Below are positions 1 through 64,000 of a stretch of DNA of 64,000 bases, one piece after another. The notes beneath the pieces are model-generated. The model was not told where the DNA came from. It did no database searches and saw nothing but the letters and a program-made list of their open reading frames with translations. A program made the translations under genes and the position numbers. The stretch lies in assembly GCF_040907265.1 (NCBI RefSeq), contig NZ_JBFOHP010000002.1, positions 7,316,001 to 7,380,000 on the forward strand. The letters run 5' to 3'. The stretch is from Streptomyces sclerotialus (GTDB lineage Bacteria > Actinomycetota > Actinomycetes > Streptomycetales > Streptomycetaceae). Within the stretch, counting starts at the first letter, position 1, and each line of letters starts with the position of its first letter.

Positions 1-2
1 AG

Positions 3-326
3 GAGCAGGCCGCCGTCGACGGTGCGAGCCGCGCCCGCTTCCTGTGGCGCATCCTCTTCCCGCTGGTCTTCCCCGGCCTGGCCGCGACCAGCGTCTTCTC
101 CTTCATCTCCACCTGGAACGACTTCCTGTTCGCCAAGTCCTTCCTCATCAGCGACGTCTCGCAGTCCACCCTGCCGCTGGCCCTGCTGGTCTTCTTCAAG
201 CCCGATGAGAACGACTGGGGAGGGATCATGGCCGCCTCCACGGTGATGACCGTCCCCGTCCTGGTCTTCTTCGTACTCGTACAGCGCCGTCTGGTCTCCG
301 GGCTCGGCGGCGCGGTCAAGGACTGA
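3..326 (+). CDS. Carbohydrate ABC transporter permease, C-terminal part (MalG type)
   Basis: The frame is open from the left edge to TGA at 324-326, so only the last 107 residues are seen. The start reads EQAAVDGASR, matching the EAA-loop region of sugar permeases that docks on the ATPase. Two hydrophobic helices follow (LFPLVFPGLAATSVFSFIS and a final one, VMTVPVLVFFVLVQRRLV), then the typical ending LVSGLGGAVKD. Family knowledge: such permeases pair with a second permease and a binding protein to import oligosaccharides. The hexosaminidase starts 4 bp after the stop and is probably co-transcribed. I therefore infer that the transporter handles N-acetylglucosamine or chito-oligosaccharides, but the substrate cannot be read from this fragment. 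Confidence 0.9.
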   Translation, partial: EQAAVDGASRARFLWRILFPLVFPGLAATSVFSFISTWNDFLFAKSFLISDVSQSTLPLALLVFFKPDENDWGGIMAASTVMTVPVLVFFVLVQRRLVSGLGGAVKD

Positions 327-330
327 TGCC

Positions 331-1980
331 GTGAACACCGTTGATGCCGTGCACACCGCACTCGTCCCCGCCCCGGCGCACATGACGGCCGCTCCCGGCG
401 GCGGCTGCGTCCTGGACGCGTCCACCGCGCTCGCGGCGGCGCCCGGCACCGCCACCACCGAACGGTGGCTGCGCTCCACCGTCGGCGCCGCGCTCGGACT
501 GCCCCTGCCGCCCGGCCGTGCCGACGCACCCGGGACGATCACCCTCGCCGTCGACCCCGCACTGGAGCCGGAGCACTACCGGCTCGACACCGCCGGCGAC
601 GCCGTGCGCCTCACCGGCGGCGGACCGGCCGGTGTCTTCTGGGGCGCCCAGACCCTGCGCCAATTGCTCGGCGCCGACGCGTTCCGCCGCGCCCCCGTGA
701 GGCCCCGGGAGCGCCGGCCGCTGCCCGCCGTACGGATCGAGGACGGCCCCCGGTTCGGCTGGCGCGGCATGATGCTCGACGTGGCCCGGCACTTCCTGCC
801 CAAGGACGACGTCCTGCGCCAGCTCGACCTGCTCGCCGCACACAAACTGAACGTCTTCCACTTCCACCTCACCGACGACCAGGGCTGGCGCCTCGAGATC
901 AAGCGCCACCCGCGCCTCACCGAGGTCGGTTCCTGGCGCGCCCGTACCAAGTGGGGCCACCGCGCCTCGGAGCTGTGGGACGAGACCCCGTACGGCGGCC
1001 ACTACACCCAGGACGACATCCGGGAGATCGTCGCGTACGCCGCCGAACGGCACATCCGCATCGTCCCGGAGATCGACGTACCCGGCCACTCACAGGCCGC
1101 CATCAGCGCCTACCCGCAGCTCGGCAACGCCGACGTCGTCGACACAACGGCCCTGGAGGTGTGGGACAGCTGGGGCGTCAGCCCGCACATCCTCGCGCCC
1201 ACCGACACCACCCTGCGCTTCTACGAAGGGGTGCTGGAGGAGGTGCTCGACCTCTTCCCGGCCGAGGTCTCGCCGTTCGTGCACCTCGGCGGGGACGAAT
1301 GCCCGAAGGACCAGTGGCGGCGGTCCCCGGCCGCGCAGGCCCGGATCACCGAACTGGGACTCGCCGGCGAGGACGAGCTCCAGTCCTGGTTCATCCGCCA
1401 CTTCGACGACTGGCTGACCGCCCGCGGCCGCCGGCTCATCGGCTGGGACGAGATCCTGGAAGGCGGCCTCCCCGGCGGCGCCGCGGTCTCCTCCTGGCGC
1501 GGTTACGCGGGCGGCATCGCCGCGGCCGAGGCCGGGCACGACGTCGTGATGTGCCCGGAGCAGCAGGTCTACCTGGACCACCGCCAGCACGGTGGCCCGG
1601 ACGAGCCGATGCCCATCGGGTACGTCCGCACCCTGGAGGACGTCTACCGGTTCGAACCCGTACCGCCGGGCCTTTCCCCCGAGGCGGCCCGCCACGTCCT
1701 CGGCACCCAGGCCAACGTCTGGACCGAGGTCATGCAGAACCGCGCCCGCGTCGACTACCAGGTCTTCCCCCGGCTCGCCGCGTTCGCCGAGGTCGCCTGG
1801 TCCCCGCTGCCGGCCCCGGCCGCACGCGACTACCCGGGCTTCGAGGCGCGGATGACCGCCCACTACGCCCGCCTGGACGCCCTCGGCGTCGACTACCGCC
1901 CGCCCGGCGGTCCGCTGCCCCGGCAGCGCCGCCCCGGTGTGCCCGGCCGCCCGATCGACGGAGCGCCACCGCGGAAGTGA
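331..1980 (+). CDS. Beta-N-acetylhexosaminidase, GH20
   Basis: 549 residues from a GTG start 4 bp after the permease stop. An N-terminal GH20b-like domain (about 30-135) precedes the (beta/alpha)8 catalytic domain (about 140-500). The GH20 signature is present: FHLTDDQGWRLEIK near 175 and HLGGDE with the catalytic Asp-Glu pair at D322-E323. The enzyme removes terminal GlcNAc or GalNAc by substrate-assisted catalysis. No signal peptide is apparent, so it is probably cytoplasmic and acts on sugars imported by the neighbouring ABC transporter. Length is normal for the actinobacterial family. A strong hairpin follows, so this looks like the last gene of the sugar operon. Confidence 0.93.
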   Translation: MNTVDAVHTALVPAPAHMTAAPGGGCVLDASTALAAAPGTATTERWLRSTVGAALGLPLPPGRADAPGTITLAVDPALEPEHYRLDTAGDAVRLTGGGPAGVFWGAQTLRQLLGADAFRRAPVRPRERRPLPAVRIEDGPRFGWRGMMLDVARHFLPKDDVLRQLDLLAAHKLNVFHFHLTDDQGWRLEIKRHPRLTEVGSWRARTKWGHRASELWDETPYGGHYTQDDIREIVAYAAERHIRIVPEIDVPGHSQAAISAYPQLGNADVVDTTALEVWDSWGVSPHILAPTDTTLRFYEGVLEEVLDLFPAEVSPFVHLGGDECPKDQWRRSPAAQARITELGLAGEDELQSWFIRHFDDWLTARGRRLIGWDEILEGGLPGGAAVSSWRGYAGGIAAAEAGHDVVMCPEQQVYLDHRQHGGPDEPMPIGYVRTLEDVYRFEPVPPGLSPEAARHVLGTQANVWTEVMQNRARVDYQVFPRLAAFAEVAWSPLPAPAARDYPGFEARMTAHYARLDALGVDYRPPGGPLPRQRRPGVPGRPIDGAPPRK

Positions 1981-1997
1981 CACGCCCTTGAGGACGT

Positions 1998-2046
1998 GGC
2001 CCGGCAGCACCCTCGCACCCCACGCGTGAGGGCCGGCTGCCGGGCC
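1998..2046 (+). terminator. Hairpin after the hexosaminidase gene
   Basis: GGCCCGGCAGC (1998-2008) pairs perfectly with GCTGCCGGGCC (2036-2046). An inner CCCTC/GAGGG pair lies at 2010-2014 and 2028-2032. It sits 18 bp after the stop at 1980. There is no U tract, as is usual for Streptomyces terminators. Confidence 0.7.
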
Positions 2047-2132
2047 GCTGTCGTCATGGCCGTCGTCGTCGTGGCCGCTGTCGTCTCGCGGGCCTGCTCG
2101 GGGTCCTGACAGTCACTGGTCGAATTCGGTAT

Positions 2133-4028
2133 GTGGCGCGAGCAGAGACGGACAGAAACGTGCCGTTCATAGGTGTCTTTGCAAACACCTTCGGTGCGGC
2201 ATCGGCGTTATGCGGAGGATCGGTTGCTGCGACCGGATGGGTGCGGGAAGGTCCCCTGGACGGTGTCCAGCCGGGAGCCGGGAGGAAGTTGGTGGGGCCT
2301 CAGCCGTGCGCCCCACCCGTGTGGACTCGTGCCCGCTTGTGGAGACTCGTGGAGACGTTCAAGGGTGCTGCTGCCGGTCACCACGGCGTCGGACTCGGTA
2401 CCGCATGGGGTGCCGCTCCGTACCCCGTGCTGGTGGCGGACACCGCGGGCGCCCTGCTGGAGCCGAACCGGGCGGCCGCGCTCCTCTTCCCCGATGCGGT
2501 GCCCGGCGCGTGGCTGCACGAGGTCGTACCGAGCTGGCTGGCCGACGCGCACCGCCGCCTCACCGACCCCCGCCTGGCCGGGGGCCCCGAAGCCGTCCGC
2601 TCCGCCCACCGCGAGGGCGCGCTGCCCGTGCGCGGCAAGGCCGGCGGCCGGAGCTTCGAGGCGTACGCGACCTTCGGTGCGGAAGGGGAGGTGGTGTGGT
2701 GGCTGATCGACGACACCGACCGCCGGCTGGCCGAGGAAGCCCTCAAGACCGAACGTGAGCGCGCCCTGCTGCTGTCGGAGGTCTCCAACGCACTGCTGGC
2801 CTCCATGAACGTCGAACGGTGCATGACACTGACCGCGCAGCTGGCCGCCCGGCACCTGGCGGACGCGGCGGTGGTCATCCCCTCGATGGCCGGCGGCAGC
2901 CTGTCGATGATCACCAGCAGCGCCGACGGTGCCGTGACGCGCCGCGCGATCTCCGCGGACCCGGACCAGGTCCCAGGGCTCAGCGAAGCGTTACAAGGTC
3001 TGCCGTCGGTGTCCGGCTGCTGGATCGATCCCGCGGCGGTCCCCGAGTGGATGGTGCCGGGCTCCTTCGCCGGCCCCGTCGGCTCGGTGGTGGTCACGCC
3101 GCTGCCGGGGCACGGCGTACCGACCGGCGCGCTGGTCCTGCTGCGCCGCGAGGACCGGACGGCGTTCAGCGAGAGCGAGGAGGCCTTCGCCCGGCTGTTC
3201 GCCGGACGGGCCGGGGCCGCATGGTCGGTCGTCAAGCTCTACGCCGAGCAGGCGAGCATCACCGCCACCCTGATGCGGGAGCTGCTGCCGCCCACGCTGC
3301 GGCAGGTGCACGGCGTGGAGTTCGCCGGCGGATACCGTCCCTCGGGCCAGGGCACCCGGGTCGGCGGAGACTTCTACGACGTCCACCCCGGCAGCGACGC
3401 CCGGCAGGAGACCTTCGTCGTGCTGGGTGACGTGTGCGGGAAGGGGCTCGACGCCGCCGTCCTCACCGGCAAGATCCGCAACACGCTGCAGGCGCTGCTG
3501 CCGATGGCCGACGACCACCACCGGGTCCTGAGCCTGCTGAACGGCGCGCTGGTCAACTCCCACCACACCCGCTTCGCCACGCTCGTACTGGCCTCGGCGC
3601 TGCGGGTGGAAGGGCGGGTACGGCTGCGGCTGACCTGCGCCGGGCACCCGGCACCGCTGATCGTGCGGACCGACGGCACGGTCGAGGAGGCGGAAACCTA
3701 CGGAACCCTGGTCGGCGTGCTGCCGGAGATCGAGGCCGAGACGGCCGTGGTCGAGCTCGCGCCGGGGGAGACGTGCCTGATGTTCACCGACGGCATCACG
3801 GAGGCCAAGGGCGGTCCGCTGGGCGGGGACATGTTCGGCGAGCGGCGGCTGCGGAACGCCCTGTCCGAGTGCGTGGCCATGCCCGCGGAAGCCGTCGTCG
3901 AACGCATTCAGATGCTCGCCACGCAGTGGATCGGCCAGGGCCGCCACGACGACATGGCCGTCGTCGCCATCACCGCACCACGGACCGCGCGCAGCAGCGC
4001 GGCGGACGCACACATTTCAGGCAGGTAA
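2133..4028 (+). CDS. PP2C/SpoIIE-type serine phosphatase with PAS and GAF-like sensor regions
   Basis: 631 residues from GTG 2133; a later GTG at 2353 is also possible because the first ~75 residues look unconserved. A PAS-like segment (about 90-150, APYPVLVADTAGALLEPN) is followed by a GAF-like region (about 210-365). A SpoIIE phosphatase domain (about 390-615) shows the metal-binding motifs GGDFYDV (~410), GDVCGKGLDAA (~431), FTDGITEA (~550) and HDDMAVV (~605). Such proteins dephosphorylate anti-anti-sigma factors in partner-switching cascades. The next gene, 27 bp downstream, encodes a CarH-type B12 photosensory protein, and carotenoid genes follow. I infer a light-linked phosphatase pathway; the regulated sigma factor is not in the window. 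Confidence 0.85.
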   Translation: MARAETDRNVPFIGVFANTFGAASALCGGSVAATGWVREGPLDGVQPGAGRKLVGPQPCAPPVWTRARLWRLVETFKGAAAGHHGVGLGTAWGAAPYPVLVADTAGALLEPNRAAALLFPDAVPGAWLHEVVPSWLADAHRRLTDPRLAGGPEAVRSAHREGALPVRGKAGGRSFEAYATFGAEGEVVWWLIDDTDRRLAEEALKTERERALLLSEVSNALLASMNVERCMTLTAQLAARHLADAAVVIPSMAGGSLSMITSSADGAVTRRAISADPDQVPGLSEALQGLPSVSGCWIDPAAVPEWMVPGSFAGPVGSVVVTPLPGHGVPTGALVLLRREDRTAFSESEEAFARLFAGRAGAAWSVVKLYAEQASITATLMRELLPPTLRQVHGVEFAGGYRPSGQGTRVGGDFYDVHPGSDARQETFVVLGDVCGKGLDAAVLTGKIRNTLQALLPMADDHHRVLSLLNGALVNSHHTRFATLVLASALRVEGRVRLRLTCAGHPAPLIVRTDGTVEEAETYGTLVGVLPEIEAETAVVELAPGETCLMFTDGITEAKGGPLGGDMFGERRLRNALSECVAMPAEAVVERIQMLATQWIGQGRHDDMAVVAITAPRTARSSAADAHISGR

Positions 4029-4055
4029 ACGCACACACCTCAGGCAGGAAACGAC

Positions 4056-5180
4056 ATGAACACTCCCTCGCACTCGTCCTCCGGCGCCACGCCGGAGCTG
4101 GACGTCACCTGCACGCAGCTGTGGGACGCCCTCCTGGAGGGCGACGAATACGCCGCCGCCCAGACCGCCTTCGCCGCCCTCGACGCCGGACTGGCCCCCG
4201 AGGCGCTCCTGCTCGACGCGATCGCCACCGTCCAGCGGCGGATCGGCGTCGAATGGGCCGCCAACCGGATCACCGTCGCGCAGGAACACGCCGCCACGGC
4301 CATCAGCGACCGTGTGGTGGCCGCCGTGGCGCTGCACACCGGCGGCCGCCGCGGCATCGGCAACAAGAGCGGCCGGGCCGCCGACCGGCGCATGACCATC
4401 GCCTGCGTGCCAGGCGAATGGCACGCCCTGCCGGCGCGGTTGCTCGCCGAGGTCCTCACACTGCGCGGCTGGCACGTGGACTTCCTCGGCGCCCACGTCC
4501 CCACCCCGCACCTGGTCGCCCACCTCTACCGCACCGGCGCCGATGCCGTCGCCCTCTCCGCCTCCCTCGCCGACCGGCTCCCCACGGTCCACACCACGGT
4601 CAACGCCTGCCGTACCGCGGGGGTTCCCGTGCTGGCCGGCGGCGCCGCCTTCGGCCGGCACGGCAGGTACGCGCGCCAACTCGGCGCGATCTGGGCCGAC
4701 GACGCACGCAGCGCCGCCGACCGGCTGGAGAAGGGACTGACACGGCCCGACCCGGCGGCCGTACGCCAGCCCGCCGACGACCTGCCGCACCTCGAGGACC
4801 AGGAGTACACGCTGATCACGCGGTCGACGGCACAGCTGGTGCAGCACACCCTCGGCGCCCTTGAGGACCACGTCCCCGCCATGAAGACGTACACGGAACG
4901 GCAGCGGCAGTACACCGCCGAGGACATCGCGCACATCATCGATTTCCTGGCCACCACCCTGTACGTGGACGACCTCACGCTGTTCACCGACTTCATGGCC
5001 TGGACCGCGGACGTACTCACCGCCCGTGACGTCCCCCCGGACGTGCTCTTCCCCGCCATGGACATCCTGGCCGGGCAGCTGAAGGACTTCCCCCGCGCGG
5101 CCGAAGTGCTCAACCGGGCCCATGACGCGCTGGTCACCCACCTCGACGGCCGTTCCCCCGGCCTGCCCGACGCGCTCTGA
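4056..5180 (+). CDS. CarH-type adenosylcobalamin photosensory protein lacking a DNA-binding domain
   Basis: 374 residues, ATG start. Residues 15-95 form the helical-bundle cap with the Wx9EH motif (W67, E77-H78) seen in light-sensing B12 domains. Residues 110-205 form the B12-binding Rossmann fold with the ExH motif E121-W122-H123, where His is the expected lower cobalt ligand, and a GG at 195-196. CarH and LitR carry an N-terminal MerR helix-turn-helix; here there is none. Instead an uncharacterised all-helical C-terminal domain follows (about 250-374). It lies 27 bp downstream of the SpoIIE-type phosphatase and faces crtU. Inference: it reports light (or B12) to the phosphatase rather than to DNA. 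The motifs are seen directly; the signalling role is not proven. Confidence 0.82.
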   Translation: MNTPSHSSSGATPELDVTCTQLWDALLEGDEYAAAQTAFAALDAGLAPEALLLDAIATVQRRIGVEWAANRITVAQEHAATAISDRVVAAVALHTGGRRGIGNKSGRAADRRMTIACVPGEWHALPARLLAEVLTLRGWHVDFLGAHVPTPHLVAHLYRTGADAVALSASLADRLPTVHTTVNACRTAGVPVLAGGAAFGRHGRYARQLGAIWADDARSAADRLEKGLTRPDPAAVRQPADDLPHLEDQEYTLITRSTAQLVQHTLGALEDHVPAMKTYTERQRQYTAEDIAHIIDFLATTLYVDDLTLFTDFMAWTADVLTARDVPPDVLFPAMDILAGQLKDFPRAAEVLNRAHDALVTHLDGRSPGLPDAL

Positions 5181-5210
5181 CGGGGTGCCGGTCCGTCTTC
5201 GGGGGCCGCG

Positions 5211-5253
5211 TCCGGCCCGGGGCCCTGGCCTGCCGGCAGGGCCCCGGGCCGGA
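5211..5253. terminator. Bidirectional terminator between convergent B12-sensor gene and crtU
   Basis: A perfect 16-bp inverted repeat: TCCGGCCCGGGGCCCT (5211-5226) and AGGGCCCCGGGCCGGA (5238-5253) with an 11-base loop. It lies between stop codons at 5180 (+) and 5256 (-), so it can serve both transcripts. Confidence 0.85.
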
Positions 5254-5255
5254 CG

Positions 5256-6869
5256 TCACCCCTCGTCCCGCCACCTCGCCAGCGCCCGGAGCGCGGCGGA
5301 GCGTCCCCGGTCCGGAACGGTCCAGAGGATCTGTCCGTGTACGCCCCAGCGCTCCAGGAGCGCGTTGGCGGCGAGGAACCCGGAGGTCGCCGCGCGTTCC
5401 ATGAGGGCCACCGGCAGATCCGTACGGACGAGGTCACCCGCGACCATCAACGCGGGGTGCGGCGTGCGCACCGTAGGCCGGTCGGCATGGCCGCCCACCG
5501 GGAACAGCGGGCAGTCCGCACGCCACTCATGGTGCGCGTCGACCACACGCGCCGCCCGCGTCTCCGGGTAGACCGCGTGCAACTGGCCGAGCAGCCGCTC
5601 CTGTTCCCGTTCGCGGTCGGCCCCTTCGGGCAGCGCGTAGGCGTGCAGTTCCACCACGGAGCCGCCGGTGCGCGCGGCCCAGCGGGCGGCCTCGCCCTCC
5701 CACCGGTCCAGCACGCTGACGTTGTCCAGGGAGCCGAACCCGCTCGTCCCGAGGAACCCGGGCCGGTCCGGCGCGACGGGCCGGTCCAGCCACAGCCGCG
5801 ACACCAGGAACGGCGGCGCCGTACGCAGCCGGTCCACCTGCCCGCGCCACCGGGCGTCGCCCAGCCCGGGGGAGCGGTCGACCAGGGAGCGCAGCCCGCC
5901 GGTGTCCAGCGCGAGCACCACGGCGTCGTGGCGCCGGGAGCCCGCCGGGCCGGACACGGTGAGGCCGCCGTCCGCTGCGGGCTCCACGGAGTGCACGGGG
6001 CTGTCCGTACGCAACTCGGCACCATGGCCGGCCAGATAGCGCGCCAGCGGCTCCCAGAGGGCCGTCGGGAACGGCTCGCCGGGCACATCGAAGAGCAGCC
6101 CTTCGCTGGACCCGAGGAAGTAGATGTGGAACATCAGGACCATCTCCGCGGCCGACAGCTCACGGGGATCGGCGAAGAAGCTGCGCGAGAAGACCTCGAA
6201 GGCCAGGTGATGCGCGGCCTCGGGGAAGCGGATGGCGTCCAGGAAGTCCCGGGCGCTGGTGCCGTCCAGCCGCTCGTAGGTGCCGGGCACCCGGACGTCG
6301 AGCAGCGGCAGGGCCGCCACCGGGTTCATGCGCAGCAGGTCGCGGGCGCGGAAGGTGGGGCTGAGCGCGACGAACCCCAGGGCGCTCCAGGGCGGCGTCC
6401 TGGGCACCCGGCGGAAGCTGTCACGCATGCCGCTGCTGTGCCGGAGCGGGTAGTCGGGCAGCGGCGTGAGCGCGCGCAGCCCGGGATCGGCCCGGCGCAG
6501 CAGTCCCCGCAGGTTGTAGTACTGCCGGAAGAACGCGTGGAAGCCCCGGCTCATCGTCGCCCCGGTGCCGTCGGCGAGCCGCACGGGCCGGCCGGCGAGC
6601 CGGCCGCCGAGCACCGGTTCCCGCTCGTGCAGCGTCACTCGTACCCCGCGCTCGGCCAGGGCGGTGGCGGCCGCCAGCCCGGCGATGCCCCCGCCGATCA
6701 CCGCCGTGGTGGGCGGCTCGCCCTCGATACGGGGGGCGGCCCGGACGGGGCAGCAGGACGCGGGCGCGCCGGTCGCGGCCACGGCGGGCGGCGGACGGTG
6801 CCGCGTCACGCAGCAAGGGCATAAAGCCTCCTCGGTCACCCGGAGGTGTCGTGGTGGGTGGATGGTCAC
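5256..6869 (-). CDS. crtU: Carotene desaturase/methylase CrtU (isorenieratene synthase)
   Basis: 537 residues. The GTG start at 6869 overlaps the crtY stop (GTGA). A Cys-containing N-terminal extension (about 1-50) precedes the FAD dinucleotide-binding motif AVIGGGIAGLAAATALAERG (~57-76) and GGRLAGR. GFHAFFRQYYNLRGLL is typical of the CrtU branch of the phytoene-desaturase-like family. The enzyme aromatises and shifts a methyl group on beta-carotene rings, giving beta-isorenieratene and then isorenieratene. It is the last step and is translationally coupled to lycopene cyclase. The crtT methyltransferase that lies between these genes in some Streptomyces clusters is absent. Confidence 0.9.
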   Translation of the reverse strand: MTIHPPRHLRVTEEALCPCCVTRHRPPPAVAATGAPASCCPVRAAPRIEGEPPTTAVIGGGIAGLAAATALAERGVRVTLHEREPVLGGRLAGRPVRLADGTGATMSRGFHAFFRQYYNLRGLLRRADPGLRALTPLPDYPLRHSSGMRDSFRRVPRTPPWSALGFVALSPTFRARDLLRMNPVAALPLLDVRVPGTYERLDGTSARDFLDAIRFPEAAHHLAFEVFSRSFFADPRELSAAEMVLMFHIYFLGSSEGLLFDVPGEPFPTALWEPLARYLAGHGAELRTDSPVHSVEPAADGGLTVSGPAGSRRHDAVVLALDTGGLRSLVDRSPGLGDARWRGQVDRLRTAPPFLVSRLWLDRPVAPDRPGFLGTSGFGSLDNVSVLDRWEGEAARWAARTGGSVVELHAYALPEGADREREQERLLGQLHAVYPETRAARVVDAHHEWRADCPLFPVGGHADRPTVRTPHPALMVAGDLVRTDLPVALMERAATSGFLAANALLERWGVHGQILWTVPDRGRSAALRALARWRDEG

Positions 6870-8059
6870 GGGCGCGGGAACGGCCGCCGGGGGAGCAGCG
6901 GCAGCTCGGCCACTGTGCGGAGCATCGGCAGCACGGGGGTGTGCAGCCCGATCGCGAGGTCCTCGTACAGCCGCGTACGCCCGTCCAGGAAGCGCAGCAG
7001 CCGCTCCAGGGGTACGCGCCGGAACAGCCGCGCGAAGAAGTCGGCGCCGTCCACCCGCCCGGTGTCCAGGGCGCGCAGCAGTACGGAGTCCATCGCACGG
7101 GACCGTGCCGCGTGCGGCGGTGGCGGGACCGGGCGGCGGCCCGCGCGGTAGGCGGCGGCGATCGCCCCGGTCTGCCGCTGTACGGCGGCGAAGGTGTACC
7201 CGGTCGACGGGCGCGTGGCACCGCCGGCCGCGCCGATGCGGAAGACGGCGGGCCCGGCCTGCCGGGCGAACGGCGCGTCCGTCATGGGGATCACGCCGGT
7301 CTCCGTACCGGTGACGGACAGGCCGCCCAGGCCCAGCACGTCCTGCGTGTAGTGGCGCAGCGCAGCTTCGTACGCGTCCGTGCTCAGTGGTGCCGCCGAG
7401 AACTCCGTGTACTCCACCAGAGCCGTGCGCCGCCCCGTGGGCAGCACGTACCCGAAGGACAGGCCGTGTGACGGCTGCGGCGTACGGAAGTCCATCAGCC
7501 GCACCTCCTGAGGGTCGAAGGCGGGCCGCTCGGTACGGACGAACCAGCCCCGGAAGTGCTGGAGCAGCGTCGTACGGGCCGCCGGCAGGATCCCCAGCGG
7601 CCGCGAGTCGAACACCCAGCGGGCGGCCACGGTCACGGGCTCGCCTCCGGCCGTCGTGCCGTGCACCTCGGCGCCCCCGGGCACGTCCCGCACCGCGTCG
7701 ACCGCCGCCTCGATGCGGCGGACACCGGGGCGCGCCGCCAGCTCGCGCCGCACCAGTGCTTCGAAGTCGTCCGAGCGGATCATCTTGTAGCGCAGCGGCG
7801 CGATGCAGCCCGCCGCCGTCCTGCCCTGGGTGTCGTGCACGGCGAGCCGCTGCCAGGAGGCGGTGACCGCCGCTTCGTAGGCGCCGTCGTCACGTTCCCA
7901 GAAGCACCAGGTGCGCCGCGGCGGGCGCAGCGGCCCCGGAGGCGCGTCGACGAGTGCCACCACCGGCCGCCGGCCGCCGCCCACGGGTGACGAGAGCCGG
8001 TGGGCCAGGGAGAGGCCCGCGGCCCCCGCCCCCACGATGGCGACATCCGCGTCGAGCAC
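6866..8059 (-). CDS. crtY: Lycopene beta-cyclase CrtY
   Basis: 397 residues from GTG 8059, chosen because GGAGGAGG lies a few bases upstream and the FAD-binding motif [18 protein letters not shown] begins at residue 4. The frame is open further upstream but without coding character. [13 protein letters not shown] and [17 protein letters not shown] match the C-terminal signature of actinobacterial CrtY-type cyclases. It converts both ends of lycopene to beta rings, giving beta-carotene. It is co-transcribed with crtU and divergent from crtI across a 328-bp spacer. Confidence 0.92.
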
Positions 8060-8387
8060 GGGACTTCCTCCTCCGGTACGGCGGCGCGCGGCACATGGCC
8101 GCGCGGTGCGTGGCCTTTCGGGCGCGCGATACAGGGCTGCCCGAAGGATTCCGTGTCCCGCGCCCACTGGAGGCGCGGCACGCGGAGGCGCGCCGACGGA
8201 CGGTGTGGCTTCCGGCCACCTGGGTACCCCGGGACCGCCGGCCCCACCGGCACCGTTCCGGACGCGATCGCGCCGAAGTACGGCCCGCCCTCGTGTCGTC
8301 CGCCGTCCACGGGTCCGCGGCGGCGAAGATGGGACGGCTCGCCGCGTACAGCGTCCGCCACCCGCCCGCGGCCGACGGAGGAACACG
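8060..8387. promoter_or_regulatory. Divergent crtY/crtI intergenic control region
   Basis: The 328 bp hold no gene and separate the two carotenoid transcripts. GGAGG at 8377-8381 is the crtI ribosome-binding site. In other Streptomyces crt genes are driven by a light-induced ECF sigma factor (LitS). I could not identify a convincing -35/-10 pair or operator by eye. Confidence 0.55.
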
Positions 8388-9929
8388 ATGACCAGGACCC
8401 TCCCCGGGCCCACCGACCACGTCGTCGTGGTCGGAGCCGGGCTCGCCGGCCTCGCGGCCGCCCTGCACCTGCTCGGCGCCGGACGCCGGGTCACCGTCGT
8501 CGAGCGCGGTCCGCTGCCCGGCGGCCGCGCCGGGCGGATCGAGCGCGGCGGTTACCGCATCGACACCGGTCCCACCGTCCTGACCATGCCGGATCTCGCC
8601 GACGAGGCCTTCGCGGCGGTGGGCGGCAGCCTCCGGGAGCGCGTCGAGCTCGTTCCCCTGCACCCCGCCTACAGAGCGCACTTCGCCGACGGCAGCAGGC
8701 TCGACGTGCACACCGGGCCCGAGGCGATGGAGGCCGAGGTCGAACGTTTCGCCGGAGCCCGGGAGGCCGCCGGCTACCGGCGCCTGCGCGGCTGGCTGGA
8801 GGAGGTCTACCGGGCACAGATGCGCCGCTTCATCGACGCGAACTTCGACTCACCGCTCCAGCTGCTCAACCCCGACCTGGCCCGCCTCGCCGCACTGGGC
8901 GGCTTCGGCCGCCTCGACGCCCGGATCGCCCGCCACCTGCACGACGAGCGGCTGCGCCGGGTGTTCACCTTCCAGGCCCTGTACGCGGGCGTCCCGCCGG
9001 CCCGCGCCCTGGCCGCGTACGCCGTCATCGCGTACATGGACACCGTCGCGGGCGTGTACTTCCCGCGCGGCGGCATGCACGCCCTGCCGCGGGCCATGGC
9101 GGAGGCCGCCGCCGAAGCCGGTGCCGACCTGCGGTACGGACACGACGTCACCCGCCTGGAACGCTCCGGCAGCCGCGTCACCGCGGTGCTCACCTCCCAG
9201 GGCCGCATCCCGTGCGACGCGGTCGTCCTCACCCCCGACCTGCCCGTCGCCTACCGGCTGCTGGGCCGCCGCCCGCGGCGCCCGGTACGGCTGCGCCACT
9301 CGCCCTCCGCGGTCGTCCTGCACGCGGGCACCGACCGCACCTGGCCGGACCTCGCCCACCACACGCTGTCCTTCGGCGGTGCCTGGCGGCGTACCTTCGA
9401 CGAACTCACCAGGACCGGCCGCCCGATGACCGACCCGTCCCTCCTGATCACGCGCCCCACCGCCACCGATCCGTCGCTCGCGCCCCCCGGCCGCCACCTG
9501 CACTACATCCTGGCGCCCTGCCCCAACACCGACATCGGGCCGAGCGCCGCCGAGTGGCGCGACCTCGCGCCGCGCTACCGCGACCACCTGCTCAGCGAAC
9601 TCCAGCGCCGCGGACTCGACGGCATCGCCGCCGCCGTCGAAGAGCAGTGCCTGGTCACACCGGCCGACTGGCACGCACAAGGACACGCGGCGGGCACGCC
9701 GTTCTCCGCCGCCCACACCTTCGCGCAGACCGGCCCCTTCCGTCCGCGCAACCTCGTCGGCGGCACCGAGAACGCCGTACTCGCGGGCTGCGGCACCACA
9801 CCGGGCGTCGGCGTACCGACCGTCCTGCTCTCGGGCAAACTGGCGGCCGCCCGGGTCACCGGCCCGCCGCCCCGTCCCCGTACCCGCATCCGGGCCCCGC
9901 GTCCGGCCACGGAAGGCACCCGGCCATGA
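8388..9929 (+). CDS. crtI: Phytoene desaturase CrtI
   Basis: 513 residues from ATG 8388, with GGAGG 6 bp upstream. The N-terminal FAD fold [20 protein letters not shown] is followed by LPGGRAGR and [14 protein letters not shown]. The C-terminal CrtI signature [18 protein letters not shown] is intact. It introduces four double bonds into phytoene to give lycopene. The stop codon overlaps the crtB start (ATGA), so the two are translationally coupled. crtE (GGPP synthase), which usually precedes crtI in Streptomyces clusters, is missing here. Confidence 0.95.
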
Positions 9930-10963
9930 CCGACCGCGAACTGGACGCCGCCGGCATCACCGACCCGGCCCTGCGCGCGGCGTACACCCGCTGCCGGTAC
10001 CTGAACGCCCGGCACGGCCGTACGTACTTCCTCGCCACCCGGCTGCTGCCGCCGGCCCGCCGCCCCGCCGTGCACGCCCTGTACGGCTTCGCCCGCTGGG
10101 CCGACGACATCGTGGACAGCCTCGACGACGGCGCCACCGGCCCGGAGCGCCGCGAGGCACTGCTGCGGCTCCGGCGGGCCCTGGAGGACGGGCTGCGCCA
10201 CGGGCACAGCGCGGAGCCCGTGGTGCACGCCCTCGCCGACACCGCCGCCCGGTACCGGATCGACCACCGCCACTTCACCGACTTCATGGCGTCCATGCAC
10301 GACGACCTGGTGGTCACCGACTACGCCACCTACGAAGAGCTGCGCCGCTACATGCACGGATCGGCCGCGGTGATCGGGCTCCAGATGCTGCCGGTGCTCG
10401 GCACGGTGGTGCCCCGCGACCGGGCGGCCCCGCACGCCGCGGCGCTGGGCATCGCCTTCCAGCTCACCAACTTCCTGCGGGACGTGGGGGAGGACCTGGA
10501 CCGGGGCCGGATCTACCTGCCTGCCGACCTGCTCGGCGCGCACGGCGTCGACCGGCAGCTGCTCCGCTGGAGCCGGGACACCGGACGGCCGGACCGCCGC
10601 ATCACCGCCGCACTGCGGGCCGCCGAGGACCTCACGCGCGGCGTGTACCGGGAGGCCGCCCCCGGCCTGGCGATGCTCGACCCGGTGGCGCGCCCCTGCA
10701 TCCGTACCGCGTTCGTGCTCTACGGGGCGATCCTGGACACCATCGCCGCCGAAGGCTACGCCGTACTCCACCGGCGCGCTGTCGTCCCCCGGCGCCGCCG
10801 GGCGGCCGTCGCCCTGGACGGCCTCGCCCGGGTGGTGACGGCCCGCCTACGGGCGGGCGGCTCGCCGCCCCTCGTAGGCGTCACAAGCCGGACCGCTGCC
10901 CTACGGCCGACAGGAGCCGCCAAAGCTGCCCTGCGGCCGGCCGGAGCGGGGGAGGCCGGATGA
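9926..10963 (+). CDS. crtB: Phytoene synthase CrtB
   Basis: 345 residues from ATG 9926, overlapping the crtI stop by 4 bp. Both Asp-rich substrate-binding motifs are present: [13 protein letters not shown] (~55-65) and [17 protein letters not shown] (~182-198), the latter typical of squalene/phytoene synthases. It joins two geranylgeranyl diphosphates head to head to give phytoene. The last ~35 residues are an Arg/Ala-rich tail of no obvious function. The precursor must come from a GGPP synthase encoded outside the window. Confidence 0.95.
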
Positions 10964-11991
10964 GCCCCGACGGCCGCCCCGTACGCGGGCGTTACCCGCT
11001 CCGCCTGCGCCGCGCCCCCGTCCCCTGGGAACGCCAGCGGCCGACGTGGCGGGACGCCAGGCCGAAGCTGATCGCCGCGGCACTCGAACGCGCGCTGGCC
11101 CGCCCGTCCGGCAACTGGTTCGTCGTCGGCGCCACCCGGGACATCGGACCCGGCCGCCCCCTGGGCCGTACGGTCGCCGGACACGAGGTGGTCGTCTGGC
11201 GCGACGCCGGCGGACGCCTGGTCGCCGGCCCGGGCGCCTGCCCCCACCTCGGCGCGCCGCTACGGGACAGCCCCGTCCGCTGCGGCCGTCTCGTCTGCCA
11301 CTGGCACGGACTCGCCCTGGACGGCAGCCCGTTCGCGGGCTGGGCACCACTGCCCGTGCACGACGACGGGGTACTGGTCTGGGTACGCCTGGACGCAGCG
11401 GGCGGGGAGGAACCACGGGACACCCCGGTGATCCCGGCACGCCCGCACCTGCCCGACGCGGTGACGGCCGTCTACACCGGTACCGGCGTGTGCGAGCCGG
11501 AGGACGTGGTGGCCAACCGCCTCGATCCCTGGCACGGCGCCTGGTTCCACCCGTACTCCTTCGTGGACCTCACGGTGGTGACGGCGCCGGACGGCGGGCC
11601 GCAGGGGGCGGACACGGCCGACGACGAGGACGGGTTCGCGGTGGACGTCTCCTTCCGCCTCGCCGGCCGCCTGGTGGTCCCCGTACGCGCGGTGTTCACG
11701 GCCCCGGAGCCCCGCACGGTCGTCATGCGCATCACCGACGGCGAAGGCCAGGGCTCCGTGGTCGAGACCCACGCCACCCCGCTCACCCCCGACGACCGGG
11801 GGCGGCCGCGCACCGCGGTGATCGAAGCGCTGGTGGCGGCCTCCGACCGCCCCGGTTTCGCGGCAGCGCGCAAGGCGGCCCCCGCCCTGCGCCCCCTCAT
11901 GCGGGCCGTCGCCGGCCGGCTGTGGCGTGACGACCTGGCCTACGCCGAACGCCGCTGGGAACTACGCAGCACGGGCCGCTTCCCTGGCTGA
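10960..11991 (+). CDS. Rieske [2Fe-2S] protein of the carotenoid operon
   Basis: 343 residues from ATG 10960, coupled to crtB by ATGA. An N-terminal Rieske domain (about 50-130) carries CPHLGAPL (~94) and CHWHGL (~112), supplying the Cys-His / Cys-His cluster ligands. The C-terminal half (about 165-343) resembles the DUF5914-type domain found in actinobacterial crt operons; a mononuclear-iron catalytic site is not obvious. Position implies a carotenoid-linked redox role, such as ring modification or electron delivery, but the reaction is unknown. It is the last gene of the crtI-crtB transcript. Confidence 0.8.
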
Positions 11992-12105
11992 ACCACGAGC
12001 CGGACGGGGCGGGCGCGACGCCCGTACTCGCGCGGGGCGGTGACCGCAAAACGCGTACCGGCCATGCTGGTACGGGTTTTCGATCACATGGCCTAGGCTC
12101 GACGG

Positions 12106-12726
12106 ATGGCGAAGTACTTCGACGTGCACCCCGAAAACCCGCAACCGCGCACCATCGGCACTGTGGCCGACAGCATCCGGTCCGGCGCGCTCGTCGCTTA
12201 CCCGACGGACTCATGTTTCGCCCTCGGATGCCAGCTGGGCAGCCGTGACGGCATCGACCGGATCCGCTCGATCCGGCAGCTCGACGACCGTCACCACTTC
12301 ACGCTCGTGTGCCAGAACTTCGCCCAGCTCGGCCAGTTCGTCCACATCGACAACGACGTGTTCCGGGCCATCAAGGCCGCGACGCCCGGGAGCTACACCT
12401 TCATCCTCCCGGCGACGAAGGAGGTGCCGCGCAAGCTGCTCCACGCGAAGAAGAAGACGGTGGGCGTCCGCATCCCGGACCATGCCGTCGCGCAGGCCCT
12501 CCTCGCCGAACTGGGCGAGCCGCTGCTCTCCAGCACCCTCCTCCTGCCCGGCGAGGACGAACCGCTGACGCAGGGCTGGGAGATCAAGGAACGGCTCGAC
12601 CACGTCGTGGACGCGGTGGTCGACTCGGGCGAGTGCGGCACCGAGCCGACCACGGTCATCGACTTCTCCGGCAGCGAGCCCGAGCTCGTACGCCGGGGCG
12701 CGGGCGACCCCTCGCGCTTCGAGTGA
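12106..12726 (+). CDS. Sua5/YciO/YrdC-domain protein (threonylcarbamoyl-AMP synthase-like)
   Basis: 206 residues, ATG start. The sequence begins AKYFDVHPENPQPRTIG and continues ALVAYPTDSCFALGCQL, the YrdC-fold nucleotide-binding region. SLLLS-type and PTTVIDFS segments near the C-terminus match the family. Its length and opening fit the YciO branch better than full Sua5, which has an extra C-terminal domain. The likely reaction is threonylcarbamoyl-AMP formation for tRNA t6A, but YciO proteins are weak or alternative enzymes. It is transcribed alone. Confidence 0.85.
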   Translation: MAKYFDVHPENPQPRTIGTVADSIRSGALVAYPTDSCFALGCQLGSRDGIDRIRSIRQLDDRHHFTLVCQNFAQLGQFVHIDNDVFRAIKAATPGSYTFILPATKEVPRKLLHAKKKTVGVRIPDHAVAQALLAELGEPLLSSTLLLPGEDEPLTQGWEIKERLDHVVDAVVDSGECGTEPTTVIDFSGSEPELVRRGAGDPSRFE

Positions 12727-12747
12727 ACCCCCGATCCGTCGGCGGAG

Positions 12748-13881
12748 TCAGGCGGCGACCGGCTCGGCTTCCAGGAGCTGTCGTATCTCCCGGGCCGCCG
12801 CCCGGCCCGCCCGGTTGGCGCCGATGGTGCTGGCCGAGGGGCCGTAGCCGACGAGGTGGACGCGGGGGTCGTCGGTGACGCGGGTGCCGGACATCCGGAT
12901 GCCGCCACCGGGTGCGCGCAGGCGCAGCGGGGCGAGATGATCGATGACGGGCCGGAAGCCGGTGGCGAGAACGATGGCGTCGGCGTCGTAGCCGGTCACC
13001 CCGTCGTCCCGCACTCCCTCGGCCCACTGCACGCCCGTTCCGGTGATCCGGTCGAACATCGGCCGACGCACGAGCACCCCGCGCTCCCGGGCCCGGCGCA
13101 GCTCCTCGGTCATCGGCAGTCCGGTGACCGAGACCACGCTGCGGGGCGGCAGGCCCTGCCGGACCCGGTCCTCGACCAGGGCCACCGCCGCGCGGCCGCG
13201 GTTCTCGTCGAAGGGACCCGCGCGGAAGGCCGGCGGCCGCCGGGTCACCCAGACCGTGTCCGCCGCGACCTCGGCGATCTCCATCAGGTGCTGTACGGCG
13301 GAGGTGCCGCCGCCGACCACGACGACCCGCCGCCCGGCGAACTCCTGCGGACCGCGGTAGCCGGCGGTGTGCAGCAACCGCCCGCCGAAACGCTCCTGAC
13401 CCGGGAAGTGCGGCCAGAACGGACGGTCCCAGGTACCGGTCGCGTTCACCAGCGCCCGGGTGGCGTACGTACCCTCCGAGGACTCGACGAACAGCCGGCC
13501 GGGCGGACTGCCGAGTGGACGGCCGTCCGGTTCCGGCCCCGGACGTACCGCGGTGACGTGCACCGGACGGTGGACGCGCAGCCCGAAGGTGTCCTCGTAC
13601 GCTCTGAAGTACTCGCCGATGACCTCGGCGGACGTCCGTGCGGCGTCCGCCCCGGTCAGTTCCATCCCGGGCAGCGCATGCATCCCGTGAACCTTGCCGT
13701 AGGTCAGGGTCGGCCAGCGGAACTGCCACGCGCCGCCCGGACGCGGCGCGTGATCGAGGACGACGAAGTCCTGGTCCGGGACGTAACCCAGTCGCCGCAG
13801 GTGGAACGCCGCGGCGAGACCGGCCTGACCTGCACCGATGACGACGATGTCGACGTCACGGACCCCGCTGACATAGTTCAT
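12748..13881 (-). CDS. Flavin-containing monooxygenase-like FAD/NAD(P) oxidoreductase
   Basis: 377 residues from ATG 13881. The FAD motif IVVIGAGQAGLAAAFHLRRL (~12-31), a second dinucleotide motif VVVVGGGTSAVQHL (~175) for NADPH, and the late ATGFRP motif define the CzcO/FMO family. The gene lies 45 bp downstream of ssuA on the same strand and probably ends the sulfonate operon. Inference: it oxygenates an imported organosulfur compound in place of the usual SsuD, although SsuD is an unrelated FMNH2-dependent enzyme. The start is not supported by a clear Shine-Dalgarno sequence. Confidence 0.8.
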   Translation of the reverse strand: MNYVSGVRDVDIVVIGAGQAGLAAAFHLRRLGYVPDQDFVVLDHAPRPGGAWQFRWPTLTYGKVHGMHALPGMELTGADAARTSAEVIGEYFRAYEDTFGLRVHRPVHVTAVRPGPEPDGRPLGSPPGRLFVESSEGTYATRALVNATGTWDRPFWPHFPGQERFGGRLLHTAGYRGPQEFAGRRVVVVGGGTSAVQHLMEIAEVAADTVWVTRRPPAFRAGPFDENRGRAAVALVEDRVRQGLPPRSVVSVTGLPMTEELRRARERGVLVRRPMFDRITGTGVQWAEGVRDDGVTGYDADAIVLATGFRPVIDHLAPLRLRAPGGGIRMSGTRVTDDPRVHLVGYGPSASTIGANRAGRAAAREIRQLLEAEPVAA

Positions 13882-13926
13882 GTTTCTACTAACAGAGGCG
13901 GGGCCCGCTGTCTTCCCGTTTCTTCC

Positions 13927-14987
13927 CTAGTCGCCCCTGCCGTACGACCGCGGGGCGGTGCTGGAGGGCGGCAGATCACCGTTGAAGCGCGTGTCGACGA
14001 ACTCCTCGAAGGAGTACGCGCGCGGGATCAGCTTGATGTCCGCGAACGTGTCGACGATGCGCTGCTCGGAGGCGACGGCTGCCTTGTCGACGGCGACCGG
14101 TACGGCCGTACCGCGCGTACGCCGTACCGCGTCCAGCGCCACCTTCTCCGGCAGCCCGGTCTCCTCGGCCCACACCTCGGCCCACCGCTGCGGGTGCTTG
14201 AAGACCCAGTCCTGGGCGCGCCGCAACCGTTCGTTGTAGTCCTTCAGAGCCGCCGACCTCTTCTTGTCGTCGAGCGCGTCCGGCGCTGCCACCTGGAACG
14301 ACAGGCCGTTGACGACGTCCTTCCCGGTGGTCAGCACCCGAGCGTCGGCCTGGTCCAGCGCCTGCGAGGTGTACGGGTCCCACACCGCCCAGGCGTCCAC
14401 CCGGCCCCGCGTGAACGCGGCCAGCGCATCGGCCGGCTGCAGATAACTGAGCTTGACGTCCTCGGTCGTCAGACCCGCCTTCTTGAGTGAGGCGACGAGC
14501 TGGTAATTGGCCGAGCTGCCCTGCGCCACCGCGATCGTCCTGCCCTTGAGCTGGGCCGGCCGCTTCAGCGGCGAGTCCTTCTTCACCAGGATCGTCTCGC
14601 CCGCCGATGAGCTGTGCGTGGCGGCGATGACCTTGAGCTTCTGCTGCGCGGCGGCGGCGAAGACCGGCGGTGTGTTGCCCACCCCGCCGATGTCCACGGC
14701 ACCCGCGTTGAGCGCCTCCAGCAGCGGCGGGCCGGAGGTGAAGGTCGACCACTCGATGCGGTACGGCAGATCGTCCAGCTCCCCGGCGGCACGCAGCAGC
14801 GCCTCCGAACCGCCCTTCTGATCCCCGACGCGCAGCGTGAGCGCCCCCTTGCCGTCGGTGCCACTGCCCTTACCGGCGGCGCCCCCTCCGCCCGGGACGC
14901 ACCCCCGCACGCCGTCAGCAGCAGCACGAGGGGGAGCAGCAGGGCGACGGCCGGGGCAAGGGCCGGGGCCGGTCGGCGGGATCTCAT
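13927..14987 (-). pseudogene. ssuA: Sulfonate/nitrate-type ABC substrate-binding lipoprotein with a frameshift
   Basis: The signal sequence starts at ATG 14987 (GTG 14990 also possible) and gives a classic lipoprotein leader ending LLLTAC. The mature protein (KGALTLRVGDQKGG onward, SsuA/NMT1 fold, about 315 residues to TGA at 13927) is in a different frame. The two frames rejoin if one G is added to the run of five (C on the + strand, 14882-14886), giving AEGGAAGKGSG. The lesion may be a true mutation, a phase-variable tract or a sequencing error. All other residues look intact, including the SSAGETILV and QGSSANYQL ligand-binding segments. It would bind aliphatic sulfonates for SsuB/SsuC. 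Confidence 0.8.
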
Positions 14988-15085
14988 CACGGTGGGTCCG
15001 TTCCTCGTCGTTCCGTGGGTGATGCGGTGCGCTGTCGTGGGCGCCGTGCCGTTCGGCGTTCTCCGCGACGTCCTGCTGCTGCCCA

Positions 15086-15967
15086 TCAGGCTTCGCCCTT
15101 CGCCGTGCGGGACGTCGCCGTACCGGCCGCCGTACTGACCGCCGTAGGGACAGTAGGGACAGTGGGGACAGTGGGGACAACAGGAGCATCGGCAGAGGTA
15201 TCCGGCTCGACGTCCTCGGCCACGCCCAGTCGCTCCAGGAGCCGGCTGCGCAGCGCGGCGAAGCCCGGACTGGTGATGTCGCGGGGGCGGGGCAGGTCGA
15301 TGGCGGTCTCGTACGCGATCACACCCTCGTCCATGACCACCGCCCGGTCCGCGAGCAGCAGCGCCTCCTCCACGTCGTGGGTGACCAGCAGCACCGCGCA
15401 ACCACGCTGCTGCCACAGCTCGGCGACCAGCCGCTGCGCCTTGATGCGGGTCAGCGCGTCCAGCGCGCCGAAGGGCTCGTCCAGCAGGAGCAGATCCGGC
15501 TCGCGCACCAGAGCACGCGCCAGGGACGCGCGCTGGGCCTCGCCACCGGAGAGCGTCTTGGGCCAGGCGTCGGTACGGTGCGCGAGTCCGACCTCGCCCA
15601 ACGCCCGCTCCGCGACGGCACGTCCGGGACGGCCCGGCAGCCCGAGCAGTACGTTGCGCCACACCTTCTTCCAGGGCATCAACCGCGGCGCCTGGAAGGC
15701 GACGGCCGAGCGGCGCGGTACCGACACCTCGCCCTCGATCTCCCGGTCCAGCCCGGCCAGCACCCGCAGCAGCGTCGACTTGCCGCACCCACTGCGCCCC
15801 AGCAACGCGACGAACTCGCCTGCCCGCACGTTCAGTTCGAGGCCGTCGATGACCGCCCGCCCACCGAACGAACGGGTCAGCCCGGCCACGCGCACAGCGG
15901 CGGAAGCGTGGGTTCCCTCCACCGTCTTCGTCGTCGGGCTCACTGCCCCGTGAACGTCGGTCGCCAT
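15086..15967 (-). CDS. ssuB: Sulfonate-type ABC transporter ATPase
   Basis: 293 residues from ATG 15967, overlapping the ssuC end by 28 bp. Walker A LLGRSGCGKST, signature LSGGEAQR, Walker B LLLLDEPFG and the switch His in LLVTHDVEEA are all intact. It energises import by the SsuC permease. The C-terminus carries a short VPT tandem repeat absent from typical SsuB proteins. Gene order ssuC-ssuB-ssuA and the upstream Cys leader support a sulfur-source role. Confidence 0.9.
   Translation of the reverse strand: MATDVHGAVSPTTKTVEGTHASAAVRVAGLTRSFGGRAVIDGLELNVRAGEFVALLGRSGCGKSTLLRVLAGLDREIEGEVSVPRRSAVAFQAPRLMPWKKVWRNVLLGLPGRPGRAVAERALGEVGLAHRTDAWPKTLSGGEAQRASLARALVREPDLLLLDEPFGALDALTRIKAQRLVAELWQQRGCAVLLVTHDVEEALLLADRAVVMDEGVIAYETAIDLPRPRDITSPGFAALRSRLLERLGVAEDVEPDTSADAPVVPTVPTVPTVPTAVSTAAGTATSRTAKGEA
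15144..15179. repeat. 9-bp tandem repeat, four units, inside ssuB
   Basis: Units GTAGGGACA, GTAGGGACA, GTGGGGACA, GTGGGGACA. On the coding strand they encode repeated VPT near the C-terminus of SsuB and preserve the frame. Confidence 0.9.
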
Positions 15968-16893
15968 TGCAGCAGCAGCCTTTCGAGGGTACGGACAAGG
16001 AAGTCGGCGAGCAGACCGAGCAGTGCGTAGACGATCAGGCACACCACGATCACATCGGTACGGAAGAACTCCCGGGCCTGGTTCATGAGGAAGCCGATGC
16101 CGTCGTCCGCGTTGACCGACTCGCCGAAGACCAGCGCGAGCCACGCGGTGGCCAGCGAGTACCGCAGCCCGGTCATCGCGCCGGGCAGCGCCCCGGGCAG
16201 TACGACGTGCCGGATCAGCCCCCACCGCCCGAGCCCCAGCGAGGACCCCGCCTCGACCAGCTGGGCGTCCACGCCGCGGATCCCGGCGTACACGTTCAGA
16301 TACAGGTGGAAGGCCACCCCCAGCGAGATCAGCGCGATCTTCGGTGCCTCGCCGATGCCCAGCCAGATGATGAAGAGCGGGATGACACCCACCCACGGGA
16401 CGGACCGCAGCATCTGTACGGTCGCGTCCACCAGGTCCTCACCCAGCCGCGACAGCCCGGAGACGAGCGCGAGCGCGACACCGGCGATGCCGCCCAGCAA
16501 CAGGCCCACCAGTACGCGCTGAACGGATACCAGCATCGCCGACGGCAGGGTGCCGTCGGAGATGAGGCTCCCGGCGGTACGGGCGATGGTGCCGGGCGAG
16601 GCGAGTACGTCGGGATGCAACACCCCCGTCCCACTCAGCACCTGCCACAGCACGAGCAACCCCACCGGCCCCACACCACGCCGCAGCCACCGCGGAACAG
16701 ACCGGCGACGCGCCGACACCGGCACAAGAGTGACGAGCTCAGGAACGGACGGGAAAGAGACGCCTGAGGCGGAGACGCCTGAGGCGGAGACGCCTGAGAC
16801 AGAGGCGACTGAGGCGGAAGAAACGGTCTCTCTCCGAGACACATCGGGTGGTGAGGACGACTGATCGGCTACGACGGCCTGATCGAGCGGCAT
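15940..16893 (-). CDS. ssuC: Sulfonate-type ABC transporter permease
   Basis: 317 residues from ATG 16893, chosen because GTGGAGC lies 6-12 bp upstream. After a ~75-residue Ser/Val-rich N-terminal tail come about six membrane helices of the BPD_transp_1 fold. The EAA-loop sequence EAGSSLGLGRWGLIRHVVLPGALP is split here as EAGSSLGLG and LPGALPG. WVGVIPLFIIWLGIGEAPK is typical of SsuC/TauC/NrtB permeases. It is the first structural gene after the leader peptide and overlaps ssuB. The N-terminal tail contains a 15-bp tandem repeat. Confidence 0.9.
   Translation of the reverse strand: MPLDQAVVADQSSSPPDVSRRETVSSASVASVSGVSASGVSASGVSFPSVPELVTLVPVSARRRSVPRWLRRGVGPVGLLVLWQVLSGTGVLHPDVLASPGTIARTAGSLISDGTLPSAMLVSVQRVLVGLLLGGIAGVALALVSGLSRLGEDLVDATVQMLRSVPWVGVIPLFIIWLGIGEAPKIALISLGVAFHLYLNVYAGIRGVDAQLVEAGSSLGLGRWGLIRHVVLPGALPGAMTGLRYSLATAWLALVFGESVNADDGIGFLMNQAREFFRTDVIVVCLIVYALLGLLADFLVRTLERLLLQWRPTFTGQ
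16759..16818. repeat. 15-bp tandem repeat in the 5' part of ssuC
   Basis: GACGCCTGAGGCGGA occurs twice exactly (16759-16773, 16774-16788), then in two degenerate copies. It encodes repeated SGVSA-like pentapeptides in the cytoplasmic N-terminal tail of the permease. Confidence 0.88.
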
Positions 16894-17007
16894 GAAAGCT
16901 CCACGAGCAGAGGCAAGAACGGGGGAGCGGGAGCGGCGGCAATGCGGCCCACGCACGCATCAGAAAAGAACACAACGACGCGGAAACACCGCAACACGCA
17001 AACACCA

Positions 17008-17022
17008 CGCGGTGAGACCGCG
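17008..17022 (-). promoter_or_regulatory. Hairpin in the leader region upstream of ssuC
   Basis: CGCGGT/ACCGCG forms a 6-bp stem about 42 nt after the leader-peptide stop and before ssuC. It could be part of an attenuator coupled to leader translation; the fold was judged by eye only. Confidence 0.4.
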
Positions 17023-17063
17023 CCGAAGAAGTGAGAGGATTCAGCGCATCGGCTGAGAGCGCG

Positions 17064-17147
17064 TCAGCAGCCGCCGGGACAGCCGGCGGAAGCCACCCGC
17101 AGCAGGTCGATGTGACCGCGCGTGGTGAGCAGGGCTGACGTAAACAT
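17064..17147 (-). CDS. Cysteine-ending leader peptide of the sulfonate operon
   Basis: A 27-codon frame, MFTSALLTTRGHIDLLR followed by VASAGCPGGC and TGA. Short peptides of the pattern L(T/S)xRxHIDLxRVxSAxC are widespread upstream of sulfur-assimilation genes in Streptomyces, and Cys-rich leaders act as cysteine-responsive attenuators in actinobacteria. Here Cys codons fall at positions 23 and 27, immediately before the stop. The gene is 170 bp upstream of ssuC on the same strand. Inference: ribosomes stalling when Cys-tRNA is scarce open the downstream structure and raise ssu expression. Confidence 0.78.
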   Translation of the reverse strand: MFTSALLTTRGHIDLLRVASAGCPGGC

Positions 17148-17255
17148 GTCGCTGAACGTAGCCGCGCGGCCCGGACCGGGTCAATCGCCGTCTCGGCCAG
17201 TGGACCTTTGTTGCGGCCGTGTGTCAGTTCGGCCCTTCCCGGCGGATCACCGATC

Positions 17256-17687
17256 ATGGGGAGCATGGGTCACGCATTCACGACACACGTACTGAACATC
17301 ACCACCGGCTCCGACGAGACCGTGTACGACCTCACCGCAGACTGCTCGGCATTCCTCGCCGAGGCGGCGGCCGGCCGCGACGGCCTGCTGAACGTCTTCG
17401 TACCGCACGCCACGGCCGGCATCGCCATCATCGAGACCGGCGCGGGCAGCGACGACGACCTGCTCTCCGCACTCCGCGACCTGCTCCCCGCCGACGACCG
17501 CTGGCGCCACCGCCACGGCAGCCCCGGCCACGGCCGCGACCACGTCCTCCCCGCCTTCGTCCCACCCCACGCCACCCTCCCCGTCGTAAACGGCCACCTC
17601 GAACTGGGCACCTGGCAGTCGGTATGCCTGGTGGACACGAACGGGGACAATCCGAACCGGCAGGTTCGGTTGAGCTTTCTTGGCTAG
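17256..17687 (+). CDS. YjbQ-family protein (UPF0047), probable thiamine-phosphate synthase-like fold
   Basis: 143 residues from ATG 17256; ATG 17265 is a close alternative and no strong Shine-Dalgarno decides. The UPF0047 hallmarks are present: NVFVPHATAGIAIIE, HRHGSPGHGRDHVLPAF and the closing LGTWQSV...DTNGDNPNRQVRLSFLG. The family is small, soluble and often linked to a weak thiamine-phosphate synthase activity or sugar-phosphate chemistry. The important feature is that the last 60 bp recur four more times downstream. This identifies the 3' end of this gene as the probable left boundary and attachment site of the accessory island. Confidence 0.88.
   Translation: MGSMGHAFTTHVLNITTGSDETVYDLTADCSAFLAEAAAGRDGLLNVFVPHATAGIAIIETGAGSDDDLLSALRDLLPADDRWRHRHGSPGHGRDHVLPAFVPPHATLPVVNGHLELGTWQSVCLVDTNGDNPNRQVRLSFLG
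17628..17687 (+). repeat. 60-bp direct repeat, copy A (native yjbQ 3' end, putative att site)
   Basis: Encodes LVDTNGDNPNRQVRLSFLG and stop. Similar 60-bp tails occur at 37965, 44287, 60796 and 63883, all on the + strand. Copy A and the 44287 copy share 51 of 60 bases by eye, and similarity continues for about 45 bp beyond the stop. Confidence 0.85.
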
Positions 17688-18649
17688 GGCGCTGGTTCGG
17701 TACGGACTGTAGAGGCGAAGCCCGGCCGCACCAAGCCCAGGGCCTCCCGTGGGGGGAGGCCCTTCGAAGCGCCGATTCAACGAGGTCAGACACTTCGAAT
17801 GCCGCCACGTGACGTCCGGAGTGTTGATCTCATGCGACTAGAACGGTCGTCCAAAACGGGACAGGGCGGTCCCGCCGCCCCGGAGTACGCAGCGGCGGCA
17901 GGGCCAGGAGAGGGCTAGGGCGACGCAGGTGAGGGGCTGACCTGCAAAGCCGAGTTGTTCGTACCGGTGACATCGTGACGAGACCGAGCACGCAGAACCA
18001 CATGGAGGTGCCTGGCGGCTTCTCCCCGAACGCGGTCCGCACCTGGCGGCGGCGTTTCCTGCAGCCTGGCCCGGACGGTCTGGCTTACGACGCGGCACGG
18101 TGTCCAGCGCAAAATCACGGCCGCGAAAGGCTCTCGTCAAGACGTCGAAGAACGCCACTCGCTGATGCCTCATAGTCAAGACCTGGACACTGACTCAGAG
18201 ATATACCGGTCCCCTATGGAGCGACTGTTGCCGCAGTGGGCAGGTGCCGTCATCGCCGACGACTGGACTCAAGATGCTCACCTCAGTAGCAGAACAACAG
18301 CGGCAGGCCTGTCCGTCGGACGACAACATGGGTGGTCGGCTCCGCATGGCCGGAGAACGCCGAGGGCAGGGGAACATCACTTTCCTCGGCGACCCGCTGG
18401 TCCTGCTTAGATATGCGGACGGAACGATATGGCAGGTCCGGGGCATGATGCTCCTTTCAGAGCGGCCTGGCTCCGGACATGGAGCGGAAGTTCCTTCCCG
18501 GGCCGAAGGATCACTTCCTGCTGAGGGATTACGATCACTACACTGTAGGAGTGATTCGGCAGGGCCTATGCCGCTCGCGCCCTTCGTTGGCTGAGGTGTA
18601 GCGCACGCGCCGGGAAGACTGTGCTGTTGTTGGGGAGTCGGGGGATGCG
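17688..18649. other. Gene-poor left edge of the island
   Basis: No intact gene is recognisable. The stretch holds homology to copy B just after yjbQ, an IS630-like fragment near 18.02-18.11 kb, and short frames without family resemblance up to the kinase start. Confidence 0.6.
18017..18112 (+). mobile_element. IS630-type transposase fragment
   Basis: The frame reads GFSPNAVRTWRRRFLQPGP then DGLAYDAARC, which matches the helix-turn-helix of IS630 transposases (SVNTVRTWRxRFLxxGLDGL). Nothing of the DDE domain remains, so it is a relic. Confidence 0.55.
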
Positions 18650-19876
18650 GTGAACGACGGGACGTTACCGCGGCGTATCGGTCCTTATCTCGTCGAGCGG
18701 CGGCTCGGCGCGGGCGGGATGGGGGAGGTGTACCTCGCCTACTCCGTTGCGGGGGAACCGGTCGCTGTGAAGGTCATCCGACCCGACCGCACGGACCCGC
18801 ATACTCGTGCCCGTTTCGAGCGCGAGGCGGACCTCGCGCGTACCGTCTCAGGGACCGGTCGCGTAGCCCGTTTCATCGACGCGGACCCGTTTGCGGAGCA
18901 GCCTTGGCTGGCCATGGACTACGTCCCCGGACGTTCGCTCTCCGATGTCGTGGGGAACCACGGCCCCCTTGTCGCGCCACTCGTGGCGAGCCTCGGGGCG
19001 CTGTTGGCTGAAGGTCTCGCCGCCGTACATTCAGCGGGCCTGGTGCACCGGGACCTCAAGGCGCAGAACGTCATCCTGGGCGACTTCGGCCCAGTGATCA
19101 TCGACTTCGGACTCGGTGCCTTCCTCGGAGTCTCCAAGGGGTCGCTCACCCAGGCCGGCTCGGTCATCGGTACGGTGCGCTGCATGCCGCCCGAGCAGGC
19201 TTTGGGGGAGGCGGACGTGACGCAGGCCGCCGACGTATACGGTCTGGGCACGGTACTCCTGTACGCGGCGACCGGGCACTATCCGTACGACGGCGTCCGG
19301 TGGGAGGCGGTGGCCGCGCAGGTGGTCAACCCCGAGGTCGGCCCCGATCTGTCCGGGTTGCCCGACGAACTCGCTCCCGTCGTGACGTCGATGTTGGCGC
19401 ACAAGGCGGATGACCGCCCCTCCCTAGAGCGGGTGACCCGGCAGTTCGCCGATCTCATGCGGCTTCTGGGTACGAGTCCGGCTCGCGCACGACGGGCTCT
19501 GATCCAAGAGACGACGGCGAAGGATTACCCCACATCGGTGTTGCCGCAGCCGGATGCGCCGATGCTGGATCGGCTCGACTCGCTCGAGAGGTTGCTGCGT
19601 GAGGAATCGGCGTCGGAGAAGCGGTATCCACCAGTCCCGCCGACCATTGGTCAGCCGGGAACGGATGTTGTGGCCGCGACCGCCGTTGAGACTCGTACCC
19701 CGGCCGTACCCGAGTCCGGGCGTGGAGGGACGGTAGAGCCCGCACCGAAGCAGCTGGCCACTTCTTCGCCGTCTCCTGTGGCGAAACCGGGCCGCCCTCC
19801 CGCTTCCCGCCGGGTTGCCGAGGAGCTCCGCGAACGTTATGCGATGAGGCCTTCGCTCGCTTGGGCGAAGCGCTGA
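18650..19876 (+). CDS. Serine/threonine protein kinase associated with the defence operon
   Basis: 408 residues from GTG 18650 with a GGGGGA stretch upstream. The kinase domain (about 8-270) is complete: Gly loop LGAGGMGEVYLA, AVKVIRP lysine, catalytic HRDLKAQN (~131), IIDFGLG (~150) and PPEQ in the activation segment. The remaining ~140 residues are Pro/Ser-rich and end in a basic tail; no membrane helix or PASTA repeat is seen. It is soluble and lies 172 bp before four coupled DNA-acting genes on the same strand. Kinases occur in phage-defence loci (PglW, Stk2), so a signalling or activation role in this system is a reasonable inference, not shown. Confidence 0.88.
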   Translation: MNDGTLPRRIGPYLVERRLGAGGMGEVYLAYSVAGEPVAVKVIRPDRTDPHTRARFEREADLARTVSGTGRVARFIDADPFAEQPWLAMDYVPGRSLSDVVGNHGPLVAPLVASLGALLAEGLAAVHSAGLVHRDLKAQNVILGDFGPVIIDFGLGAFLGVSKGSLTQAGSVIGTVRCMPPEQALGEADVTQAADVYGLGTVLLYAATGHYPYDGVRWEAVAAQVVNPEVGPDLSGLPDELAPVVTSMLAHKADDRPSLERVTRQFADLMRLLGTSPARARRALIQETTAKDYPTSVLPQPDAPMLDRLDSLERLLREESASEKRYPPVPPTIGQPGTDVVAATAVETRTPAVPESGRGGTVEPAPKQLATSSPSPVAKPGRPPASRRVAEELRERYAMRPSLAWAKR

Positions 19877-20048
19877 ATCGCTGCCATCCTCGCTTCTTCC
19901 CGCCGACGCCCGGTCAGGCGCGGTACACAGACGAGGGATCGCCTTATCTCTCCAGTATCCGCCTTGGCGGCCATGGCCGCCGCAGACTTCCCCCTCTGCA
20001 CGAGCAGACTGTCCACCACGAGTACACAGTCCATCCAAGGAGCATCAC

Positions 20049-23000
20049 GTGACCTCGGCGAAGCAGCCCGAGATACCTGCAGCGGGCGCCGCCGACCCGG
20101 CGCGGTCGGGGTACCCGGCCGGCGTGAGGCCGGCTTTCGCTCCCGGCGCCCAGATACGTGTGCGCGATGAGCAGTGGCTCGTGAAGTCGGTCGCGGAAAC
20201 CTGCGACGGGCTCATGGTCGAGGCCAGTGGTGTGTCTTCGTTAGTCCGTGGCACGGACGCGGTCTTCTACTCCGGGCTCGACCAGATCGAGGTGCTCGAC
20301 CCACGTAAGACCCGGCTTGTGCCCGATAGAACCTCCAAGCACGCCAAAGCCCGCCTCTACCTCGAAGCGGTCATCCGCAAGACCGCGTTGCCGCAGACGG
20401 AGCACGGCATCGCGCTCGCCGACTCCTTCCTCATGGACCGGCAGGAGCATCAGCTGCGTCCAGCCGAGCTGGCGCTGTGCATGCGCAATCCGCAGCCCCG
20501 GTTGCTGATCGCCGACGTGGTCGGTCTGGGCAAGACGCTGGAGATCGGCATCACGCTCGCGGAGCTGATCCGTCGAGGGCGCGGCGAGCGCATCCTCGTG
20601 GTCACGCCCGCCCATGTGCTGGAGCAGTTCCAGCGTGAGCTGTGGACGCGCTTCTCCCTGCCACTGGTGCGCCTGGACGCCACCGGCATCCAACGCATCC
20701 AGCAGGAGATCCCGGCAGGCCGGAACCCGTTCGCCCACTTCAAGCGGGTCATCGTCTCCGTCGACACCCTCAAGTCAGCGACGTACGCCCACCACCTTGA
20801 GAACATCACCTGGGACGCGGTGGTCATCGACGAGTCGCACAACCTCGTGAACAAGGGCACCCGCAACAACCGGCTCGCCCGCCGCCTCGCCGAGCGCACG
20901 GATGCGCTGGTGCTGGCCTCCGCCACCCCGCACAACGGGGATGCCGAATCCTTCGCTGAGCTGATCCGGATGCTCGACCCGGCGGCGATCGCCGACCCCA
21001 AGAACTACAAGGTCGCCGACCTCGACCACCTCTACATCAGGCGGACAAAGACCGACCGCGAGGTACGTGACAGCCTCAAGGGCAAGCCCTGGGCCGAACG
21101 CGGTCCCTCCCTGCCCGTGCCGGCTCCGGCGACGCCGAAGGAGATCGCCGTCCTGGAGAAGCTCGCGAGCGAGTGGACCCCGGGGGACCTGAACCGTTCA
21201 TCGGTCTGCGCCGATCCGCTGGTCGGCTACAACTTCCTGAAGGCGTTCCTCTCCTCCCACGTCGCCCTGCGGAAATCCCTCGCCAGTCGCCGTGAGTATT
21301 TGGACAACCCGAAGCGGGGTACGGCGAAGGGCGGCAAGGTCAGGACCGCGGCGGACGACCCCGCCCGCCGCGCCGCTCTCGCCGCCGAGAGCAAGGCCCT
21401 CGCGGAGCTGGAGGCACTGGTCGCGGACTTCACCGACCAGGACTCCGCCAAACTCGCCGCGCTCGTCCGCACACTCAAGGACGACCTCGGCGTCGGACCG
21501 CTCTCCGAGCGCCGCGTCGTGATCTTCTCCGAGCGCGTCGACACCCTGGACTGGCTGGCCCAGGAGGTCCCGGCCCGCCTCGGCTTCAAGAAGAGGAATC
21601 AGGCCAAGCCAGACCCGACTCGCCCCTGGAAGGCGTACGACGGCGCCGTCGAGGTCATGCACGGTGACACCACCAACGACCAGCAGCAGCAGGAGATCGT
21701 CGACCGCTTCGGTCGGCGTGAGGAGCCGGTGCGGCTGCTGTTCACCGGTGACATCGCCTCCGAAGGCGTCAACCTGCACCACCAGTGCCACGACCTCATC
21801 CACTTCGACCTGCCCTGGTCCCTCATCCGCATCGAGCAGCGCAACGGACGCATCGACCGCTACGGGCAGGCGGTGAGTCCCGAGTTCCGCGCGCTCATCC
21901 TCACCGCCGACGTGCCCTGGCGGCGCGACGAGGAGACCGGCGAGATGCTCACGCTCGATGACCGGCTCGTCGGCACCCGTCTGCTGCGGCGCGAGGCCCA
22001 GGCGCACGAGATCGAGACCGGCGAGGGCAGCGCCGAGGCCGTCACCGGGCTTTACAACGACAAGAAGGAAGAGGACCGCCTCACCCGCGACCTCATTAAG
22101 GGCGGCACCGTCGAACGCTCTATCAAGCAGTCCCAACAAGAGTCCGGCGGTGTCCTCGCCGGACTCCTCGCCGGCGCCAATGCCCGGCTCGCCGACCCGA
22201 CGGCCGCTCCGGCCACCGTCGGCACGGCTCCGGTGCCCGAGGCCGACGTTCCCCATGTGTTCGCCGACACCAAAGCGTACTTCCAGGCCGCGGTGGATCT
22301 CATCTACCCACCGGCCGATCGCGAGGCCCTCGACTGGAAGCCCGAGACGGCGGGTGGCCGCATCGAGTTCACTCCGCCCGACGACCTGCAGTACCGCTTC
22401 CGGGAACTGCCGAAGTCGTACTTGGAGCAGGAGAAGATCCTCACCACCCCCAAGTACGAGGGCACGCTGCGTATCACCTTCGACAAGAAGTACGCCGCCG
22501 ACCGTCTGGAAGCTGCCCGCAACGCCAAGCAGGGCAAGACCGACCAACCCACCTCCCAGTGGCCGAACGTCTCCTACGTCTCCGACATCCACCCCGTGCT
22601 CGACTGGGTGACGGACAAGGTCCTGGCCAAGCTCCGCTACGACGAGGCGTTCGTCCTCGCCTACCGGCCTGACGCCAACAGGGCCAAACGGATCGACGCC
22701 TCCCTGCCCGCGGTCCTCACCGGCCCGGTCTACCTCCTCCAGGGCGTGTACTCCAACGTGGCGGGCAAGCCGACGGTCGTGGAGTGGATGGCCGTAACCG
22801 GCCTCGCCGAAGCCACTCCTCGTGTATGGCGCATGGACTCGGCATTCCTCGCCGCCTGCGGCGTCGGCCCCGACATGCCCGGCCGCGGTCGGCCCGTCGA
22901 CCCCGGCCTCCTCCAGGCCCTGGTCCCCGCAGCCGTCGACGTGGCCGAGACCCATCTGCGCGAGCGCCGCGCCGACTACGACAAGCAGGTCGACTCCTAC

Positions 23001-23228
23001 CTGGCCCCGTACGAGGACCGGGTGCACGTTTGGGAGCAGGGCGCCCTGATTGCCGTAGGCAACCAGGAGCGCCGCCGCCGGCAGGTGTACGACACCGCAG
23101 CACGCCGCCGCGAACTCGTACGCCGTCTGCGTACCGATGGTGACCCGATGCTGCGAGTCCTCGCCGTTCTCGAACCCCTCCACACCACTACCGTGTCCGC
23201 CACGCAGGCCGAGGAGTCCGCACGATGA
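20049..23228 (+). CDS. SNF2-family helicase, DrmD-like
   Basis: 1059 residues from GTG 20049 with AAGGAG 6 bp upstream. Motif I is IADVVGLGKTLEIGI (~155), motif II VVIDESHN (~258, DESH), and the second RecA lobe carries FTGDIASEGVNLHHQCHDL and IEQRNGRIDRYGQ (~595). This is the SNF2/RapA-like arrangement of DISARM DrmD, whose usual size is similar. It is probably an ATP-driven DNA translocase. The stop overlaps the methylase start (ATGA). The exact family assignment needs a profile search; a stand-alone SNF2 protein is the alternative. Confidence 0.85.
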   Translation: MTSAKQPEIPAAGAADPARSGYPAGVRPAFAPGAQIRVRDEQWLVKSVAETCDGLMVEASGVSSLVRGTDAVFYSGLDQIEVLDPRKTRLVPDRTSKHAKARLYLEAVIRKTALPQTEHGIALADSFLMDRQEHQLRPAELALCMRNPQPRLLIADVVGLGKTLEIGITLAELIRRGRGERILVVTPAHVLEQFQRELWTRFSLPLVRLDATGIQRIQQEIPAGRNPFAHFKRVIVSVDTLKSATYAHHLENITWDAVVIDESHNLVNKGTRNNRLARRLAERTDALVLASATPHNGDAESFAELIRMLDPAAIADPKNYKVADLDHLYIRRTKTDREVRDSLKGKPWAERGPSLPVPAPATPKEIAVLEKLASEWTPGDLNRSSVCADPLVGYNFLKAFLSSHVALRKSLASRREYLDNPKRGTAKGGKVRTAADDPARRAALAAESKALAELEALVADFTDQDSAKLAALVRTLKDDLGVGPLSERRVVIFSERVDTLDWLAQEVPARLGFKKRNQAKPDPTRPWKAYDGAVEVMHGDTTNDQQQQEIVDRFGRREEPVRLLFTGDIASEGVNLHHQCHDLIHFDLPWSLIRIEQRNGRIDRYGQAVSPEFRALILTADVPWRRDEETGEMLTLDDRLVGTRLLRREAQAHEIETGEGSAEAVTGLYNDKKEEDRLTRDLIKGGTVERSIKQSQQESGGVLAGLLAGANARLADPTAAPATVGTAPVPEADVPHVFADTKAYFQAAVDLIYPPADREALDWKPETAGGRIEFTPPDDLQYRFRELPKSYLEQEKILTTPKYEGTLRITFDKKYAADRLEAARNAKQGKTDQPTSQWPNVSYVSDIHPVLDWVTDKVLAKLRYDEAFVLAYRPDANRAKRIDASLPAVLTGPVYLLQGVYSNVAGKPTVVEWMAVTGLAEATPRVWRMDSAFLAACGVGPDMPGRGRPVDPGLLQALVPAAVDVAETHLRERRADYDKQVDSYLAPYEDRVHVWEQGALIAVGNQERRRRQVYDTAARRRELVRRLRTDGDPMLRVLAVLEPLHTTTVSATQAEESAR

Positions 23229-26200
23229 GCTACACCTACGACTCCTTTGCCAACCGCGGCGAATACCTCTCCGCCCACTACTTCAGCGAAGAGCTGGAGA
23301 ACACCCTCAAGAAGAGCAAGGCGGGAGAAGAGGGCCTGTTCACCCTCTGGACCAACCGCGAGACCGACCCGCACGACCCACGGCCCACCCCCCGCGAACT
23401 CCTCCCTCAGCTCCGCGGTGAGTACCAGGCCACCGTGCGCCCCTTCCTGGCCTCCCGCGCCAAGCAGGAGGGACTCAGCAGCACCTACGACGACCCGACG
23501 GGCAAGTGGGCCGAGCACCTCACCACCTGGCACACCGCCGTCCTCAAAGCCCTCGGTTACGGCGGCGACCGGCCCGAGCCGATCACCGTGCACAACGCGG
23601 GCAAGGACTACGAGCTCCAAACCGCCTGGCACGGAGACGGCATCATCGCCCTGGACTGCGGTTGGACTGACGGTCTCGACCACGCCCTCGACCCCGAGAA
23701 GGCAGGACGGCTCCTCCACCCCCTCAAGGCCGCCGACGGCCTCCTCGAAGTCGGCGAGAAGCTGACGGGCTGGCTGTTCCAGAGCGAGCTGCACGAGCCC
23801 GGCGGTGACGCACCCCGCTTCGTCCTGCTGCTCTGCGGCGGTGTGCTCGTCCTGGCCGACCGGGGTGCCTGGGCCGAGGGCCGCTATCTCGCTGCCAGCC
23901 TCGACACGGCGCTCGCCCGCAACGACACGGCGAAGGCAGGCGAACTCGCTCTGCTCGCCGCCATGTTCTCCCATGACATGCTCGCGCCCCGCCCGGACGG
24001 CAAGGGCCGACGCATCGACGACCTGCTCAAGGCGTCCCGCGACAACGCCGTCGGAGTCAACTCCGACTTGCGTAAGGGGCTCCAGCGCTCCGTCGAAATC
24101 ATCGCGAACGAGGTTCTGGTCCGTCTGCGTGAGGCGGACGTCGAGCCGCGGGAGATCGAGGACCCCAAGCAGGGCCCGTTCGCCAAGCAGCTCACCCGCG
24201 AATCGCTGCGCTACCTCTACCGCATCCTCTTCCTCCTGTACGCGGAGGCCCGCCCAGAACTGGGCATCCTGCCCGCTGACGACTCCACGTACGAGGCCGG
24301 CTACTCGATCGCCCGACTGCGCGAGCTGGTGGCGCGAGAGCGAAAGCTGGTCGACGAGGAGAGCTGCAAGGGCTTCCACCTCTACGCCTCCCTCGACGTC
24401 CTCTTCAACAAGATCAACTACGGCCACCGCCCGCACGGCACCGAACCGGACGACCACAAGCCCGCCGCCGAGCGCAGCGAGCGACGCGGCCTGCGTTTCG
24501 AGCCGCTGCGCAGCGAGCTGTTCGACCCGAAGGCCATCACCCTCATCGGCACCCGCGTCCTCGACCCCCGCTGGGACGAGGACGGGAACGAGGAGCCGCG
24601 GTGGCTGGACCTGCGCCTACGCAACGAGGCCCTGCACCAGGTGCTGCGTCTGCTCACCATGAAGGAGGCTGGCCAGAAGGGGAGACAGGGCGGCTTCATC
24701 TCCTACCGCAACCTCGGCATCAACCAGCTCGGAGCCGTCTACGAGGGTTTGATGTCCTACACCGGCATTATCGCCGAGGAGGAGCTGGCCGAGGTCGCCA
24801 AGCCCGGCGCGAAGAAGGGCGACAAGCAGTACGGCGACCCCGAGAAGGGCTCCTGGCTCATCCCCGCGGACCGGCTGAAGGACTACCGCGAGAACACGCA
24901 TGTCGTGTACTCCGCCCAGGACGCCGAGCAGTACGGCTTGCGCGGCCCGAAGAAGTACGCCCCGGGCACGTTCGTCTACCGCTTGGCCGGCCGTGACCGG
25001 GAAACCTCCGCGTCGTACTACACCCCTGAATCCCTCACGAAGGTCACCGTCGAGCTGGCGCTCAAGCACCGCCTCGACCAGGAGAAGGACGCGGACGGCA
25101 ACACCGTCCGGACGCGGGCGAGCAAGCTGTTGCGCTACACGATCTGCGAACCGGCCCTGGGCTCTGGTGCGTTCCTCAACGAGGCGATCAACCAGGTCGC
25201 CGAGGAGTACCTGAAGCGACGCCAGGAGGAACTGCGCGTCAGCCTGGACGCGTCGGAGACGCTCGACGCCAAGCAGAAGGTGAAGGCGTACATCGCCCTC
25301 CATAACGCGTACGGGATCGACCTGAACGCGACGGGTGTGGAGCTTGCCGAGGTTTCGCTGTGGCTGAACACCATGCACCCGGGCATGCGTGCGCCGTGGT
25401 TCGGACTGCACCTGCGGCGCGGCAACTCACTTATCGGCGCGCGGCGTTGGGTGTACGAGGCCGACCGCATCAAGAAGGAGCGGACCATCGGCGCGCAGAC
25501 ACCGACCAAGCTACCGTTCCGAGCGCCGGAGGACGGGGCGGAGCAGCCGCTGCCGGACGGGGCTGTGCATCAATTTCTTCTGTCCACGCCCGGGTGGGGT
25601 TCGGTCGCGGGGACGAGCGGCGATGCGAAGAAGCTGGTCGAGCAGCTCGCCGGGCCGCAGGTGGAGAAGCTGAAGGCGTGGAAGAAGAGCGTCCAGACCA
25701 AGCCCAAGACGACGGGCGGCAAGAACAGTCAGCTCGCCCGGTTGCAGGCTGCGGCTCGTCGGGTCGAGTTCCTGTGGCAGCTGGTCGCCAAGCGCATGGA
25801 ATTAAGCGAGCGAGAGATCGCCCGCACCATTGATGTGTGGGGTGCCGATCGTGAGGAGGATGCGGAGGAGTACGCCTTCCTCCGCTGCGACAAGCGGAAC
25901 GCCGAGCAGAGCTTGCCGCTGACCAAGGAGCAGGTCTTCAAGGACCTCTTCGAGGCGGAGGGCTCTCCATACTGGCGGCTCAAGCAGGTCATGGACGCGT
26001 GGTGTGCGCTGTGGTTCTGGCCGCTGGACAAGGTGGGGCTGCTGGACGGGTCGGATGCGGAGTACGGCACGGCACCGGTGGTGACGGCGCGGGCGGGTGC
26101 CGACCTGGATGCGTTGCTGTCGTCGGTGGCCGGGCAGGCCGTCAAGGTCGATCAGCCGCCTGTTCCTGAGCCGACACCCGCGCCTCGATTCGTCGAGAAC

Positions 26201-28714
26201 GGGCTCCTGTTCGCCATGGACGGGGACCAGATGTCCTTGGGCCAAAGCGTGGATGACGACGGGCTCGTGGAGAAGAAGGAGGTCAAGAAGGCGCGTAGCT
26301 CCTCCGCTCCCAAGAAGGCCGGCGGCTCGGCGCGTCGCCGGGAGGTCATCCCGCTCGCAAGCCTGGACGACTGGATCGCCTTCCTGGAGTCCATGGTGGG
26401 CACGGGACCGATCCCGGAGAACACCCTTGCCACGACTGTCGACTCCCTCAAGGAGCTGAAAGCTCTCGAAGACCTGATTCAGGCTGAGATGGGCATGGAT
26501 GATGCCCGGAAGGCGGTCGAGACGCGATATCCGTGGATGCGTGTCGTCCGTGACATCTCCGCGGAAAAGGGCTTCCTGCACTGGGAGTTGGACTTCGCCG
26601 GTGTGTTTGCTGGTGAGGCGGGAGGCTTTGATCTACAGGTGGGTAACCCGCCGTGGGTGCGACCGGAATGGAAGGAGAATCCGGTCCTCGCGGAGTACGA
26701 GCCGTGGTTCATGCTCACGGAGAAGCCGAAGGCGGAGCAGAAAAACCGGCGGCGGGAGGCCGAGCTGGCGCGCGAGGAGGTGCGGAAGTACGTACTCGGT
26801 GAGGTGACGAATACGGTGACGATGGCGAGCTACCTGTCGGCGTCACCCGTTTACCCGCTGATTTCGGGAAGCCGTCCGGATCTATACCGGGCATTCATGT
26901 GTGAGGTATGGGACCACGCGGCACATGGCGGGACAGTCGGGATGGTGCACCCTGACACCCACTTCGCGGGGGACAACGAGGCCGTGTTACGGGCTGCGGC
27001 ATACCGACGGCTGCGTGTGCACGGTGACTTCGTCAATGCAGGCAATCGCTTCTTCCCGCCGCCTGTGGGTCGGTCCAGCCACTTCGGCGTGCACATCTAC
27101 GGGGACGAAGGGGAAATTTCCTTCGACTCACTGTCGTGGCTCTTCACTGTAGACGCGCTCCGGGCATCCGCCACCGCCGAAAACATCGGTGACGATCCCG
27201 GTGTCAAGTACAACGGGGACTGGGACGAACGACCTCATCCGAAGCGTGTCGTCCGCGTGACTCCGGACACGCTGAAGCGGTGGCGCCGCCTCGCAGGTGA
27301 TGAAGGGCCCCTGGAGCACACGCGTCTGATCACGCCAGTGAGCACGGCGGAGGACCCGGCGATCGATGCGCTAGGGACCTACCCCTTGCGTCTCGGCACC
27401 CTTCAACCTGACGTCACGCAGGGATATAACGAGACCACATCAAAGAAGGTGCAGTTCGGCCCGAACAAGAATCTGCGGCTTATCGACTACAACACTGGCG
27501 TCGACGGCCAGGAGGACTACCACGCGATGGCGTGGAGCGACGTCATCCTCAAGGGCCCGCAGATCGGCGTTGCCAACCCGATGTTCAAGCAGCCCAGTCA
27601 GGGCGGTGGCGAGGTACGCGGCCTTAACCCGAGAGCGCTCGCGGACGACGCGGTGCCGGAGTCGGAGTACCGGTGCGTGGCTCCGCGCGATGTGTTCCTG
27701 GGTGAGCAGGACAGGTGGCCGGACTGGGAGAGTTACGAGAAACTGCTCGAGTCGCAGGAGGAGCGTGCGCAGGCTCGGCTTCGGATCGCGGAGAAGTGTC
27801 AAGTCGGGCCAGAGGAGGTCGAGGACGAGCAGGTCGAGAAGTTCCTGCTTGCCAAGGCAAGTTACCCCTACAGCGAAGACTTTCGGGTTGCGTGGCGCGA
27901 GAGAGTCGCGCCTGACACTGAGCGCGCGCTCTATGGAGCGCTAATCCCGCCTGGGACAACGCATGTCCACGCGGTGCGTTCTGCGCGACTGTCGACAAGG
28001 AGGCTCACTGCGCTTGCTGCGGGCTACCTAGCCGCGCTGCCTATCGACTACCTGCTTCGGACCGCAGGAGTCGGACACCTCGACGTTGCTCAGGCCAGGC
28101 GACTTCCGGCACCGCAGAGCGAACACCCTCTCGCCCCTCCCCTCCTCCTCCGCACCCTCCGTCTCAACCTTCTGACCACTGCTTACGCCGACCTCTGGGA
28201 AGAGCTCTACGACCCCAAGTGGTCCGGCTACGAGCCCTGGGCGCTCAAATGGCCCAACCTCAAGACCGAACTGCACGACGTCACGCCCACATGGCAGCGC
28301 GACACCCCCCTCCGCACCGAGTACGCTCGCCGCGCCGCCCTGGTCGAGATCGACGCACTTGTCGCCGTCTGGCTCGGGATCGACGCGGACACACTCATCG
28401 TCATGTACCGGGCCCGTTACCCAATCACACAGGACTTCGACCCAGTGACCTGGTTCGACGCCAACGAGCGGAAGATCGCCGGAGGCCGGTACACGTACGG
28501 CTTCGACCAGACCAAGGACCACTGGACCCAGTTCGAGGCCTACCAAAAGGACCCCGAAAGCGCCCCCGTCCCCGACGGCTACACCGCCCCCTTCTACAAG
28601 GCGAACCGCGAGCGCGAAATGCGCGAAGCCCACGCCTACTTCAAGAAGCGCCTCGACGAAGCCGTAGCTAAGGGTCTCTGGGACCCGCAGAAGATGGAGG
28701 TCCCGGGCAAGTGA
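23225..28714 (+). CDS. Giant N6-adenine DNA methyltransferase, DrmMI/PglX-like
   Basis: 1829 residues, coupled to the helicase upstream (ATGA) and to the next gene (GTGA). The N-terminal ~560 residues carry no methylase motif. YYTPESLTKVTVELAL (~597) opens the gamma-type methylase, with motif I CEPALGSGAFLNEA (~641), an AYGIDLNATGVELAE segment, and motif IV GNPPWVRPEW (~1141). A ~450-residue insertion separates motifs I and IV. The C-terminal ~600 residues probably recognise the target. In DISARM class 1 the methylase follows drmD and marks self DNA. The size exceeds typical type IIG enzymes. No catalytic PD-(D/E)xK motif was evident in the N-terminal part. Confidence 0.87.
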   Translation: MSYTYDSFANRGEYLSAHYFSEELENTLKKSKAGEEGLFTLWTNRETDPHDPRPTPRELLPQLRGEYQATVRPFLASRAKQEGLSSTYDDPTGKWAEHLTTWHTAVLKALGYGGDRPEPITVHNAGKDYELQTAWHGDGIIALDCGWTDGLDHALDPEKAGRLLHPLKAADGLLEVGEKLTGWLFQSELHEPGGDAPRFVLLLCGGVLVLADRGAWAEGRYLAASLDTALARNDTAKAGELALLAAMFSHDMLAPRPDGKGRRIDDLLKASRDNAVGVNSDLRKGLQRSVEIIANEVLVRLREADVEPREIEDPKQGPFAKQLTRESLRYLYRILFLLYAEARPELGILPADDSTYEAGYSIARLRELVARERKLVDEESCKGFHLYASLDVLFNKINYGHRPHGTEPDDHKPAAERSERRGLRFEPLRSELFDPKAITLIGTRVLDPRWDEDGNEEPRWLDLRLRNEALHQVLRLLTMKEAGQKGRQGGFISYRNLGINQLGAVYEGLMSYTGIIAEEELAEVAKPGAKKGDKQYGDPEKGSWLIPADRLKDYRENTHVVYSAQDAEQYGLRGPKKYAPGTFVYRLAGRDRETSASYYTPESLTKVTVELALKHRLDQEKDADGNTVRTRASKLLRYTICEPALGSGAFLNEAINQVAEEYLKRRQEELRVSLDASETLDAKQKVKAYIALHNAYGIDLNATGVELAEVSLWLNTMHPGMRAPWFGLHLRRGNSLIGARRWVYEADRIKKERTIGAQTPTKLPFRAPEDGAEQPLPDGAVHQFLLSTPGWGSVAGTSGDAKKLVEQLAGPQVEKLKAWKKSVQTKPKTTGGKNSQLARLQAAARRVEFLWQLVAKRMELSEREIARTIDVWGADREEDAEEYAFLRCDKRNAEQSLPLTKEQVFKDLFEAEGSPYWRLKQVMDAWCALWFWPLDKVGLLDGSDAEYGTAPVVTARAGADLDALLSSVAGQAVKVDQPPVPEPTPAPRFVENGLLFAMDGDQMSLGQSVDDDGLVEKKEVKKARSSSAPKKAGGSARRREVIPLASLDDWIAFLESMVGTGPIPENTLATTVDSLKELKALEDLIQAEMGMDDARKAVETRYPWMRVVRDISAEKGFLHWELDFAGVFAGEAGGFDLQVGNPPWVRPEWKENPVLAEYEPWFMLTEKPKAEQKNRRREAELAREEVRKYVLGEVTNTVTMASYLSASPVYPLISGSRPDLYRAFMCEVWDHAAHGGTVGMVHPDTHFAGDNEAVLRAAAYRRLRVHGDFVNAGNRFFPPPVGRSSHFGVHIYGDEGEISFDSLSWLFTVDALRASATAENIGDDPGVKYNGDWDERPHPKRVVRVTPDTLKRWRRLAGDEGPLEHTRLITPVSTAEDPAIDALGTYPLRLGTLQPDVTQGYNETTSKKVQFGPNKNLRLIDYNTGVDGQEDYHAMAWSDVILKGPQIGVANPMFKQPSQGGGEVRGLNPRALADDAVPESEYRCVAPRDVFLGEQDRWPDWESYEKLLESQEERAQARLRIAEKCQVGPEEVEDEQVEKFLLAKASYPYSEDFRVAWRERVAPDTERALYGALIPPGTTHVHAVRSARLSTRRLTALAAGYLAALPIDYLLRTAGVGHLDVAQARRLPAPQSEHPLAPPLLLRTLRLNLLTTAYADLWEELYDPKWSGYEPWALKWPNLKTELHDVTPTWQRDTPLRTEYARRAALVEIDALVAVWLGIDADTLIVMYRARYPITQDFDPVTWFDANERKIAGGRYTYGFDQTKDHWTQFEAYQKDPESAPVPDGYTAPFYKANREREMREAHAYFKKRLDEAVAKGLWDPQKMEVPGK

Positions 28715-31700
28715 GACCGACCCTTGAAGCACAGGGACTCAAGGAGAGCCTCCTCCAGTACCTGTCCACGACGTACGGCCTCGCGGACGAGGGCGCCCGC
28801 AAGGCCCTGCACGCTTTTCTCGGGAACGAGAAGACAGGTATGTTCCGCGGCCCGTACCTCCGCCTGCGTACGCCCTTCACTCCGGCTGAGGATGGCTGGC
28901 AACAGCACCTGGACTGGGTACGTACCGACGGCTGGACACCGTACGCCCACCAGGCCCGCGCCTTCGCCCGGCTCACCTCGAAGGACGGCCACAACCCTCA
29001 GCCCACCCTCGTCACCACGGGCACGGGCTCCGGCAAGACCGAGTCGTTTCTCTACCCCGTACTCGACCACTGTGCCCGCGAGCGCGCCGCCGGGAACAAC
29101 GGGGTCAAGGCCGTCTTCCTCTACCCGATGAACGCCCTTGCCACGGACCAGGCGGCCCGCATCAACCAACTGCTCACCGACTACGACGAGTTAAGGGGCG
29201 TACGCGCGGGCCTGTACATCGGGGACAAGGCGGCGACGCACTACGACCGGGTCTACACCCGCCGCCAGGACATGCAGCTGTCCCCGCCGGACATCCTGAT
29301 CACCAACTACAAGATGCTCGACCTGCTCCTGCAGCGTGCCGCCGACGCGCCGCTGTGGGACGGCAGTGACATCCGATACGTGGTGGTCGACGAGTTCCAT
29401 ACGTACGACGGCGCGCAGGGCACCGACGTGGCCATGCTGCTGCGCCGCCTTGCTATCGCTGTTGGTGCCAACCAGTCCGGCAGGCCGCTCGGGACGATCA
29501 CTCCCGTCGCCACCTCCGCGACCCTCGCTTCAGGCACCGATGAAGACGGGGTGCGCCAACTCCTCCCGGTGGCCACCAACGTCTTCGGCGCCCAGTTCAC
29601 CGAGGACGCGATCGTTGGCGAGGAGCGGCTGACGGTCGACGAGTTCATGCTCGACGAGTCGATCCCGGATCCGAAGTTCCTTCCCGGCCAGGCCACGCCC
29701 CCTGAGACTCTGACCACCTTGCCGGACCCCGCATCCGGCCCCGAAGCGCTCGCCGACCTCGCCGAGGCCGTCACCGGAAGCCGCACCACCGAGCCGGTTG
29801 CCCTCGGTGCCGCGCTCAAGCGCAACCGGCTCACGTACGCGGTTCTGAACGCCTTCGACGGCACGGTGCGTACCTACGACGAGGTGCTCGACGTGATGCG
29901 CCGCAGTGGCGCGAAGAGCTGGGACGAGGCGATCACAACGCGGCCGCAGATCGCCGCCCTGGCGCTCGCCCGCTTCGTCGCTCTACTGTCCGTGGCGCGG
30001 GCCCCGGAGGCGCCGGCCGCGCTCAGCCGTCCCCTCGTTCAGGTCGAGGTGCATCAGTGGGCGCGGTCGGTCACGCGCATGCTGCGTGGTGTACTGCCGT
30101 GGCCGAAGGCCGAGTTCGCCTGGGATACCGCCGGCACGCAAAGACAGCTGCGCACGACGCCCGACACGACCACCTCGCGCGACACCAAGACCTTCCTGCC
30201 CGCGGTGTACTGCCGCGAGTGCGGGCGCTCCGGGTGGTCGGTCCTCGCTCCGGAGTCGGATCTGGAGGAGCTCAACTTCGAGGCGCACAAGATCCGCCGG
30301 GCCACGGTCACCGCCGAAAAGGCCAAGGTGCGTACGCTGGTGGCGGCCACCGACAGCGAGGCGCGTGAGGGCAACGGTCGTACCGCCATGGACCGGGCGG
30401 CGCAGAGGACGCTGACCACCGGCGGTGCGGGCGTGCTGATGGTGCTTGACGGGCTCTCTCGCCGCCTGCGTCTGCCCGACCCTCAGCACGATTACGACGA
30501 CGAGGGCAACCCGCAGCCCACCGGCCCCGACTCGGCCTTCGTCCTTGTCCAGCTCGGCGACACCGCGGAACGCGCCGCCAAGGACGACTGGTGCCCGGCG
30601 TGCGGCACGCACAACGCAATCCGCTTCCTCGGTACGGGTGCTGCCGCGCTCGCGGCCGCGTCCGTCACCCAGCTGTTCACCGGCGGGGAGATGGACAAGG
30701 AGCAGCGCGAGACGAAGACGCTGATGTTCAACGACTCGGTGCAGGATGCCGCGCACCGGGCCGGTTTCGTCGCCTCACGTTCGTACACCTTCTCCCTGCG
30801 GGCGCTGTTCACCAAGCGTCTCAGCGAGCAGCGGCCCAGTGCCCTCAACGACCTCGTCGCCGATGTCGTCGCGGCCACCACCGATCGTGAGACGCTCGCC
30901 GCTGTCGTCCCGCCGGACCTGCACGACGACACGGGTGTGGCGCGTCTGTTGTCGGGCAGGGGACGCGGCGGGGACAAGAAGACGTGGGACCTGATCGGTG
31001 AACGGTTCGCGTTCGAGGCCGTGATGGAGTTCGGCCACCGGTCCCGCAATGGCCGTACCCTCGAACTGACCCGCACCGCGGCCGCCTGGGTGGATCTCCC
31101 CGACGAGCGGGCGGCCGTGGCGCTCGTACGGGCCGCCCACGGGGAGTCCACGCAGCGCGGGTCGGCCTTCACCGAGCACGACGACCCCCGTTATCTGGCG
31201 TTCCTGCGCGGCCTGTTGGAACGGCTGCGTACTCGGGGGGCGATCGGACACCGGTGGCTGGAGAAGTTCCTCGACGAGGCGGGCACCAGCCGGTACTTCA
31301 TCTGGGGCGGCCGTCCGCGCGGTATGAAGGCCTTCCCCAAGGGTGTCTCCGCGCCGAGTTTCCTGCTTGCGCGGCCCAAGCAGAGCAGTGAGTTCGACTT
31401 CGCCGCCGGGCGACTGTCCTGGTACCAGACCTGGGCGCAGCGCTGCTTCGACATGACCCGCGAGCAGGCCGACGAGTTCTGGGTGCGGCTGCTGCCCCGG
31501 CTCATCGACGCCGGGCTGCTCGCGGCACGGACCCCACGGAACACGGCCGTCCGGCTCTACGGCCTGCAACCGGGCGCCATTCGCTTGCAGTTGTTGCCCG
31601 ATGCCCAGGTCAATGTGTCGTATGTGCGCTGCCCGAGGTGCTTCTGGGAGCAGACCGTCCATCCCTCGCTGCTGGCGCAGTATCACGGGCAGCCCTGTCA

Positions 31701-34700
31701 GGCGTACCGCTGCGCGAACGGTCGGCTGGTCGCGGGTGACCGGTGGCTGGAGACCGTCGACCGGCACGACAGGGACCGTGACTACCGCGACGACTACTAT
31801 CGCAGCCTGTACCGGCGGGCCGGCACCTACCAGGTCATCACCGCCGAGCACACCGGTCTGCTCTCCCGCGGCAAGCGGGAACGTGTCGAGGAGGCCTTTC
31901 GCGACGGCCAGGGCTTCAACGACCCCAATGTGCTGTCCTGCACGCCCACGCTGGAGATGGGCATCGACATCGGCGATCTGTCCGCCGTCGTCCTCGGAGC
32001 CCTGCCGCGTCGGCCGGCCAACTACGCCCAGCAGGCGGGCCGGGCCGGGCGCCGTACGGGTAACGCCTTCCTGCTGACGATCCCCGACCGTTCCCGCCGT
32101 GACCTCTACTTCCTGGACCGGCCGCGGGACATGATCGACGGGCGGATCGTGCCGCCCGGCTCGTACCTGTCGGCCATCGAGATCCTGCGTCGCCAGTACA
32201 CCGCCCACCTCCTTGACTTTGCGGCGCGCGGCCGACTGTTGCGCGAGGACGGCAAGCCGCTGGCCGCGCTGTCGCGCCGGGTCGACGAACTGTTCGGTCC
32301 CTCCGGCTACCTTGCCGACTTCACCGAGGCCGCCCTCGCCAATGGCGAGGAACTCGTCGAGGGCTTCCTCGCGCTGTTCCCGACCGGTGTGAGTGAGACT
32401 GCCAAGGAGGAGCTGAAGAAGTACGCGGTACGGGGCATCCGCAGCGCGATCGAGAAGGCCGAGCGGGAGTGGGAGCGCGAGAACCAGAAGCTGCGCACCC
32501 GTATCCGTACGATCCGCGCGGCGATCGACGAGCTCAAAGAAGGTGACGACGAACAGGCGCGCACAAAGGCGGAGTTGGAGGCCGAACTGGGCGCCCTCTC
32601 AAAGCAGGGCGCCGCGCGACAGCGTCAGCCCGCCCAGACCGTGCTGTGCGACCTCGGTCTGCTGCCCAACTACGCTCTCATCGACGCCACGACCACCCTC
32701 GATGCCACCGTCTTCTGGCCCGAGGGCACTACACCAGAAGGCCGGGTGCGCTACAAGTCGAAGTCGTTCTCCTACGGGCGTCCGCGCGGCTTCGCCCTGT
32801 CCGAACTCGCCCCCGGCAACACCTTCTACGCCGAGGGCTACAAGCACCGGATCACCGGCATCGACATCGTCACCGGTCGGGACCGGGACTGGCGCCACTG
32901 GCGCTTCTGCCCCTCGTGCGGCTACGTCCGCACCGAGGACGCCGAGAATGACATGTCACCCTGCCCGCGCTGCGGCGAGACGGGTATCGCCGACTCCGGC
33001 TGTCTCCGGCAGATCGTCCAGCCCAGCGTCGTGACGGCCCGCGACAAACGTGAGGACGCCAGGATCGGCGACGAGAGCGACGACCGCGACCGTCGCTTCT
33101 ACTCGGTCGTCGACATGGTCGACATCGCCCCCAAGGACTTCGTCCAGGGCAAGTCCTGGCGACACACCAAGGAAATCTTCGGCGTCGACTACACCCGCCG
33201 GGCCTTCATCCGCCGCGTCAACGCCGGGCCGCTCAGCATCGGCGCCCAGGAGAATGACCAGCTCGCCGGGCGGCCCGTGCGGATCGCGCCGTTCCATGTG
33301 TGCACCGCCTGCGGGGCGACGAGCGCCGACGGGCGGCCGGTCTTCGACGACGACCGCGACGCCGTGGACAACTCCGCCAACCGTCAGCGCGAACTCAAGC
33401 ACCACACCCCGTGGTGCCCGCTGCGGCGTGGCAAGAAGGGCGTACCCCAGGAACCCGTCCTGCTCGCTCACGAGCTGGAGACCGAGGCCCTGCGCATCCT
33501 GTTGCCTGCCGCGACTGTCCTCGTCGAGGAGAAGGTCCACTCTTTCCAGGCGGCCCTGCGCCTCGGCGTGAACGATGCCTTCGGTGGCGACCCGCAGCAC
33601 CTCGACAGCACCCTCGCCACCATGCCGGACCGCGACATAGTGGAGAAACGGCACTTTCTGGTGCTGTACGACCGTCTCCCGCACGGCACCGGCTACCTTG
33701 ACCGGCTCACCGACCCCGCGAACTTCCGGCAGGTGCTCGAAGGCGCGCGCCGGCTCCTCGTGGAGTGCCCCTGCAACGGGGAGGGCGGATCGGCCTGCCA
33801 CCGCTGTCTGTACCGCTACGCCGACGAACAGCACATCGAGCGCGTCTCCCGCCAGGCCGCCCTGGAGATCCTCGATGAGCTCCTCGGCACTGACACCGAC
33901 GCCTGGGCTACCAAGCCGGTCGGCAACACCGACCAGATCGGTCTCGACGGGCAGGTGGAGTCCGACCTTGAGGCACGCTTCCTCAGGGCCCTGCGCGGGT
34001 GGGCCGGACAGCGCGCCGACGCCGTTCTGGAGGAGAGCGGAGACAACAGCGCCTATCTGCGTCTGGACGAGGCCGGCACTGTGCACGGCTGGCGCCTGAC
34101 CGCTCAGCGTAACGAGGGGTACACCCGTACCGACTTCACCTTCGAACGCGCCGACGGCCCCAAACGAAAGATCACCGTCTACCTGGACGGACACCATTAC
34201 CACGCCACCCGCCGTCACAACCGGCTCGCCGGCGATGCCGACAAGCGCAACCGGCTCCGGGCCGAAGGGCGCGCCGTCTTCCAGCTGACCTGGGGCGATC
34301 TCGACGCCTTCGAGCGGCTGACGAACACGGCGGAGTCTTCCGCGGAGCGGGAGCCGGCCGAGCCGGTGTGGCCGCCGTATCCACGCAGTGCTCAGGATCT
34401 GGCCAAGCAGCTCTACGCCGAGCGTGGTGGCGAGGACCTCGCCGTCACCGCCTTCACCGACCCGATGAGCATGCTCCTCGCCTACCTGCGCAGCCCCGAC
34501 GACGGGGCCTGGGGCAAGCGGGCAGCGGCCGTGGTCGGAGGGCTTTTCGGGACCGAGAAAGAGATCCTCGTCGGCAGCGGCACTCCCGACCAGTCCCGCC
34601 GGATGCTCGACCACCTCCTCGGTGCCTGGGGACACACCGACGGAATCGACCCGGCACCCGAACAGGGCACGGGCACGCTCAACCTGTTCCAAACCTGCGA

Positions 34701-35418
34701 CCAGTCCGGTCTCCCTATAGCCTTCCTGGTCGACGGGACCACCGGCCACTGGTCTGCCCTGGCCTGCCTCGACGACAGCGAACCCGACCAGCTCGGCACA
34801 CCCGAACACAAGGCGCGCTGGCGCTCATGGCTCCAGTGGTCCAACGTCCTGCAGTTCCTTGCCCACGACGGAGGCGACGGCGTCCAGTTGACCACCACGA
34901 CCGCCGGCCGCTTCGACACCGCGACCCTCAAGGCCTTCGGCGGCCTCGGGGAACTCGAATCTCTCGTCGTGCGGTACGGCACCGGGACATCCGCACCGCA
35001 GTCCAAGCCCTCGGAGGCGTCCAACGACACGCCTCTCGAAGCGGCCTTGCGGGATCTGCTGTGGGACCGGGAGATCCTCGAATACCTCGACGAGGACGAA
35101 CCCGACGCCCCGCTCACCCGCCTCGCCCATGCACTGGCTGACGGCGGAAAGAAAGCCCCCGCATACGGCTACGAGCTCGGCCAACGCGGTTGGCTCGCCG
35201 ACTTCGCCTGGGACGACGGCGACCTGCGGATCGCTGTCATGGCCGAGCCGCACGACCAGGAGGACGACGAGAGCGACAAGACTTGGCGCGCCTACCGCGA
35301 CGCCGGATTTACTATCCGCTCGGCCGACGACTGGCTCGCCGATCTCGATGTTCTCCTCGCAACCCTCCCCGAGGCCACCGTCCGCCCCGACTCCGAAGAA
35401 CAGAGTGCCGCACAATGA
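28711..35418 (+). CDS. DEXH helicase with DUF1998 (DrmA-DrmB-like fusion) and predicted C-terminal nuclease
   Basis: 2235 residues from GTG 28711. The first helicase lobe has TTGTGSGKTES (~104) and VVVDEFHTYDG (~224). The second lobe has SCTPTLEMGIDIGDL (~1076) and YAQQAGRAGRRTGN (~1108), after a ~780-residue insertion. Cys pairs at ~1401 (CPSCGY, CPRCGE), ~1530 (CTACGA) and the ECPCNGEGGSACHRCLYRY cluster (~1686) mark the DUF1998/MrfA-type zinc module. Residues ~1751-1870 (LEARFLRAL, TDFTFERADG, ITVYLDGHHYH, KRNRLRAEG) look like a Vsr/DUF559-style PD-(D/E)xK nuclease. The end (~2170-2230) may be a degenerate relative. In DISARM the helicase and DUF1998 parts are separate genes. Confidence 0.82.
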   Translation: MRPTLEAQGLKESLLQYLSTTYGLADEGARKALHAFLGNEKTGMFRGPYLRLRTPFTPAEDGWQQHLDWVRTDGWTPYAHQARAFARLTSKDGHNPQPTLVTTGTGSGKTESFLYPVLDHCARERAAGNNGVKAVFLYPMNALATDQAARINQLLTDYDELRGVRAGLYIGDKAATHYDRVYTRRQDMQLSPPDILITNYKMLDLLLQRAADAPLWDGSDIRYVVVDEFHTYDGAQGTDVAMLLRRLAIAVGANQSGRPLGTITPVATSATLASGTDEDGVRQLLPVATNVFGAQFTEDAIVGEERLTVDEFMLDESIPDPKFLPGQATPPETLTTLPDPASGPEALADLAEAVTGSRTTEPVALGAALKRNRLTYAVLNAFDGTVRTYDEVLDVMRRSGAKSWDEAITTRPQIAALALARFVALLSVARAPEAPAALSRPLVQVEVHQWARSVTRMLRGVLPWPKAEFAWDTAGTQRQLRTTPDTTTSRDTKTFLPAVYCRECGRSGWSVLAPESDLEELNFEAHKIRRATVTAEKAKVRTLVAATDSEAREGNGRTAMDRAAQRTLTTGGAGVLMVLDGLSRRLRLPDPQHDYDDEGNPQPTGPDSAFVLVQLGDTAERAAKDDWCPACGTHNAIRFLGTGAAALAAASVTQLFTGGEMDKEQRETKTLMFNDSVQDAAHRAGFVASRSYTFSLRALFTKRLSEQRPSALNDLVADVVAATTDRETLAAVVPPDLHDDTGVARLLSGRGRGGDKKTWDLIGERFAFEAVMEFGHRSRNGRTLELTRTAAAWVDLPDERAAVALVRAAHGESTQRGSAFTEHDDPRYLAFLRGLLERLRTRGAIGHRWLEKFLDEAGTSRYFIWGGRPRGMKAFPKGVSAPSFLLARPKQSSEFDFAAGRLSWYQTWAQRCFDMTREQADEFWVRLLPRLIDAGLLAARTPRNTAVRLYGLQPGAIRLQLLPDAQVNVSYVRCPRCFWEQTVHPSLLAQYHGQPCQAYRCANGRLVAGDRWLETVDRHDRDRDYRDDYYRSLYRRAGTYQVITAEHTGLLSRGKRERVEEAFRDGQGFNDPNVLSCTPTLEMGIDIGDLSAVVLGALPRRPANYAQQAGRAGRRTGNAFLLTIPDRSRRDLYFLDRPRDMIDGRIVPPGSYLSAIEILRRQYTAHLLDFAARGRLLREDGKPLAALSRRVDELFGPSGYLADFTEAALANGEELVEGFLALFPTGVSETAKEELKKYAVRGIRSAIEKAEREWERENQKLRTRIRTIRAAIDELKEGDDEQARTKAELEAELGALSKQGAARQRQPAQTVLCDLGLLPNYALIDATTTLDATVFWPEGTTPEGRVRYKSKSFSYGRPRGFALSELAPGNTFYAEGYKHRITGIDIVTGRDRDWRHWRFCPSCGYVRTEDAENDMSPCPRCGETGIADSGCLRQIVQPSVVTARDKREDARIGDESDDRDRRFYSVVDMVDIAPKDFVQGKSWRHTKEIFGVDYTRRAFIRRVNAGPLSIGAQENDQLAGRPVRIAPFHVCTACGATSADGRPVFDDDRDAVDNSANRQRELKHHTPWCPLRRGKKGVPQEPVLLAHELETEALRILLPAATVLVEEKVHSFQAALRLGVNDAFGGDPQHLDSTLATMPDRDIVEKRHFLVLYDRLPHGTGYLDRLTDPANFRQVLEGARRLLVECPCNGEGGSACHRCLYRYADEQHIERVSRQAALEILDELLGTDTDAWATKPVGNTDQIGLDGQVESDLEARFLRALRGWAGQRADAVLEESGDNSAYLRLDEAGTVHGWRLTAQRNEGYTRTDFTFERADGPKRKITVYLDGHHYHATRRHNRLAGDADKRNRLRAEGRAVFQLTWGDLDAFERLTNTAESSAEREPAEPVWPPYPRSAQDLAKQLYAERGGEDLAVTAFTDPMSMLLAYLRSPDDGAWGKRAAAVVGGLFGTEKEILVGSGTPDQSRRMLDHLLGAWGHTDGIDPAPEQGTGTLNLFQTCDQSGLPIAFLVDGTTGHWSALACLDDSEPDQLGTPEHKARWRSWLQWSNVLQFLAHDGGDGVQLTTTTAGRFDTATLKAFGGLGELESLVVRYGTGTSAPQSKPSEASNDTPLEAALRDLLWDREILEYLDEDEPDAPLTRLAHALADGGKKAPAYGYELGQRGWLADFAWDDGDLRIAVMAEPHDQEDDESDKTWRAYRDAGFTIRSADDWLADLDVLLATLPEATVRPDSEEQSAAQ

Positions 35419-37724
35419 CCGCACGCCTCAGTCTCTACCAGAAGGCCGAAAACGAGCTCTACAAGATGGACTCGTCGGTCAAGACGAAGTTCTACGACTT
35501 CTGTCACCAGTTCCGCCTCGACCCCGATCACCCCAGCATCGATCTCAAGCCCCTGAAGGGCGACGGCCGTATTTTCCGCGCCAAGATCGACCGCTCGTAC
35601 CGGGCGCTTCTCGCCCGGGCCGGTGTCGGCGCCGACGGAGTGCAGCAATGGCTGATCGTCGCCGTCCGCCATCGCAAGGACGTTTACGAAGAGCTCAGCG
35701 TCGCCATCAACCGGATCACCGGTGAGATCGAGTTCGTCGACCTCGGCGTCGTCGGCCAGAGTGTCCTCCAGCGCGCGGGACTCCAGCTCACTCCGGCCCC
35801 GGACGGGCAAGCCGCACCGACGGAGCCCACGCGCGCGCCGGTTGTGTCGCAGGAACCGGCCGCCCCTGTCGAACCGCTCCTCGTCAGCTGCACCCCCGAG
35901 GACCTGCGCCGGCTGGGTGTCGCCGACGCCCTTATCGACCTCGCCCTCACCGTCACGACCGACGAGGAACTCGACCAGCTCATCGCCGGCGCCCCGCGCC
36001 TGACCGCCGAGGTCCTCACCGGGCTCGGCTCCGGCATGTCCGTCGACGAGGTCGAACGCGAGATCACCCAGCCCGCTTCCGCCGAGCTCGAGCCAGGCTT
36101 CGAGAACGACATGGCGGCGGCCCTCACCCGCACCGCGGTCACCACGGTCGACGACGACATCCGCAACGTCCTTGCCGAGGGCGACTTCCGCGCCTGGAAG
36201 GTCTATCTCCACCCCACCCAGCACAAGATCGTCGAACGTAATTACAGCGGCCCCGCCCGCGTCAGCGGCGGACCCGGAACCGGCAAAACCATCGTCGCCC
36301 TGCACCGCGTCGCCCGCCTCGCCGCTGCTCTGCCGCCCGGCCATGGCAAGCCGATCCTGCTGACCACATACACCAAGAACCTCACCGCCGACCTGCGCGC
36401 CCGGCTCACTTCCCTCATGGATTCAGCGCTGCTGGACCGTATCGACATCAAGCACATCGACCAACTCGCCCAGAGCGTCCTCAACGAGAACACCGCGCCC
36501 GGTTCCCAACGCAGCCTGATCACCGACGACAGGGCCCTGGGCGTGTTGCGCGAAGTCCTATTCGAACACGACGAGCATCGCTGGGACGGCGAGTTCCTCT
36601 TCGACGAATGGGAACAGATCATCCTCGGCCAGTCCCTCGCCACCCGCCAGGATTACTTCAAGGCCCGTCGCGCCGGCATGGGCCGTGCCCTCAACCGCCC
36701 CGAACGCGCTGCCGTCTGGAAACTGCTCGACCAGTTCACACTGCGCCTGAACGGACTGGGCCGCGAGACCTGGGCCCAGTCCGCCGAACGCGCGGCCCGC
36801 TACGAGATGGAACGCGCCCGCAAAATCCAACTCCGGGCCGAACGCAAGGAGGACATCGGCGGTGGCGACCTGTCCCACCTCGACGACAACAGCTCCGGGA
36901 TGCGCTACCTGCGTCACCGTTACCGGCACATCATCGTCGACGAGGCCCAGGATCTCAGCCCCGCCCACTGGAAGATGCTGCGCGCCATGGTCGCGCCCGG
37001 CCCGGACGACCTGTTCATCGCCAGCGACACGCACCAGCGGATCTACGACCGGCAGGTCACCCTCTCCACCGTCGGCATCAACATCCGCGGCCGCTCCTCG
37101 AAACTGACGCTCAGCTACCGCACCACCCAGGAGATCCTCGACCAGGCAGCCAAGGTCGTCCGCGGAGCCACCTACGACGACCTCGACGACGGCACCGACA
37201 GCCTGGAGGGCTACCACTCTCTGCTGCACGGCCCGGCCCCCGAGTACGTCGCCTGCGCCGACTGGACCGACGAGATTACCCAGCTCGCCGAGGCTCTCAA
37301 GCAGTGGCGCGCGGAAATCACCGAACCGGCCGAGGACGGCACAGCACGCGACCCCAGCGGCACCATGGCCGTGTGCGTCGCCGATGGCGAAATGGCCAGC
37401 CGCGTAGCCGCCGACCTGGAAATCAAGCACGGAATCACCACGGCGACCCTTACCAAAGACGGACCGCAGGGCGGCGGTGAAGTACACATCGGCACAATGC
37501 ACCGCTTCAAGGGCCTCGAGTACCAAAAGCTCGCCATCGTTGGGGCCAGCGATGGAATCCTCCCGCGCTCCGCCCTAACCGAGAAGTACGCGACGACCGA
37601 TCCCAAGCGCTACGAACGTGAGCTGAAGAAGAGCCGCAATCAGCTCTTTGTCGCCACTACCCGAGCCCGTGATGCGCTGCGCGTCTCCTGGCATGGCAGG
37701 CCTAGCCCGTTCCTACCTGTATAG
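35415..37724 (+). CDS. UvrD/Rep-type helicase with N-terminal RelE-like domain
   Basis: 769 residues from ATG 35415, overlapping the previous stop (ATGA); an open frame upstream lacks a good start. Residues 1-105 resemble the RelE/ParE toxin fold (LKGDGRIFRAKIDRSYRALL and WLIVAVRHRKDVYE). Residues ~260-769 are a superfamily-1 helicase: SGGPGTGKTIVALHR (~284), IIVDEAQDLSPAHW (~507), SDTHQRIYD, TLSYRTTQEIL, IGTMHRFKGLEY and FVATTRARDALRVSWHG. It is the last gene of the coupled run. UvrD helicases with such N-termini occur as single genes, but tight coupling here indicates a shared job. It could act as a 3'-5' helicase on invading or damaged DNA. Confidence 0.87.
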   Translation: MTARLSLYQKAENELYKMDSSVKTKFYDFCHQFRLDPDHPSIDLKPLKGDGRIFRAKIDRSYRALLARAGVGADGVQQWLIVAVRHRKDVYEELSVAINRITGEIEFVDLGVVGQSVLQRAGLQLTPAPDGQAAPTEPTRAPVVSQEPAAPVEPLLVSCTPEDLRRLGVADALIDLALTVTTDEELDQLIAGAPRLTAEVLTGLGSGMSVDEVEREITQPASAELEPGFENDMAAALTRTAVTTVDDDIRNVLAEGDFRAWKVYLHPTQHKIVERNYSGPARVSGGPGTGKTIVALHRVARLAAALPPGHGKPILLTTYTKNLTADLRARLTSLMDSALLDRIDIKHIDQLAQSVLNENTAPGSQRSLITDDRALGVLREVLFEHDEHRWDGEFLFDEWEQIILGQSLATRQDYFKARRAGMGRALNRPERAAVWKLLDQFTLRLNGLGRETWAQSAERAARYEMERARKIQLRAERKEDIGGGDLSHLDDNSSGMRYLRHRYRHIIVDEAQDLSPAHWKMLRAMVAPGPDDLFIASDTHQRIYDRQVTLSTVGINIRGRSSKLTLSYRTTQEILDQAAKVVRGATYDDLDDGTDSLEGYHSLLHGPAPEYVACADWTDEITQLAEALKQWRAEITEPAEDGTARDPSGTMAVCVADGEMASRVAADLEIKHGITTATLTKDGPQGGGEVHIGTMHRFKGLEYQKLAIVGASDGILPRSALTEKYATTDPKRYERELKKSRNQLFVATTRARDALRVSWHGRPSPFLPV

Positions 37725-37803
37725 GTTCGATCTGGCTCTGTTGCGGACGTGCTCATCGCCTCAGATAGGCATTTGTCTACGCCGTGGGGGCCAACCGACG
37801 CCG

Positions 37804-37911
37804 TGCTCAGTACGAGCAGTACTTCGCCTTCGTCTTCCACCCCAGCTGACCACATCGCCAGGTGCTGGAGCAGCCGGGAATCGGCGTAGAGAGCACTGCT
37901 CGTACTGAGCA
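37804..37911. repeat. 17-bp perfect inverted repeat flanking 74 bp
   Basis: TGCTCAGTACGAGCAGT at 37804-37820 is the exact reverse complement of ACTGCTCGTACTGAGCA at 37895-37911. It lies 80-190 bp after the helicase stop and ~55 bp before repeat copy D. It could be a terminator-like long hairpin, a small element with terminal repeats, or a recombinase site. Confidence 0.8.
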
Positions 37912-37964
37912 TTCGTGCGTCGTCGTACCTATGGCGTGTAGCGTGCGGATCGCCTTAGCGGAGC

Positions 37965-38024
37965 TTGGCGGATACAAATGCCGATAACACAGACCGTCGG
38001 GTTCGATTGAGTTTCCTGGGGTGA
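37965..38024 (+). repeat. 60-bp direct repeat, copy D (yjbQ-tail remnant)
   Basis: Would encode LADTNADNTDRRVRLSFLG and stop, aligned without gaps to the yjbQ end. No yjbQ coding sequence precedes it. It separates module 1 from module 2. Confidence 0.75.
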
Positions 38025-38364
38025 CTTTCCGGTCTTCCGAGGAGCAGTTCTCCTGCGCATGATGCGAACCATGTGATGAGGGCGTGTCACGCCAGCGTGG
38101 ATGTGATCCCACAGGTGCGCCGGTGACGGTAAGCCATCGCGTCCCGCGTGCACGTCCGCGAGGACGCCTCGCGCACTGGCAACGTCTACGTCGGCTATTG
38201 CAGTCTCCTCCTGGCCAACACCAGCATCTGATTTCCCGGCGGTTACGCAACGCCCCGTCCGTGCCCCTCGCGCGCCCCCTGTGCGCACTTAGGTGGCCTG
38301 TTCGCCTCCAGCAGGCTGTGTCTACGGTGATCCACCGAGAGGCCACAGTCTGGAGGGGGACAAG

Positions 38365-41300
38365 GTGCTGGATGAGTGGATAAGAGCTCGCGTGGCGGAC
38401 TTCGGATCCGAGTGCAGGGAGCGTCTGCGGGTCAGCGACACGGAGGCGTCCATCAGCCTGCCGGTGGCGAAGCTGGTGGAGGCTTTCGGTGCGCGCTGGA
38501 AGCTGAGTCCTCGTCTTCACCCCGAGTACCCCTTGCCCGAGGCCCGGGTGCGTCCGGACTACGCGGTGGAGACCGCGGGGCGCATCACCGGCTTCCTGGA
38601 GCTGAAGGCCCCTGGGCACGACGTCACACCCGACGGCTTCACGAAGCGGGACCGCGAGCAGTGGGAGCTGATGCGTCGGCTACCCAACGTGCTGTACACC
38701 AACGGCCACACCTGGTGCCTGTACCGAGGCGGGCCGCGGCCCCTCCGCACGGTCCGGCTCGAGGGTGATCTCTACCGGTCCGGCAGACGGTTGCGTACCG
38801 GTGAAGCCCACGGTGCGGTGTTTCGGGATCTACTGCGGGAGTTTCTCGGATGGCAGCCGCAACGCATCACCACCGTGAGCCAGTTGGTGACGTCCATCGC
38901 TCCGCTGTGCCAGTACCTGCGCGAGGAGGTGCTGGAGCAGCTTGCCCTCGAATGCAGAGCGCCAGACGGTCTTGGCAGCCGACGGCGTGCCCCCAAGCCC
39001 TTCACCGCTCTCGCGCACCACTGGAGCAAGGTGCTCTTCCCCTCGACCGATGGCCAGGCCCCCGACCGCCTCTTCGCCGACCGCTATACCCAGACCATCG
39101 CCTTCGCTTTGCTGCTGGCTCGCATCGAAAACGTACCGCTCGCTGGGCGTAACTTCGCTGACGTCGCACGTGAGTTGAAGGCCGAGAATACGGTCATGGG
39201 CCGAGCCCTGCAGTTGCTGACGGAGACGGTAGACGACGAGTTCGCCCGTCGCATCGACACGCTCGTGCAGGTCATCGATGCCGTCAACTGGGAGGCGATC
39301 CGAGCTCAGAAGCCCGACGCCCACGTTCACCTCTACGAGAATTTCCTGCAGGAATACGATCGCGAGCTCCGTAAACGCTCCGGCACGTACTACACCCCGC
39401 CCCGTCTCGTGAAGGAAATGGTCCGCTTCACCGATGCCGTACTGCGCACCCGGCTGGGTTGCGTGGAAGGGTTCGCCGACGAGCAGGTGACGATCGTCGA
39501 TCCCGCCATGGGCACGGGCACATTCCTCAGCGAAATCATCGACACAGTCGCCGAGGAGCGCTCCCGACGCGGGGAGGGTTTCCGGGGCGAAGCGGTGGAA
39601 CAACTGGCGGGCCGGCTGATCGGCTTTGAACGGCAGATGGCCGCCTACGCGGTCGCCCAGATGAGGATCACCCAGACCCTCCGCGAGCAAGTCACCGACA
39701 CTCAACTCGGAGATCTGCGACTCCATCTCGCCGATACCCTCGCAGACCCCTACGAGAGGGCCACGCTCTTTACGTTCCTGCCTGATGGCGATCCGCTGGT
39801 AGAGAACACACGCAAGGCGGACTGGATCAAGCGGGAGCAAAAGGTCACCGTCATGATCAGTAACCCGCCGGACCGGGAGAGAGCCGAAGGAGAGGGCGGC
39901 TGGGTGGAGAAGGGCCGTGAGGGTGACGACAGACCACCTTTACTCGATGACTTCCGCCTCGGTGGCAGGAACGGAGTGCATGAGAACAAGCTCAAGAACC
40001 TGTACGTCTACTTCTGGCGCTGGGCCACCTTCAAGGTCTTCGAACAGCATCGTTCCGAGTCGGACCGCGGAATCGTCGCCTTCATCAGTACCGCAGGCTT
40101 CCTCAGCGGGCCCGGTTTTCGGGGCATGAGGAAGTACCTGCGTGAGACTTGTTCGGAGGGCTGGATCATCGACCTCAGTCCAGAGGGAATCCAGCCACCA
40201 ATGCGGACTCGCCTCTTCGAAGGCGTACAGCAGCAATTGACGATCGCCGTGTTTGTCCGCAGCAGGGCCGAGACTGAGCTCGCCCACATCAGGTACGTCG
40301 CGTTGGACGGCAATACCCGTGAGGAGAAGTACGCGCAACTCGAGGCTCTCGGGCCGGACAGTGACCAGTGGCGGTCGGTGCGCCAGGACGCCCACGCCCC
40401 GTTCACGCCCGCGGCACACGGAGCCTGGGATACCTATCCCGCAATGGACGATTTGCTGCCATGGACAGTGCCCGGCATCCTACCGAAGCGGACGTGGGTC
40501 TACTCCCCGGACTCCGACATGCTTCGCTCCCGATGGCGGAGGCTGACCACCGAGACGGATATTGCCGAGAAGCGCGCCTTATTCCGGGAGACTCAGAGCC
40601 GTAGCGTCGACCGGCAGGTCAAGCCGCTCCCGGGTTCAGCACAGCAAAGGCGGTCGATGCTAGAGGCAGGCTCCGAGTGTCCAGAGCCGGTACCTGTAGC
40701 CTTCCGACCTTTCGATCGGCAGTGGATCATTCCAGACAACAGGGTCCTCGACAGATGCTCGCCGGAGCTGTGGGAGAACCGGGCCGACGGGCAGATCCAT
40801 ATCGTGGAGCAGCACTCCGAACGTTTCGGCGACGGCCCCGCTACTCTATTCACAGCGCTGATGCCGGATATGCATCACTTCACTGGCTGGGGCGGTGGCA
40901 GGGTAATCCCCCTCCTGCAGAAGGATGGCACCCCCAATGTGACCCCCGGCCTTCTCCAGCACCTGCGTAACTCCTTCGGGGGTCTGCCTGTCACCGCCGA
41001 GGACTTGGCCGCGTACATCGCGGCAGTAACCGCCCACCCCGGCTTCCGCACCCGCTTCGATGACGAACTCACCACCAACGGCGTCCGCGTACCACTAACC
41101 GGTGACGCCACACTGTGGTCGGAGGCGCTGCACATTGGGCGGAAGGTGATCTGGGCCTCGACCTTCGGAGAGAGGTTTGTGGACCCGGCGGCGGGGAGGC
41201 CCGGTGGACCTCGGCAGGTCTGGACGACTGCGCAGCCAGCGATCACGTACCGGAGACAGGTCGGTAGGGACGAACTCCCCGAGGGCTTCGTCTACGATGC

Positions 41301-41832
41301 CGACGGGTCCGAACTCCGCGTCGGGCAGGGCGCTTTCGGGCCGGTGACTCAAGAGATGCGGGATTACCAAGTCAGCGGACAGAATGTTCTCGACGGCTGG
41401 TTGAAACGCAGGACGGGACCACCGTCCCGTAGGGCCGTCAGTCAGCTGGATCACATTCGGCACGACCGATGGCGCCCCGCCTGGAGCGAGGAACTTCAGT
41501 ACGTGCTCGCTGTCCTCTGGCATCTGGTCGAGCTGCAGTCGGCTCAGAATGAGCTGCTCGACGGTGTTCTCATGTCACCGCTGGTCAGTGTCTCCGAGCT
41601 GCAGCGTCGGAACATCCTGCCCGTCCCGGACACTGCACGACGTTCTGCCCCCGCACCGATACAGCCCGATCCCATCCCTGGGACCGAGGGCATCGAGGCG
41701 CGCGAGCCACACGCCGTCAGGCCACTCACCGCGGAGAGGGACTCTTCGACCACCGCTCCGATGACGCGGTCGCGGGCGAGCCGGAAAGCCGGCGCTAGGC
41801 AGGCACCCCGCAAGAAGCGAAAAGAGCCGTAG
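38365..41832 (+). CDS. Type IIG-like restriction-modification enzyme (fused nuclease and adenine methylase)
   Basis: 1155 residues from GTG 38365, with GGAGGGGG 5 bp upstream. The N-terminus carries a PD-(D/E)xK-like nuclease motif, RPDYAVE then FLELKAPG (~64-83). The gamma-class methylase follows: YYTPPRLVKEM (~341), motif I IVDPAMGTGTFLSEI (~378) and motif IV MISNPPDRE (~497). NPPD replaces the common NPPY/F/W at the catalytic loop, an unusual fourth residue. No helicase motor is present, unlike type ISP enzymes. The rest is probably target recognition, ending in a basic tail. It would cut unmethylated and methylate host sites alone or with the convergent nuclease gene. The G+C is slightly below that of the core genes. 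Confidence 0.83.
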   Translation: MLDEWIRARVADFGSECRERLRVSDTEASISLPVAKLVEAFGARWKLSPRLHPEYPLPEARVRPDYAVETAGRITGFLELKAPGHDVTPDGFTKRDREQWELMRRLPNVLYTNGHTWCLYRGGPRPLRTVRLEGDLYRSGRRLRTGEAHGAVFRDLLREFLGWQPQRITTVSQLVTSIAPLCQYLREEVLEQLALECRAPDGLGSRRRAPKPFTALAHHWSKVLFPSTDGQAPDRLFADRYTQTIAFALLLARIENVPLAGRNFADVARELKAENTVMGRALQLLTETVDDEFARRIDTLVQVIDAVNWEAIRAQKPDAHVHLYENFLQEYDRELRKRSGTYYTPPRLVKEMVRFTDAVLRTRLGCVEGFADEQVTIVDPAMGTGTFLSEIIDTVAEERSRRGEGFRGEAVEQLAGRLIGFERQMAAYAVAQMRITQTLREQVTDTQLGDLRLHLADTLADPYERATLFTFLPDGDPLVENTRKADWIKREQKVTVMISNPPDRERAEGEGGWVEKGREGDDRPPLLDDFRLGGRNGVHENKLKNLYVYFWRWATFKVFEQHRSESDRGIVAFISTAGFLSGPGFRGMRKYLRETCSEGWIIDLSPEGIQPPMRTRLFEGVQQQLTIAVFVRSRAETELAHIRYVALDGNTREEKYAQLEALGPDSDQWRSVRQDAHAPFTPAAHGAWDTYPAMDDLLPWTVPGILPKRTWVYSPDSDMLRSRWRRLTTETDIAEKRALFRETQSRSVDRQVKPLPGSAQQRRSMLEAGSECPEPVPVAFRPFDRQWIIPDNRVLDRCSPELWENRADGQIHIVEQHSERFGDGPATLFTALMPDMHHFTGWGGGRVIPLLQKDGTPNVTPGLLQHLRNSFGGLPVTAEDLAAYIAAVTAHPGFRTRFDDELTTNGVRVPLTGDATLWSEALHIGRKVIWASTFGERFVDPAAGRPGGPRQVWTTAQPAITYRRQVGRDELPEGFVYDADGSELRVGQGAFGPVTQEMRDYQVSGQNVLDGWLKRRTGPPSRRAVSQLDHIRHDRWRPAWSEELQYVLAVLWHLVELQSAQNELLDGVLMSPLVSVSELQRRNILPVPDTARRSAPAPIQPDPIPGTEGIEAREPHAVRPLTAERDSSTTAPMTRSRASRKAGARQAPRKKRKEP

Positions 41833-41981
41833 AACTGTTGCCTGAACCGCTGCCATGGACAAGATCGCCGGAACACCGCCCGAGAGAGGAAGGGCGACCG
41901 CGCTCCGGCAACCTGCATGAGCACGCTCGTGGAGCCTCGCCCTAACCCCTCTGACCGGCACGTTCGAAGATCGCGAACCGC
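41833..41981. other. Convergent intergenic spacer
   Basis: 149 bp between the two convergent module-2 genes. No clear hairpin or frame was found. Confidence 0.4.
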
Positions 41982-43406
41982 TTACTGCTGCTGCGAGGTG
42001 GGCGGGGAGTAGGAGTTCACCTTCGGCCTTTTCTTCGCACTGCGACTGCGGGCGCGCACGGCCCGTTCGCGGGGCGTCTCGTTGCTCGTTTCGAATCCCA
42101 GCATGACACTGTACCCCTCGCGGGCACGCTGCAGACCGAAGTCCCTCAACTGCTCGACGCTGGTCCCCACGGTTCCGACTCGGCCGAGCTTCACCAACTC
42201 CGCGAACTCCGAGCCGATGAGGTAGCTGACCGTCCTCTCGTAGCTGAAGATGCGCCCACCCCTGGGTCCGAGCGTGCAGTCGTCCTCCAGGAGGACGCGG
42301 GCGTAGGAGAGGGGGATATACATTCCGTGGGCCAGCTCGGTGCTGGAAGCCGCCCCGTTCCGCCAATGTGCGAACTTCAGAAAGCACGCGTCCGGGGAGA
42401 GGCGCCACTCGTGAGAGCGGGCGGGTTTTGAACTGAGCCGTGAAACCTGTTCCAAGCGTTCCATCTGATCCAAGAGTTGCTTGTTCACCCGGTATTCCTT
42501 GCGCCGGGGTTCCAAGCGCTTGTACTGGACGAAGACGAAGCTGTGCGTGGGGTGGTGGTAGTAGATCATGTCCGTGCCCAGTCGGCTCTCGACCGGGGTG
42601 GCGTTGACGTTGACGACCTCGAGACGGCGTCCTGTGGAGTCTTCCAGTACGTGAATGTCGCATCGCACGTCGCCGCGTTGTCGCCAGTCGTCGAAAAGGG
42701 CCGCTTCGCCGCCCAGCCCGGCCCGTACGTCATGGTCGATCAGACTGTTCTCCACCGGGTCCGGGATGAGTCCCGCAAGGTATGGCTCATCCCGGGACGC
42801 AGGACGTCCCCAGGCCGACAGCGCGGAGTGGGGGAAGTCGGCTACCCGGGTGAGGGACTGAGCCGCGTCCTTCTGTTCCTGCCACGCACGGTCAGCCGCG
42901 TCCTCGACGTTGAAGACGAGCGGGTTGAGATGGGCGAGTAGCCAGTCGATGTACCGGGCCAACTCGGGGTGACGTCTCAGGAGGGCTTCCCGCAGAACGT
43001 GCCAGGTCGTCATGCCGCAGTGGCCCGCGCTTTCGGAGAGGGCTCGCTCCACGTGAGCCCGGTAAGTCGAGGGCAGGGAAGCGAGGATTCCGTCGGGTCC
43101 GTCCAGGGGGACCGGCTTCGGACATCTACGCATGGGCTCGATGGTGATGCTCCTGTCGACCGGTCCCACGGTGTTGAAGCGCTGGACCGCCCCCATCCAG
43201 GTGATGAAGCGGCCGTGCTCGGCGACCCCATCGCGGCCGTTGTTCGCGGAACGAGACCGCTTGTCGCAGACCAGGAGCGCTAGCCGGGTACCGGTATCGG
43301 ACGTGTCGAGCCCGGTGGGCAGTCCTTTCGTGAAGCGTTCCGAGACGAGCCAATCGTCTTCGTTGTCGGCCATCTGGTCCGGAGTGAGGGTCACTATGTA
43401 CGTCAC
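41982..43406 (-). CDS. Hypothetical protein with predicted QxK-type PD-(D/E)xK nuclease core
   Basis: 474 residues from GTG 43406 (MTYIVTLTPDQ). I do not recognise the family as a whole. Residues ~280-312 contain SRLGTDMIYYHHPTHSF followed by VFVQYKRL. That is a beta-hairpin with Asp then Gln-x-Lys, the pattern of Mrr-like PD-(D/E)xK nucleases in which Glu is replaced by Gln. The N-terminal half is alpha-helical with many Trp/Arg residues. It is convergent with the type IIG gene, and both lie between repeats D and B, so they probably moved together. It could be a restriction partner, a type IV-like nuclease or an independent defence gene. The C-terminal tail is basic and Ser/Gln-rich. Confidence 0.6.
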   Translation of the reverse strand: MTYIVTLTPDQMADNEDDWLVSERFTKGLPTGLDTSDTGTRLALLVCDKRSRSANNGRDGVAEHGRFITWMGAVQRFNTVGPVDRSITIEPMRRCPKPVPLDGPDGILASLPSTYRAHVERALSESAGHCGMTTWHVLREALLRRHPELARYIDWLLAHLNPLVFNVEDAADRAWQEQKDAAQSLTRVADFPHSALSAWGRPASRDEPYLAGLIPDPVENSLIDHDVRAGLGGEAALFDDWRQRGDVRCDIHVLEDSTGRRLEVVNVNATPVESRLGTDMIYYHHPTHSFVFVQYKRLEPRRKEYRVNKQLLDQMERLEQVSRLSSKPARSHEWRLSPDACFLKFAHWRNGAASSTELAHGMYIPLSYARVLLEDDCTLGPRGGRIFSYERTVSYLIGSEFAELVKLGRVGTVGTSVEQLRDFGLQRAREGYSVMLGFETSNETPRERAVRARSRSAKKRPKVNSYSPPTSQQQ

Positions 43407-43639
43407 GAGCGGACCCTACCGATGCGGCCGGCACCGTACATATCCGGAAGGCCTTATTCCGTACGCTGAGTATCGTACGGACACGCTTGGTGGACAGAAT
43501 GTAATCGAGGAACCTCCGAGCAGCGAGGTTGAAGGAGAGCTGCGATTACACTGTGCTCTGCCCTTCACCTGCGGCTCTCGACGCGTCACCCTCAACAAGT
43601 CACCCGAGGTCGACTTCAGCATCCCTCTCGGGATCGACT

Positions 43640-44120
43640 GATGGTGCCGAGCGTCCGCAGACTGTCCGACGGGTCGCCTACGTCACCGCCGTCCCCGGCC
43701 TGCTCGCCGACCGGGCTCCGGCCTGCCCGAGACCCTGCACGGAAACGACCCCGCTCACGTCCTGCTCGCCGAGTGCGACCGTGGCGACGCCAATCGCGCC
43801 GACTCCTCGGCCAAGCACCGCCGACGCGGCATGAACGTTGAGTCCGTCATAGACCCGGACGGAAACCTGCTGCGGATCTCGCCAGCGCTGCCGGGCCCGC
43901 CCCACGACCTGACCGCAACTCGCACCCACCACATCATCTGGATCTGCGAACGCTAGAGTCCCGTCCTCGCTGACCGCGCCTACACCGACGCGGGCCCTCG
44001 GGGCGCCACCGGACTCGAACGGCCGCCCGATGGGAAACTCGCCCTGACCCAGCGCACCGTGAACCGGGGGCTCGACCGTCATCGCCAAAGCCGGCCTCAC
44101 CCTAGAGAGGCAATACTGAG
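43640..44120 (+). pseudogene. IS5-family (DDE_Tnp_4) transposase remnant
   Basis: One frame reads GLPETLHGNDPAHVLLAECD, then AKHRRRGMNVESVIDPDG and NLLRISPALPGPPHDLTA to a TAG at ~43957. This matches the DDE domain of actinobacterial IS5-like elements (IDPDGxLLxxSPALPGxxHDLTA). The next part, AYTDAGP and so on, is in a shifted frame up to ~44120. Ends and helix-turn-helix are missing, so it cannot transpose. Confidence 0.75.
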
Positions 44121-44286
44121 AACCCTCACTGTTGGTCATGACGCTCTAGGCGACAGCACGCGGTGCCGCGAGCCAAAAAATGGAACCTGACCTGGTCGTT
44201 CCTGAGAAATCACTCAGGCCGACATTTCTCCGATGACACCGCGTGAAGGATGCGATCGGGTACCTTGGCGGTTGACTTTACGGAGC

Positions 44287-44346
44287 TTGGTGGACACGAA
44301 CGGGGACAATCCGCGGCGCCAGGTGCGGTTGAGCTTCCTCGGTTAG
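44287..44346 (+). repeat. 60-bp direct repeat, copy B (yjbQ-tail remnant)
   Basis: Encodes LVDTNGDNPRRQVRLSFLG and TAG. It is the copy most like native yjbQ, and similarity extends past the stop (TTCGGT..GGACTG.AGAGG.GAAG). The upstream sequence CGGAGCTTGG is shared with copies C and D but not with yjbQ. Confidence 0.8.
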
Positions 44347-44520
44347 CCGACCGCTTCGGTGGGACTGCAGAGGGGAAGTCCGGCCGTCTCAGCCTCCTCT
44401 GATCCGCGGCAACGAATGGATCTGCGCGCACGTGCGGCGGAGTCGGGCCGCTCCTGTTCCAGTTCTTGTCAGTGCGTCGCTGGTGACCGGGGGCGGAGGT
44501 TGGCCGAAGTACTCCCGTCG

Positions 44521-44577
44521 TACCACCTGACACATGTCATACCACCTGACACATGTCGTACCACCTGACGCATGTCG
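44521..44577. repeat. Three 19-bp tandem iterons
   Basis: TACCACCTGACACATGTCA, TACCACCTGACACATGTCG and TACCACCTGACGCATGTCG follow each other without gaps. Each contains GACA-CA-TGTC, a short inverted repeat, so they could be repeated protein-binding sites. No gene depends on them clearly. Confidence 0.9.
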
Positions 44578-44589
44578 TAAAGACTGTCG

Positions 44590-44812
44590 GAGGATCACCA
44601 CGGGTCGCCGGTCGCGCTCAGCGGAGTGGCGGACCGGTGATGCGGGGCGCTGCTGGGCAGGAAGCGGTGGATGGCCGGGTGACCGTCGTCCCTGTCCTGA
44701 ACTGACACGGCGACGACCGCGGCGTGGGAGAGGCCCGCAGCACCTGGGCCACCACCGCGCCTCGGGCAGCGGGCGTGTTGCCGGCCACCACGCTCAAAAG
44801 ACCCTTGGGCAT
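44590..44812 (-). pseudogene. Remnant of a CobW-like gene (decayed copy of 49228-50433)
   Basis: From ATG 44812 the sequence MPKGLLSVVAGNTPAARG then AVVAQVLRAS parallels MSKVLLSVVTGNTPHVRG of the intact gene. It then continues in another frame (AVVAVSVQDRDDGHPAIHRF, PLSATGD) and stops abruptly near 44590. The rest of the gene is gone. Confidence 0.7.
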
Positions 44813-44822
44813 CGGGTGTTCC

Positions 44823-45040
44823 TCAGTTGAGAGGGGACGGGCGCCGGGGTGACGGTGCCGCGCGCAGGCCGGCGGGCGGTGTGCCGTCGTCCCGTATGCC
44901 TGCGCGCAGCCACGCACCGATCGCTTCCGTGCCGGCTTCGGTGGCGATGGGGCAGAGGAGGGTCACCGGGCCTGCGTATCTGCGGTCCGTTGTGCACGGC
45001 TGTACGGCAGCGTGCAGCCCGCGGGTGGCATCACAGGGCA
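44823..45040 (-). pseudogene. Remnant of a ferredoxin-like gene (decayed copy of 48851-49231)
   Basis: CDATRGLHAAVQPCTTD and LCPIATEAGTEAIGAWLRAG align with CDAARGLHAVVQPCAAD and LGPLATEADAEAVGVWLRAG of the intact gene. The first ~50 residues, including the CxxC motif, are missing. It is followed directly by the CobW-like remnant, so the gene order of the functional copy is kept, on the opposite strand. Confidence 0.72.
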
Positions 45041-45180
45041 GAAGTCGCCCCACCGGTCGACGTCGCGGGTGCTGAGTCGCAAGGCTGGTCGGTGGCGCCC
45101 CAGCGGGGGTGTGAACGTCGGTGATCTGCCTCGGGTGTCCGGTCCAGGCTGCGCCTTCGCGGACAGATCGCTGCCTTTTT

Positions 45181-45197
45181 ATGAAACTCATTTTCAT
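45181..45197. promoter_or_regulatory. Zur box 1
   Basis: ATGAAACTCATTTTCAT, a near-palindrome of the Zur type (TGAAAATNATTTTCA), followed by TAGCGT as a possible -10. It lies upstream of the decayed minus-strand copy of the zinc genes, so its original target seems lost. It differs little from boxes at 48367 and 51383. Confidence 0.7.
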
Positions 45198-45384
45198 GTA
45201 GCGTATTGTGTGGCCCGCGGCCCGCACGCTCCGGGTTGGGCGGTTTCGCGGCCACGGCGCCGCCCAGCCCGGCATCTCTTTCGAGGTGTCGCTACGTCCG
45301 AAGGCGATGGGGATCGGCATGTCCGCGTGCGAGCTGTGCCTGGGACCGGTACAGGAAACTTTTCTCGTTCCGCTCTGCGGCCGG

Positions 45385-45830
45385 TCCGTCGAATCCCGAC
45401 TGGTCTGCACCGAACTGCCGGCCGACGGGAAAGGTAAGGCTGCCGCCGCGTTCCTGGGCGGGCCCAAGGGCTGGTTCGCCGCGTACGGCATCACTCACAT
45501 CCACCGCGTCGTCACCGACAACGGCGCTTGCTGTCGGTCCGGCGGCTTCGCCTGCATCGTCGGTGCCAAGTTCCGAAACCAACACACCAAGCCCTACCCC
45601 CCCACGCCGCAACGGCAAGGTCGAGCGTCACCCGCGGATCATGGTCGAGGGGTCCTCTACGCCCGCGAATGCAACCGCGAGGACGAACGCATAGCCGCCC
45701 TCGACGTGTGGAACATCCGCTACAGCTGCCATCGATCCCGCAGCGTCGCTGGCGGTCGACCGGCAGCATCTCGACTCACTACTCACTACCGGCGTCGCCA
45801 ACGCCCGGCCCTCGTACACCTGGTGGTGGC
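45385..45830 (+). pseudogene. IS481-family transposase remnant
   Basis: SRLVCTELPADGKGKAAAAF, then WFAAYGITHIHRVVTDNG, then NGKVERHPRIM in another frame, and LDVWNIRYSCHRSRSVAGG. These correspond in order to the rve/DDE integrase core of IS481 transposases, ending NARPSYTW. At least two frameshifts and a lost N-terminus make it a relic. Confidence 0.78.
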
Positions 45831-45925
45831 CGCCGAAGTAATCGATGTCGCTGAGGGCCCTCGAACGCTCCTCCAGTCACCGACCCATTTTCTGTCGATC
45901 GGTGCACGCTTGTGAAAGGATTCTG

Positions 45926-46888
45926 ATGTCGCAGATGCCGTTCTATGACAGCACCGCTGACTACCCCCGCGACCTTGTCGGCTACGGGCAGGACGGGTAT
46001 GACCCGAAATGGCCCGGGGGAGCGCGCATCGCCGTGCAGTTCGTCCTCAACTATGAAGAGGGCGGGGAGAACAATGTGCTCCACGGCGATCCGACGGCCG
46101 AGACGTTCCTGTCCGAGATGTTCAATCCCAGCCCCTACCCCGAGCGGCACATGTCCATGGACGGGGTGTACGAGTACGGGTCGCGTCAAGGGGTCTGGCG
46201 AATCCTGCGGGAATTCGACCGGTTCAACCTGCCTCTCACCGTGTTCGGAGTCGCCACGGCCCTCGAACGCAATCCAGACGTCACCGAAGCCTTCCTCGAC
46301 CGTGGCCACGACATCGTCTGCCACGGACTCAAGTGGATCCACTACCAGGAGGTGCCCGAGGAGATCGAACGGGCCCACATGCAGCAGGCACTCGACATCA
46401 TCGAGAGGCTTACCGGCAGGCGGCCGCTGGGCTGGTACACAGGACGGGATTCGCCGAACACCCGCCGCCTCGTCGTCGACGACGGCCGGCTGCTCTACGA
46501 CTCCGACTATTACGGTGACGACCTGCCGTTCTGGATGCTGGTGAAGAACTCCGACGGCGGCACGAAGCCACATCTCGTGGTGCCCTACACGCTCGACTGC
46601 AACGACATGCGTTTCGGCCTGCCCCAGGGCTACAGCGACGCCGAACCATTCTACCGGTACCTCCGGGACCAGTTCGACACGCTCTACGACGAGGGCGATC
46701 CGAATGGGCTGGCCCGCCCCAAGATGATGAGCATCGGACTGCACTGCCGAATGGTCGGACGTCCCGGCCGGCTTCCCGCCCTGCGCCGCTTCCTCGACTA
46801 CATCACCGCCAAGGACGGAGTGTGGGTGGCCACTCGGGGCGCCATTGCCGAGCACTGGCTCGAGCACCACCCGCGGCCGGAGTTGTGA
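45926..46888 (+). CDS. puuE: Polysaccharide-deacetylase-fold allantoinase (PuuE type)
   Basis: 320 residues from ATG 45926 with AAAGGA upstream. The start YPRDLVGYGQ, NYEEGGENNVLHGD, the NodB-like RGHDIVCHGLKWIHYQ and GWYTGRDSPNTRRL are characteristic of PuuE. PuuE is the metal-independent allantoinase that hydrolyses allantoin to allantoate in purine catabolism. Length is normal and the frame is clean, unlike its neighbours. No other purine-degradation gene is nearby, so it appears as a stand-alone cargo gene between IS481 and decayed sequence. Confidence 0.88.
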   Translation: MSQMPFYDSTADYPRDLVGYGQDGYDPKWPGGARIAVQFVLNYEEGGENNVLHGDPTAETFLSEMFNPSPYPERHMSMDGVYEYGSRQGVWRILREFDRFNLPLTVFGVATALERNPDVTEAFLDRGHDIVCHGLKWIHYQEVPEEIERAHMQQALDIIERLTGRRPLGWYTGRDSPNTRRLVVDDGRLLYDSDYYGDDLPFWMLVKNSDGGTKPHLVVPYTLDCNDMRFGLPQGYSDAEPFYRYLRDQFDTLYDEGDPNGLARPKMMSIGLHCRMVGRPGRLPALRRFLDYITAKDGVWVATRGAIAEHWLEHHPRPEL

Positions 46889-47794
46889 CCACCGGAGCCG
46901 CAGCTGGGTATGCACATGTACGGGGCTCGGGGCGGTCATCGAGGTGCCGTGGATGTTCGGGAAGGGAGGTTGCCTGAAGAACCGGCGGAGTGGTGAGCAG
47001 CACCACCTGGCCTCGCCCGTGCGGTAGGCGGCGAACGCCGCCGCGAGGTCCTGGTCCAGCCGAGCAGGATCCTCACGTTAGACATGGGGAATGTTGCGCG
47101 CCGCGAGCACTTCCCGGGAATCCTCCGCCCCGTGGACGGTGCCCTGAAACGGATACCAGGCGGAAGAAGGGGACTCCGCGCATACGATGAGTCCGCGTGC
47201 GCGGGTTTCTCTCAAGTTGGCCAGTGTTCCGCGGAATTCATCAACCATTCCGCTGGTGACCACGATCAGGAACGGTGCCTGGTCCAACTGTCAGCGGGCA
47301 AGTGCGCCGCAGGCGAGGCTGTGCTCACTCGGCCCCCGCAGCACGGGGTTGGCTGATGCCAGCGCGGGTGGGGAGCCCTTTCCGGGCAGGCAGCGTCCGC
47401 CGGAAACGCGGGTGGAATACCCGGGGGACGCCCCCGGAGGCGATCCAGGCAGTTGCCTTCAGCTTCTTCGCGCGGCAGGCATCCGACGGGACGGTGACCC
47501 TTCGCCCCGTGGGCGGAGCGGGCGGCGGACTGAGATGCCCTCCCTACCTGCCACTGGCGGAGGCCGCCTGCACCGCCGGCAGTCTGCTCCCGGGAGTCGC
47601 CGACCTCGACGTGGTCATCACCGACGCAGTGACCGGCCTGCCCGATGACATCCGGGTGGCCTTCCTCGGCCGCGGAGGCGACGGCTTCGAGGTCGCGTCG
47701 GGGGAACGGCGCGCCGGCGGGAGCGTTCGGCGAACGCCCTGCGCAGGCACTACGAACCCGACGTCACCATGCAGTCCCACCTCGGGACCGGCGG
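46889..47794. other. Decayed region with two gene fragments
   Basis: On the minus strand (about 46890-47290) one frame reads APFLIVVTSGMVDEFRGTLA, LREARARG-like text and GTVHGAEDSREVLAARNIPH. After a stop it continues LDQDLAAAFAAYRTGEAR, then VLLTTPPVLQATSLPE in a third frame. This may be a thiamine-diphosphate-enzyme N-terminal domain, but I am not sure. On the plus strand (about 47450-47860) RGGDGFEVASGERRAGGSVR and, shifted, RRHYEPDVTMQSHLGTGGYT look like another broken gene I cannot name. Confidence 0.5.
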
Positions 47795-48184
47795 CTACAC
47801 CAACGGCATGGACCCCGAACACCGACTGGCAGACGGATCCGGCCCGTGGTCAGGGAGCGGACAGTCACACCGGACATGATCCGTGCTCGTGCCCGTGGCC
47901 CTGGGGGCGACCTCGGAGGGCGGCGGGACCTCTTCACCCAGTGGTATACGGGCCTCCGCGAGGACGTCGCCGGCCTTGAGCCGGGCCTCTTCCGCGAACG
48001 AGGCCAGCCACCGTCCGGTGCGGATGCTCTGGGCCAAGCCCTCGACGACGGCCTTACGGGCGGCAGGCTTGGCCGGGTGGAGGGGTTTGGTGGCGCCTTT
48101 GACGATCAGGGCGCCTGCCACTGCGGAGGCGGCGCAGTGGACGAGCCGTCCGGTGGCGGCGCCGGAGGGCGCGAAGGGCTGCGT
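47795..48184 (-). pseudogene. DUF1490-like metal-associated protein lacking a normal start codon
   Basis: The frame GRLVHCAASAVAGALIVKGA, SFAEEARLKAGDVLAEARI and LGEEVPPPSE resembles DUF1490, a small family found next to metal-transport genes in actinobacteria. AGGAGG lies 8 bases upstream of an in-frame ACG (48182-48184) exactly where ATG is expected, suggesting a start-codon mutation. No other good start exists before the conserved part. The C-terminus is longer than usual. It points away from Zur box 2, so it may once have been Zur-controlled. Confidence 0.5.
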
Positions 48185-48207
48185 CGGGACTCCTCCTGCC
48201 CGGAATC

Positions 48208-48251
48208 GCTGCCGCAGGTGTGCCTCTGGGCTGCCGCAGGTGTGCCTCTGG
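48208..48251. repeat. 22-bp exact tandem duplication
   Basis: GCTGCCGCAGGTGTGCCTCT followed by GG occurs twice in a row (48208-48229, 48230-48251), between the DUF1490-like frame and Zur box 2. Confidence 0.92.
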
Positions 48252-48366
48252 GCGAGGGGGAGGGCCGTACGCGAACCGGTCGCGGTCCGAGAGGGCCGTC
48301 TCGTACGTGGTGCCTCCGCCGGCTGGCGTTCGCCGAACCGGCACACTCGTCGCGACCACATAGACA

Positions 48367-48381
48367 TGACATTCATTTTCA
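48367..48381. promoter_or_regulatory. Zur box 2
   Basis: TGACATTCATTTTCA followed by TAGGGT (48384-48389) as a likely -10. The right half-site ATTTTCA is the same as in box 3. It would place the 48576-50433 operon under zinc repression with a ~180-nt leader. Confidence 0.72.
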
Positions 48382-48575
48382 TTTAGGGTTGTGGTGCTGC
48401 ACCGGCAGTGAGCAGTCGTCCCACGGGCTCTCTCGACCTGCCGGCGCTTCGTGCCGGTGCAGGAGTTGCACGCCCTGATGGCTGCCGCCGGGACCGCGGC
48501 CGAGCTGACGCACCAGTGGACGCACCAGTGACTGCGGCGACTGCCAACCCCACCCGGAGAAGGAGAACGGACGCC

Positions 48576-48854
48576 ATGCCGCTGGGATCCCGCCCGCAAC
48601 CGAGCCCGAAGGTGCGCGAGCTGAAGGAGGCCGTACGCGCGCTGCTCGGACTCGATGACGACACCGCCGTGGTGATTCGGGAGCTTGCCTGCACCGAGCC
48701 GGGCTGTCCGCCGCTGGAGACGGTCATCGCCGTACTGCCCATGGATGCCCCGGCCCGCCGTTGGACCCTCCATCACCCCGTCGAGCAGGTCACTGAGGAG
48801 ATTCTGCGGAGCGCGCTGCTCACCGTTCCGCGCGAAGCGGGAGGAGCGGCATGA
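48576..48854 (+). CDS. Small hypothetical protein, first gene of a Zur-controlled operon
   Basis: 92 residues from ATG 48576, with GGAGAAGGAG upstream. I do not recognise a named family. The protein has a helical start (SPKVRELKEAVRALLGL) and a compact middle with CTEPGCPPLETVIAVLP, whose two Cys could bind metal or a cluster. The pattern recalls small nitrate-reductase-like or KH-type folds but is not diagnostic. It overlaps the next gene by ATGA, and Zur box 2 lies ~200 bp upstream. A role in zinc starvation is inferred from context only. Confidence 0.7.
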   Translation: MPLGSRPQPSPKVRELKEAVRALLGLDDDTAVVIRELACTEPGCPPLETVIAVLPMDAPARRWTLHHPVEQVTEEILRSALLTVPREAGGAA

Positions 48855-49231
48855 CCGGCGCGGCGCAGGGCGGCCCGAGCCGCCCGTTCACCTTGGTTGC
48901 CTGCACGGACTGCCGTGAGTCCGCCGGCCGTCAGATAGTGGATCGGCTCCGGCAGGCCGTCCGCAGCTGTTCCCACGGAGTCATGGTCGTCACCACCTGC
49001 CTCGGGCGAGTCCTGGACTGCGACGCCGCCCGCGGGCTGCACGCCGTCGTGCAGCCCTGTGCGGCTGACCGCAGTGCCACCGGCCCTGCGGTGCTTCTCG
49101 GGCCTCTCGCCACCGAGGCCGACGCGGAAGCCGTCGGCGTGTGGCTGCGGGCCGGCATGCCGGACGACGGCACCCTGCGCATCGGCCTGCGCGTGGCTCC
49201 GGCACCCCCGTACGTCTCCCGCCCCGCATGA
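48851..49231 (+). CDS. Thioredoxin-fold ferredoxin-like Cys protein
   Basis: 126 residues, coupled on both sides by ATGA. VACTDCRESAG (~18), VVTTCLGRVLDC (~45) and AVVQPC (~62) followed by GPLATEADAEAVGVWLRAGM give the order of the thioredoxin-like [2Fe-2S] fold seen again in the 53988 gene. The spacing of the third and fourth Cys differs (CLGRVLDC versus CLGPCDQ), so cluster binding is uncertain. A decayed copy lies at 44823-45040. It likely works with the CobW relative encoded next. Confidence 0.65.
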   Translation: MTGAAQGGPSRPFTLVACTDCRESAGRQIVDRLRQAVRSCSHGVMVVTTCLGRVLDCDAARGLHAVVQPCAADRSATGPAVLLGPLATEADAEAVGVWLRAGMPDDGTLRIGLRVAPAPPYVSRPA

Positions 49232-50433
49232 GCGGACCACTCATGTCGAAAGTTCTGCTGAGCGTAGTGACCGGCAATACCCCCCATGTCCGGGGCGTGG
49301 CGGTGGATCATGTGCTGCGCGCGGCTCCGGGCGCCGTGGTCCTCGCGGTGTCGATCCAGCACAGGGACGGCGCATATCCGGCCGTCCAGCGCTTCATCTC
49401 CGGTGGCGACGCACGGCAGCAGACGGCCGCGCCCCTGAGCGCAACAGGCGATCCGGCGGTGATCCTCCGCCAGGACCTCCTTGCTCTCCGACGCACCACC
49501 GGGGCACCACACGTCGTCCTCGCCCTGCCCGCCGAGTTCGACGTCCTCCCGTTCCTCACAGAGCTGTGGCGCACCCGGATCGGGAGCAGCTCACTGGCCG
49601 ACCACTACGAACCCGCGCCTCTCCTGGTAGGCGTCGACCCTGCTCCTTTCATGGCGGACATCGGCTGCGTCCACCGAGCCGCACCCCTGTGGGGCGGCGA
49701 TGGTCACACCGATCCACTGACACCGGCCGAGGCCGCCGCCCGCCAGGTCGAGGCGGCGGACGCCCTGATCCTGCCCGTGGCGGCGAACGGTGACGGTGAA
49801 CGCATGGAGGGAGTGGCCGCGTTGGCCGGCCACCTCAACGGGCAGGCCGTGCTCGTTGCCTCCTCGCACATCGATGGACCGGAGGCGGGGTTGCCGCCGT
49901 CCCTCGTGCGCCCGGCGCCCCGCGGAACCGTCGACGAGTGGCGGGCGCGGCTGGAGCCTGTGACGGTGCCACCCCTGGGGCGCGGCGTTCATCACGGCGT
50001 GGAGTCCGTCCTGTGGCGGGCCCGGCGTCCCCTGCACCCCGAACGACTGGCAGCCGTACTCGCCACGGTGATGTGCGGCGCGGTCCGCAGCCGAGGACAC
50101 CTGTGGCTGGCCAGCCGCCCCGATTCCGTCGTGGCATGGCGCTCGGCCGGCCCGCACCTGGAACTCCGCGAGGCGGGCAGCTGGCTGGAGGCCGGCGACC
50201 AGCGCGCCTGGAATGCGGTTTCGCCGCAGCGGCGCACGCTCGCCTCGTGGTTCTGGCATGACTACTACGGCGAGCGGCGCAATGAAATCACCTTCACCGG
50301 CACCGGCCTCGATGAGCAACGGATCCGCTCCGCCCTGGAGTCCGCCGTGCTCAGCGATGCCGAACTCGCGCAGGGCAGGGAGGCCTGGGTCGCCCACCCC
50401 GATCCGCTCCTGAGCGGCGGAGGTTCTCCTTGA
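49228..50433 (+). CDS. CobW-family protein without a P-loop
   Basis: 401 residues from ATG 49228 (ATG 49243 also possible). The C-terminal ~110 residues are a CobW_C domain: SRGHLWLASRPDSVVAWRSA, WFWHDYYGERRNEITFTG and LSDAELAQGREAW. The N-terminus starts VLLSVVTGNTPHVRGVAVDH where active CobW GTPases have [14 protein letters not shown], so the Walker A Lys/Thr are absent. The GCxCC metal motif is missing as well. It therefore probably does not hydrolyse GTP and may act as a partner or decoy for the real CobW at 51920. It ends the Zur box 2 operon. Confidence 0.75.
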   Translation: MSGPLMSKVLLSVVTGNTPHVRGVAVDHVLRAAPGAVVLAVSIQHRDGAYPAVQRFISGGDARQQTAAPLSATGDPAVILRQDLLALRRTTGAPHVVLALPAEFDVLPFLTELWRTRIGSSSLADHYEPAPLLVGVDPAPFMADIGCVHRAAPLWGGDGHTDPLTPAEAAARQVEAADALILPVAANGDGERMEGVAALAGHLNGQAVLVASSHIDGPEAGLPPSLVRPAPRGTVDEWRARLEPVTVPPLGRGVHHGVESVLWRARRPLHPERLAAVLATVMCGAVRSRGHLWLASRPDSVVAWRSAGPHLELREAGSWLEAGDQRAWNAVSPQRRTLASWFWHDYYGERRNEITFTGTGLDEQRIRSALESAVLSDAELAQGREAWVAHPDPLLSGGGSP

Positions 50434-51190
50434 TCGTGCGTGCATCGACGGCCGCGCGCAGCCGCCCCAGTGCGTGATGGTTGTCCGGTTCGAGGCTGCC
50501 GGTGTCGCGCCCCTGCTCCCTGGCCCGTACCCAGTCCGAGTGAGTGAGGCAGGTGAGCAGATCATCGCCGACGTGCTCGCGGAGGAAGGCGATGTCCTCC
50601 TCACCGGTCACCTTGTTGCCGACCACGGCGGTCGGTACACCGAATTCAACGGTGTGTTCGCGGTACTGACCGTAGACGGAGACGCTCTTACGCGTGGGCT
50701 CCGTGGCGAGGAAGGTCACGCCGAAGCGGGTGAACAGGCCGGAGGCGAAGGAGCCGGCGCCGGCCGTCATGTCGACGACGACATACTCGCCCGCACCGTC
50801 CACCAGTGATGGAGGTAGAGCTCGACGGCCCCGCACGTCGAGTGATGGCAGGCGGTTCCGAGGTCCTCCTTCTCGAAAGCCCCGGTCACCGTGAGATGTA
50901 CCCCGGCCACTTCGCGGGCGGTGGCGGGCGTGCACCGGATACGGCCCGAGCAGTCGCAGCAGGCGTGAGCTGCTTCCTTGATGTCCGCGGGATGGACGCC
51001 GAGCGGAGGAGTGGTGGCGAGGTCCTGCTCGTCCAGCCCCAGGGTGCTTCCCAGGTGCTGATGGATGTCTCCGTCGATGGCGACGACGGGTGCGCCGGAA
51101 TCTGCCAAGTGCCGGGCGAAGAGAGTCGACAGCGTGGCCTTGCCGCTGCCGCCCTCGCCGACGAACGCGATGCGCAGGGGACTGCATCAC
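50434..51190 (-). pseudogene. Broken MinD/CooC-like ATPase gene
   Basis: The start RIAFVGEGGSGKATLSTLF and GAPVVAIDGDIHQHLG is a deviant-Walker-A P-loop with no ATG (CTG stands in its place near 51178). That frame runs to GAVELYLHH. One missing base near 50810 shifts it, and the rest, VDGAGEYVVVDMTAGAGSF, TEPTRKSVSVYGQYREH and VVGNKVTGEEDIAFLREH, is in another frame. Related intact proteins are metal-insertion-type ATPases of Streptomyces. It is convergent with the CobW relative. Confidence 0.75.
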
Positions 51191-51382
51191 GTGAAAGCGA
51201 TGTCATGCGCGTGTCCACATGCGGCGTCCAGGCGCGGGGCTTGGGTGTCAGGCGTGGCGCGCCGCAATGTGTCGGCGAATAGCGGGAGTTGGAAGCCGGG
51301 CTGGTGTGCCAGCAGGGGCCCCGGTGGCACGCATGGCTCGAATCGGCCTCCGGGGATACATGAACGAGCCTTCACATGGACA

Positions 51383-51397
51383 TGGAATTCATTTTCA
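51383..51397. promoter_or_regulatory. Zur box 3, autoregulatory
   Basis: TGGAATTCATTTTCA lies 15 bp before the zur start. TAGCCT at 51400-51405 fits a -10, placing transcription at or next to the ATG, so the zur mRNA may be leaderless. Confidence 0.72.
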
Positions 51398-51412
51398 TCT
51401 AGCCTCATCGGC

Positions 51413-51913
51413 ATGACCGGTGCCAAGACATCGCCCACGCGGATGACGCCGCAGCGGGTCGCGGTGCTGCGCGCGCTCGTCAACTGCTCCGATTTCGTCT
51501 CCGCCCAGACGCTGCACGCCCGGATGGCGACCATGGACAGAGCGGTGGGACTCACCACGGTCTACCGCGCGTTGCGCGCCCTCCAGGCCGCCGGGCGTCT
51601 CGATGTCGTGCGTGACGAGACGGGTGAGCGGCTCTACCGCAGGCGCGCTGCGGACGGTCATCGTCACTACCTGCTCTGCCGCAGCTGCGGTCACAGCCGG
51701 CCGGTCGACTCCGACGTGGTCGAACGCTGGGTCGAGCAGACCCGCGAGATCAGCGGGTTCGTCGCCCTCGAGCACACCGTCGAGCTGACGGGCATCTGCG
51801 CGAGCTGCCGACCCGCCATGCACGGAAGTGCACCCCGACCGAACGCCAAAGCCGTACAAGCTGACCAAGCCGACCAAGCCGAACAAGCCGAACAAGCCGA
51901 ACAAGGAGTCTGA
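51413..51913 (+). CDS. zur: Zinc uptake regulator Zur (Fur family)
   Basis: 166 residues from ATG 51413. The winged helix (about 10-85) includes TPQRVAVLRALVNC and VGLTTVYRALRALQAAGRLD. HRHYLLCRSCGHSRPVDSD and LTGICASCRP give the two CxxC pairs of the structural zinc site, with His residues for the sensor site. Zn-bound Zur represses uptake and zinc-sparing genes; box 3 indicates autoregulation. The C-terminus has five Gln-Ala-Asp/Glu repeats not typical of Zur. The gene is 6 bp upstream of cobW and probably co-transcribed. Other Fur members (Fur, Nur) are less likely given the neighbours. Confidence 0.87.
   Translation: MTGAKTSPTRMTPQRVAVLRALVNCSDFVSAQTLHARMATMDRAVGLTTVYRALRALQAAGRLDVVRDETGERLYRRRAADGHRHYLLCRSCGHSRPVDSDVVERWVEQTREISGFVALEHTVELTGICASCRPAMHGSAPRPNAKAVQADQADQAEQAEQAEQGV
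51857..51901. repeat. 9-bp tandem repeat in the 3' end of zur
   Basis: Five units of CAAGC(C/T)GA(A/C) encode QAD/QAE repeats at the Zur C-terminus, in frame. Confidence 0.9.
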
Positions 51914-51919
51914 CGCCCA

Positions 51920-52951
51920 ATGTCCGATGTTGTGGATACCGAAGCACGCGAACCACAGGACGGCCGAGTGCCCGTCACCGTACTGACCGGCTTTCTCGGC
52001 TCCGGGAAGACCACACTGCTCAACCGCATCCTCACCGAGCAGCACGGCATGAAGATCGCGGTGATCGAGAACGAGTTCGGCGAGGTCGGCATCGACGACG
52101 CGCTCGTGCTGGACGCCGAAGAAGAGATCTTCGAGATGAACAACGGCTGCATCTGCTGCACCGTACGAGGGGACCTCATCCGCATCCTCGGCGCGCTGAT
52201 GCGACGGCGCGAGAAGTTCGACCACATCCTGATCGAGACCACGGGGCTTGCCGACCCGGCCCCCGTCGCCCAGACCTTCTTCATGGACGACGAGATCGCA
52301 GGCCAGCTGCGCCTGGACGCCATCGTCACGCTCGTCGACGCGGCGCACGCGCTCCCGCATCTGGACGAGGAGAAGCCGGAGGGCGTGGAGAACGAGGCCG
52401 TCGAGCAGATCGCCTTCGCCGACCGGGTGGTGCTCAACAAGACCGACCTGGCGGACGAGTCGACGATCGCCGAGGTCATCTCCCGCATCCGGGCGATCAA
52501 CGCGCCCGTGCAGATCATCCCGACCCAGCACGCCGAGGTGGATCTCGCGCGGGTCATGAACGTGGGCGCGTTCGACCTGGAGCGGGTGCTCAAGGACGAC
52601 CCGGAGTTCCTGACCGAGACCGAGCACCAGCACGACACCTCCGTCACCTCCGTCGGCTTCGAACTGACCGGCGAACTGGACGAGGACCGGCTCAATCGCT
52701 GGCTGGGCGCCCTGCTGCGCACCAAGGGCGCGGACATCTTCCGTTCCAAGGGCATCCTCGCCATCGCGGGCGCGCCCAAGCAGTACGTGTTCCAGGGCGT
52801 GCACATGCTGTTGGACGGCGAGTTCGGGCGGGACTGGCAGGAGGGCGAGAGCCGGCAGTCCAAGCTGGTCTTCATCGGCCGCGGCCTGGACCGCGCACAG
52901 CTGGAGACGGGCCTCGCGGCCTGCCTGACCACCGCGGGAGTCGCCGCGTGA
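51920..52951 (+). CDS. CobW/ZNG-type GTP-dependent zinc chaperone
   Basis: 343 residues from ATG 51920. Walker [18 protein letters not shown] (~22), the metal-binding GCICC motif in [13 protein letters not shown] (~74), [10 protein letters not shown] and LNKTDL (~159) define an active G3E GTPase. The CobW C-terminal domain spans ~235-340. Such proteins deliver zinc to client enzymes, especially during starvation. It lies between zur and a WD40 gene, whose GTG overlaps its stop, in one operon behind Zur box 3. Confidence 0.92.
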
Positions 52952-53991
52952 GCATGGACACGACCGAAGCGGCAGTGCACACCGGCGTCTCCATCGCCTG
53001 GGAGACCGCCGTCGACGATGCGCCCGTAGCGCTCTCCACCGCGGCCGGACAACTCGCGGTAGCCGGTGCCGAGGGACGGGTCTGGACCCTGGACCTCGCC
53101 ACGGGGACGGCGACGGCCGTACTCGAACTGCCCGGCGGGGCTCTCCACGTGGCGCTTTCGCCCGACGGGCGCCACGTCGCGGCGACCGGTCCCACCGGGT
53201 ACGGGCTGCACGACCGCGAGACCGGCCGCACGGTCGCGATCGAGACCGGGCGCTGGTCCGCCACCGCCCGCTGGGCCGACGTGCAGCGCGTGGCGGTGGC
53301 CTCCGGCAAGACAGCGCTGGTCCTGGACGCCGAGGGCAAGCAGCTGTGGGCCACGGAGCCCGCCGCGAGCACCGTCACCGACCTTGCCTGGCTGCGCCAG
53401 GGCCGTCGGCTGGCCGTCGCCGCATACGGGGCCGTGCGCTGCCACGAGAGGCATCAGAAACGGCCCGTGGAGACGTACCCGTACATCGGGTCGCACCTGG
53501 CGCTGGCCGTCGCGCCGACCGGGCGCTGGATCTGCAGCGGCAACCAGGACGCGTCCATCCACATTTGGCGCACGCGGGACGGCTCCGAACTCACCATGTC
53601 CGGCTACCCGGAGAAGGTCTCCCGGCTCGCCTTCGACGACACCGGATTCTGGCTGGCGGCCGACGGCGCACCGGACGTGACGGTATGGGACTTCTCCGGC
53701 AAGGGCCCTGCGGGTACTGCTCCGCGCTCCCTGCGCGAACACGAAACGGTCACCGCGCTCGCCTGGCGCCCCGGCGGCGGGTGCCACCTCGCCAGCGGTG
53801 GTGATGACGGCACGCTCGCCCTGTGGCACGCCACTTCCGGACGCCCGCAGGCGCGGCTGCGCCCGGCCCGCACGCTGGAGGGCGAGTCGGCGGTACAGGC
53901 ACTGGCCTGGGCCGGCTCCGAACTGCTGATCGCGGCATACCACGGCGGTACGGTGCGGGCACTGCGGCTGCCGCCGGGAGCCGCCCTGTGA
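52948..53991 (+). CDS. WD40 beta-propeller protein paired with CobW
   Basis: 347 residues from GTG 52948, overlapping the cobW stop (GTGA). At least six WD-like blades are visible, for example [20 protein letters not shown] then [18 protein letters not shown] then VTVWDF, and [18 protein letters not shown] then LALW. It lacks enzymatic motifs and is cytoplasmic. WD40 and CobW genes are neighbours in several bacterial phyla, suggesting that the propeller is a scaffold for zinc delivery. It is coupled to the ferredoxin-like gene downstream. Confidence 0.88.
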
Positions 53992-54524
53992 GTCGCCCGA
54001 AGGGGCGCGCTGCCGCTGCGCGCCGCCGGGAACTCGCCGCGCGGGCGGACGAGGCCGCACGGACGGTGTCCTCGATGGCGCGGGCGGAGGGCGCTGCGTC
54101 GCGGACGGTGATCGGCGCCGCCCGCGAGCGCCCGTGCACGCTGGTCGTGTGCCGGGGCTGCTGCTGCGGCAACGCCCGCAAGCATCCCGGGTTCGACCAT
54201 GCCTGGCAGCTGGCCCGGCTGCAGGCGGCAGCGCGGGAATCGAACGGCCGGCTGGCGGTCCGTACGACCGACTGCCTGGGGCCGTGCGACCAGGCCAATG
54301 TCATCGTCGTCCAGCCCTCCGGGGCCGGGCGACGGATGGGCGGCCGGGCGACCTGGGTCGGCTTCGCGATGAGCGACGACGCCACCGAGGACGTGGTGCG
54401 GTGGGCGGCCGACGGTGGGCCCGGCGTCGCCGTACCGCCGGCAGCGCTGGAACTGCAATTCATCCGGCCGCCGGGTGAGGTACGGGCGCGGGCGACGGGC
54501 AGGCGCGGCCGTGCACGCCGCTGA
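53988..54524 (+). CDS. (2Fe-2S) ferredoxin-like protein
   Basis: 178 residues from GTG 53988, overlapping the WD40 stop. A basic helical start (~1-50) precedes LVVCRGCCCGNARKHPG (~52) and TTDCLGPCDQANVIVVQPSG (~92), the four-Cys pattern of thioredoxin-fold [2Fe-2S] ferredoxins (CbiX/Shethna type). WVGFAMSDDATEDVVRW closes the fold. It is in the zur-cobW operon; an electron-transfer or metal-sensing role is inferred. The ArsR gene starts inside its 3' end. Confidence 0.78.
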   Translation: MSRPKGRAAAARRRELAARADEAARTVSSMARAEGAASRTVIGAARERPCTLVVCRGCCCGNARKHPGFDHAWQLARLQAAARESNGRLAVRTTDCLGPCDQANVIVVQPSGAGRRMGGRATWVGFAMSDDATEDVVRWAADGGPGVAVPPAALELQFIRPPGEVRARATGRRGRARR

Positions 54525-54897
54525 GCGGGGCGATGCGGAAGAGGGCGCGGTCGCCGGCCAGGGCGTGGTGACGGGCAAGGCCGTGACCATGGACGCGGAG
54601 ACCGCGCAGGTCGTCGCGACCACCCTCCAGGCCCTGGCAGCCCCCTCCCGTCTGCGGATCCTCACCGCCCTGCGCCGAAGGCCGTATCCCGTCTCCGAAC
54701 TGGCCGCCGAGGTCGGCATGGCCCAGTCCGCCGTCTCCCATCAGCTGCGCCTGCTCCGAGCCCTGGGCCTGGTCACCGGCCATCGTGAAGGGCGGCGCAT
54801 CGTCTACCGGCTGTTCGACAACCACGTCGCCCAACTCCTCGACGAGGCCCTCCACCACACCGAGCATCTGCGACTGGGCCTGCGCGGCAATTACTGA
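54511..54897 (+). CDS. ArsR/SmtB-family zinc or cobalt sensor (CzrA/NmtR type)
   Basis: 128 residues from GTG 54511, overlapping the previous gene by 14 bp; later starts at 54568 or 54589 are possible. The winged helix spans ~30-100 (LAAPSRLRILTAL, MAQSAVSHQLRLLRALGLV). The last helix has DNHVAQLLDEALHHTEHLRL. This matches the alpha-5 zinc site DxHx10HxxH exactly (D and H near the start, H and H at the end). The ANRTELH-type Cys site of ArsR is absent. Such repressors release DNA when zinc is high. Pairing with Zur gives both arms of zinc control in one operon. No efflux gene is visible. Confidence 0.85.
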   Translation: MHAAERGDAEEGAVAGQGVVTGKAVTMDAETAQVVATTLQALAAPSRLRILTALRRRPYPVSELAAEVGMAQSAVSHQLRLLRALGLVTGHREGRRIVYRLFDNHVAQLLDEALHHTEHLRLGLRGNY

Positions 54898-55094
54898 ATC
54901 TTCGACGGAGCCGCGTCTCGCGCGGCACCCACACCGAACACGGCTGGTGGCAGGACGGCTGCTACGCCCGCATGTGGCAGCCCCAGCCGGCGGTCGACGC
55001 CGGGCGCGTGCCCGTCACCGGCCCGAAGCCGCGTCACGGGAGGTGGGGCGGCGACGGGCCTGGTTGCAGACGCTCGACAGCCGGGCCAGCGGTG
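54898..55094. other. Spacer with possible coding debris
   Basis: A frame with GWWQDGCYARMWQP and PVTGPKPR near 54,940-55,030 looks like degraded coding sequence of unknown origin. No intact gene. Confidence 0.35.
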
Positions 55095-55870
55095 TCATGC
55101 CGTGATCTGCTCACGGCCCGTGATCCTCCCGTTCTCCATGGCCAGTACACGGTCGCAGAAGTGCCGTACGACGGCCTGGTCGTGGCAGATGAAGAGACAG
55201 CCGAGCCCGAACTCGTCCTGGAGGTCGAGGAGGAGATTCAGGATGCCGGCGCGCAGCGACGGGTCGAGTGCGGACATCGGTTCGTCCAGGACGATGAGGT
55301 CGGGGGCGCAGGCCAGTGCCCGCGCGATACCGGCGCGCTGATACTGCCCGCCGGACAGCTCGTACGGCAGCCGGTCCCCGTACGAACGCTCCAGCCCGAC
55401 CACGTCGAGCAGCTCGTCGAACCGCCCGGGGCCGGAGGTCGCGGACCAACGTCCTTGAACGTGCAGTGGCTCGGCGATCTGGTCGCGGAGGCGCCTGCGC
55501 GGGCTGAGCGAGCCGTACGGGTCCTGGAAGACGGGCTGAAGGCGTGGCCGGAAGGGACGGATCCGGCGCTCGCTCAAGGCGGTCAGCTCCGTACCGTCGA
55601 ACCGGACCTGGCCGCTGTGCGGGCGGCGCAGCCCGGCGGCATTGCCCCCGCGGAGGGCGGGTGGCCCGGGATGGCGGGCAGCCGTGTCTTACGGCCCGCC
55701 GCCGCACTCGGGACGGAAGCGATCAGGCCCGCGGTGTACGGGGCGTACGGACGGTCCAGGACCAGGGCCACCGGACCGTACTCGGCCAGCCGCCCGGCAT
55801 ACATGACGGCCATCCAGTCGGCGTGTTCCCGTACGGCGGCCAGGAGATCAAGGACACGACGAGCTCGCGC
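55095..55870 (-). pseudogene. Scrambled oligopeptide/nickel ABC ATPase remnant
   Basis: The left part (55095-55577) holds the second half of a DppF-type ATPase: FQDPYGSLSPRRRLRDQIAE, LSGGQYQRAGIARAL, LIVLDEPMSALDPSL and FICHDQAVVRHF, with no Walker A. The right part (55583-55870) holds the end of a DppD-type ATPase: MAVMYAGRLAEYGPVALVLD and PYAPYTAGLIASVPS. The join suggests a deletion that fused two adjacent ATPase genes and removed the nucleotide-binding start. The right edge is cut by an IS5 fragment. Confidence 0.75.
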
Positions 55871-56114
55871 GTACCTGCGTGGCCGAGGCATCGCGACAGT
55901 TGTCCCGGAGCGGATCGACCAGATCAACGGCCGCATCCGGCGGCGAGAGGGCCGGTGCCGACTCAACCGAGCGGCATACCGGCGCCGCAACGTCGTCGAA
56001 CGCTGCTTCAACCGACTCGGGCACAACAAAGCCCTGGCCACCCGCTACGACAAACGTGCCCGCCACTCCCAGTCCATGGTCACCCTCGCCTGCCTACGAC
56101 TGTGGCTGCCATGA
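55862..56114 (+). pseudogene. IS5-family transposase 3' fragment
   Basis: ARAYLRGRGIATVVPERIDQ, then YRRRNVVERCFNRLGHNKAL and ATRYDKRARHSQS match the C-terminal DDE region of IS5 transposases, ending LRLWLP and TGA. It begins abruptly inside the ABC ATPase remnant. Confidence 0.8.
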
Positions 56115-56129
56115 CTTGGCGGACACGAC

Positions 56130-57350
56130 CTAGGACGAAGTGGACTGCTGCGGAGAGCGGAGCACGAGCAGGGTGATCTCGCTGGGGGCGAAGACGCGGA
56201 AGGGCGGGCCCCAGAAGCCGGTGCCGCGGCTGGTGTAGAGGAGGGTGCGAGTGCCGTGGCGGCTGAGGCCGGCGAGGGCTGGTTGGTCGAGGCGGACCAA
56301 GTGGTGGAAGGGCCAGATCTGGCCGCCGTGGGTGTGGCCGGAGAGCTGGAGGTCGATGCCGTGGGCTGCCGCGCGGTCGATGAACTTGGGCTGGTGGGCG
56401 AGGAGGAGGACGGGGAGGTCCGGGTCGGCGTCCTGGAGGGCTCCGGTCAGGTGGGCGCGGTGGCCCGCCAGTCCTGAGGACTCGGCGGTGACGTCGTCGA
56501 CGCCGGCGACCACGAGGGTGTCACCGCCGCGTTCGAGCAGCAGATGGCGGTTGCGCAGCGGCTCCCAGCCCAGCTCGTCCATCAGGTCGACCCAGCCCTG
56601 GGCCTCGCTGTAGTACTCGTGGTTGCCGGTGACGTAGACACGGGCCCGAGTCGCCTGCACGGTGCCCAGTGGGGCGGCCTGGGCGCGACGGCGTTCGGCC
56701 GTGCCGTCCGCGATGTCGCCGGTGTGGCAGACCAGGTCGGGTTCCAGGGTGTTCACCGTCTCGCAGACCCGTGCCGACCAGCGGGTGCGGTCGAGCGGAC
56801 CGTAGTGGGTGTCGGTGATCAGGACGACTCGGGTGCCGTCCAACCCGGCTCCCAGCCGCGGGAGCTGCACGTCGAGTCGACGCACGCGGGGCACGCGTCG
56901 GGCCTCGGCGTACCCCCAGGCGAGCAGCACGGCGGCCACGCCGAGGACGGCCCAGGTGACGATGCGCGCCCGGTCCCGTCCGTCACCGACGCCGGCCACG
57001 GCCAGGGCGGGCCGCAGCAGGACGCCGAACAGGACGGACCAGGTGAACACCACCCAGGCGCTGCCCAGCAGCGTGTCACCGACGATCGCCGCCCGGTCCT
57101 GCTGGCGCCGACCGTGGCCGCGCACCATCGCGAGCGGCATGCCGATCAGGCCGAGGGCGAACAGTGTGGTACCGATCAGTGTGACGGGGAGCGGCCAGTG
57201 CTGGCCGGTGTGCAGGAGAACCCAGCACGGCACGGCCCACAGCAGGACGGGGGCGATCACGGGGAGGTAGCGCATCAAGCGCCGCAGCCGACTCCGTGGC
57301 GCCTCTCGCGCTTCACTGGCGACGGATCGGGTGGTGCTGGTCTCGGCCAC
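56130..57350 (-). CDS. Membrane-anchored metallophosphoesterase
   Basis: 406 residues from GTG 57350, with GAGGGG just upstream. About four membrane helices (~20-150) precede a calcineurin-like phosphoesterase domain (~165-400). Its metal motifs are all present: LITDTHYGPLD, CHTGDIADG, YVTGNHEYY, LLLAHQP and LSGHTHGGQ. This is the YkuE-like arrangement; the active domain should face one side of the membrane and cleave phosphodiester or lipid-linked phosphate substrates. The frame is clean although neighbours are decayed. No operon partner is evident. Confidence 0.9.
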   Translation of the reverse strand: MAETSTTRSVASEAREAPRSRLRRLMRYLPVIAPVLLWAVPCWVLLHTGQHWPLPVTLIGTTLFALGLIGMPLAMVRGHGRRQQDRAAIVGDTLLGSAWVVFTWSVLFGVLLRPALAVAGVGDGRDRARIVTWAVLGVAAVLLAWGYAEARRVPRVRRLDVQLPRLGAGLDGTRVVLITDTHYGPLDRTRWSARVCETVNTLEPDLVCHTGDIADGTAERRRAQAAPLGTVQATRARVYVTGNHEYYSEAQGWVDLMDELGWEPLRNRHLLLERGGDTLVVAGVDDVTAESSGLAGHRAHLTGALQDADPDLPVLLLAHQPKFIDRAAAHGIDLQLSGHTHGGQIWPFHHLVRLDQPALAGLSRHGTRTLLYTSRGTGFWGPPFRVFAPSEITLLVLRSPQQSTSS

Positions 57351-57973
57351 GCTTCCCCTCCTGAGGTCTTGTCCGGCGGATCGTACCCGTAGAGGATTCG
57401 GGGGGTGGCCACGGCACAGTCGTCGTGCCAGCCGCAGAGCGCATCGGCGGGCCGGGCCACACGACGACCCTTCCCCGCCTCGTCGCCCATGCGGGAAGCA
57501 GGCAGCAGCCCTTTGGGAATCGGCCTCCATGGGCGGCCAGGGAGGGGCCTGCGCCAAGCCCAGGACACTCCCGAGAAACGAAGACCTTGGTCGACATCCC
57601 TTGGGGGGTGGCTACTTCCTGTACTGCGACACTCATGTGATGCGCCGTTGACGTCCGACGGCTCTCATCAGCTACCGCAGACCCACCAACTGAAAAAGTT
57701 TCTCGTGCGCAGCCAGCCGGATACATTCCGCGCCCCAGCGATTTTCCCACTCGGGAGATTCCAGCAATGGTGGCCTTGTCGCTCAGGGGTGCGTGGAGCA
57801 GTCGGTCATTGATATGAGCCGGTCCGCGCGACCGGATTGTGCGGTCTTCTGTGTTCAGCGCTGTGTGCCGGCCCCGGGCAGGGAACCGGCACACAGGGCG
57901 AGCGGGTGGGGCGATTCTTCGCGGGTGCCGTGGAGAGCGCACCGGCGAAGCGCATTCAGCAGGGGCGTACCCT
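57351..57973. other. Gene-poor spacer
   Basis: No frame with recognisable homology or clear coding bias; nothing assigned in these 623 bp. Confidence 0.5.
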
Positions 57974-58472
57974 TCAGAAGACGTTCTTCTTCGGATCGGC
58001 GACCGCGGTGGTGTAGAGCTCACCGGTCAGGTGGCGCTGCTGTGCGTAGATCGCCTGGAGCTTGCGGACGTTGTCGGGCGGGAATCCGAGTTCCTTCGCC
58101 ACGTCGTAGATGGCCCGCAACTCGCGGGGGTCCAGGACCCCGTCCGCCGAGGCAGCACGGATCGCGTCGTAGATCAGGAAACCGACCGCGTCCTCCAGCT
58201 GGGGCTCCCTGTGCAGTACGGCGCGCGGGTCGTCGTCGGCCGCGTAGTTGCGCAGGCGATCGACGACCTCCTGCTGACCGCCCAGACCGGCGACGAGGCC
58301 GAGTACGAAGTTCCGTTCCTCGTCGGTCAGTCGGGTCGCTGTTGGCGATTGCCAGCAGCGCCATGCCGTAGGTCTCGAGCTACTGGGGGGTCGGCACCTG
58401 CTCGAAGCCGTAATACTCGCCGAACCCGAACTTCCGTGCGAGGTTTTCGTACGACTCTTGCGTTACCGCCAT
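57974..58472 (-). pseudogene. TerB-like protein gene with a stop codon and a 4-bp insertion
   Basis: From ATG 58472 (AGGGGA upstream) the frame reads MAVTQESYENLARKFGFGEY and FEQVPTPQ, then TAG at 58380-58382, then LETYGMALLAIANSDPTD. A 4-bp duplication (GACC/CGAC, near 58325) shifts the frame. The remainder, DEERNFVLGLVAGLGG, VGFLIYDAIRAASADGVLD and LYTTAVADPKKNVF, is intact to TGA. Joined, it is a ~165-residue helical protein resembling TerB/co-chaperone-DjlA-type domains. Two separate lesions make it a pseudogene. Confidence 0.75.
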
Positions 58473-59353
58473 GTCACACTTCCCCTTCATGTCGGGGAAT
58501 TGGGCTGGCATCCACGGCGAGGCCCCCGTATGGCGCGCATCGCCTGGCCGGGCCGGCGCACTCTTGACGGTGACAGGACCGGTGAGTCGTTCCACCAGCT
58601 GTATCGCTTGGCGCATCGTCGTCCTGCCACCGCCACCGATATTGGCGACACCGCAGAAGCTTGACCGTGCCGCATCCCGCATGACAGTGACCACACCGGA
58701 AACATGAGTGAAGTCGCGGCTCTGCCGCCCGTCACCGTAGAGCGTGAACGGAATGCCGCGCATGGCAGCGTCGATGAGACGCGCGAAAGCCATGTCGGGG
58801 CGCTGCCGAGGCCCGTAGACCGGAAGAGCCGCAGGGAGACCGTCGGCACACCGAACGCTTCGCGGTACGTCTCGCACAACTGCTTGGCAGCAAGCTTCGA
58901 AACGCCGTACGGCGACACCGGTGCGGGCCGGACGGACTCCGCAGTGGGGCACTGGGGCGCATTGCCGTAGACGGAGGAAGTGGACGCGAAGACGAACTTG
59001 CTCAGTTGCCGTGCACGGGCGGATTCCAGCAGAGACTGCGTGGCGACCATGTTGCGTTCGGCATAGAGACGGAATCTGCTTCACCAGGAATCCCGCACAC
59101 CAGGTTCCCCGGCCAAGTGGTAGACGACATCAGCGCCGCACAACAGCGAATCCAAGTCGGCCGTGAGCAGATCACAGTGGAGAAACGAGAAGCGCTGCCA
59201 CTCCCGTGCCGCCAGCAGATTGTTCACTTTGCACACCGGATCATAAGTGTCGATGAGGGCGTCGACACCCAGAACCTCGTCCCCATGGCGAAGAAGATGC
59301 TCGCAGAGATGAGAGCCGATGAAACCGGCGGCACCCGTCACCACGGCACGCAT
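58473..59353 (-). pseudogene. NAD-dependent sugar epimerase/dehydratase with frameshifts
   Basis: MRAVVTGAAGFIGSHLCEHL (NAD-binding GxxGxxG) starts at 59353 and runs to AGEPGVRDSW. A shift near 59080 leads to MVATQSLLESARARQ, SSVYGN and the YGVSK catalytic motif. A second shift near 58815 leads to PVYGPRQRPDMAFARLIDAA, FTLYGDGRQSRDFTHV and NIGGGGRTT. The end runs without a stop into the TerB-like start, so the 3' end is also lost. All elements of an extended SDR epimerase are recognisable. Confidence 0.82.
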
Positions 59354-59526
59354 CGGCCGTCGATCCCGCGCTCAGGGGGTAGCCCGACAGTGACGCGCAC
59401 GGCTGACCCTCCCGCATGATGACGAAGCTGTACGGCAGCCACGGCTCAAGGCAGCTGATTGTTCCCCAAGATTCACGCAAGCCGAACAGCCAGGCAAAGA
59501 GCGGAAACCGGTCAGGTGCTGAGTGC

Positions 59527-59800
59527 TCAGTACCCGCCCTCGACGGCGGCGGGCAATACCCGCCAGTCCCTGCGGGGAAGATCATGAGACCTGAGCATCG
59601 GGCCGCCTCGAACCGTCTCCAGGACCGTGTCCTGTGTGGTGAGTCGTCGGAGACGCTTGTAGCAGAGCAGAACTGCGGCGAGGCCGAGGAAGGCCAGGTA
59701 CTGGGCTCGAACGCGTGGTTCCCGGACGCGACAGCGGGCGATAGGCGCCAGAGGCCGGTACAAGCTGGTCTTCGTTGACCGTTGCCGGCCACCTTGGTCC
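59527..59800 (-). pseudogene. IS5-type transposase C-terminal fragment
   Basis: YRPLAPIARCRVREPR then AQYLAFLGLAAVLLCYKRLR match the C-terminal helix of IS5-like transposases. No N-terminal part is present. Confidence 0.55.
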
Positions 59801-60545
59801 ATCTGCGGCATGGCATCACGCATGGCGTACTGGTGTGTTGGTCCGGTGTGTACGCTCCACCAACACCCGGGCCATCCCGCAAGTGCGGCCGGCCGTTGCT
59901 GGCACAGCGCGGCTGCTCAGTTGCGCCGGGCGTCCGGCTGCACGCGCTCACCGAGGTCATCGAGCACCTCGGGACAACGGGACAGCACCTCGGAGTAACG
60001 GGACAGACGGCGATCACCGAGGCCACCGAGATCCGAGTCCGTCAACCCTCGGCGGGAACGCCCGCCCGGGACCGTTATGTCGCCGTTATGCCTCCGGCAA
60101 GGCGAACAGAATGCCAGGAAGGCCCTCATCGTCACAGATGCAGCGGGACGACTACTCTTCGGTGGCGCTACCAGACAGGGGGCGACTGTCCCGGCACCAC
60201 TCAGGCCCGCGACACCGGCCGGTGGACCTGCTCTCCGGCCGCGTCGGAATCGAGATTTTGGTCGACGCCGGCTACCGGGGCTGGGCGCCCAGACCGCCGG
60301 ACAGGTGATTCCCCTGCCGCACCGCAAGTTCGAGAAGAACGCGCGCCCGTGGCGGGAGGAACCGTTCGCACAACAGCGCAACGCCCACTTCTCCCAACAC
60401 ACTCGGGCCGAGCACGGTATCGCTCACCTGAAGAAATGGCGGGCGCCGATCCGTCACCACGACCGTCGTGAACCGCTCGACGGCATCGTTCAAGCGATCA
60501 CCGGACTGGCCTCACTTCGGCAAGCAGGAGCCCAGCGATCGACGA
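59775..60545 (+). pseudogene. IS5-family transposase with multiple frameshifts
   Basis: Fragments in order across frames: LVHLRHGITHGVLVCWSGV, RPLLAQRGC, LTEVIEHLGTTG, AITEATEIRVRQPSAG, QNARKALIVTDAAGRLLF, LLSGRVGIEILVDAGYRGW, AQTAGQVIPLPHRKFEKNAR and EHGIAHLKKWRA. They rebuild a nearly full IS5/DDE_Tnp_4 transposase but need several indels, so it is inactive. Confidence 0.8.
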
Positions 60546-60795
60546 CTGCCCTCGGACGAACGCCGCGCGAATCCTCACCCACCGGGGCCACGGAGTCAAC
60601 CATGCACGAGGCCGCTAGGGCGGCGGCCTTCAGCCGGGCGCGCAGCCGACGGCGAACCCGGCGCCGCTCGGCACGGCCTGACCTGCCCGCCCCTGTATCA
60701 GGCCAGAGGTGCGCCACTGCCTGCGACGACGTCGGGGCAGATGGTGAACCGTGCGGTGTACTTTGCTCGCTACCGTGGGATTGCCTCAACGGAGC

Positions 60796-60855
60796 TCGGC
60801 GGACACGAACGGGGACAATCCGCGGCGCCGGGTCCGGCTGAGCTTCCTCGGTTGA
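60796..60855 (+). repeat. 60-bp direct repeat, copy C (yjbQ-tail remnant)
   Basis: Encodes SADTNGDNPRRRVRLSFLG and TGA. It shares about 53 of 60 bases with copy B and separates module 3 from the STAND gene. Confidence 0.8.
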
Positions 60856-61211
60856 GGCGTGTAACGGATCTGTGGCGTCGAACTACGACCATACCGAATA
60901 CCTCTCGGCCCATGTGTGATGAGCCCGTTAGTTTTTGTGCCTCTGGGCGCGGCGGGTGACGGAATCCGAAGAGCCCACGACCTCTTTGTCTTCCGAAGCA
61001 GCTCGGGGAACGTTATTACTTGGTCCGGTCGGCCCGTCACCTGCGCTGATGGGGCGTTGGTGTTCGTGGCTGTGCGCCGATGCGTGCCGACTTGTGACGC
61101 CGTTAGGCGCGCATCTGATGTGCCCTGTGGTGGCCCTGACCTTGTGATCCGTCGGATCTGGCACATTGTCGGGCGGGCGCGGGCCACCCCTTCGCAAACT
61201 TCCATGTCCAC
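60856..61211. other. Spacer before the STAND gene 3' end
   Basis: No gene or clear terminator recognised; base composition is less GC-rich than the core chromosome. Confidence 0.45.
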
Positions 61212-63221
61212 CTAATCGACCGAGTCAGTTGCAGCCGAACCACGCGAAGACTCCGTCGGTGCCGCTGTCCGTGTTGCCGTCGGCACTGCAGTCGTCGGTG
61301 TTGCCGTCGGTGTTGCCGTCGGTACTGTCGTCCGTGCTGTTGTGGGTGTTGCCGTCGGTGCCTCGATGTCGCCGTCCGTGCCGTTGTCGGTGTTGTTGTC
61401 TGCGCCATCTTCGGTGTTGTTGTCAGTGTTGTTGTCTGCGTCATCTTCGGTGTTGTTGTCGGTGTTGCTGTCCGTGCCATCCTCGGTGTTGTTGTCTGTG
61501 CCATTGTTGGTGCCGCCATTGGTGCCGCCGTCCGTGCCGCCGTTACCGCCGCCCGGGCTGTTCCCATCTGTGCTTTGGGTGGGCGTGGAAGGTCGCTGCG
61601 GAGGATCGTCCTGGCTCTCTACAGTCTTTCCTATTGCAGTGACAAGCACGAGACCGCTGATCAGAGCGATCACTACCATCCCTATTCGACGCATTGCCTT
61701 CTTCGATGCCTGCCAGGCATGAGAAGGACGCGGCGGCGGCTGCGGCAGTTGGTCGTCAGCGTTTCCATCAGAACGACGGTTGACATCGCCGCCGGAAAGG
61801 AAGGCGAGATTATGGGCCGTAAGAGCCGCGCCCACACCGTCCCCCAACTGTTCGCGCAGTCGGAGCGCGTGTTGTAGCGCACCTCGGGCTTCCTCTTCGC
61901 GGTTATTGCACCAGAGTAACGTTCCTTGCTGATGAGAAAATAGAGCCTGGGCGGCTTTGTCCCCCGTCGACTGTGCTGCCCAGAAGCCTTGGTTGATGAC
62001 TTTTCGCCAGGATTCCCACCTACCCTCGATGAACAGAATAGGTTCCACGAGCCGAACGAGCCGCACCACGGCGCCCAGTTCCCGATGGCCAGCCGCCGTG
62101 CCGATCAGACTGACGATCGCCTCCACTGCTGATCGGGCATCCGTTCCTGTCAGATTCCCACTGGCTAGCCAATCCCCGACTGCCCGCAGCGAAGACGCCA
62201 AGCCCACGTATCCGATCAGCAAATCGCGATAGCTCTCCACCTTGCATACGGGAAGCCCGAATCGATCATCAGGATGATCGACAAGACCTTGCTCATTCAG
62301 GCGGATCAACCCGTCAGCCAGGAATGCCATCTCCCCTATTACCGAGACCAGCCCCGACGGAAGCAGCGCTCCAGCCGCAAGAGTCAGAGCTGCAAGGGCT
62401 CGCCGCTGCTGCTCTGAAAGCGCGTTGATGCTGAGTCGGTCCAGCGCGGCAGCGTCGGACTCGGCTTGTTCGGCGAGGAAGTCTATTGAGTTATCGCCCG
62501 ACCGCACCAGGAATGCAGCTTGCTTGATGTTGAGTGGCTGCCCACGGACTACGGATATCAGACGTTGCGCCGCTGGCGTCTCGCTCTCTGAGATGCTCCG
62601 GCCCAACTCGCGCATGAATAGATTAAGGGCTACGCCTTCGGGCAAGCCAGGAAGAGCATGAGACTCCCCCCAATCTCCGAGGAGCGGCTCGGAAGCGCCT
62701 ACGATGAAGCAACAGTTCGATGCCACTTGCGGTAAGTAAGGGATTACATCGGATTCGGCATTGACGTCATCCAAAGCAATGACGGCATTGGCGCGATGCA
62801 GAACCTGGGCACACTCCATATCGGTCATCTTGACGCAGGGCGTGTACTCGTAGAGTTCGTTCACGAGGAGTTGCAGTACGTCCCCGACGTGCTTATCGTG
62901 CACTCTGAGGTAGATGTGAGGACTTGTCGACTGCCTCGCTTCCGGGCTTGTTATGAAGTGCTTGAGTAAGCTGGTCCTGCCGAAGCCGCAAGGGGAGACG
63001 AACTCAATTGACCTTCGCGCTTCGATCGCCCGCCGAATCTTCGCCAGCTGCGCCTCCCTGCCGACGAGTTGCGTAAGGAAGTCAGCGGATGTCGCGCGCC
63101 GTGACCGAGGAAGGGTGGCGATGGTTGGAGTGATTAGTCCTGACGAATCCAGTTGATCGATTCGGACGCCCAGATCATCGAGAAAGGTGAGACGAGAGCG
63201 TCCGTAGAGCATACTGTTCAT
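61212..63221 (-). CDS. STAND-like NTPase with membrane anchor and Asn/Asp/Thr-rich tail
   Basis: 669 residues from ATG 63221 with GGGGGA ~10 bp upstream. The NTPase core (~45-330) shows LVGREAQLAKIRRAIEARR, a degenerate P-loop VSPCGFGRTSLLKHF (Arg in place of the Walker A Lys), Walker B AVIALDDVNAE and LPEGVALNLFMREL as in NB-ARC proteins, followed by RGQPLNIKQAA. A TPR-like segment (~435-480) precedes one membrane helix RRIGMVVIALISGLVLVTAI (~510-530). The last ~130 residues are low-complexity and probably extracellular. STAND proteins often act in phage sensing. G+C is visibly lower than in the left part. No effector domain is recognisable. Confidence 0.75.
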   Translation of the reverse strand: MNSMLYGRSRLTFLDDLGVRIDQLDSSGLITPTIATLPRSRRATSADFLTQLVGREAQLAKIRRAIEARRSIEFVSPCGFGRTSLLKHFITSPEARQSTSPHIYLRVHDKHVGDVLQLLVNELYEYTPCVKMTDMECAQVLHRANAVIALDDVNAESDVIPYLPQVASNCCFIVGASEPLLGDWGESHALPGLPEGVALNLFMRELGRSISESETPAAQRLISVVRGQPLNIKQAAFLVRSGDNSIDFLAEQAESDAAALDRLSINALSEQQRRALAALTLAAGALLPSGLVSVIGEMAFLADGLIRLNEQGLVDHPDDRFGLPVCKVESYRDLLIGYVGLASSLRAVGDWLASGNLTGTDARSAVEAIVSLIGTAAGHRELGAVVRLVRLVEPILFIEGRWESWRKVINQGFWAAQSTGDKAAQALFSHQQGTLLWCNNREEEARGALQHALRLREQLGDGVGAALTAHNLAFLSGGDVNRRSDGNADDQLPQPPPRPSHAWQASKKAMRRIGMVVIALISGLVLVTAIGKTVESQDDPPQRPSTPTQSTDGNSPGGGNGGTDGGTNGGTNNGTDNNTEDGTDSNTDNNTEDDADNNTDNNTEDGADNNTDNGTDGDIEAPTATPTTARTTVPTATPTATPTTAVPTATRTAAPTESSRGSAATDSVD
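61340..61545. repeat. Low-complexity repeat encoding DNNTEDG-type units
   Basis: Imperfect units of about 21-24 bp (core GTTGTTGTC..GTGCCATCTTCG on the + strand) encode DNNTDNNTEDGTDS-like peptides in the tail of the STAND protein. Confidence 0.85.
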
Positions 63222-63396
63222 AACTTGGTGTCCCCCGATTCATGGCATACTTCCACGAAATGGAAAGCAGCCGCCAATTCCTCCTTCTAGGGCCTGGTCA
63301 TGGCATTTGTCAAGTTCTATTGTGGGTGCCAGCTAAAATGTCCCGTCGGTGATCTCGAATGCACTCGCTGACCTGCTCGTCTCTTGAAGCGAGGGC

Positions 63397-63606
63397 GTGA
63401 TCGACCTGGGCGCGAATCGTGCCGTGGGCGGCATTTACCGGGAACAGGCATTCAAGCTCCAGCAGCTCGCCGACGCGATCGAGGAGCACGTCACCGCCCA
63501 GGATCTCGCTGTCGCGCCGTACGGTCAGGCGGAGGAGTCGGCGAATCAGGAGTGGTTGGCCGAGGACGTCGAGACGCTGCGGGTGGAGCCGGGCAAACGG
63601 GAGTAG
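63397..63606 (+). CDS. Hypothetical fragment, probably the 3' end of a larger gene
   Basis: 69 residues from GTG 63397 with strong G/C third-position bias: IDLGANRAVGGIYREQAFKL, LADAIEEHVTAQDLAVAPYG and a clean TAG. The bias supports real coding on this strand, but no family is recognised, there is no good ribosome-binding site, and the N-terminus looks cut. Confidence 0.4.
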   Translation: MIDLGANRAVGGIYREQAFKLQQLADAIEEHVTAQDLAVAPYGQAEESANQEWLAEDVETLRVEPGKRE

Positions 63607-63699
63607 CGACTGGGACAGCCCACCAAGGACAGCAAGAGGTCGTCTGTCCGGACGGTCGCTCATGCCGCGGCGGCTCTTTCATGCGGGTCGCACATCGTC

Positions 63700-63942
63700 T
63701 TGCGTGCACGCGAAGAACAGAGCAGTGTGCTCGTAGACATGCTCGTAGCTCCACGCTGCGAAGGCTCACCGCCTTTCCGGCGGCTGTACGCCGCGGGCAA
63801 CCATCGAGCACGGTATGGCCGCTTCTGCGTCAACCCGGCCCAAGCGCGCGGATACAGCGACCGCTGGAACCAACGCCGCGCCGAAGTGGGTACGAACGCC
63901 GATAACACCGACCGGCGGGCCCGGTTGGGCTTTCTCGGCTGA
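63700..63942 (+). pseudogene. Composite relic ending in a yjbQ tail
   Basis: An 80-residue frame whose first part (PPFRRLYAAGNHRARYGRF) is unrecognised and whose end, EVGTNADNTDRRARLGFLG, is the yjbQ C-terminus. It is best read as a junction between debris and repeat copy E, not as a functional gene. Confidence 0.45.
63883..63942 (+). repeat. 60-bp direct repeat, copy E (yjbQ-tail remnant, possible right boundary)
   Basis: Encodes EVGTNADNTDRRARLGFLG and TGA, closest to copy D (shared NADNTDRR). It is the last copy before the window edge. Confidence 0.72.
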
Positions 63943-64000
63943 TGCGTCAACGCTTAGGACTCCTAACAAAAGGGTCTTCGAGCTGGTTGGATCACTCCGG

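Follow-up and report, generated by a model that had tools for sequence, protein, structure and literature searches.

Among the YprA-helicase groups that had not been characterised, the two largest have been described as ARMADA; the type II system has the gene order RapA/BrxHII-like, PglX-like, YprA-like and RelE-GajB-like (Bell et al. 2025, bioRxiv 2025.09.15.676423, PMC12458937). Features given for the type II helicase further include a C-terminal Vsr-type nuclease and inserted BrxA-like, MarR-like and additional zinc modules. The Escherichia coli system acts against phage whilst cells stay intact, and all four genes are needed; mutation of ArmA K136 or D236, ArmB N971, ArmC K110 or D234, or ArmD K266 abolishes protection, and ArmD D454 and ArmB G605 mutants are weakened in it (PMC12458937). 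We analysed a stretch of 64,000 nucleotides from Streptomyces sclerotialus (contig NZ_JBFOHP010000002.1, positions 7,316,001 to 7,380,000; hereafter the window), which holds a five-gene operon (Table 1) that, judged from sequence, is very probably an ARMADA type II system with a Ser/Thr kinase as a component.

Gene content and relation to ARMADA type II

Table 1. Features of the operon, in window coordinates
Feature	Position	Strand	Description
ArmK kinase gene	18650..19876	+	408 aa; Pkinase domain match
ArmA gene	20049..23228	+	1059 aa; SNF2/Helicase_C matches; RapA/BrxHII-like
ArmB gene	23225..28714	+	1829 aa; Eco57I-type methylase match; PglX-like adenine methyltransferase
ArmC gene	28711..35418	+	2235 aa; DEAD + MZB; YprA-family DEXH helicase
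ArmC C-terminal part	33778..35418	+	residues 1690-2235; predicted PD-(D/E)xK/Vsr-like nuclease-type domain, then further domains
ArmD gene	35415..37724	+	769 aa; RelE-like domain + GajB/UvrD-like helicase

The five ORFs were confirmed in the ORF list of the window. Overlaps of 4 bp join genes 2-3, 3-4 and 4-5, and the kinase gene is set apart by 172 bp between its end and armA. This agrees with an earlier note on the same DNA, which had described a kinase followed by four overlapping genes; Pfam-type domain matches likewise bear out its SNF2 protein, methylase, DEXH helicase with a DUF1998-type region and UvrD helicase. In the ORF list the armD frame begins at a TTG (35190); translation probably starts at the ATG at 35415 within the armC overlap, where the ArmD proteins of relatives align. 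A promoter and terminator scan of positions 17700-20100, using the sigma-70 consensus only, returned none. A chance array was excluded because the whole array is conserved in dozens of genomes, and the unit was delimited as kinase-ArmA-ArmB-ArmC-ArmD because flanking genes are scarcely common to other loci: downstream neighbours were common to at most 2 of 15 loci, and the most frequent other upstream family occurred at 9 of 82. A downstream gene of 1179 aa (38293-41832), considered as a sixth component, was present in none of 14 relatives and was rejected.

Genes 2-5 are ArmA, ArmB, ArmC and ArmD in the published order. As the E. coli reference we used a plasmid locus picked by gene order rather than one of the strains of the ARMADA paper; the residues of this plasmid locus agree with the published mutant numbering. 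Each of the eight positions mutated in the E. coli system has an identical residue in the window proteins, which display Walker residues in ArmA (K162, D261), ArmC (K109, D227) and ArmD (K291, D509), together with the SAM motif (G646) and the NPPW motif (N1141, read in the sequence) of ArmB. The window operon would presumably be active in defence as well.

The earlier note had instead derived the system from DISARM, with a novel set of genes in which drmA and drmB appear as one polypeptide. That such a class 1 variant with fused drmA-drmB lies behind the locus is very improbable. ArmA does have DrmD as its best PADLOC family (265 bits) and ArmB matches DrmMI (178 bits), but ArmA reaches only 286.9 bits against the NCBIfam DrmD model, under its cut-off of 610, and ArmC, which scores as DruE-like, gave 668 bits against E. 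coli ArmC (30 % identity over 1910 aa) versus at most 35.4 bits against four DrmA proteins and 46.6 bits or less with the PADLOC DrmA models. No DrmB model was among the 23 PADLOC families of ArmC, and neither DrmB, DrmC nor a PLD domain was found in the five proteins by Pfam or among the PADLOC matches listed, in keeping with the absence of drmC already remarked upon. True DrmA and DrmB pairs, moreover, adjoin other ARMADA loci as separate genes. The view that the genes form a coherent operon of defence type with kinship to DISARM is upheld; membership of DISARM is not. PADLOC also labels ArmB 'Type IIG restriction enzyme-methyltransferase' (838 bits), which we took as a name for ArmB-like proteins and not as evidence for a type IIG enzyme.

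A single polypeptide does carry the helicase and the DUF1998 region, as previously noted: ArmC combines DEAD and MZB domains, the latter (a DUF1998-type zinc domain) at residues 1613-1700. Structure modelling covered the C-terminal 546 residues of ArmC (1690-2235). This part is predicted to hold a nuclease-type domain of PD-(D/E)xK/Vsr-like kind, followed by further domains, the last of them putatively nuclease-like. E1754, D1808, G1827, H1831, D1842, R1846 and D1863 of this part were unchanged in 63 relatives; Foldseek returned nothing under E 0.001 for the ArmC C-terminus, and a PDB sequence search with its profile gave a best E of 0.008, to an engineered protein. The proposal of a fused nuclease in place of DrmC is borne out as to a predicted nuclease-like domain on ArmC, with the cutting role only proposed.

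An N-terminal RelE-like domain of ArmD (about residues 1-100), also suspected earlier, was weak in the single window sequence (ParE_like at E 0.076-0.12, Pfam 0.12), and searching the PDB with just this N-terminus gave no useful match. A profile of 18 ArmD starts supported it, matching four PDB sequences at E 0.0006-0.0016: 1wmi (0.0006), 2khe (0.0016) and two YoeB sequences (0.001); entries bearing the name RelE appeared only at E 0.4 and 0.94. We take 1wmi and 2khe to be RelE-family structures.

A kinase linked to the arm genes

Gene 1 encodes a soluble Ser/Thr protein kinase, provisionally named ArmK. Its position was examined on a tree of 112 ArmA proteins, comprising a single actinomycete clade with 88 testable and two cut members, and 22 others. 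The kinase was directly 5' of armA in 88/88 testable clade members and in 0/22 cases outside it, so that its presence amounts to one change on the tree, with no losses in 88. Amongst 40 loci, 38 had the kinase 5' of armA on the same strand, and the contigs of the other two end before that place. A Streptomycetaceae sample had it at 44 of 48 places; of the remaining four, two fall at contig edges and two are ArmB genes that lack an ArmA. Kinase and ArmA distances were correlated (r = 0.928; the highest value among 2000 permutations was 0.16). Across 30 genomes, the ten top-scoring matches to the kinase were the ten at ARMADA loci (263-891 bits), the best match away from ARMADA scoring 219 bits, and no stand-alone ArmK-like kinase was seen in 20 ARMADA-less genomes. 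The clade-wide linkage, the best-match survey and the unshared neighbours rule out a chance neighbour. The co-occurrence of all five genes that the earlier note had called for was found in one actinomycete lineage, and its inclusion of the kinase in the operon is upheld by the fixed position upstream of armA. Taken together, the comparisons indicate that the kinase is a dedicated, seemingly fixed fifth component, gained once by an actinomycete lineage with no loss seen. Elsewhere, in Microvirga armA opens a circular record, and no kinase is annotated in the final 10 kb of that record; in the Haematobacter ARMADA a WYL gene occupies the upstream slot.

ArmK comprises a kinase domain (about residues 8-275), extra helices at 277-288 and 303-323, and a tail consisting of a disordered Pro-rich linker followed by a C-terminal helix (385-398). 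Catalytic K41, D135 and D152 are kept at at least 98 % in 88 aligned rows. The C-terminal helix carries the motif A-x-x-[LI]-R-x-x-Y-A, here A390-x-x-L393-R394-x-x-Y397-A398, which occurs in 90 of 98 kinases, in 1 of 4992 other mechanical ORFs (an out-of-frame tail of a kinase gene) and in none of the 21 further kinase frames in the genome from which the window comes. The motif is therefore almost confined to ARMADA-linked kinases among the loci examined. Its conservation suggests a protein partner inside the ARMADA system, and the helix is probably a docking peptide.

Lineage differences extend to the Arm proteins. The median length of ArmB is 1833 aa in the kinase lineage (83 rows) versus 1596 aa elsewhere (19 rows), about 240 aa longer, and comparison of all four Arm proteins revealed short lineage-specific segments in ArmB, ArmC and ArmD and none in ArmA. 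One of them, near residues 943-1041 of ArmB, is a Ser-rich linker.

Possible roles of the kinase

We propose a mechanism in which ArmB marks or inspects host adenines, and ArmA, ArmC and ArmD would remodel and destroy unmarked phage DNA, the nuclease-like ArmC end supplying the DNA cleavage that is attributed to DrmC in DISARM. With its flexible tail and the conserved helix at its C-terminus, the kinase would be tethered to an Arm protein and would phosphorylate a component, thereby setting whether the system modifies or restricts. Because lineage-specific segments were found in ArmB, our best guess at the target is its Ser-rich linker. That the kinase docks on an Arm protein and switches the machine between marking and destroying DNA is tentative, with a little less than an even chance in our estimation; substrate, docking and direction of control are all inferred. 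The idea in the earlier note that the kinase senses infection is conjectural. No other immune system built on a YprA helicase is known to us to be controlled by a protein kinase.

Alternatively, the kinase might be a transcriptional or sensory switch only, one that reads stress or infection and turns on the arm genes by way of a separate regulator, leaving the Arm proteins themselves alone, in the manner of CapK and CapS. This is unlikely. In its favour, the kinase gene comes first and a spacer separates it from armA, a WYL gene stands in the Haematobacter slot, and kinase-based operon switches exist (PMC13373217): CapK acts together with CapS, upstream of immune operons of other kinds, and is said to resemble an anti-sigma-type kinase. 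The best models for ArmK are, however, AfsK/PknB-type Ser/Thr kinases, no partner gene is widely common beside it (the 9/82 upstream family being the best), and the tail motif points to a partner within the system. Less likely still is a guard against phage kinases, or a stand-alone PD-T4-6-like defence travelling with ARMADA. Kinases encoded by phages reportedly weaken defences that target DNA (PMC12904381), and PD-T4-6 models give ArmK its best PADLOC score (190.6 bits), but many different PD-T4-6 models match, as the kinase fold alone would predict. A stand-alone system further predicts kinases without ARMADA and occasional loss, of which the 20 ARMADA-less genomes and the 88 clade members offered no case.

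The seemingly fixed kinase suggests that ARMADA-type immunity can be controlled by phosphorylation, and its retention throughout a deep lineage of actinomycetes, with no loss seen, would offer a direct handle on ARMADA control. Relative to published ARMADA type II it is the kinase that is new, genes 2-5 being already known. The word 'kinase' is absent from the main text of PMC12458937, the supplements or figures of which may show one, and the papers found that name ARMADA together with phage and Druantia tie no kinase to it.

Comparison with known systems

The closest system, E. coli ARMADA type II, is alike in its four families, their order, the RelE-GajB fusion and, as predicted for the window protein, the nuclease-like helicase C-terminus. 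It differs in that the tested four-gene cluster is without the upstream Ser/Thr kinase, and the window proteins are only 29-33 % identical to those of the E. coli plasmid homologue. DISARM class 1 shares SNF2/RapA-like and PglX-like proteins and a YprA-family helicase with a DUF1998 module, but has DrmA and DrmB as separate genes, where the window has one 2235-aa protein, and typically the PLD nuclease DrmC. To our knowledge, its gene set is without a kinase.

Druantia type III (DruH-DruE), a two-gene system (PMC13316683), has a helicase of the same sub-branch as ArmC, and PADLOC calls both E. coli ArmC (348.5 bits) and window ArmC (312.6 bits, its best DruE score) 'DruE'. Druantia membership was nevertheless rejected: the DruE3 that neighbours one E. 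coli ARMADA locus scored 1702 bits, window ArmC and E. coli DruE3 align at only 64 bits, and DruH was not among the matches listed for the five proteins or three downstream proteins. In an 18-row helicase tree the 13 ArmC rows fell on one side, with modest support (63/84, against a single long-branch DruE row).

MADS also unites a methylase (MAD2) and a Ser/Thr kinase (MAD6) in one system. The MAD6 profile matches ArmK (PADLOC 166.7 bits; NCBIfam 109 bits, under the cut-off of 460), a match that reflects the general kinase fold, and the remaining MADS components differ from those of the window. BREX type 2/Pgl likewise places a Ser/Thr kinase beside a PglX-like methylase in Streptomyces, but its PglW is a multidomain protein of 1400-1600 aa with its own nuclease domain (PMC12839542), whereas ArmK is small and single-domain. 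PglZ and BrxC were not among the matches listed for the five proteins. Streptomyces is the source of Pgl, in which kinase and PglX methylase occur together; if our reading is true, the ARMADA operon would add to Pgl an independent case in which a kinase is paired with a PglX methylase.

Organization and identity of the operon

The genome that carries the five-gene operon measures 8.28 Mb in two contigs (window at C2:7316001-7380000), and the nearest named relatives of its ArmB come mostly from Streptomyces, with some from Kitasatospora, Actinomadura and other actinomycetes. The kinase gene (provisionally ArmK) ends 172 bp before gene 2, and genes 2-5 are joined by 4-bp overlaps at three junctions. 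For the UvrD gene, ATG 35415 is most likely the start rather than the TTG 35190 of the ORF list; relatives align to the ATG.

Features of the operon and the gene behind it, with residues identical to those mutated in the ARMADA preprint (window numbering)
Feature	Position	Strand	Source or score	Residues
Gene 1, kinase	18650-19876	+	ORF list	
Gene 2, ArmA	20049-23228	+	ORF list	K162, D261
Gene 3, ArmB	23225-28714	+	ORF list	N1141, G646
Gene 4, ArmC	28711-35418	+	ORF list	K109, D227
Gene 5, ArmD (UvrD gene)	35415-37724	+	likely start ATG 35415	K291, D509
Type ISP/IIG restriction-modification enzyme, directly behind operon	38293-41832	+	Type_ISP_C 234 bits; PADLOC IIG 884 bits	

Gene 1 matched Pkinase in Pfam (112.6 bits), and its top NCBIfam models, AfsK and PknB-type, scored below the model cut-offs. 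Gene 2 is an SNF2 protein with RapA as its closest solved relatives; its top PADLOC family was DrmD (265 bits), and it reached 287 bits against NCBIfam DrmD, for which the cut-off is 610. Gene 3 carries an Eco57I methylase domain and matched PDLC03611 'REase_MTase_IIG' as its top PADLOC model (838 bits), with 178 bits to PADLOC DrmMI. Gene 4 combines DEAD, Helicase_C and MZB (DUF1998-type) domains, with DruE as top PADLOC family (313 bits) and DrmA at no more than 46.6 bits; gene 5 is a UvrD protein with GajB as top PADLOC family (91 bits). The nearest solved relative of ArmC by sequence is a 2108-aa 'DEAD/DEAH box helicase' (PDB 9tu7 and five sister entries; 152 bits).

ARMADA type II, as described in the main text of a 2025 preprint (PMC12458937), has a strict order of BrxHII/RapA-like helicase, PglX-like methylase, YprA-like helicase with a fused C-terminal Vsr-type nuclease, and GajB-like helicase with a RelE-like start. 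According to the same text, the cloned E. coli system protected against 13 of 80 phages and needed all four genes, cells remained intact except for some lysis when phage doses were highest, and mutation of eight residues abolished (six) or weakened (two) protection. All eight are identical in the window, the reference being the homologues (29-33 % identity) on E. coli plasmid pYLPD7b (L075), which is not among the preprint's own strains and whose ARMADA was recognised by gene order. Window ArmC scored 668 bits over 1910 residues against pYLPD7b ArmC, 64 bits against DruE3 of that plasmid and at most 35.4 bits against four DrmA proteins. PADLOC also labels the E. coli ArmC as DruE, at 348 bits versus 1702 for the neighbouring DruE3-like ORF, and the label is therefore read as the appearance of ARMADA in the PADLOC library. 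A careful tree of 18 helicases placed the 13 ArmC rows on one side (support 63/84), the DrmA rows separating from them at 100/100 and the lone DruE row forming a long branch. Judged by family order, ArmC comparisons and conserved residues, genes 2-5 are ARMADA type II. The earlier note had proposed a DISARM-derived system with drmA and drmB fused and a kinase sensing infection; DISARM is rejected as the identity of genes 2-5 on those DrmA scores and on a DrmD score under cut-off, and Druantia on the low DruE3 score. On pYLPD7b, the long DruE3-like ORF (L075:4987-10449), missing from the record's gene table, precedes ARMADA II, a plasmid counterpart of the pairing of Druantia III with ARMADA II that the preprint (PMC12458937) describes on chromosomes.

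Flanking families are rarely shared on either side. In the roughly 3.2 kb before the kinase, the top gene family was common to 9 of 82 loci and the second to 4 (genes were called by codon-position G+C and some may be missed), and downstream of ArmD no family was common to more than 2 of 15 (14 kinase-bearing relatives and the window). The conserved unit is therefore kinase-ArmA-ArmB-ArmC-ArmD. The type ISP enzyme occupied its place in none of the 14 relatives. Between 61000 and 64000 the window has a G+C of 0.60, versus about 0.65-0.75 over most of its length, and a 669-aa minus-strand ORF.

Linkage and descent of the kinase

Using ArmB as query, 40 loci were collected from genome contigs, and 38 had a same-strand kinase match upstream of ArmA (one, L059, without the standard HRD motif); the two misses (L047, L068) are contigs that end before this position. 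Among 297 sampled Streptomycetaceae genomes, about 45 had ArmB-like genes by table reading, and 48 places besides the window's were fetched, leaving out short fragments (e.g. G132, G005, G080). The kinase was present in 44; L114 and L130 are contig edges, and L143 and L144 are ArmB-like genes (46 % identity) with neither ArmA nor kinase within 8 kb upstream. The genomes of these last two carry a kinase-ArmA-ArmB locus elsewhere (L133, L128). A class-wide sample of 394 genomes yielded a further 30 places, lying outside the family; these too were fetched without short fragments, and 14 had the kinase. In the later counts, tree rows included, a kinase was scored as upstream if its ORF lay on the same strand and ended no more than 700 bp from where the ArmA ORF starts. 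Two genomes, G446 (L150, L153) and G590 (L157, L158), each hold two separate kinase-bearing ARMADA loci.

An ArmA match occurred in 32 plasmid records, of which eight were opened. The Streptomyces cellulosae record carries the kinase, and it was not found in those of Mycobacterium, Tsukamurella, Microvirga (upstream side included), E. coli, Haematobacter and Cylindrospermopsis. The Rhodococcus plasmid carries no more than an ArmA fragment, too short for the tree and excluded from it, with a kinase-like ORF 1.4 kb off.

Pkinase matches number 30 in the window's genome (29 above cut-off), so it is rare for a kinase to lie beside any particular gene. Across 30 genomes, 10 with ARMADA (the window's included) and 20 without, the ten best kinase matches were those at the ten ARMADA loci (263-891 bits); the next, at 219 bits over the kinase domain only, was the best of the ARMADA-less genomes.

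The ArmA tree comprised 112 distinct rows of 120 with ArmA over 850 aa: 88 with the kinase, 22 without and two cut (L068, L130). Setting the cut rows aside, a single change accounts for kinase presence. The clade formed by the 88 kinase-bearing rows and the cut ones had an SH-aLRT of 96 and a total branch length of 17.35 substitutions per site with no loss seen; as this was a quick search with long outsider branches, its exact edge is less certain than the split itself. Path distances of kinase and ArmA correlated at 0.928 over 88 loci (at most 0.16 in 2000 permutations), although some correlation would be expected from shared species history by itself. When the ARMADA kinases were compared with 23 others from the window's genome (six further matches without the trimming motif were dropped), they needed two changes, one forced by well-supported branches.

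Kinase architecture and possible action

K41, D135 and D152 are among positions at least 98 % conserved in 88 kinase rows, and no convincing membrane helix was found by hydropathy scale (one row passes 2.0). Past the kinase domain, the predicted structure (mean pLDDT 83.6, pTM 0.76) shows a pair of helices and a Pro-rich stretch of low confidence, then a last helix at 385-398 (pLDDT about 80) bearing A390-x-x-L393-R394-x-x-Y397-A398. R394 occurs in 88 of 88 aligned rows and Y397 in 97 %. Of 98 kinases, 90 have A-x-x-[LI]-R-x-x-Y-A within their last 40 residues, as does 1 of the 4992 other mechanical ORFs at these loci; since the motif was spotted after the kinases were collected, these counts describe conservation and are no independent test. 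That single ORF runs across the L070 kinase ORF's end in a different frame and is the kinase tail out of frame. The eight kinases without the motif include the deepest branch (L145-L147), and none of 21 other kinase frames in the window's genome has it. A floppy linker with a terminal conserved helix is a common form of docking peptide, and by this likeness the tail is a candidate for one.

Following the main text on the E. coli system (PMC12458937), all four Arm enzymes would be needed for direct, non-abortive defence. The kinase, fixed in one lineage, would most likely act on an Arm protein. Of the four, ArmB has lengthened most in the kinase lineage (median 1833 versus 1596 aa), and part of the extra length is a Ser-rich basic linker, which tentatively suggests ArmB as a candidate substrate. 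Rival readings are that the kinase controls the operon, by analogy with CapK/CapS (PMC13373217), or that it is a guard against phage kinases.

Variant loci and comparison with known systems

Twenty kinase-bearing loci in which ArmC does not directly follow ArmB (L118, L121-L129, L131-L139, L141) were extended by the next 20 kb (L210-L229); others, such as L115, L140, L142, L148 and L163, were not among them. ArmC lay downstream on the same strand in all 20, past a variable insert of 4.3-22.6 kb, and ArmD was reached in 17, the remaining three stretches ending earlier. The inserts (98 ORFs scanned) carry further defence-type genes, namely HEC-01, NsnA/B, AriA-type ATPase, GmrSD, caspase-like and nSTAND genes, and are a defence island nested within the ARMADA operon.

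Upstream genes were scanned in six of 18 kinase-less actinomycete ARMADA loci. Five (L073, L166, L167, L169, L172) have a separate DrmA and DrmB pair directly before ArmA and are ARMADA joined with a DISARM helicase pair; the sixth, L164, has a large RecD-like/PDC-S68 protein upstream. In the Haematobacter plasmid system (L076:15046-15906 and 23876-24724), a WYL-domain gene directly precedes ArmA, and ArmB and ArmC are separated by an unnamed gene of about 282 aa. The slot upstream of ArmA may hold lineage-specific regulators.

The terms 'kinase', 'Streptomyces', 'phosphoryl' and 'STK' are absent from the main text of the ARMADA preprint (PMC12458937). Within the literature searched, which for the preprint means its main text, the novel features are the fixed kinase with its tail motif and the sharp limit of the kinase's presence on the tree. 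PADLOC names each part of the operon separately (DrmD, type IIG, DruE, GajB and PD-T4-6), and surveys based on it may therefore scatter kinase-ARMADA loci over several labels.
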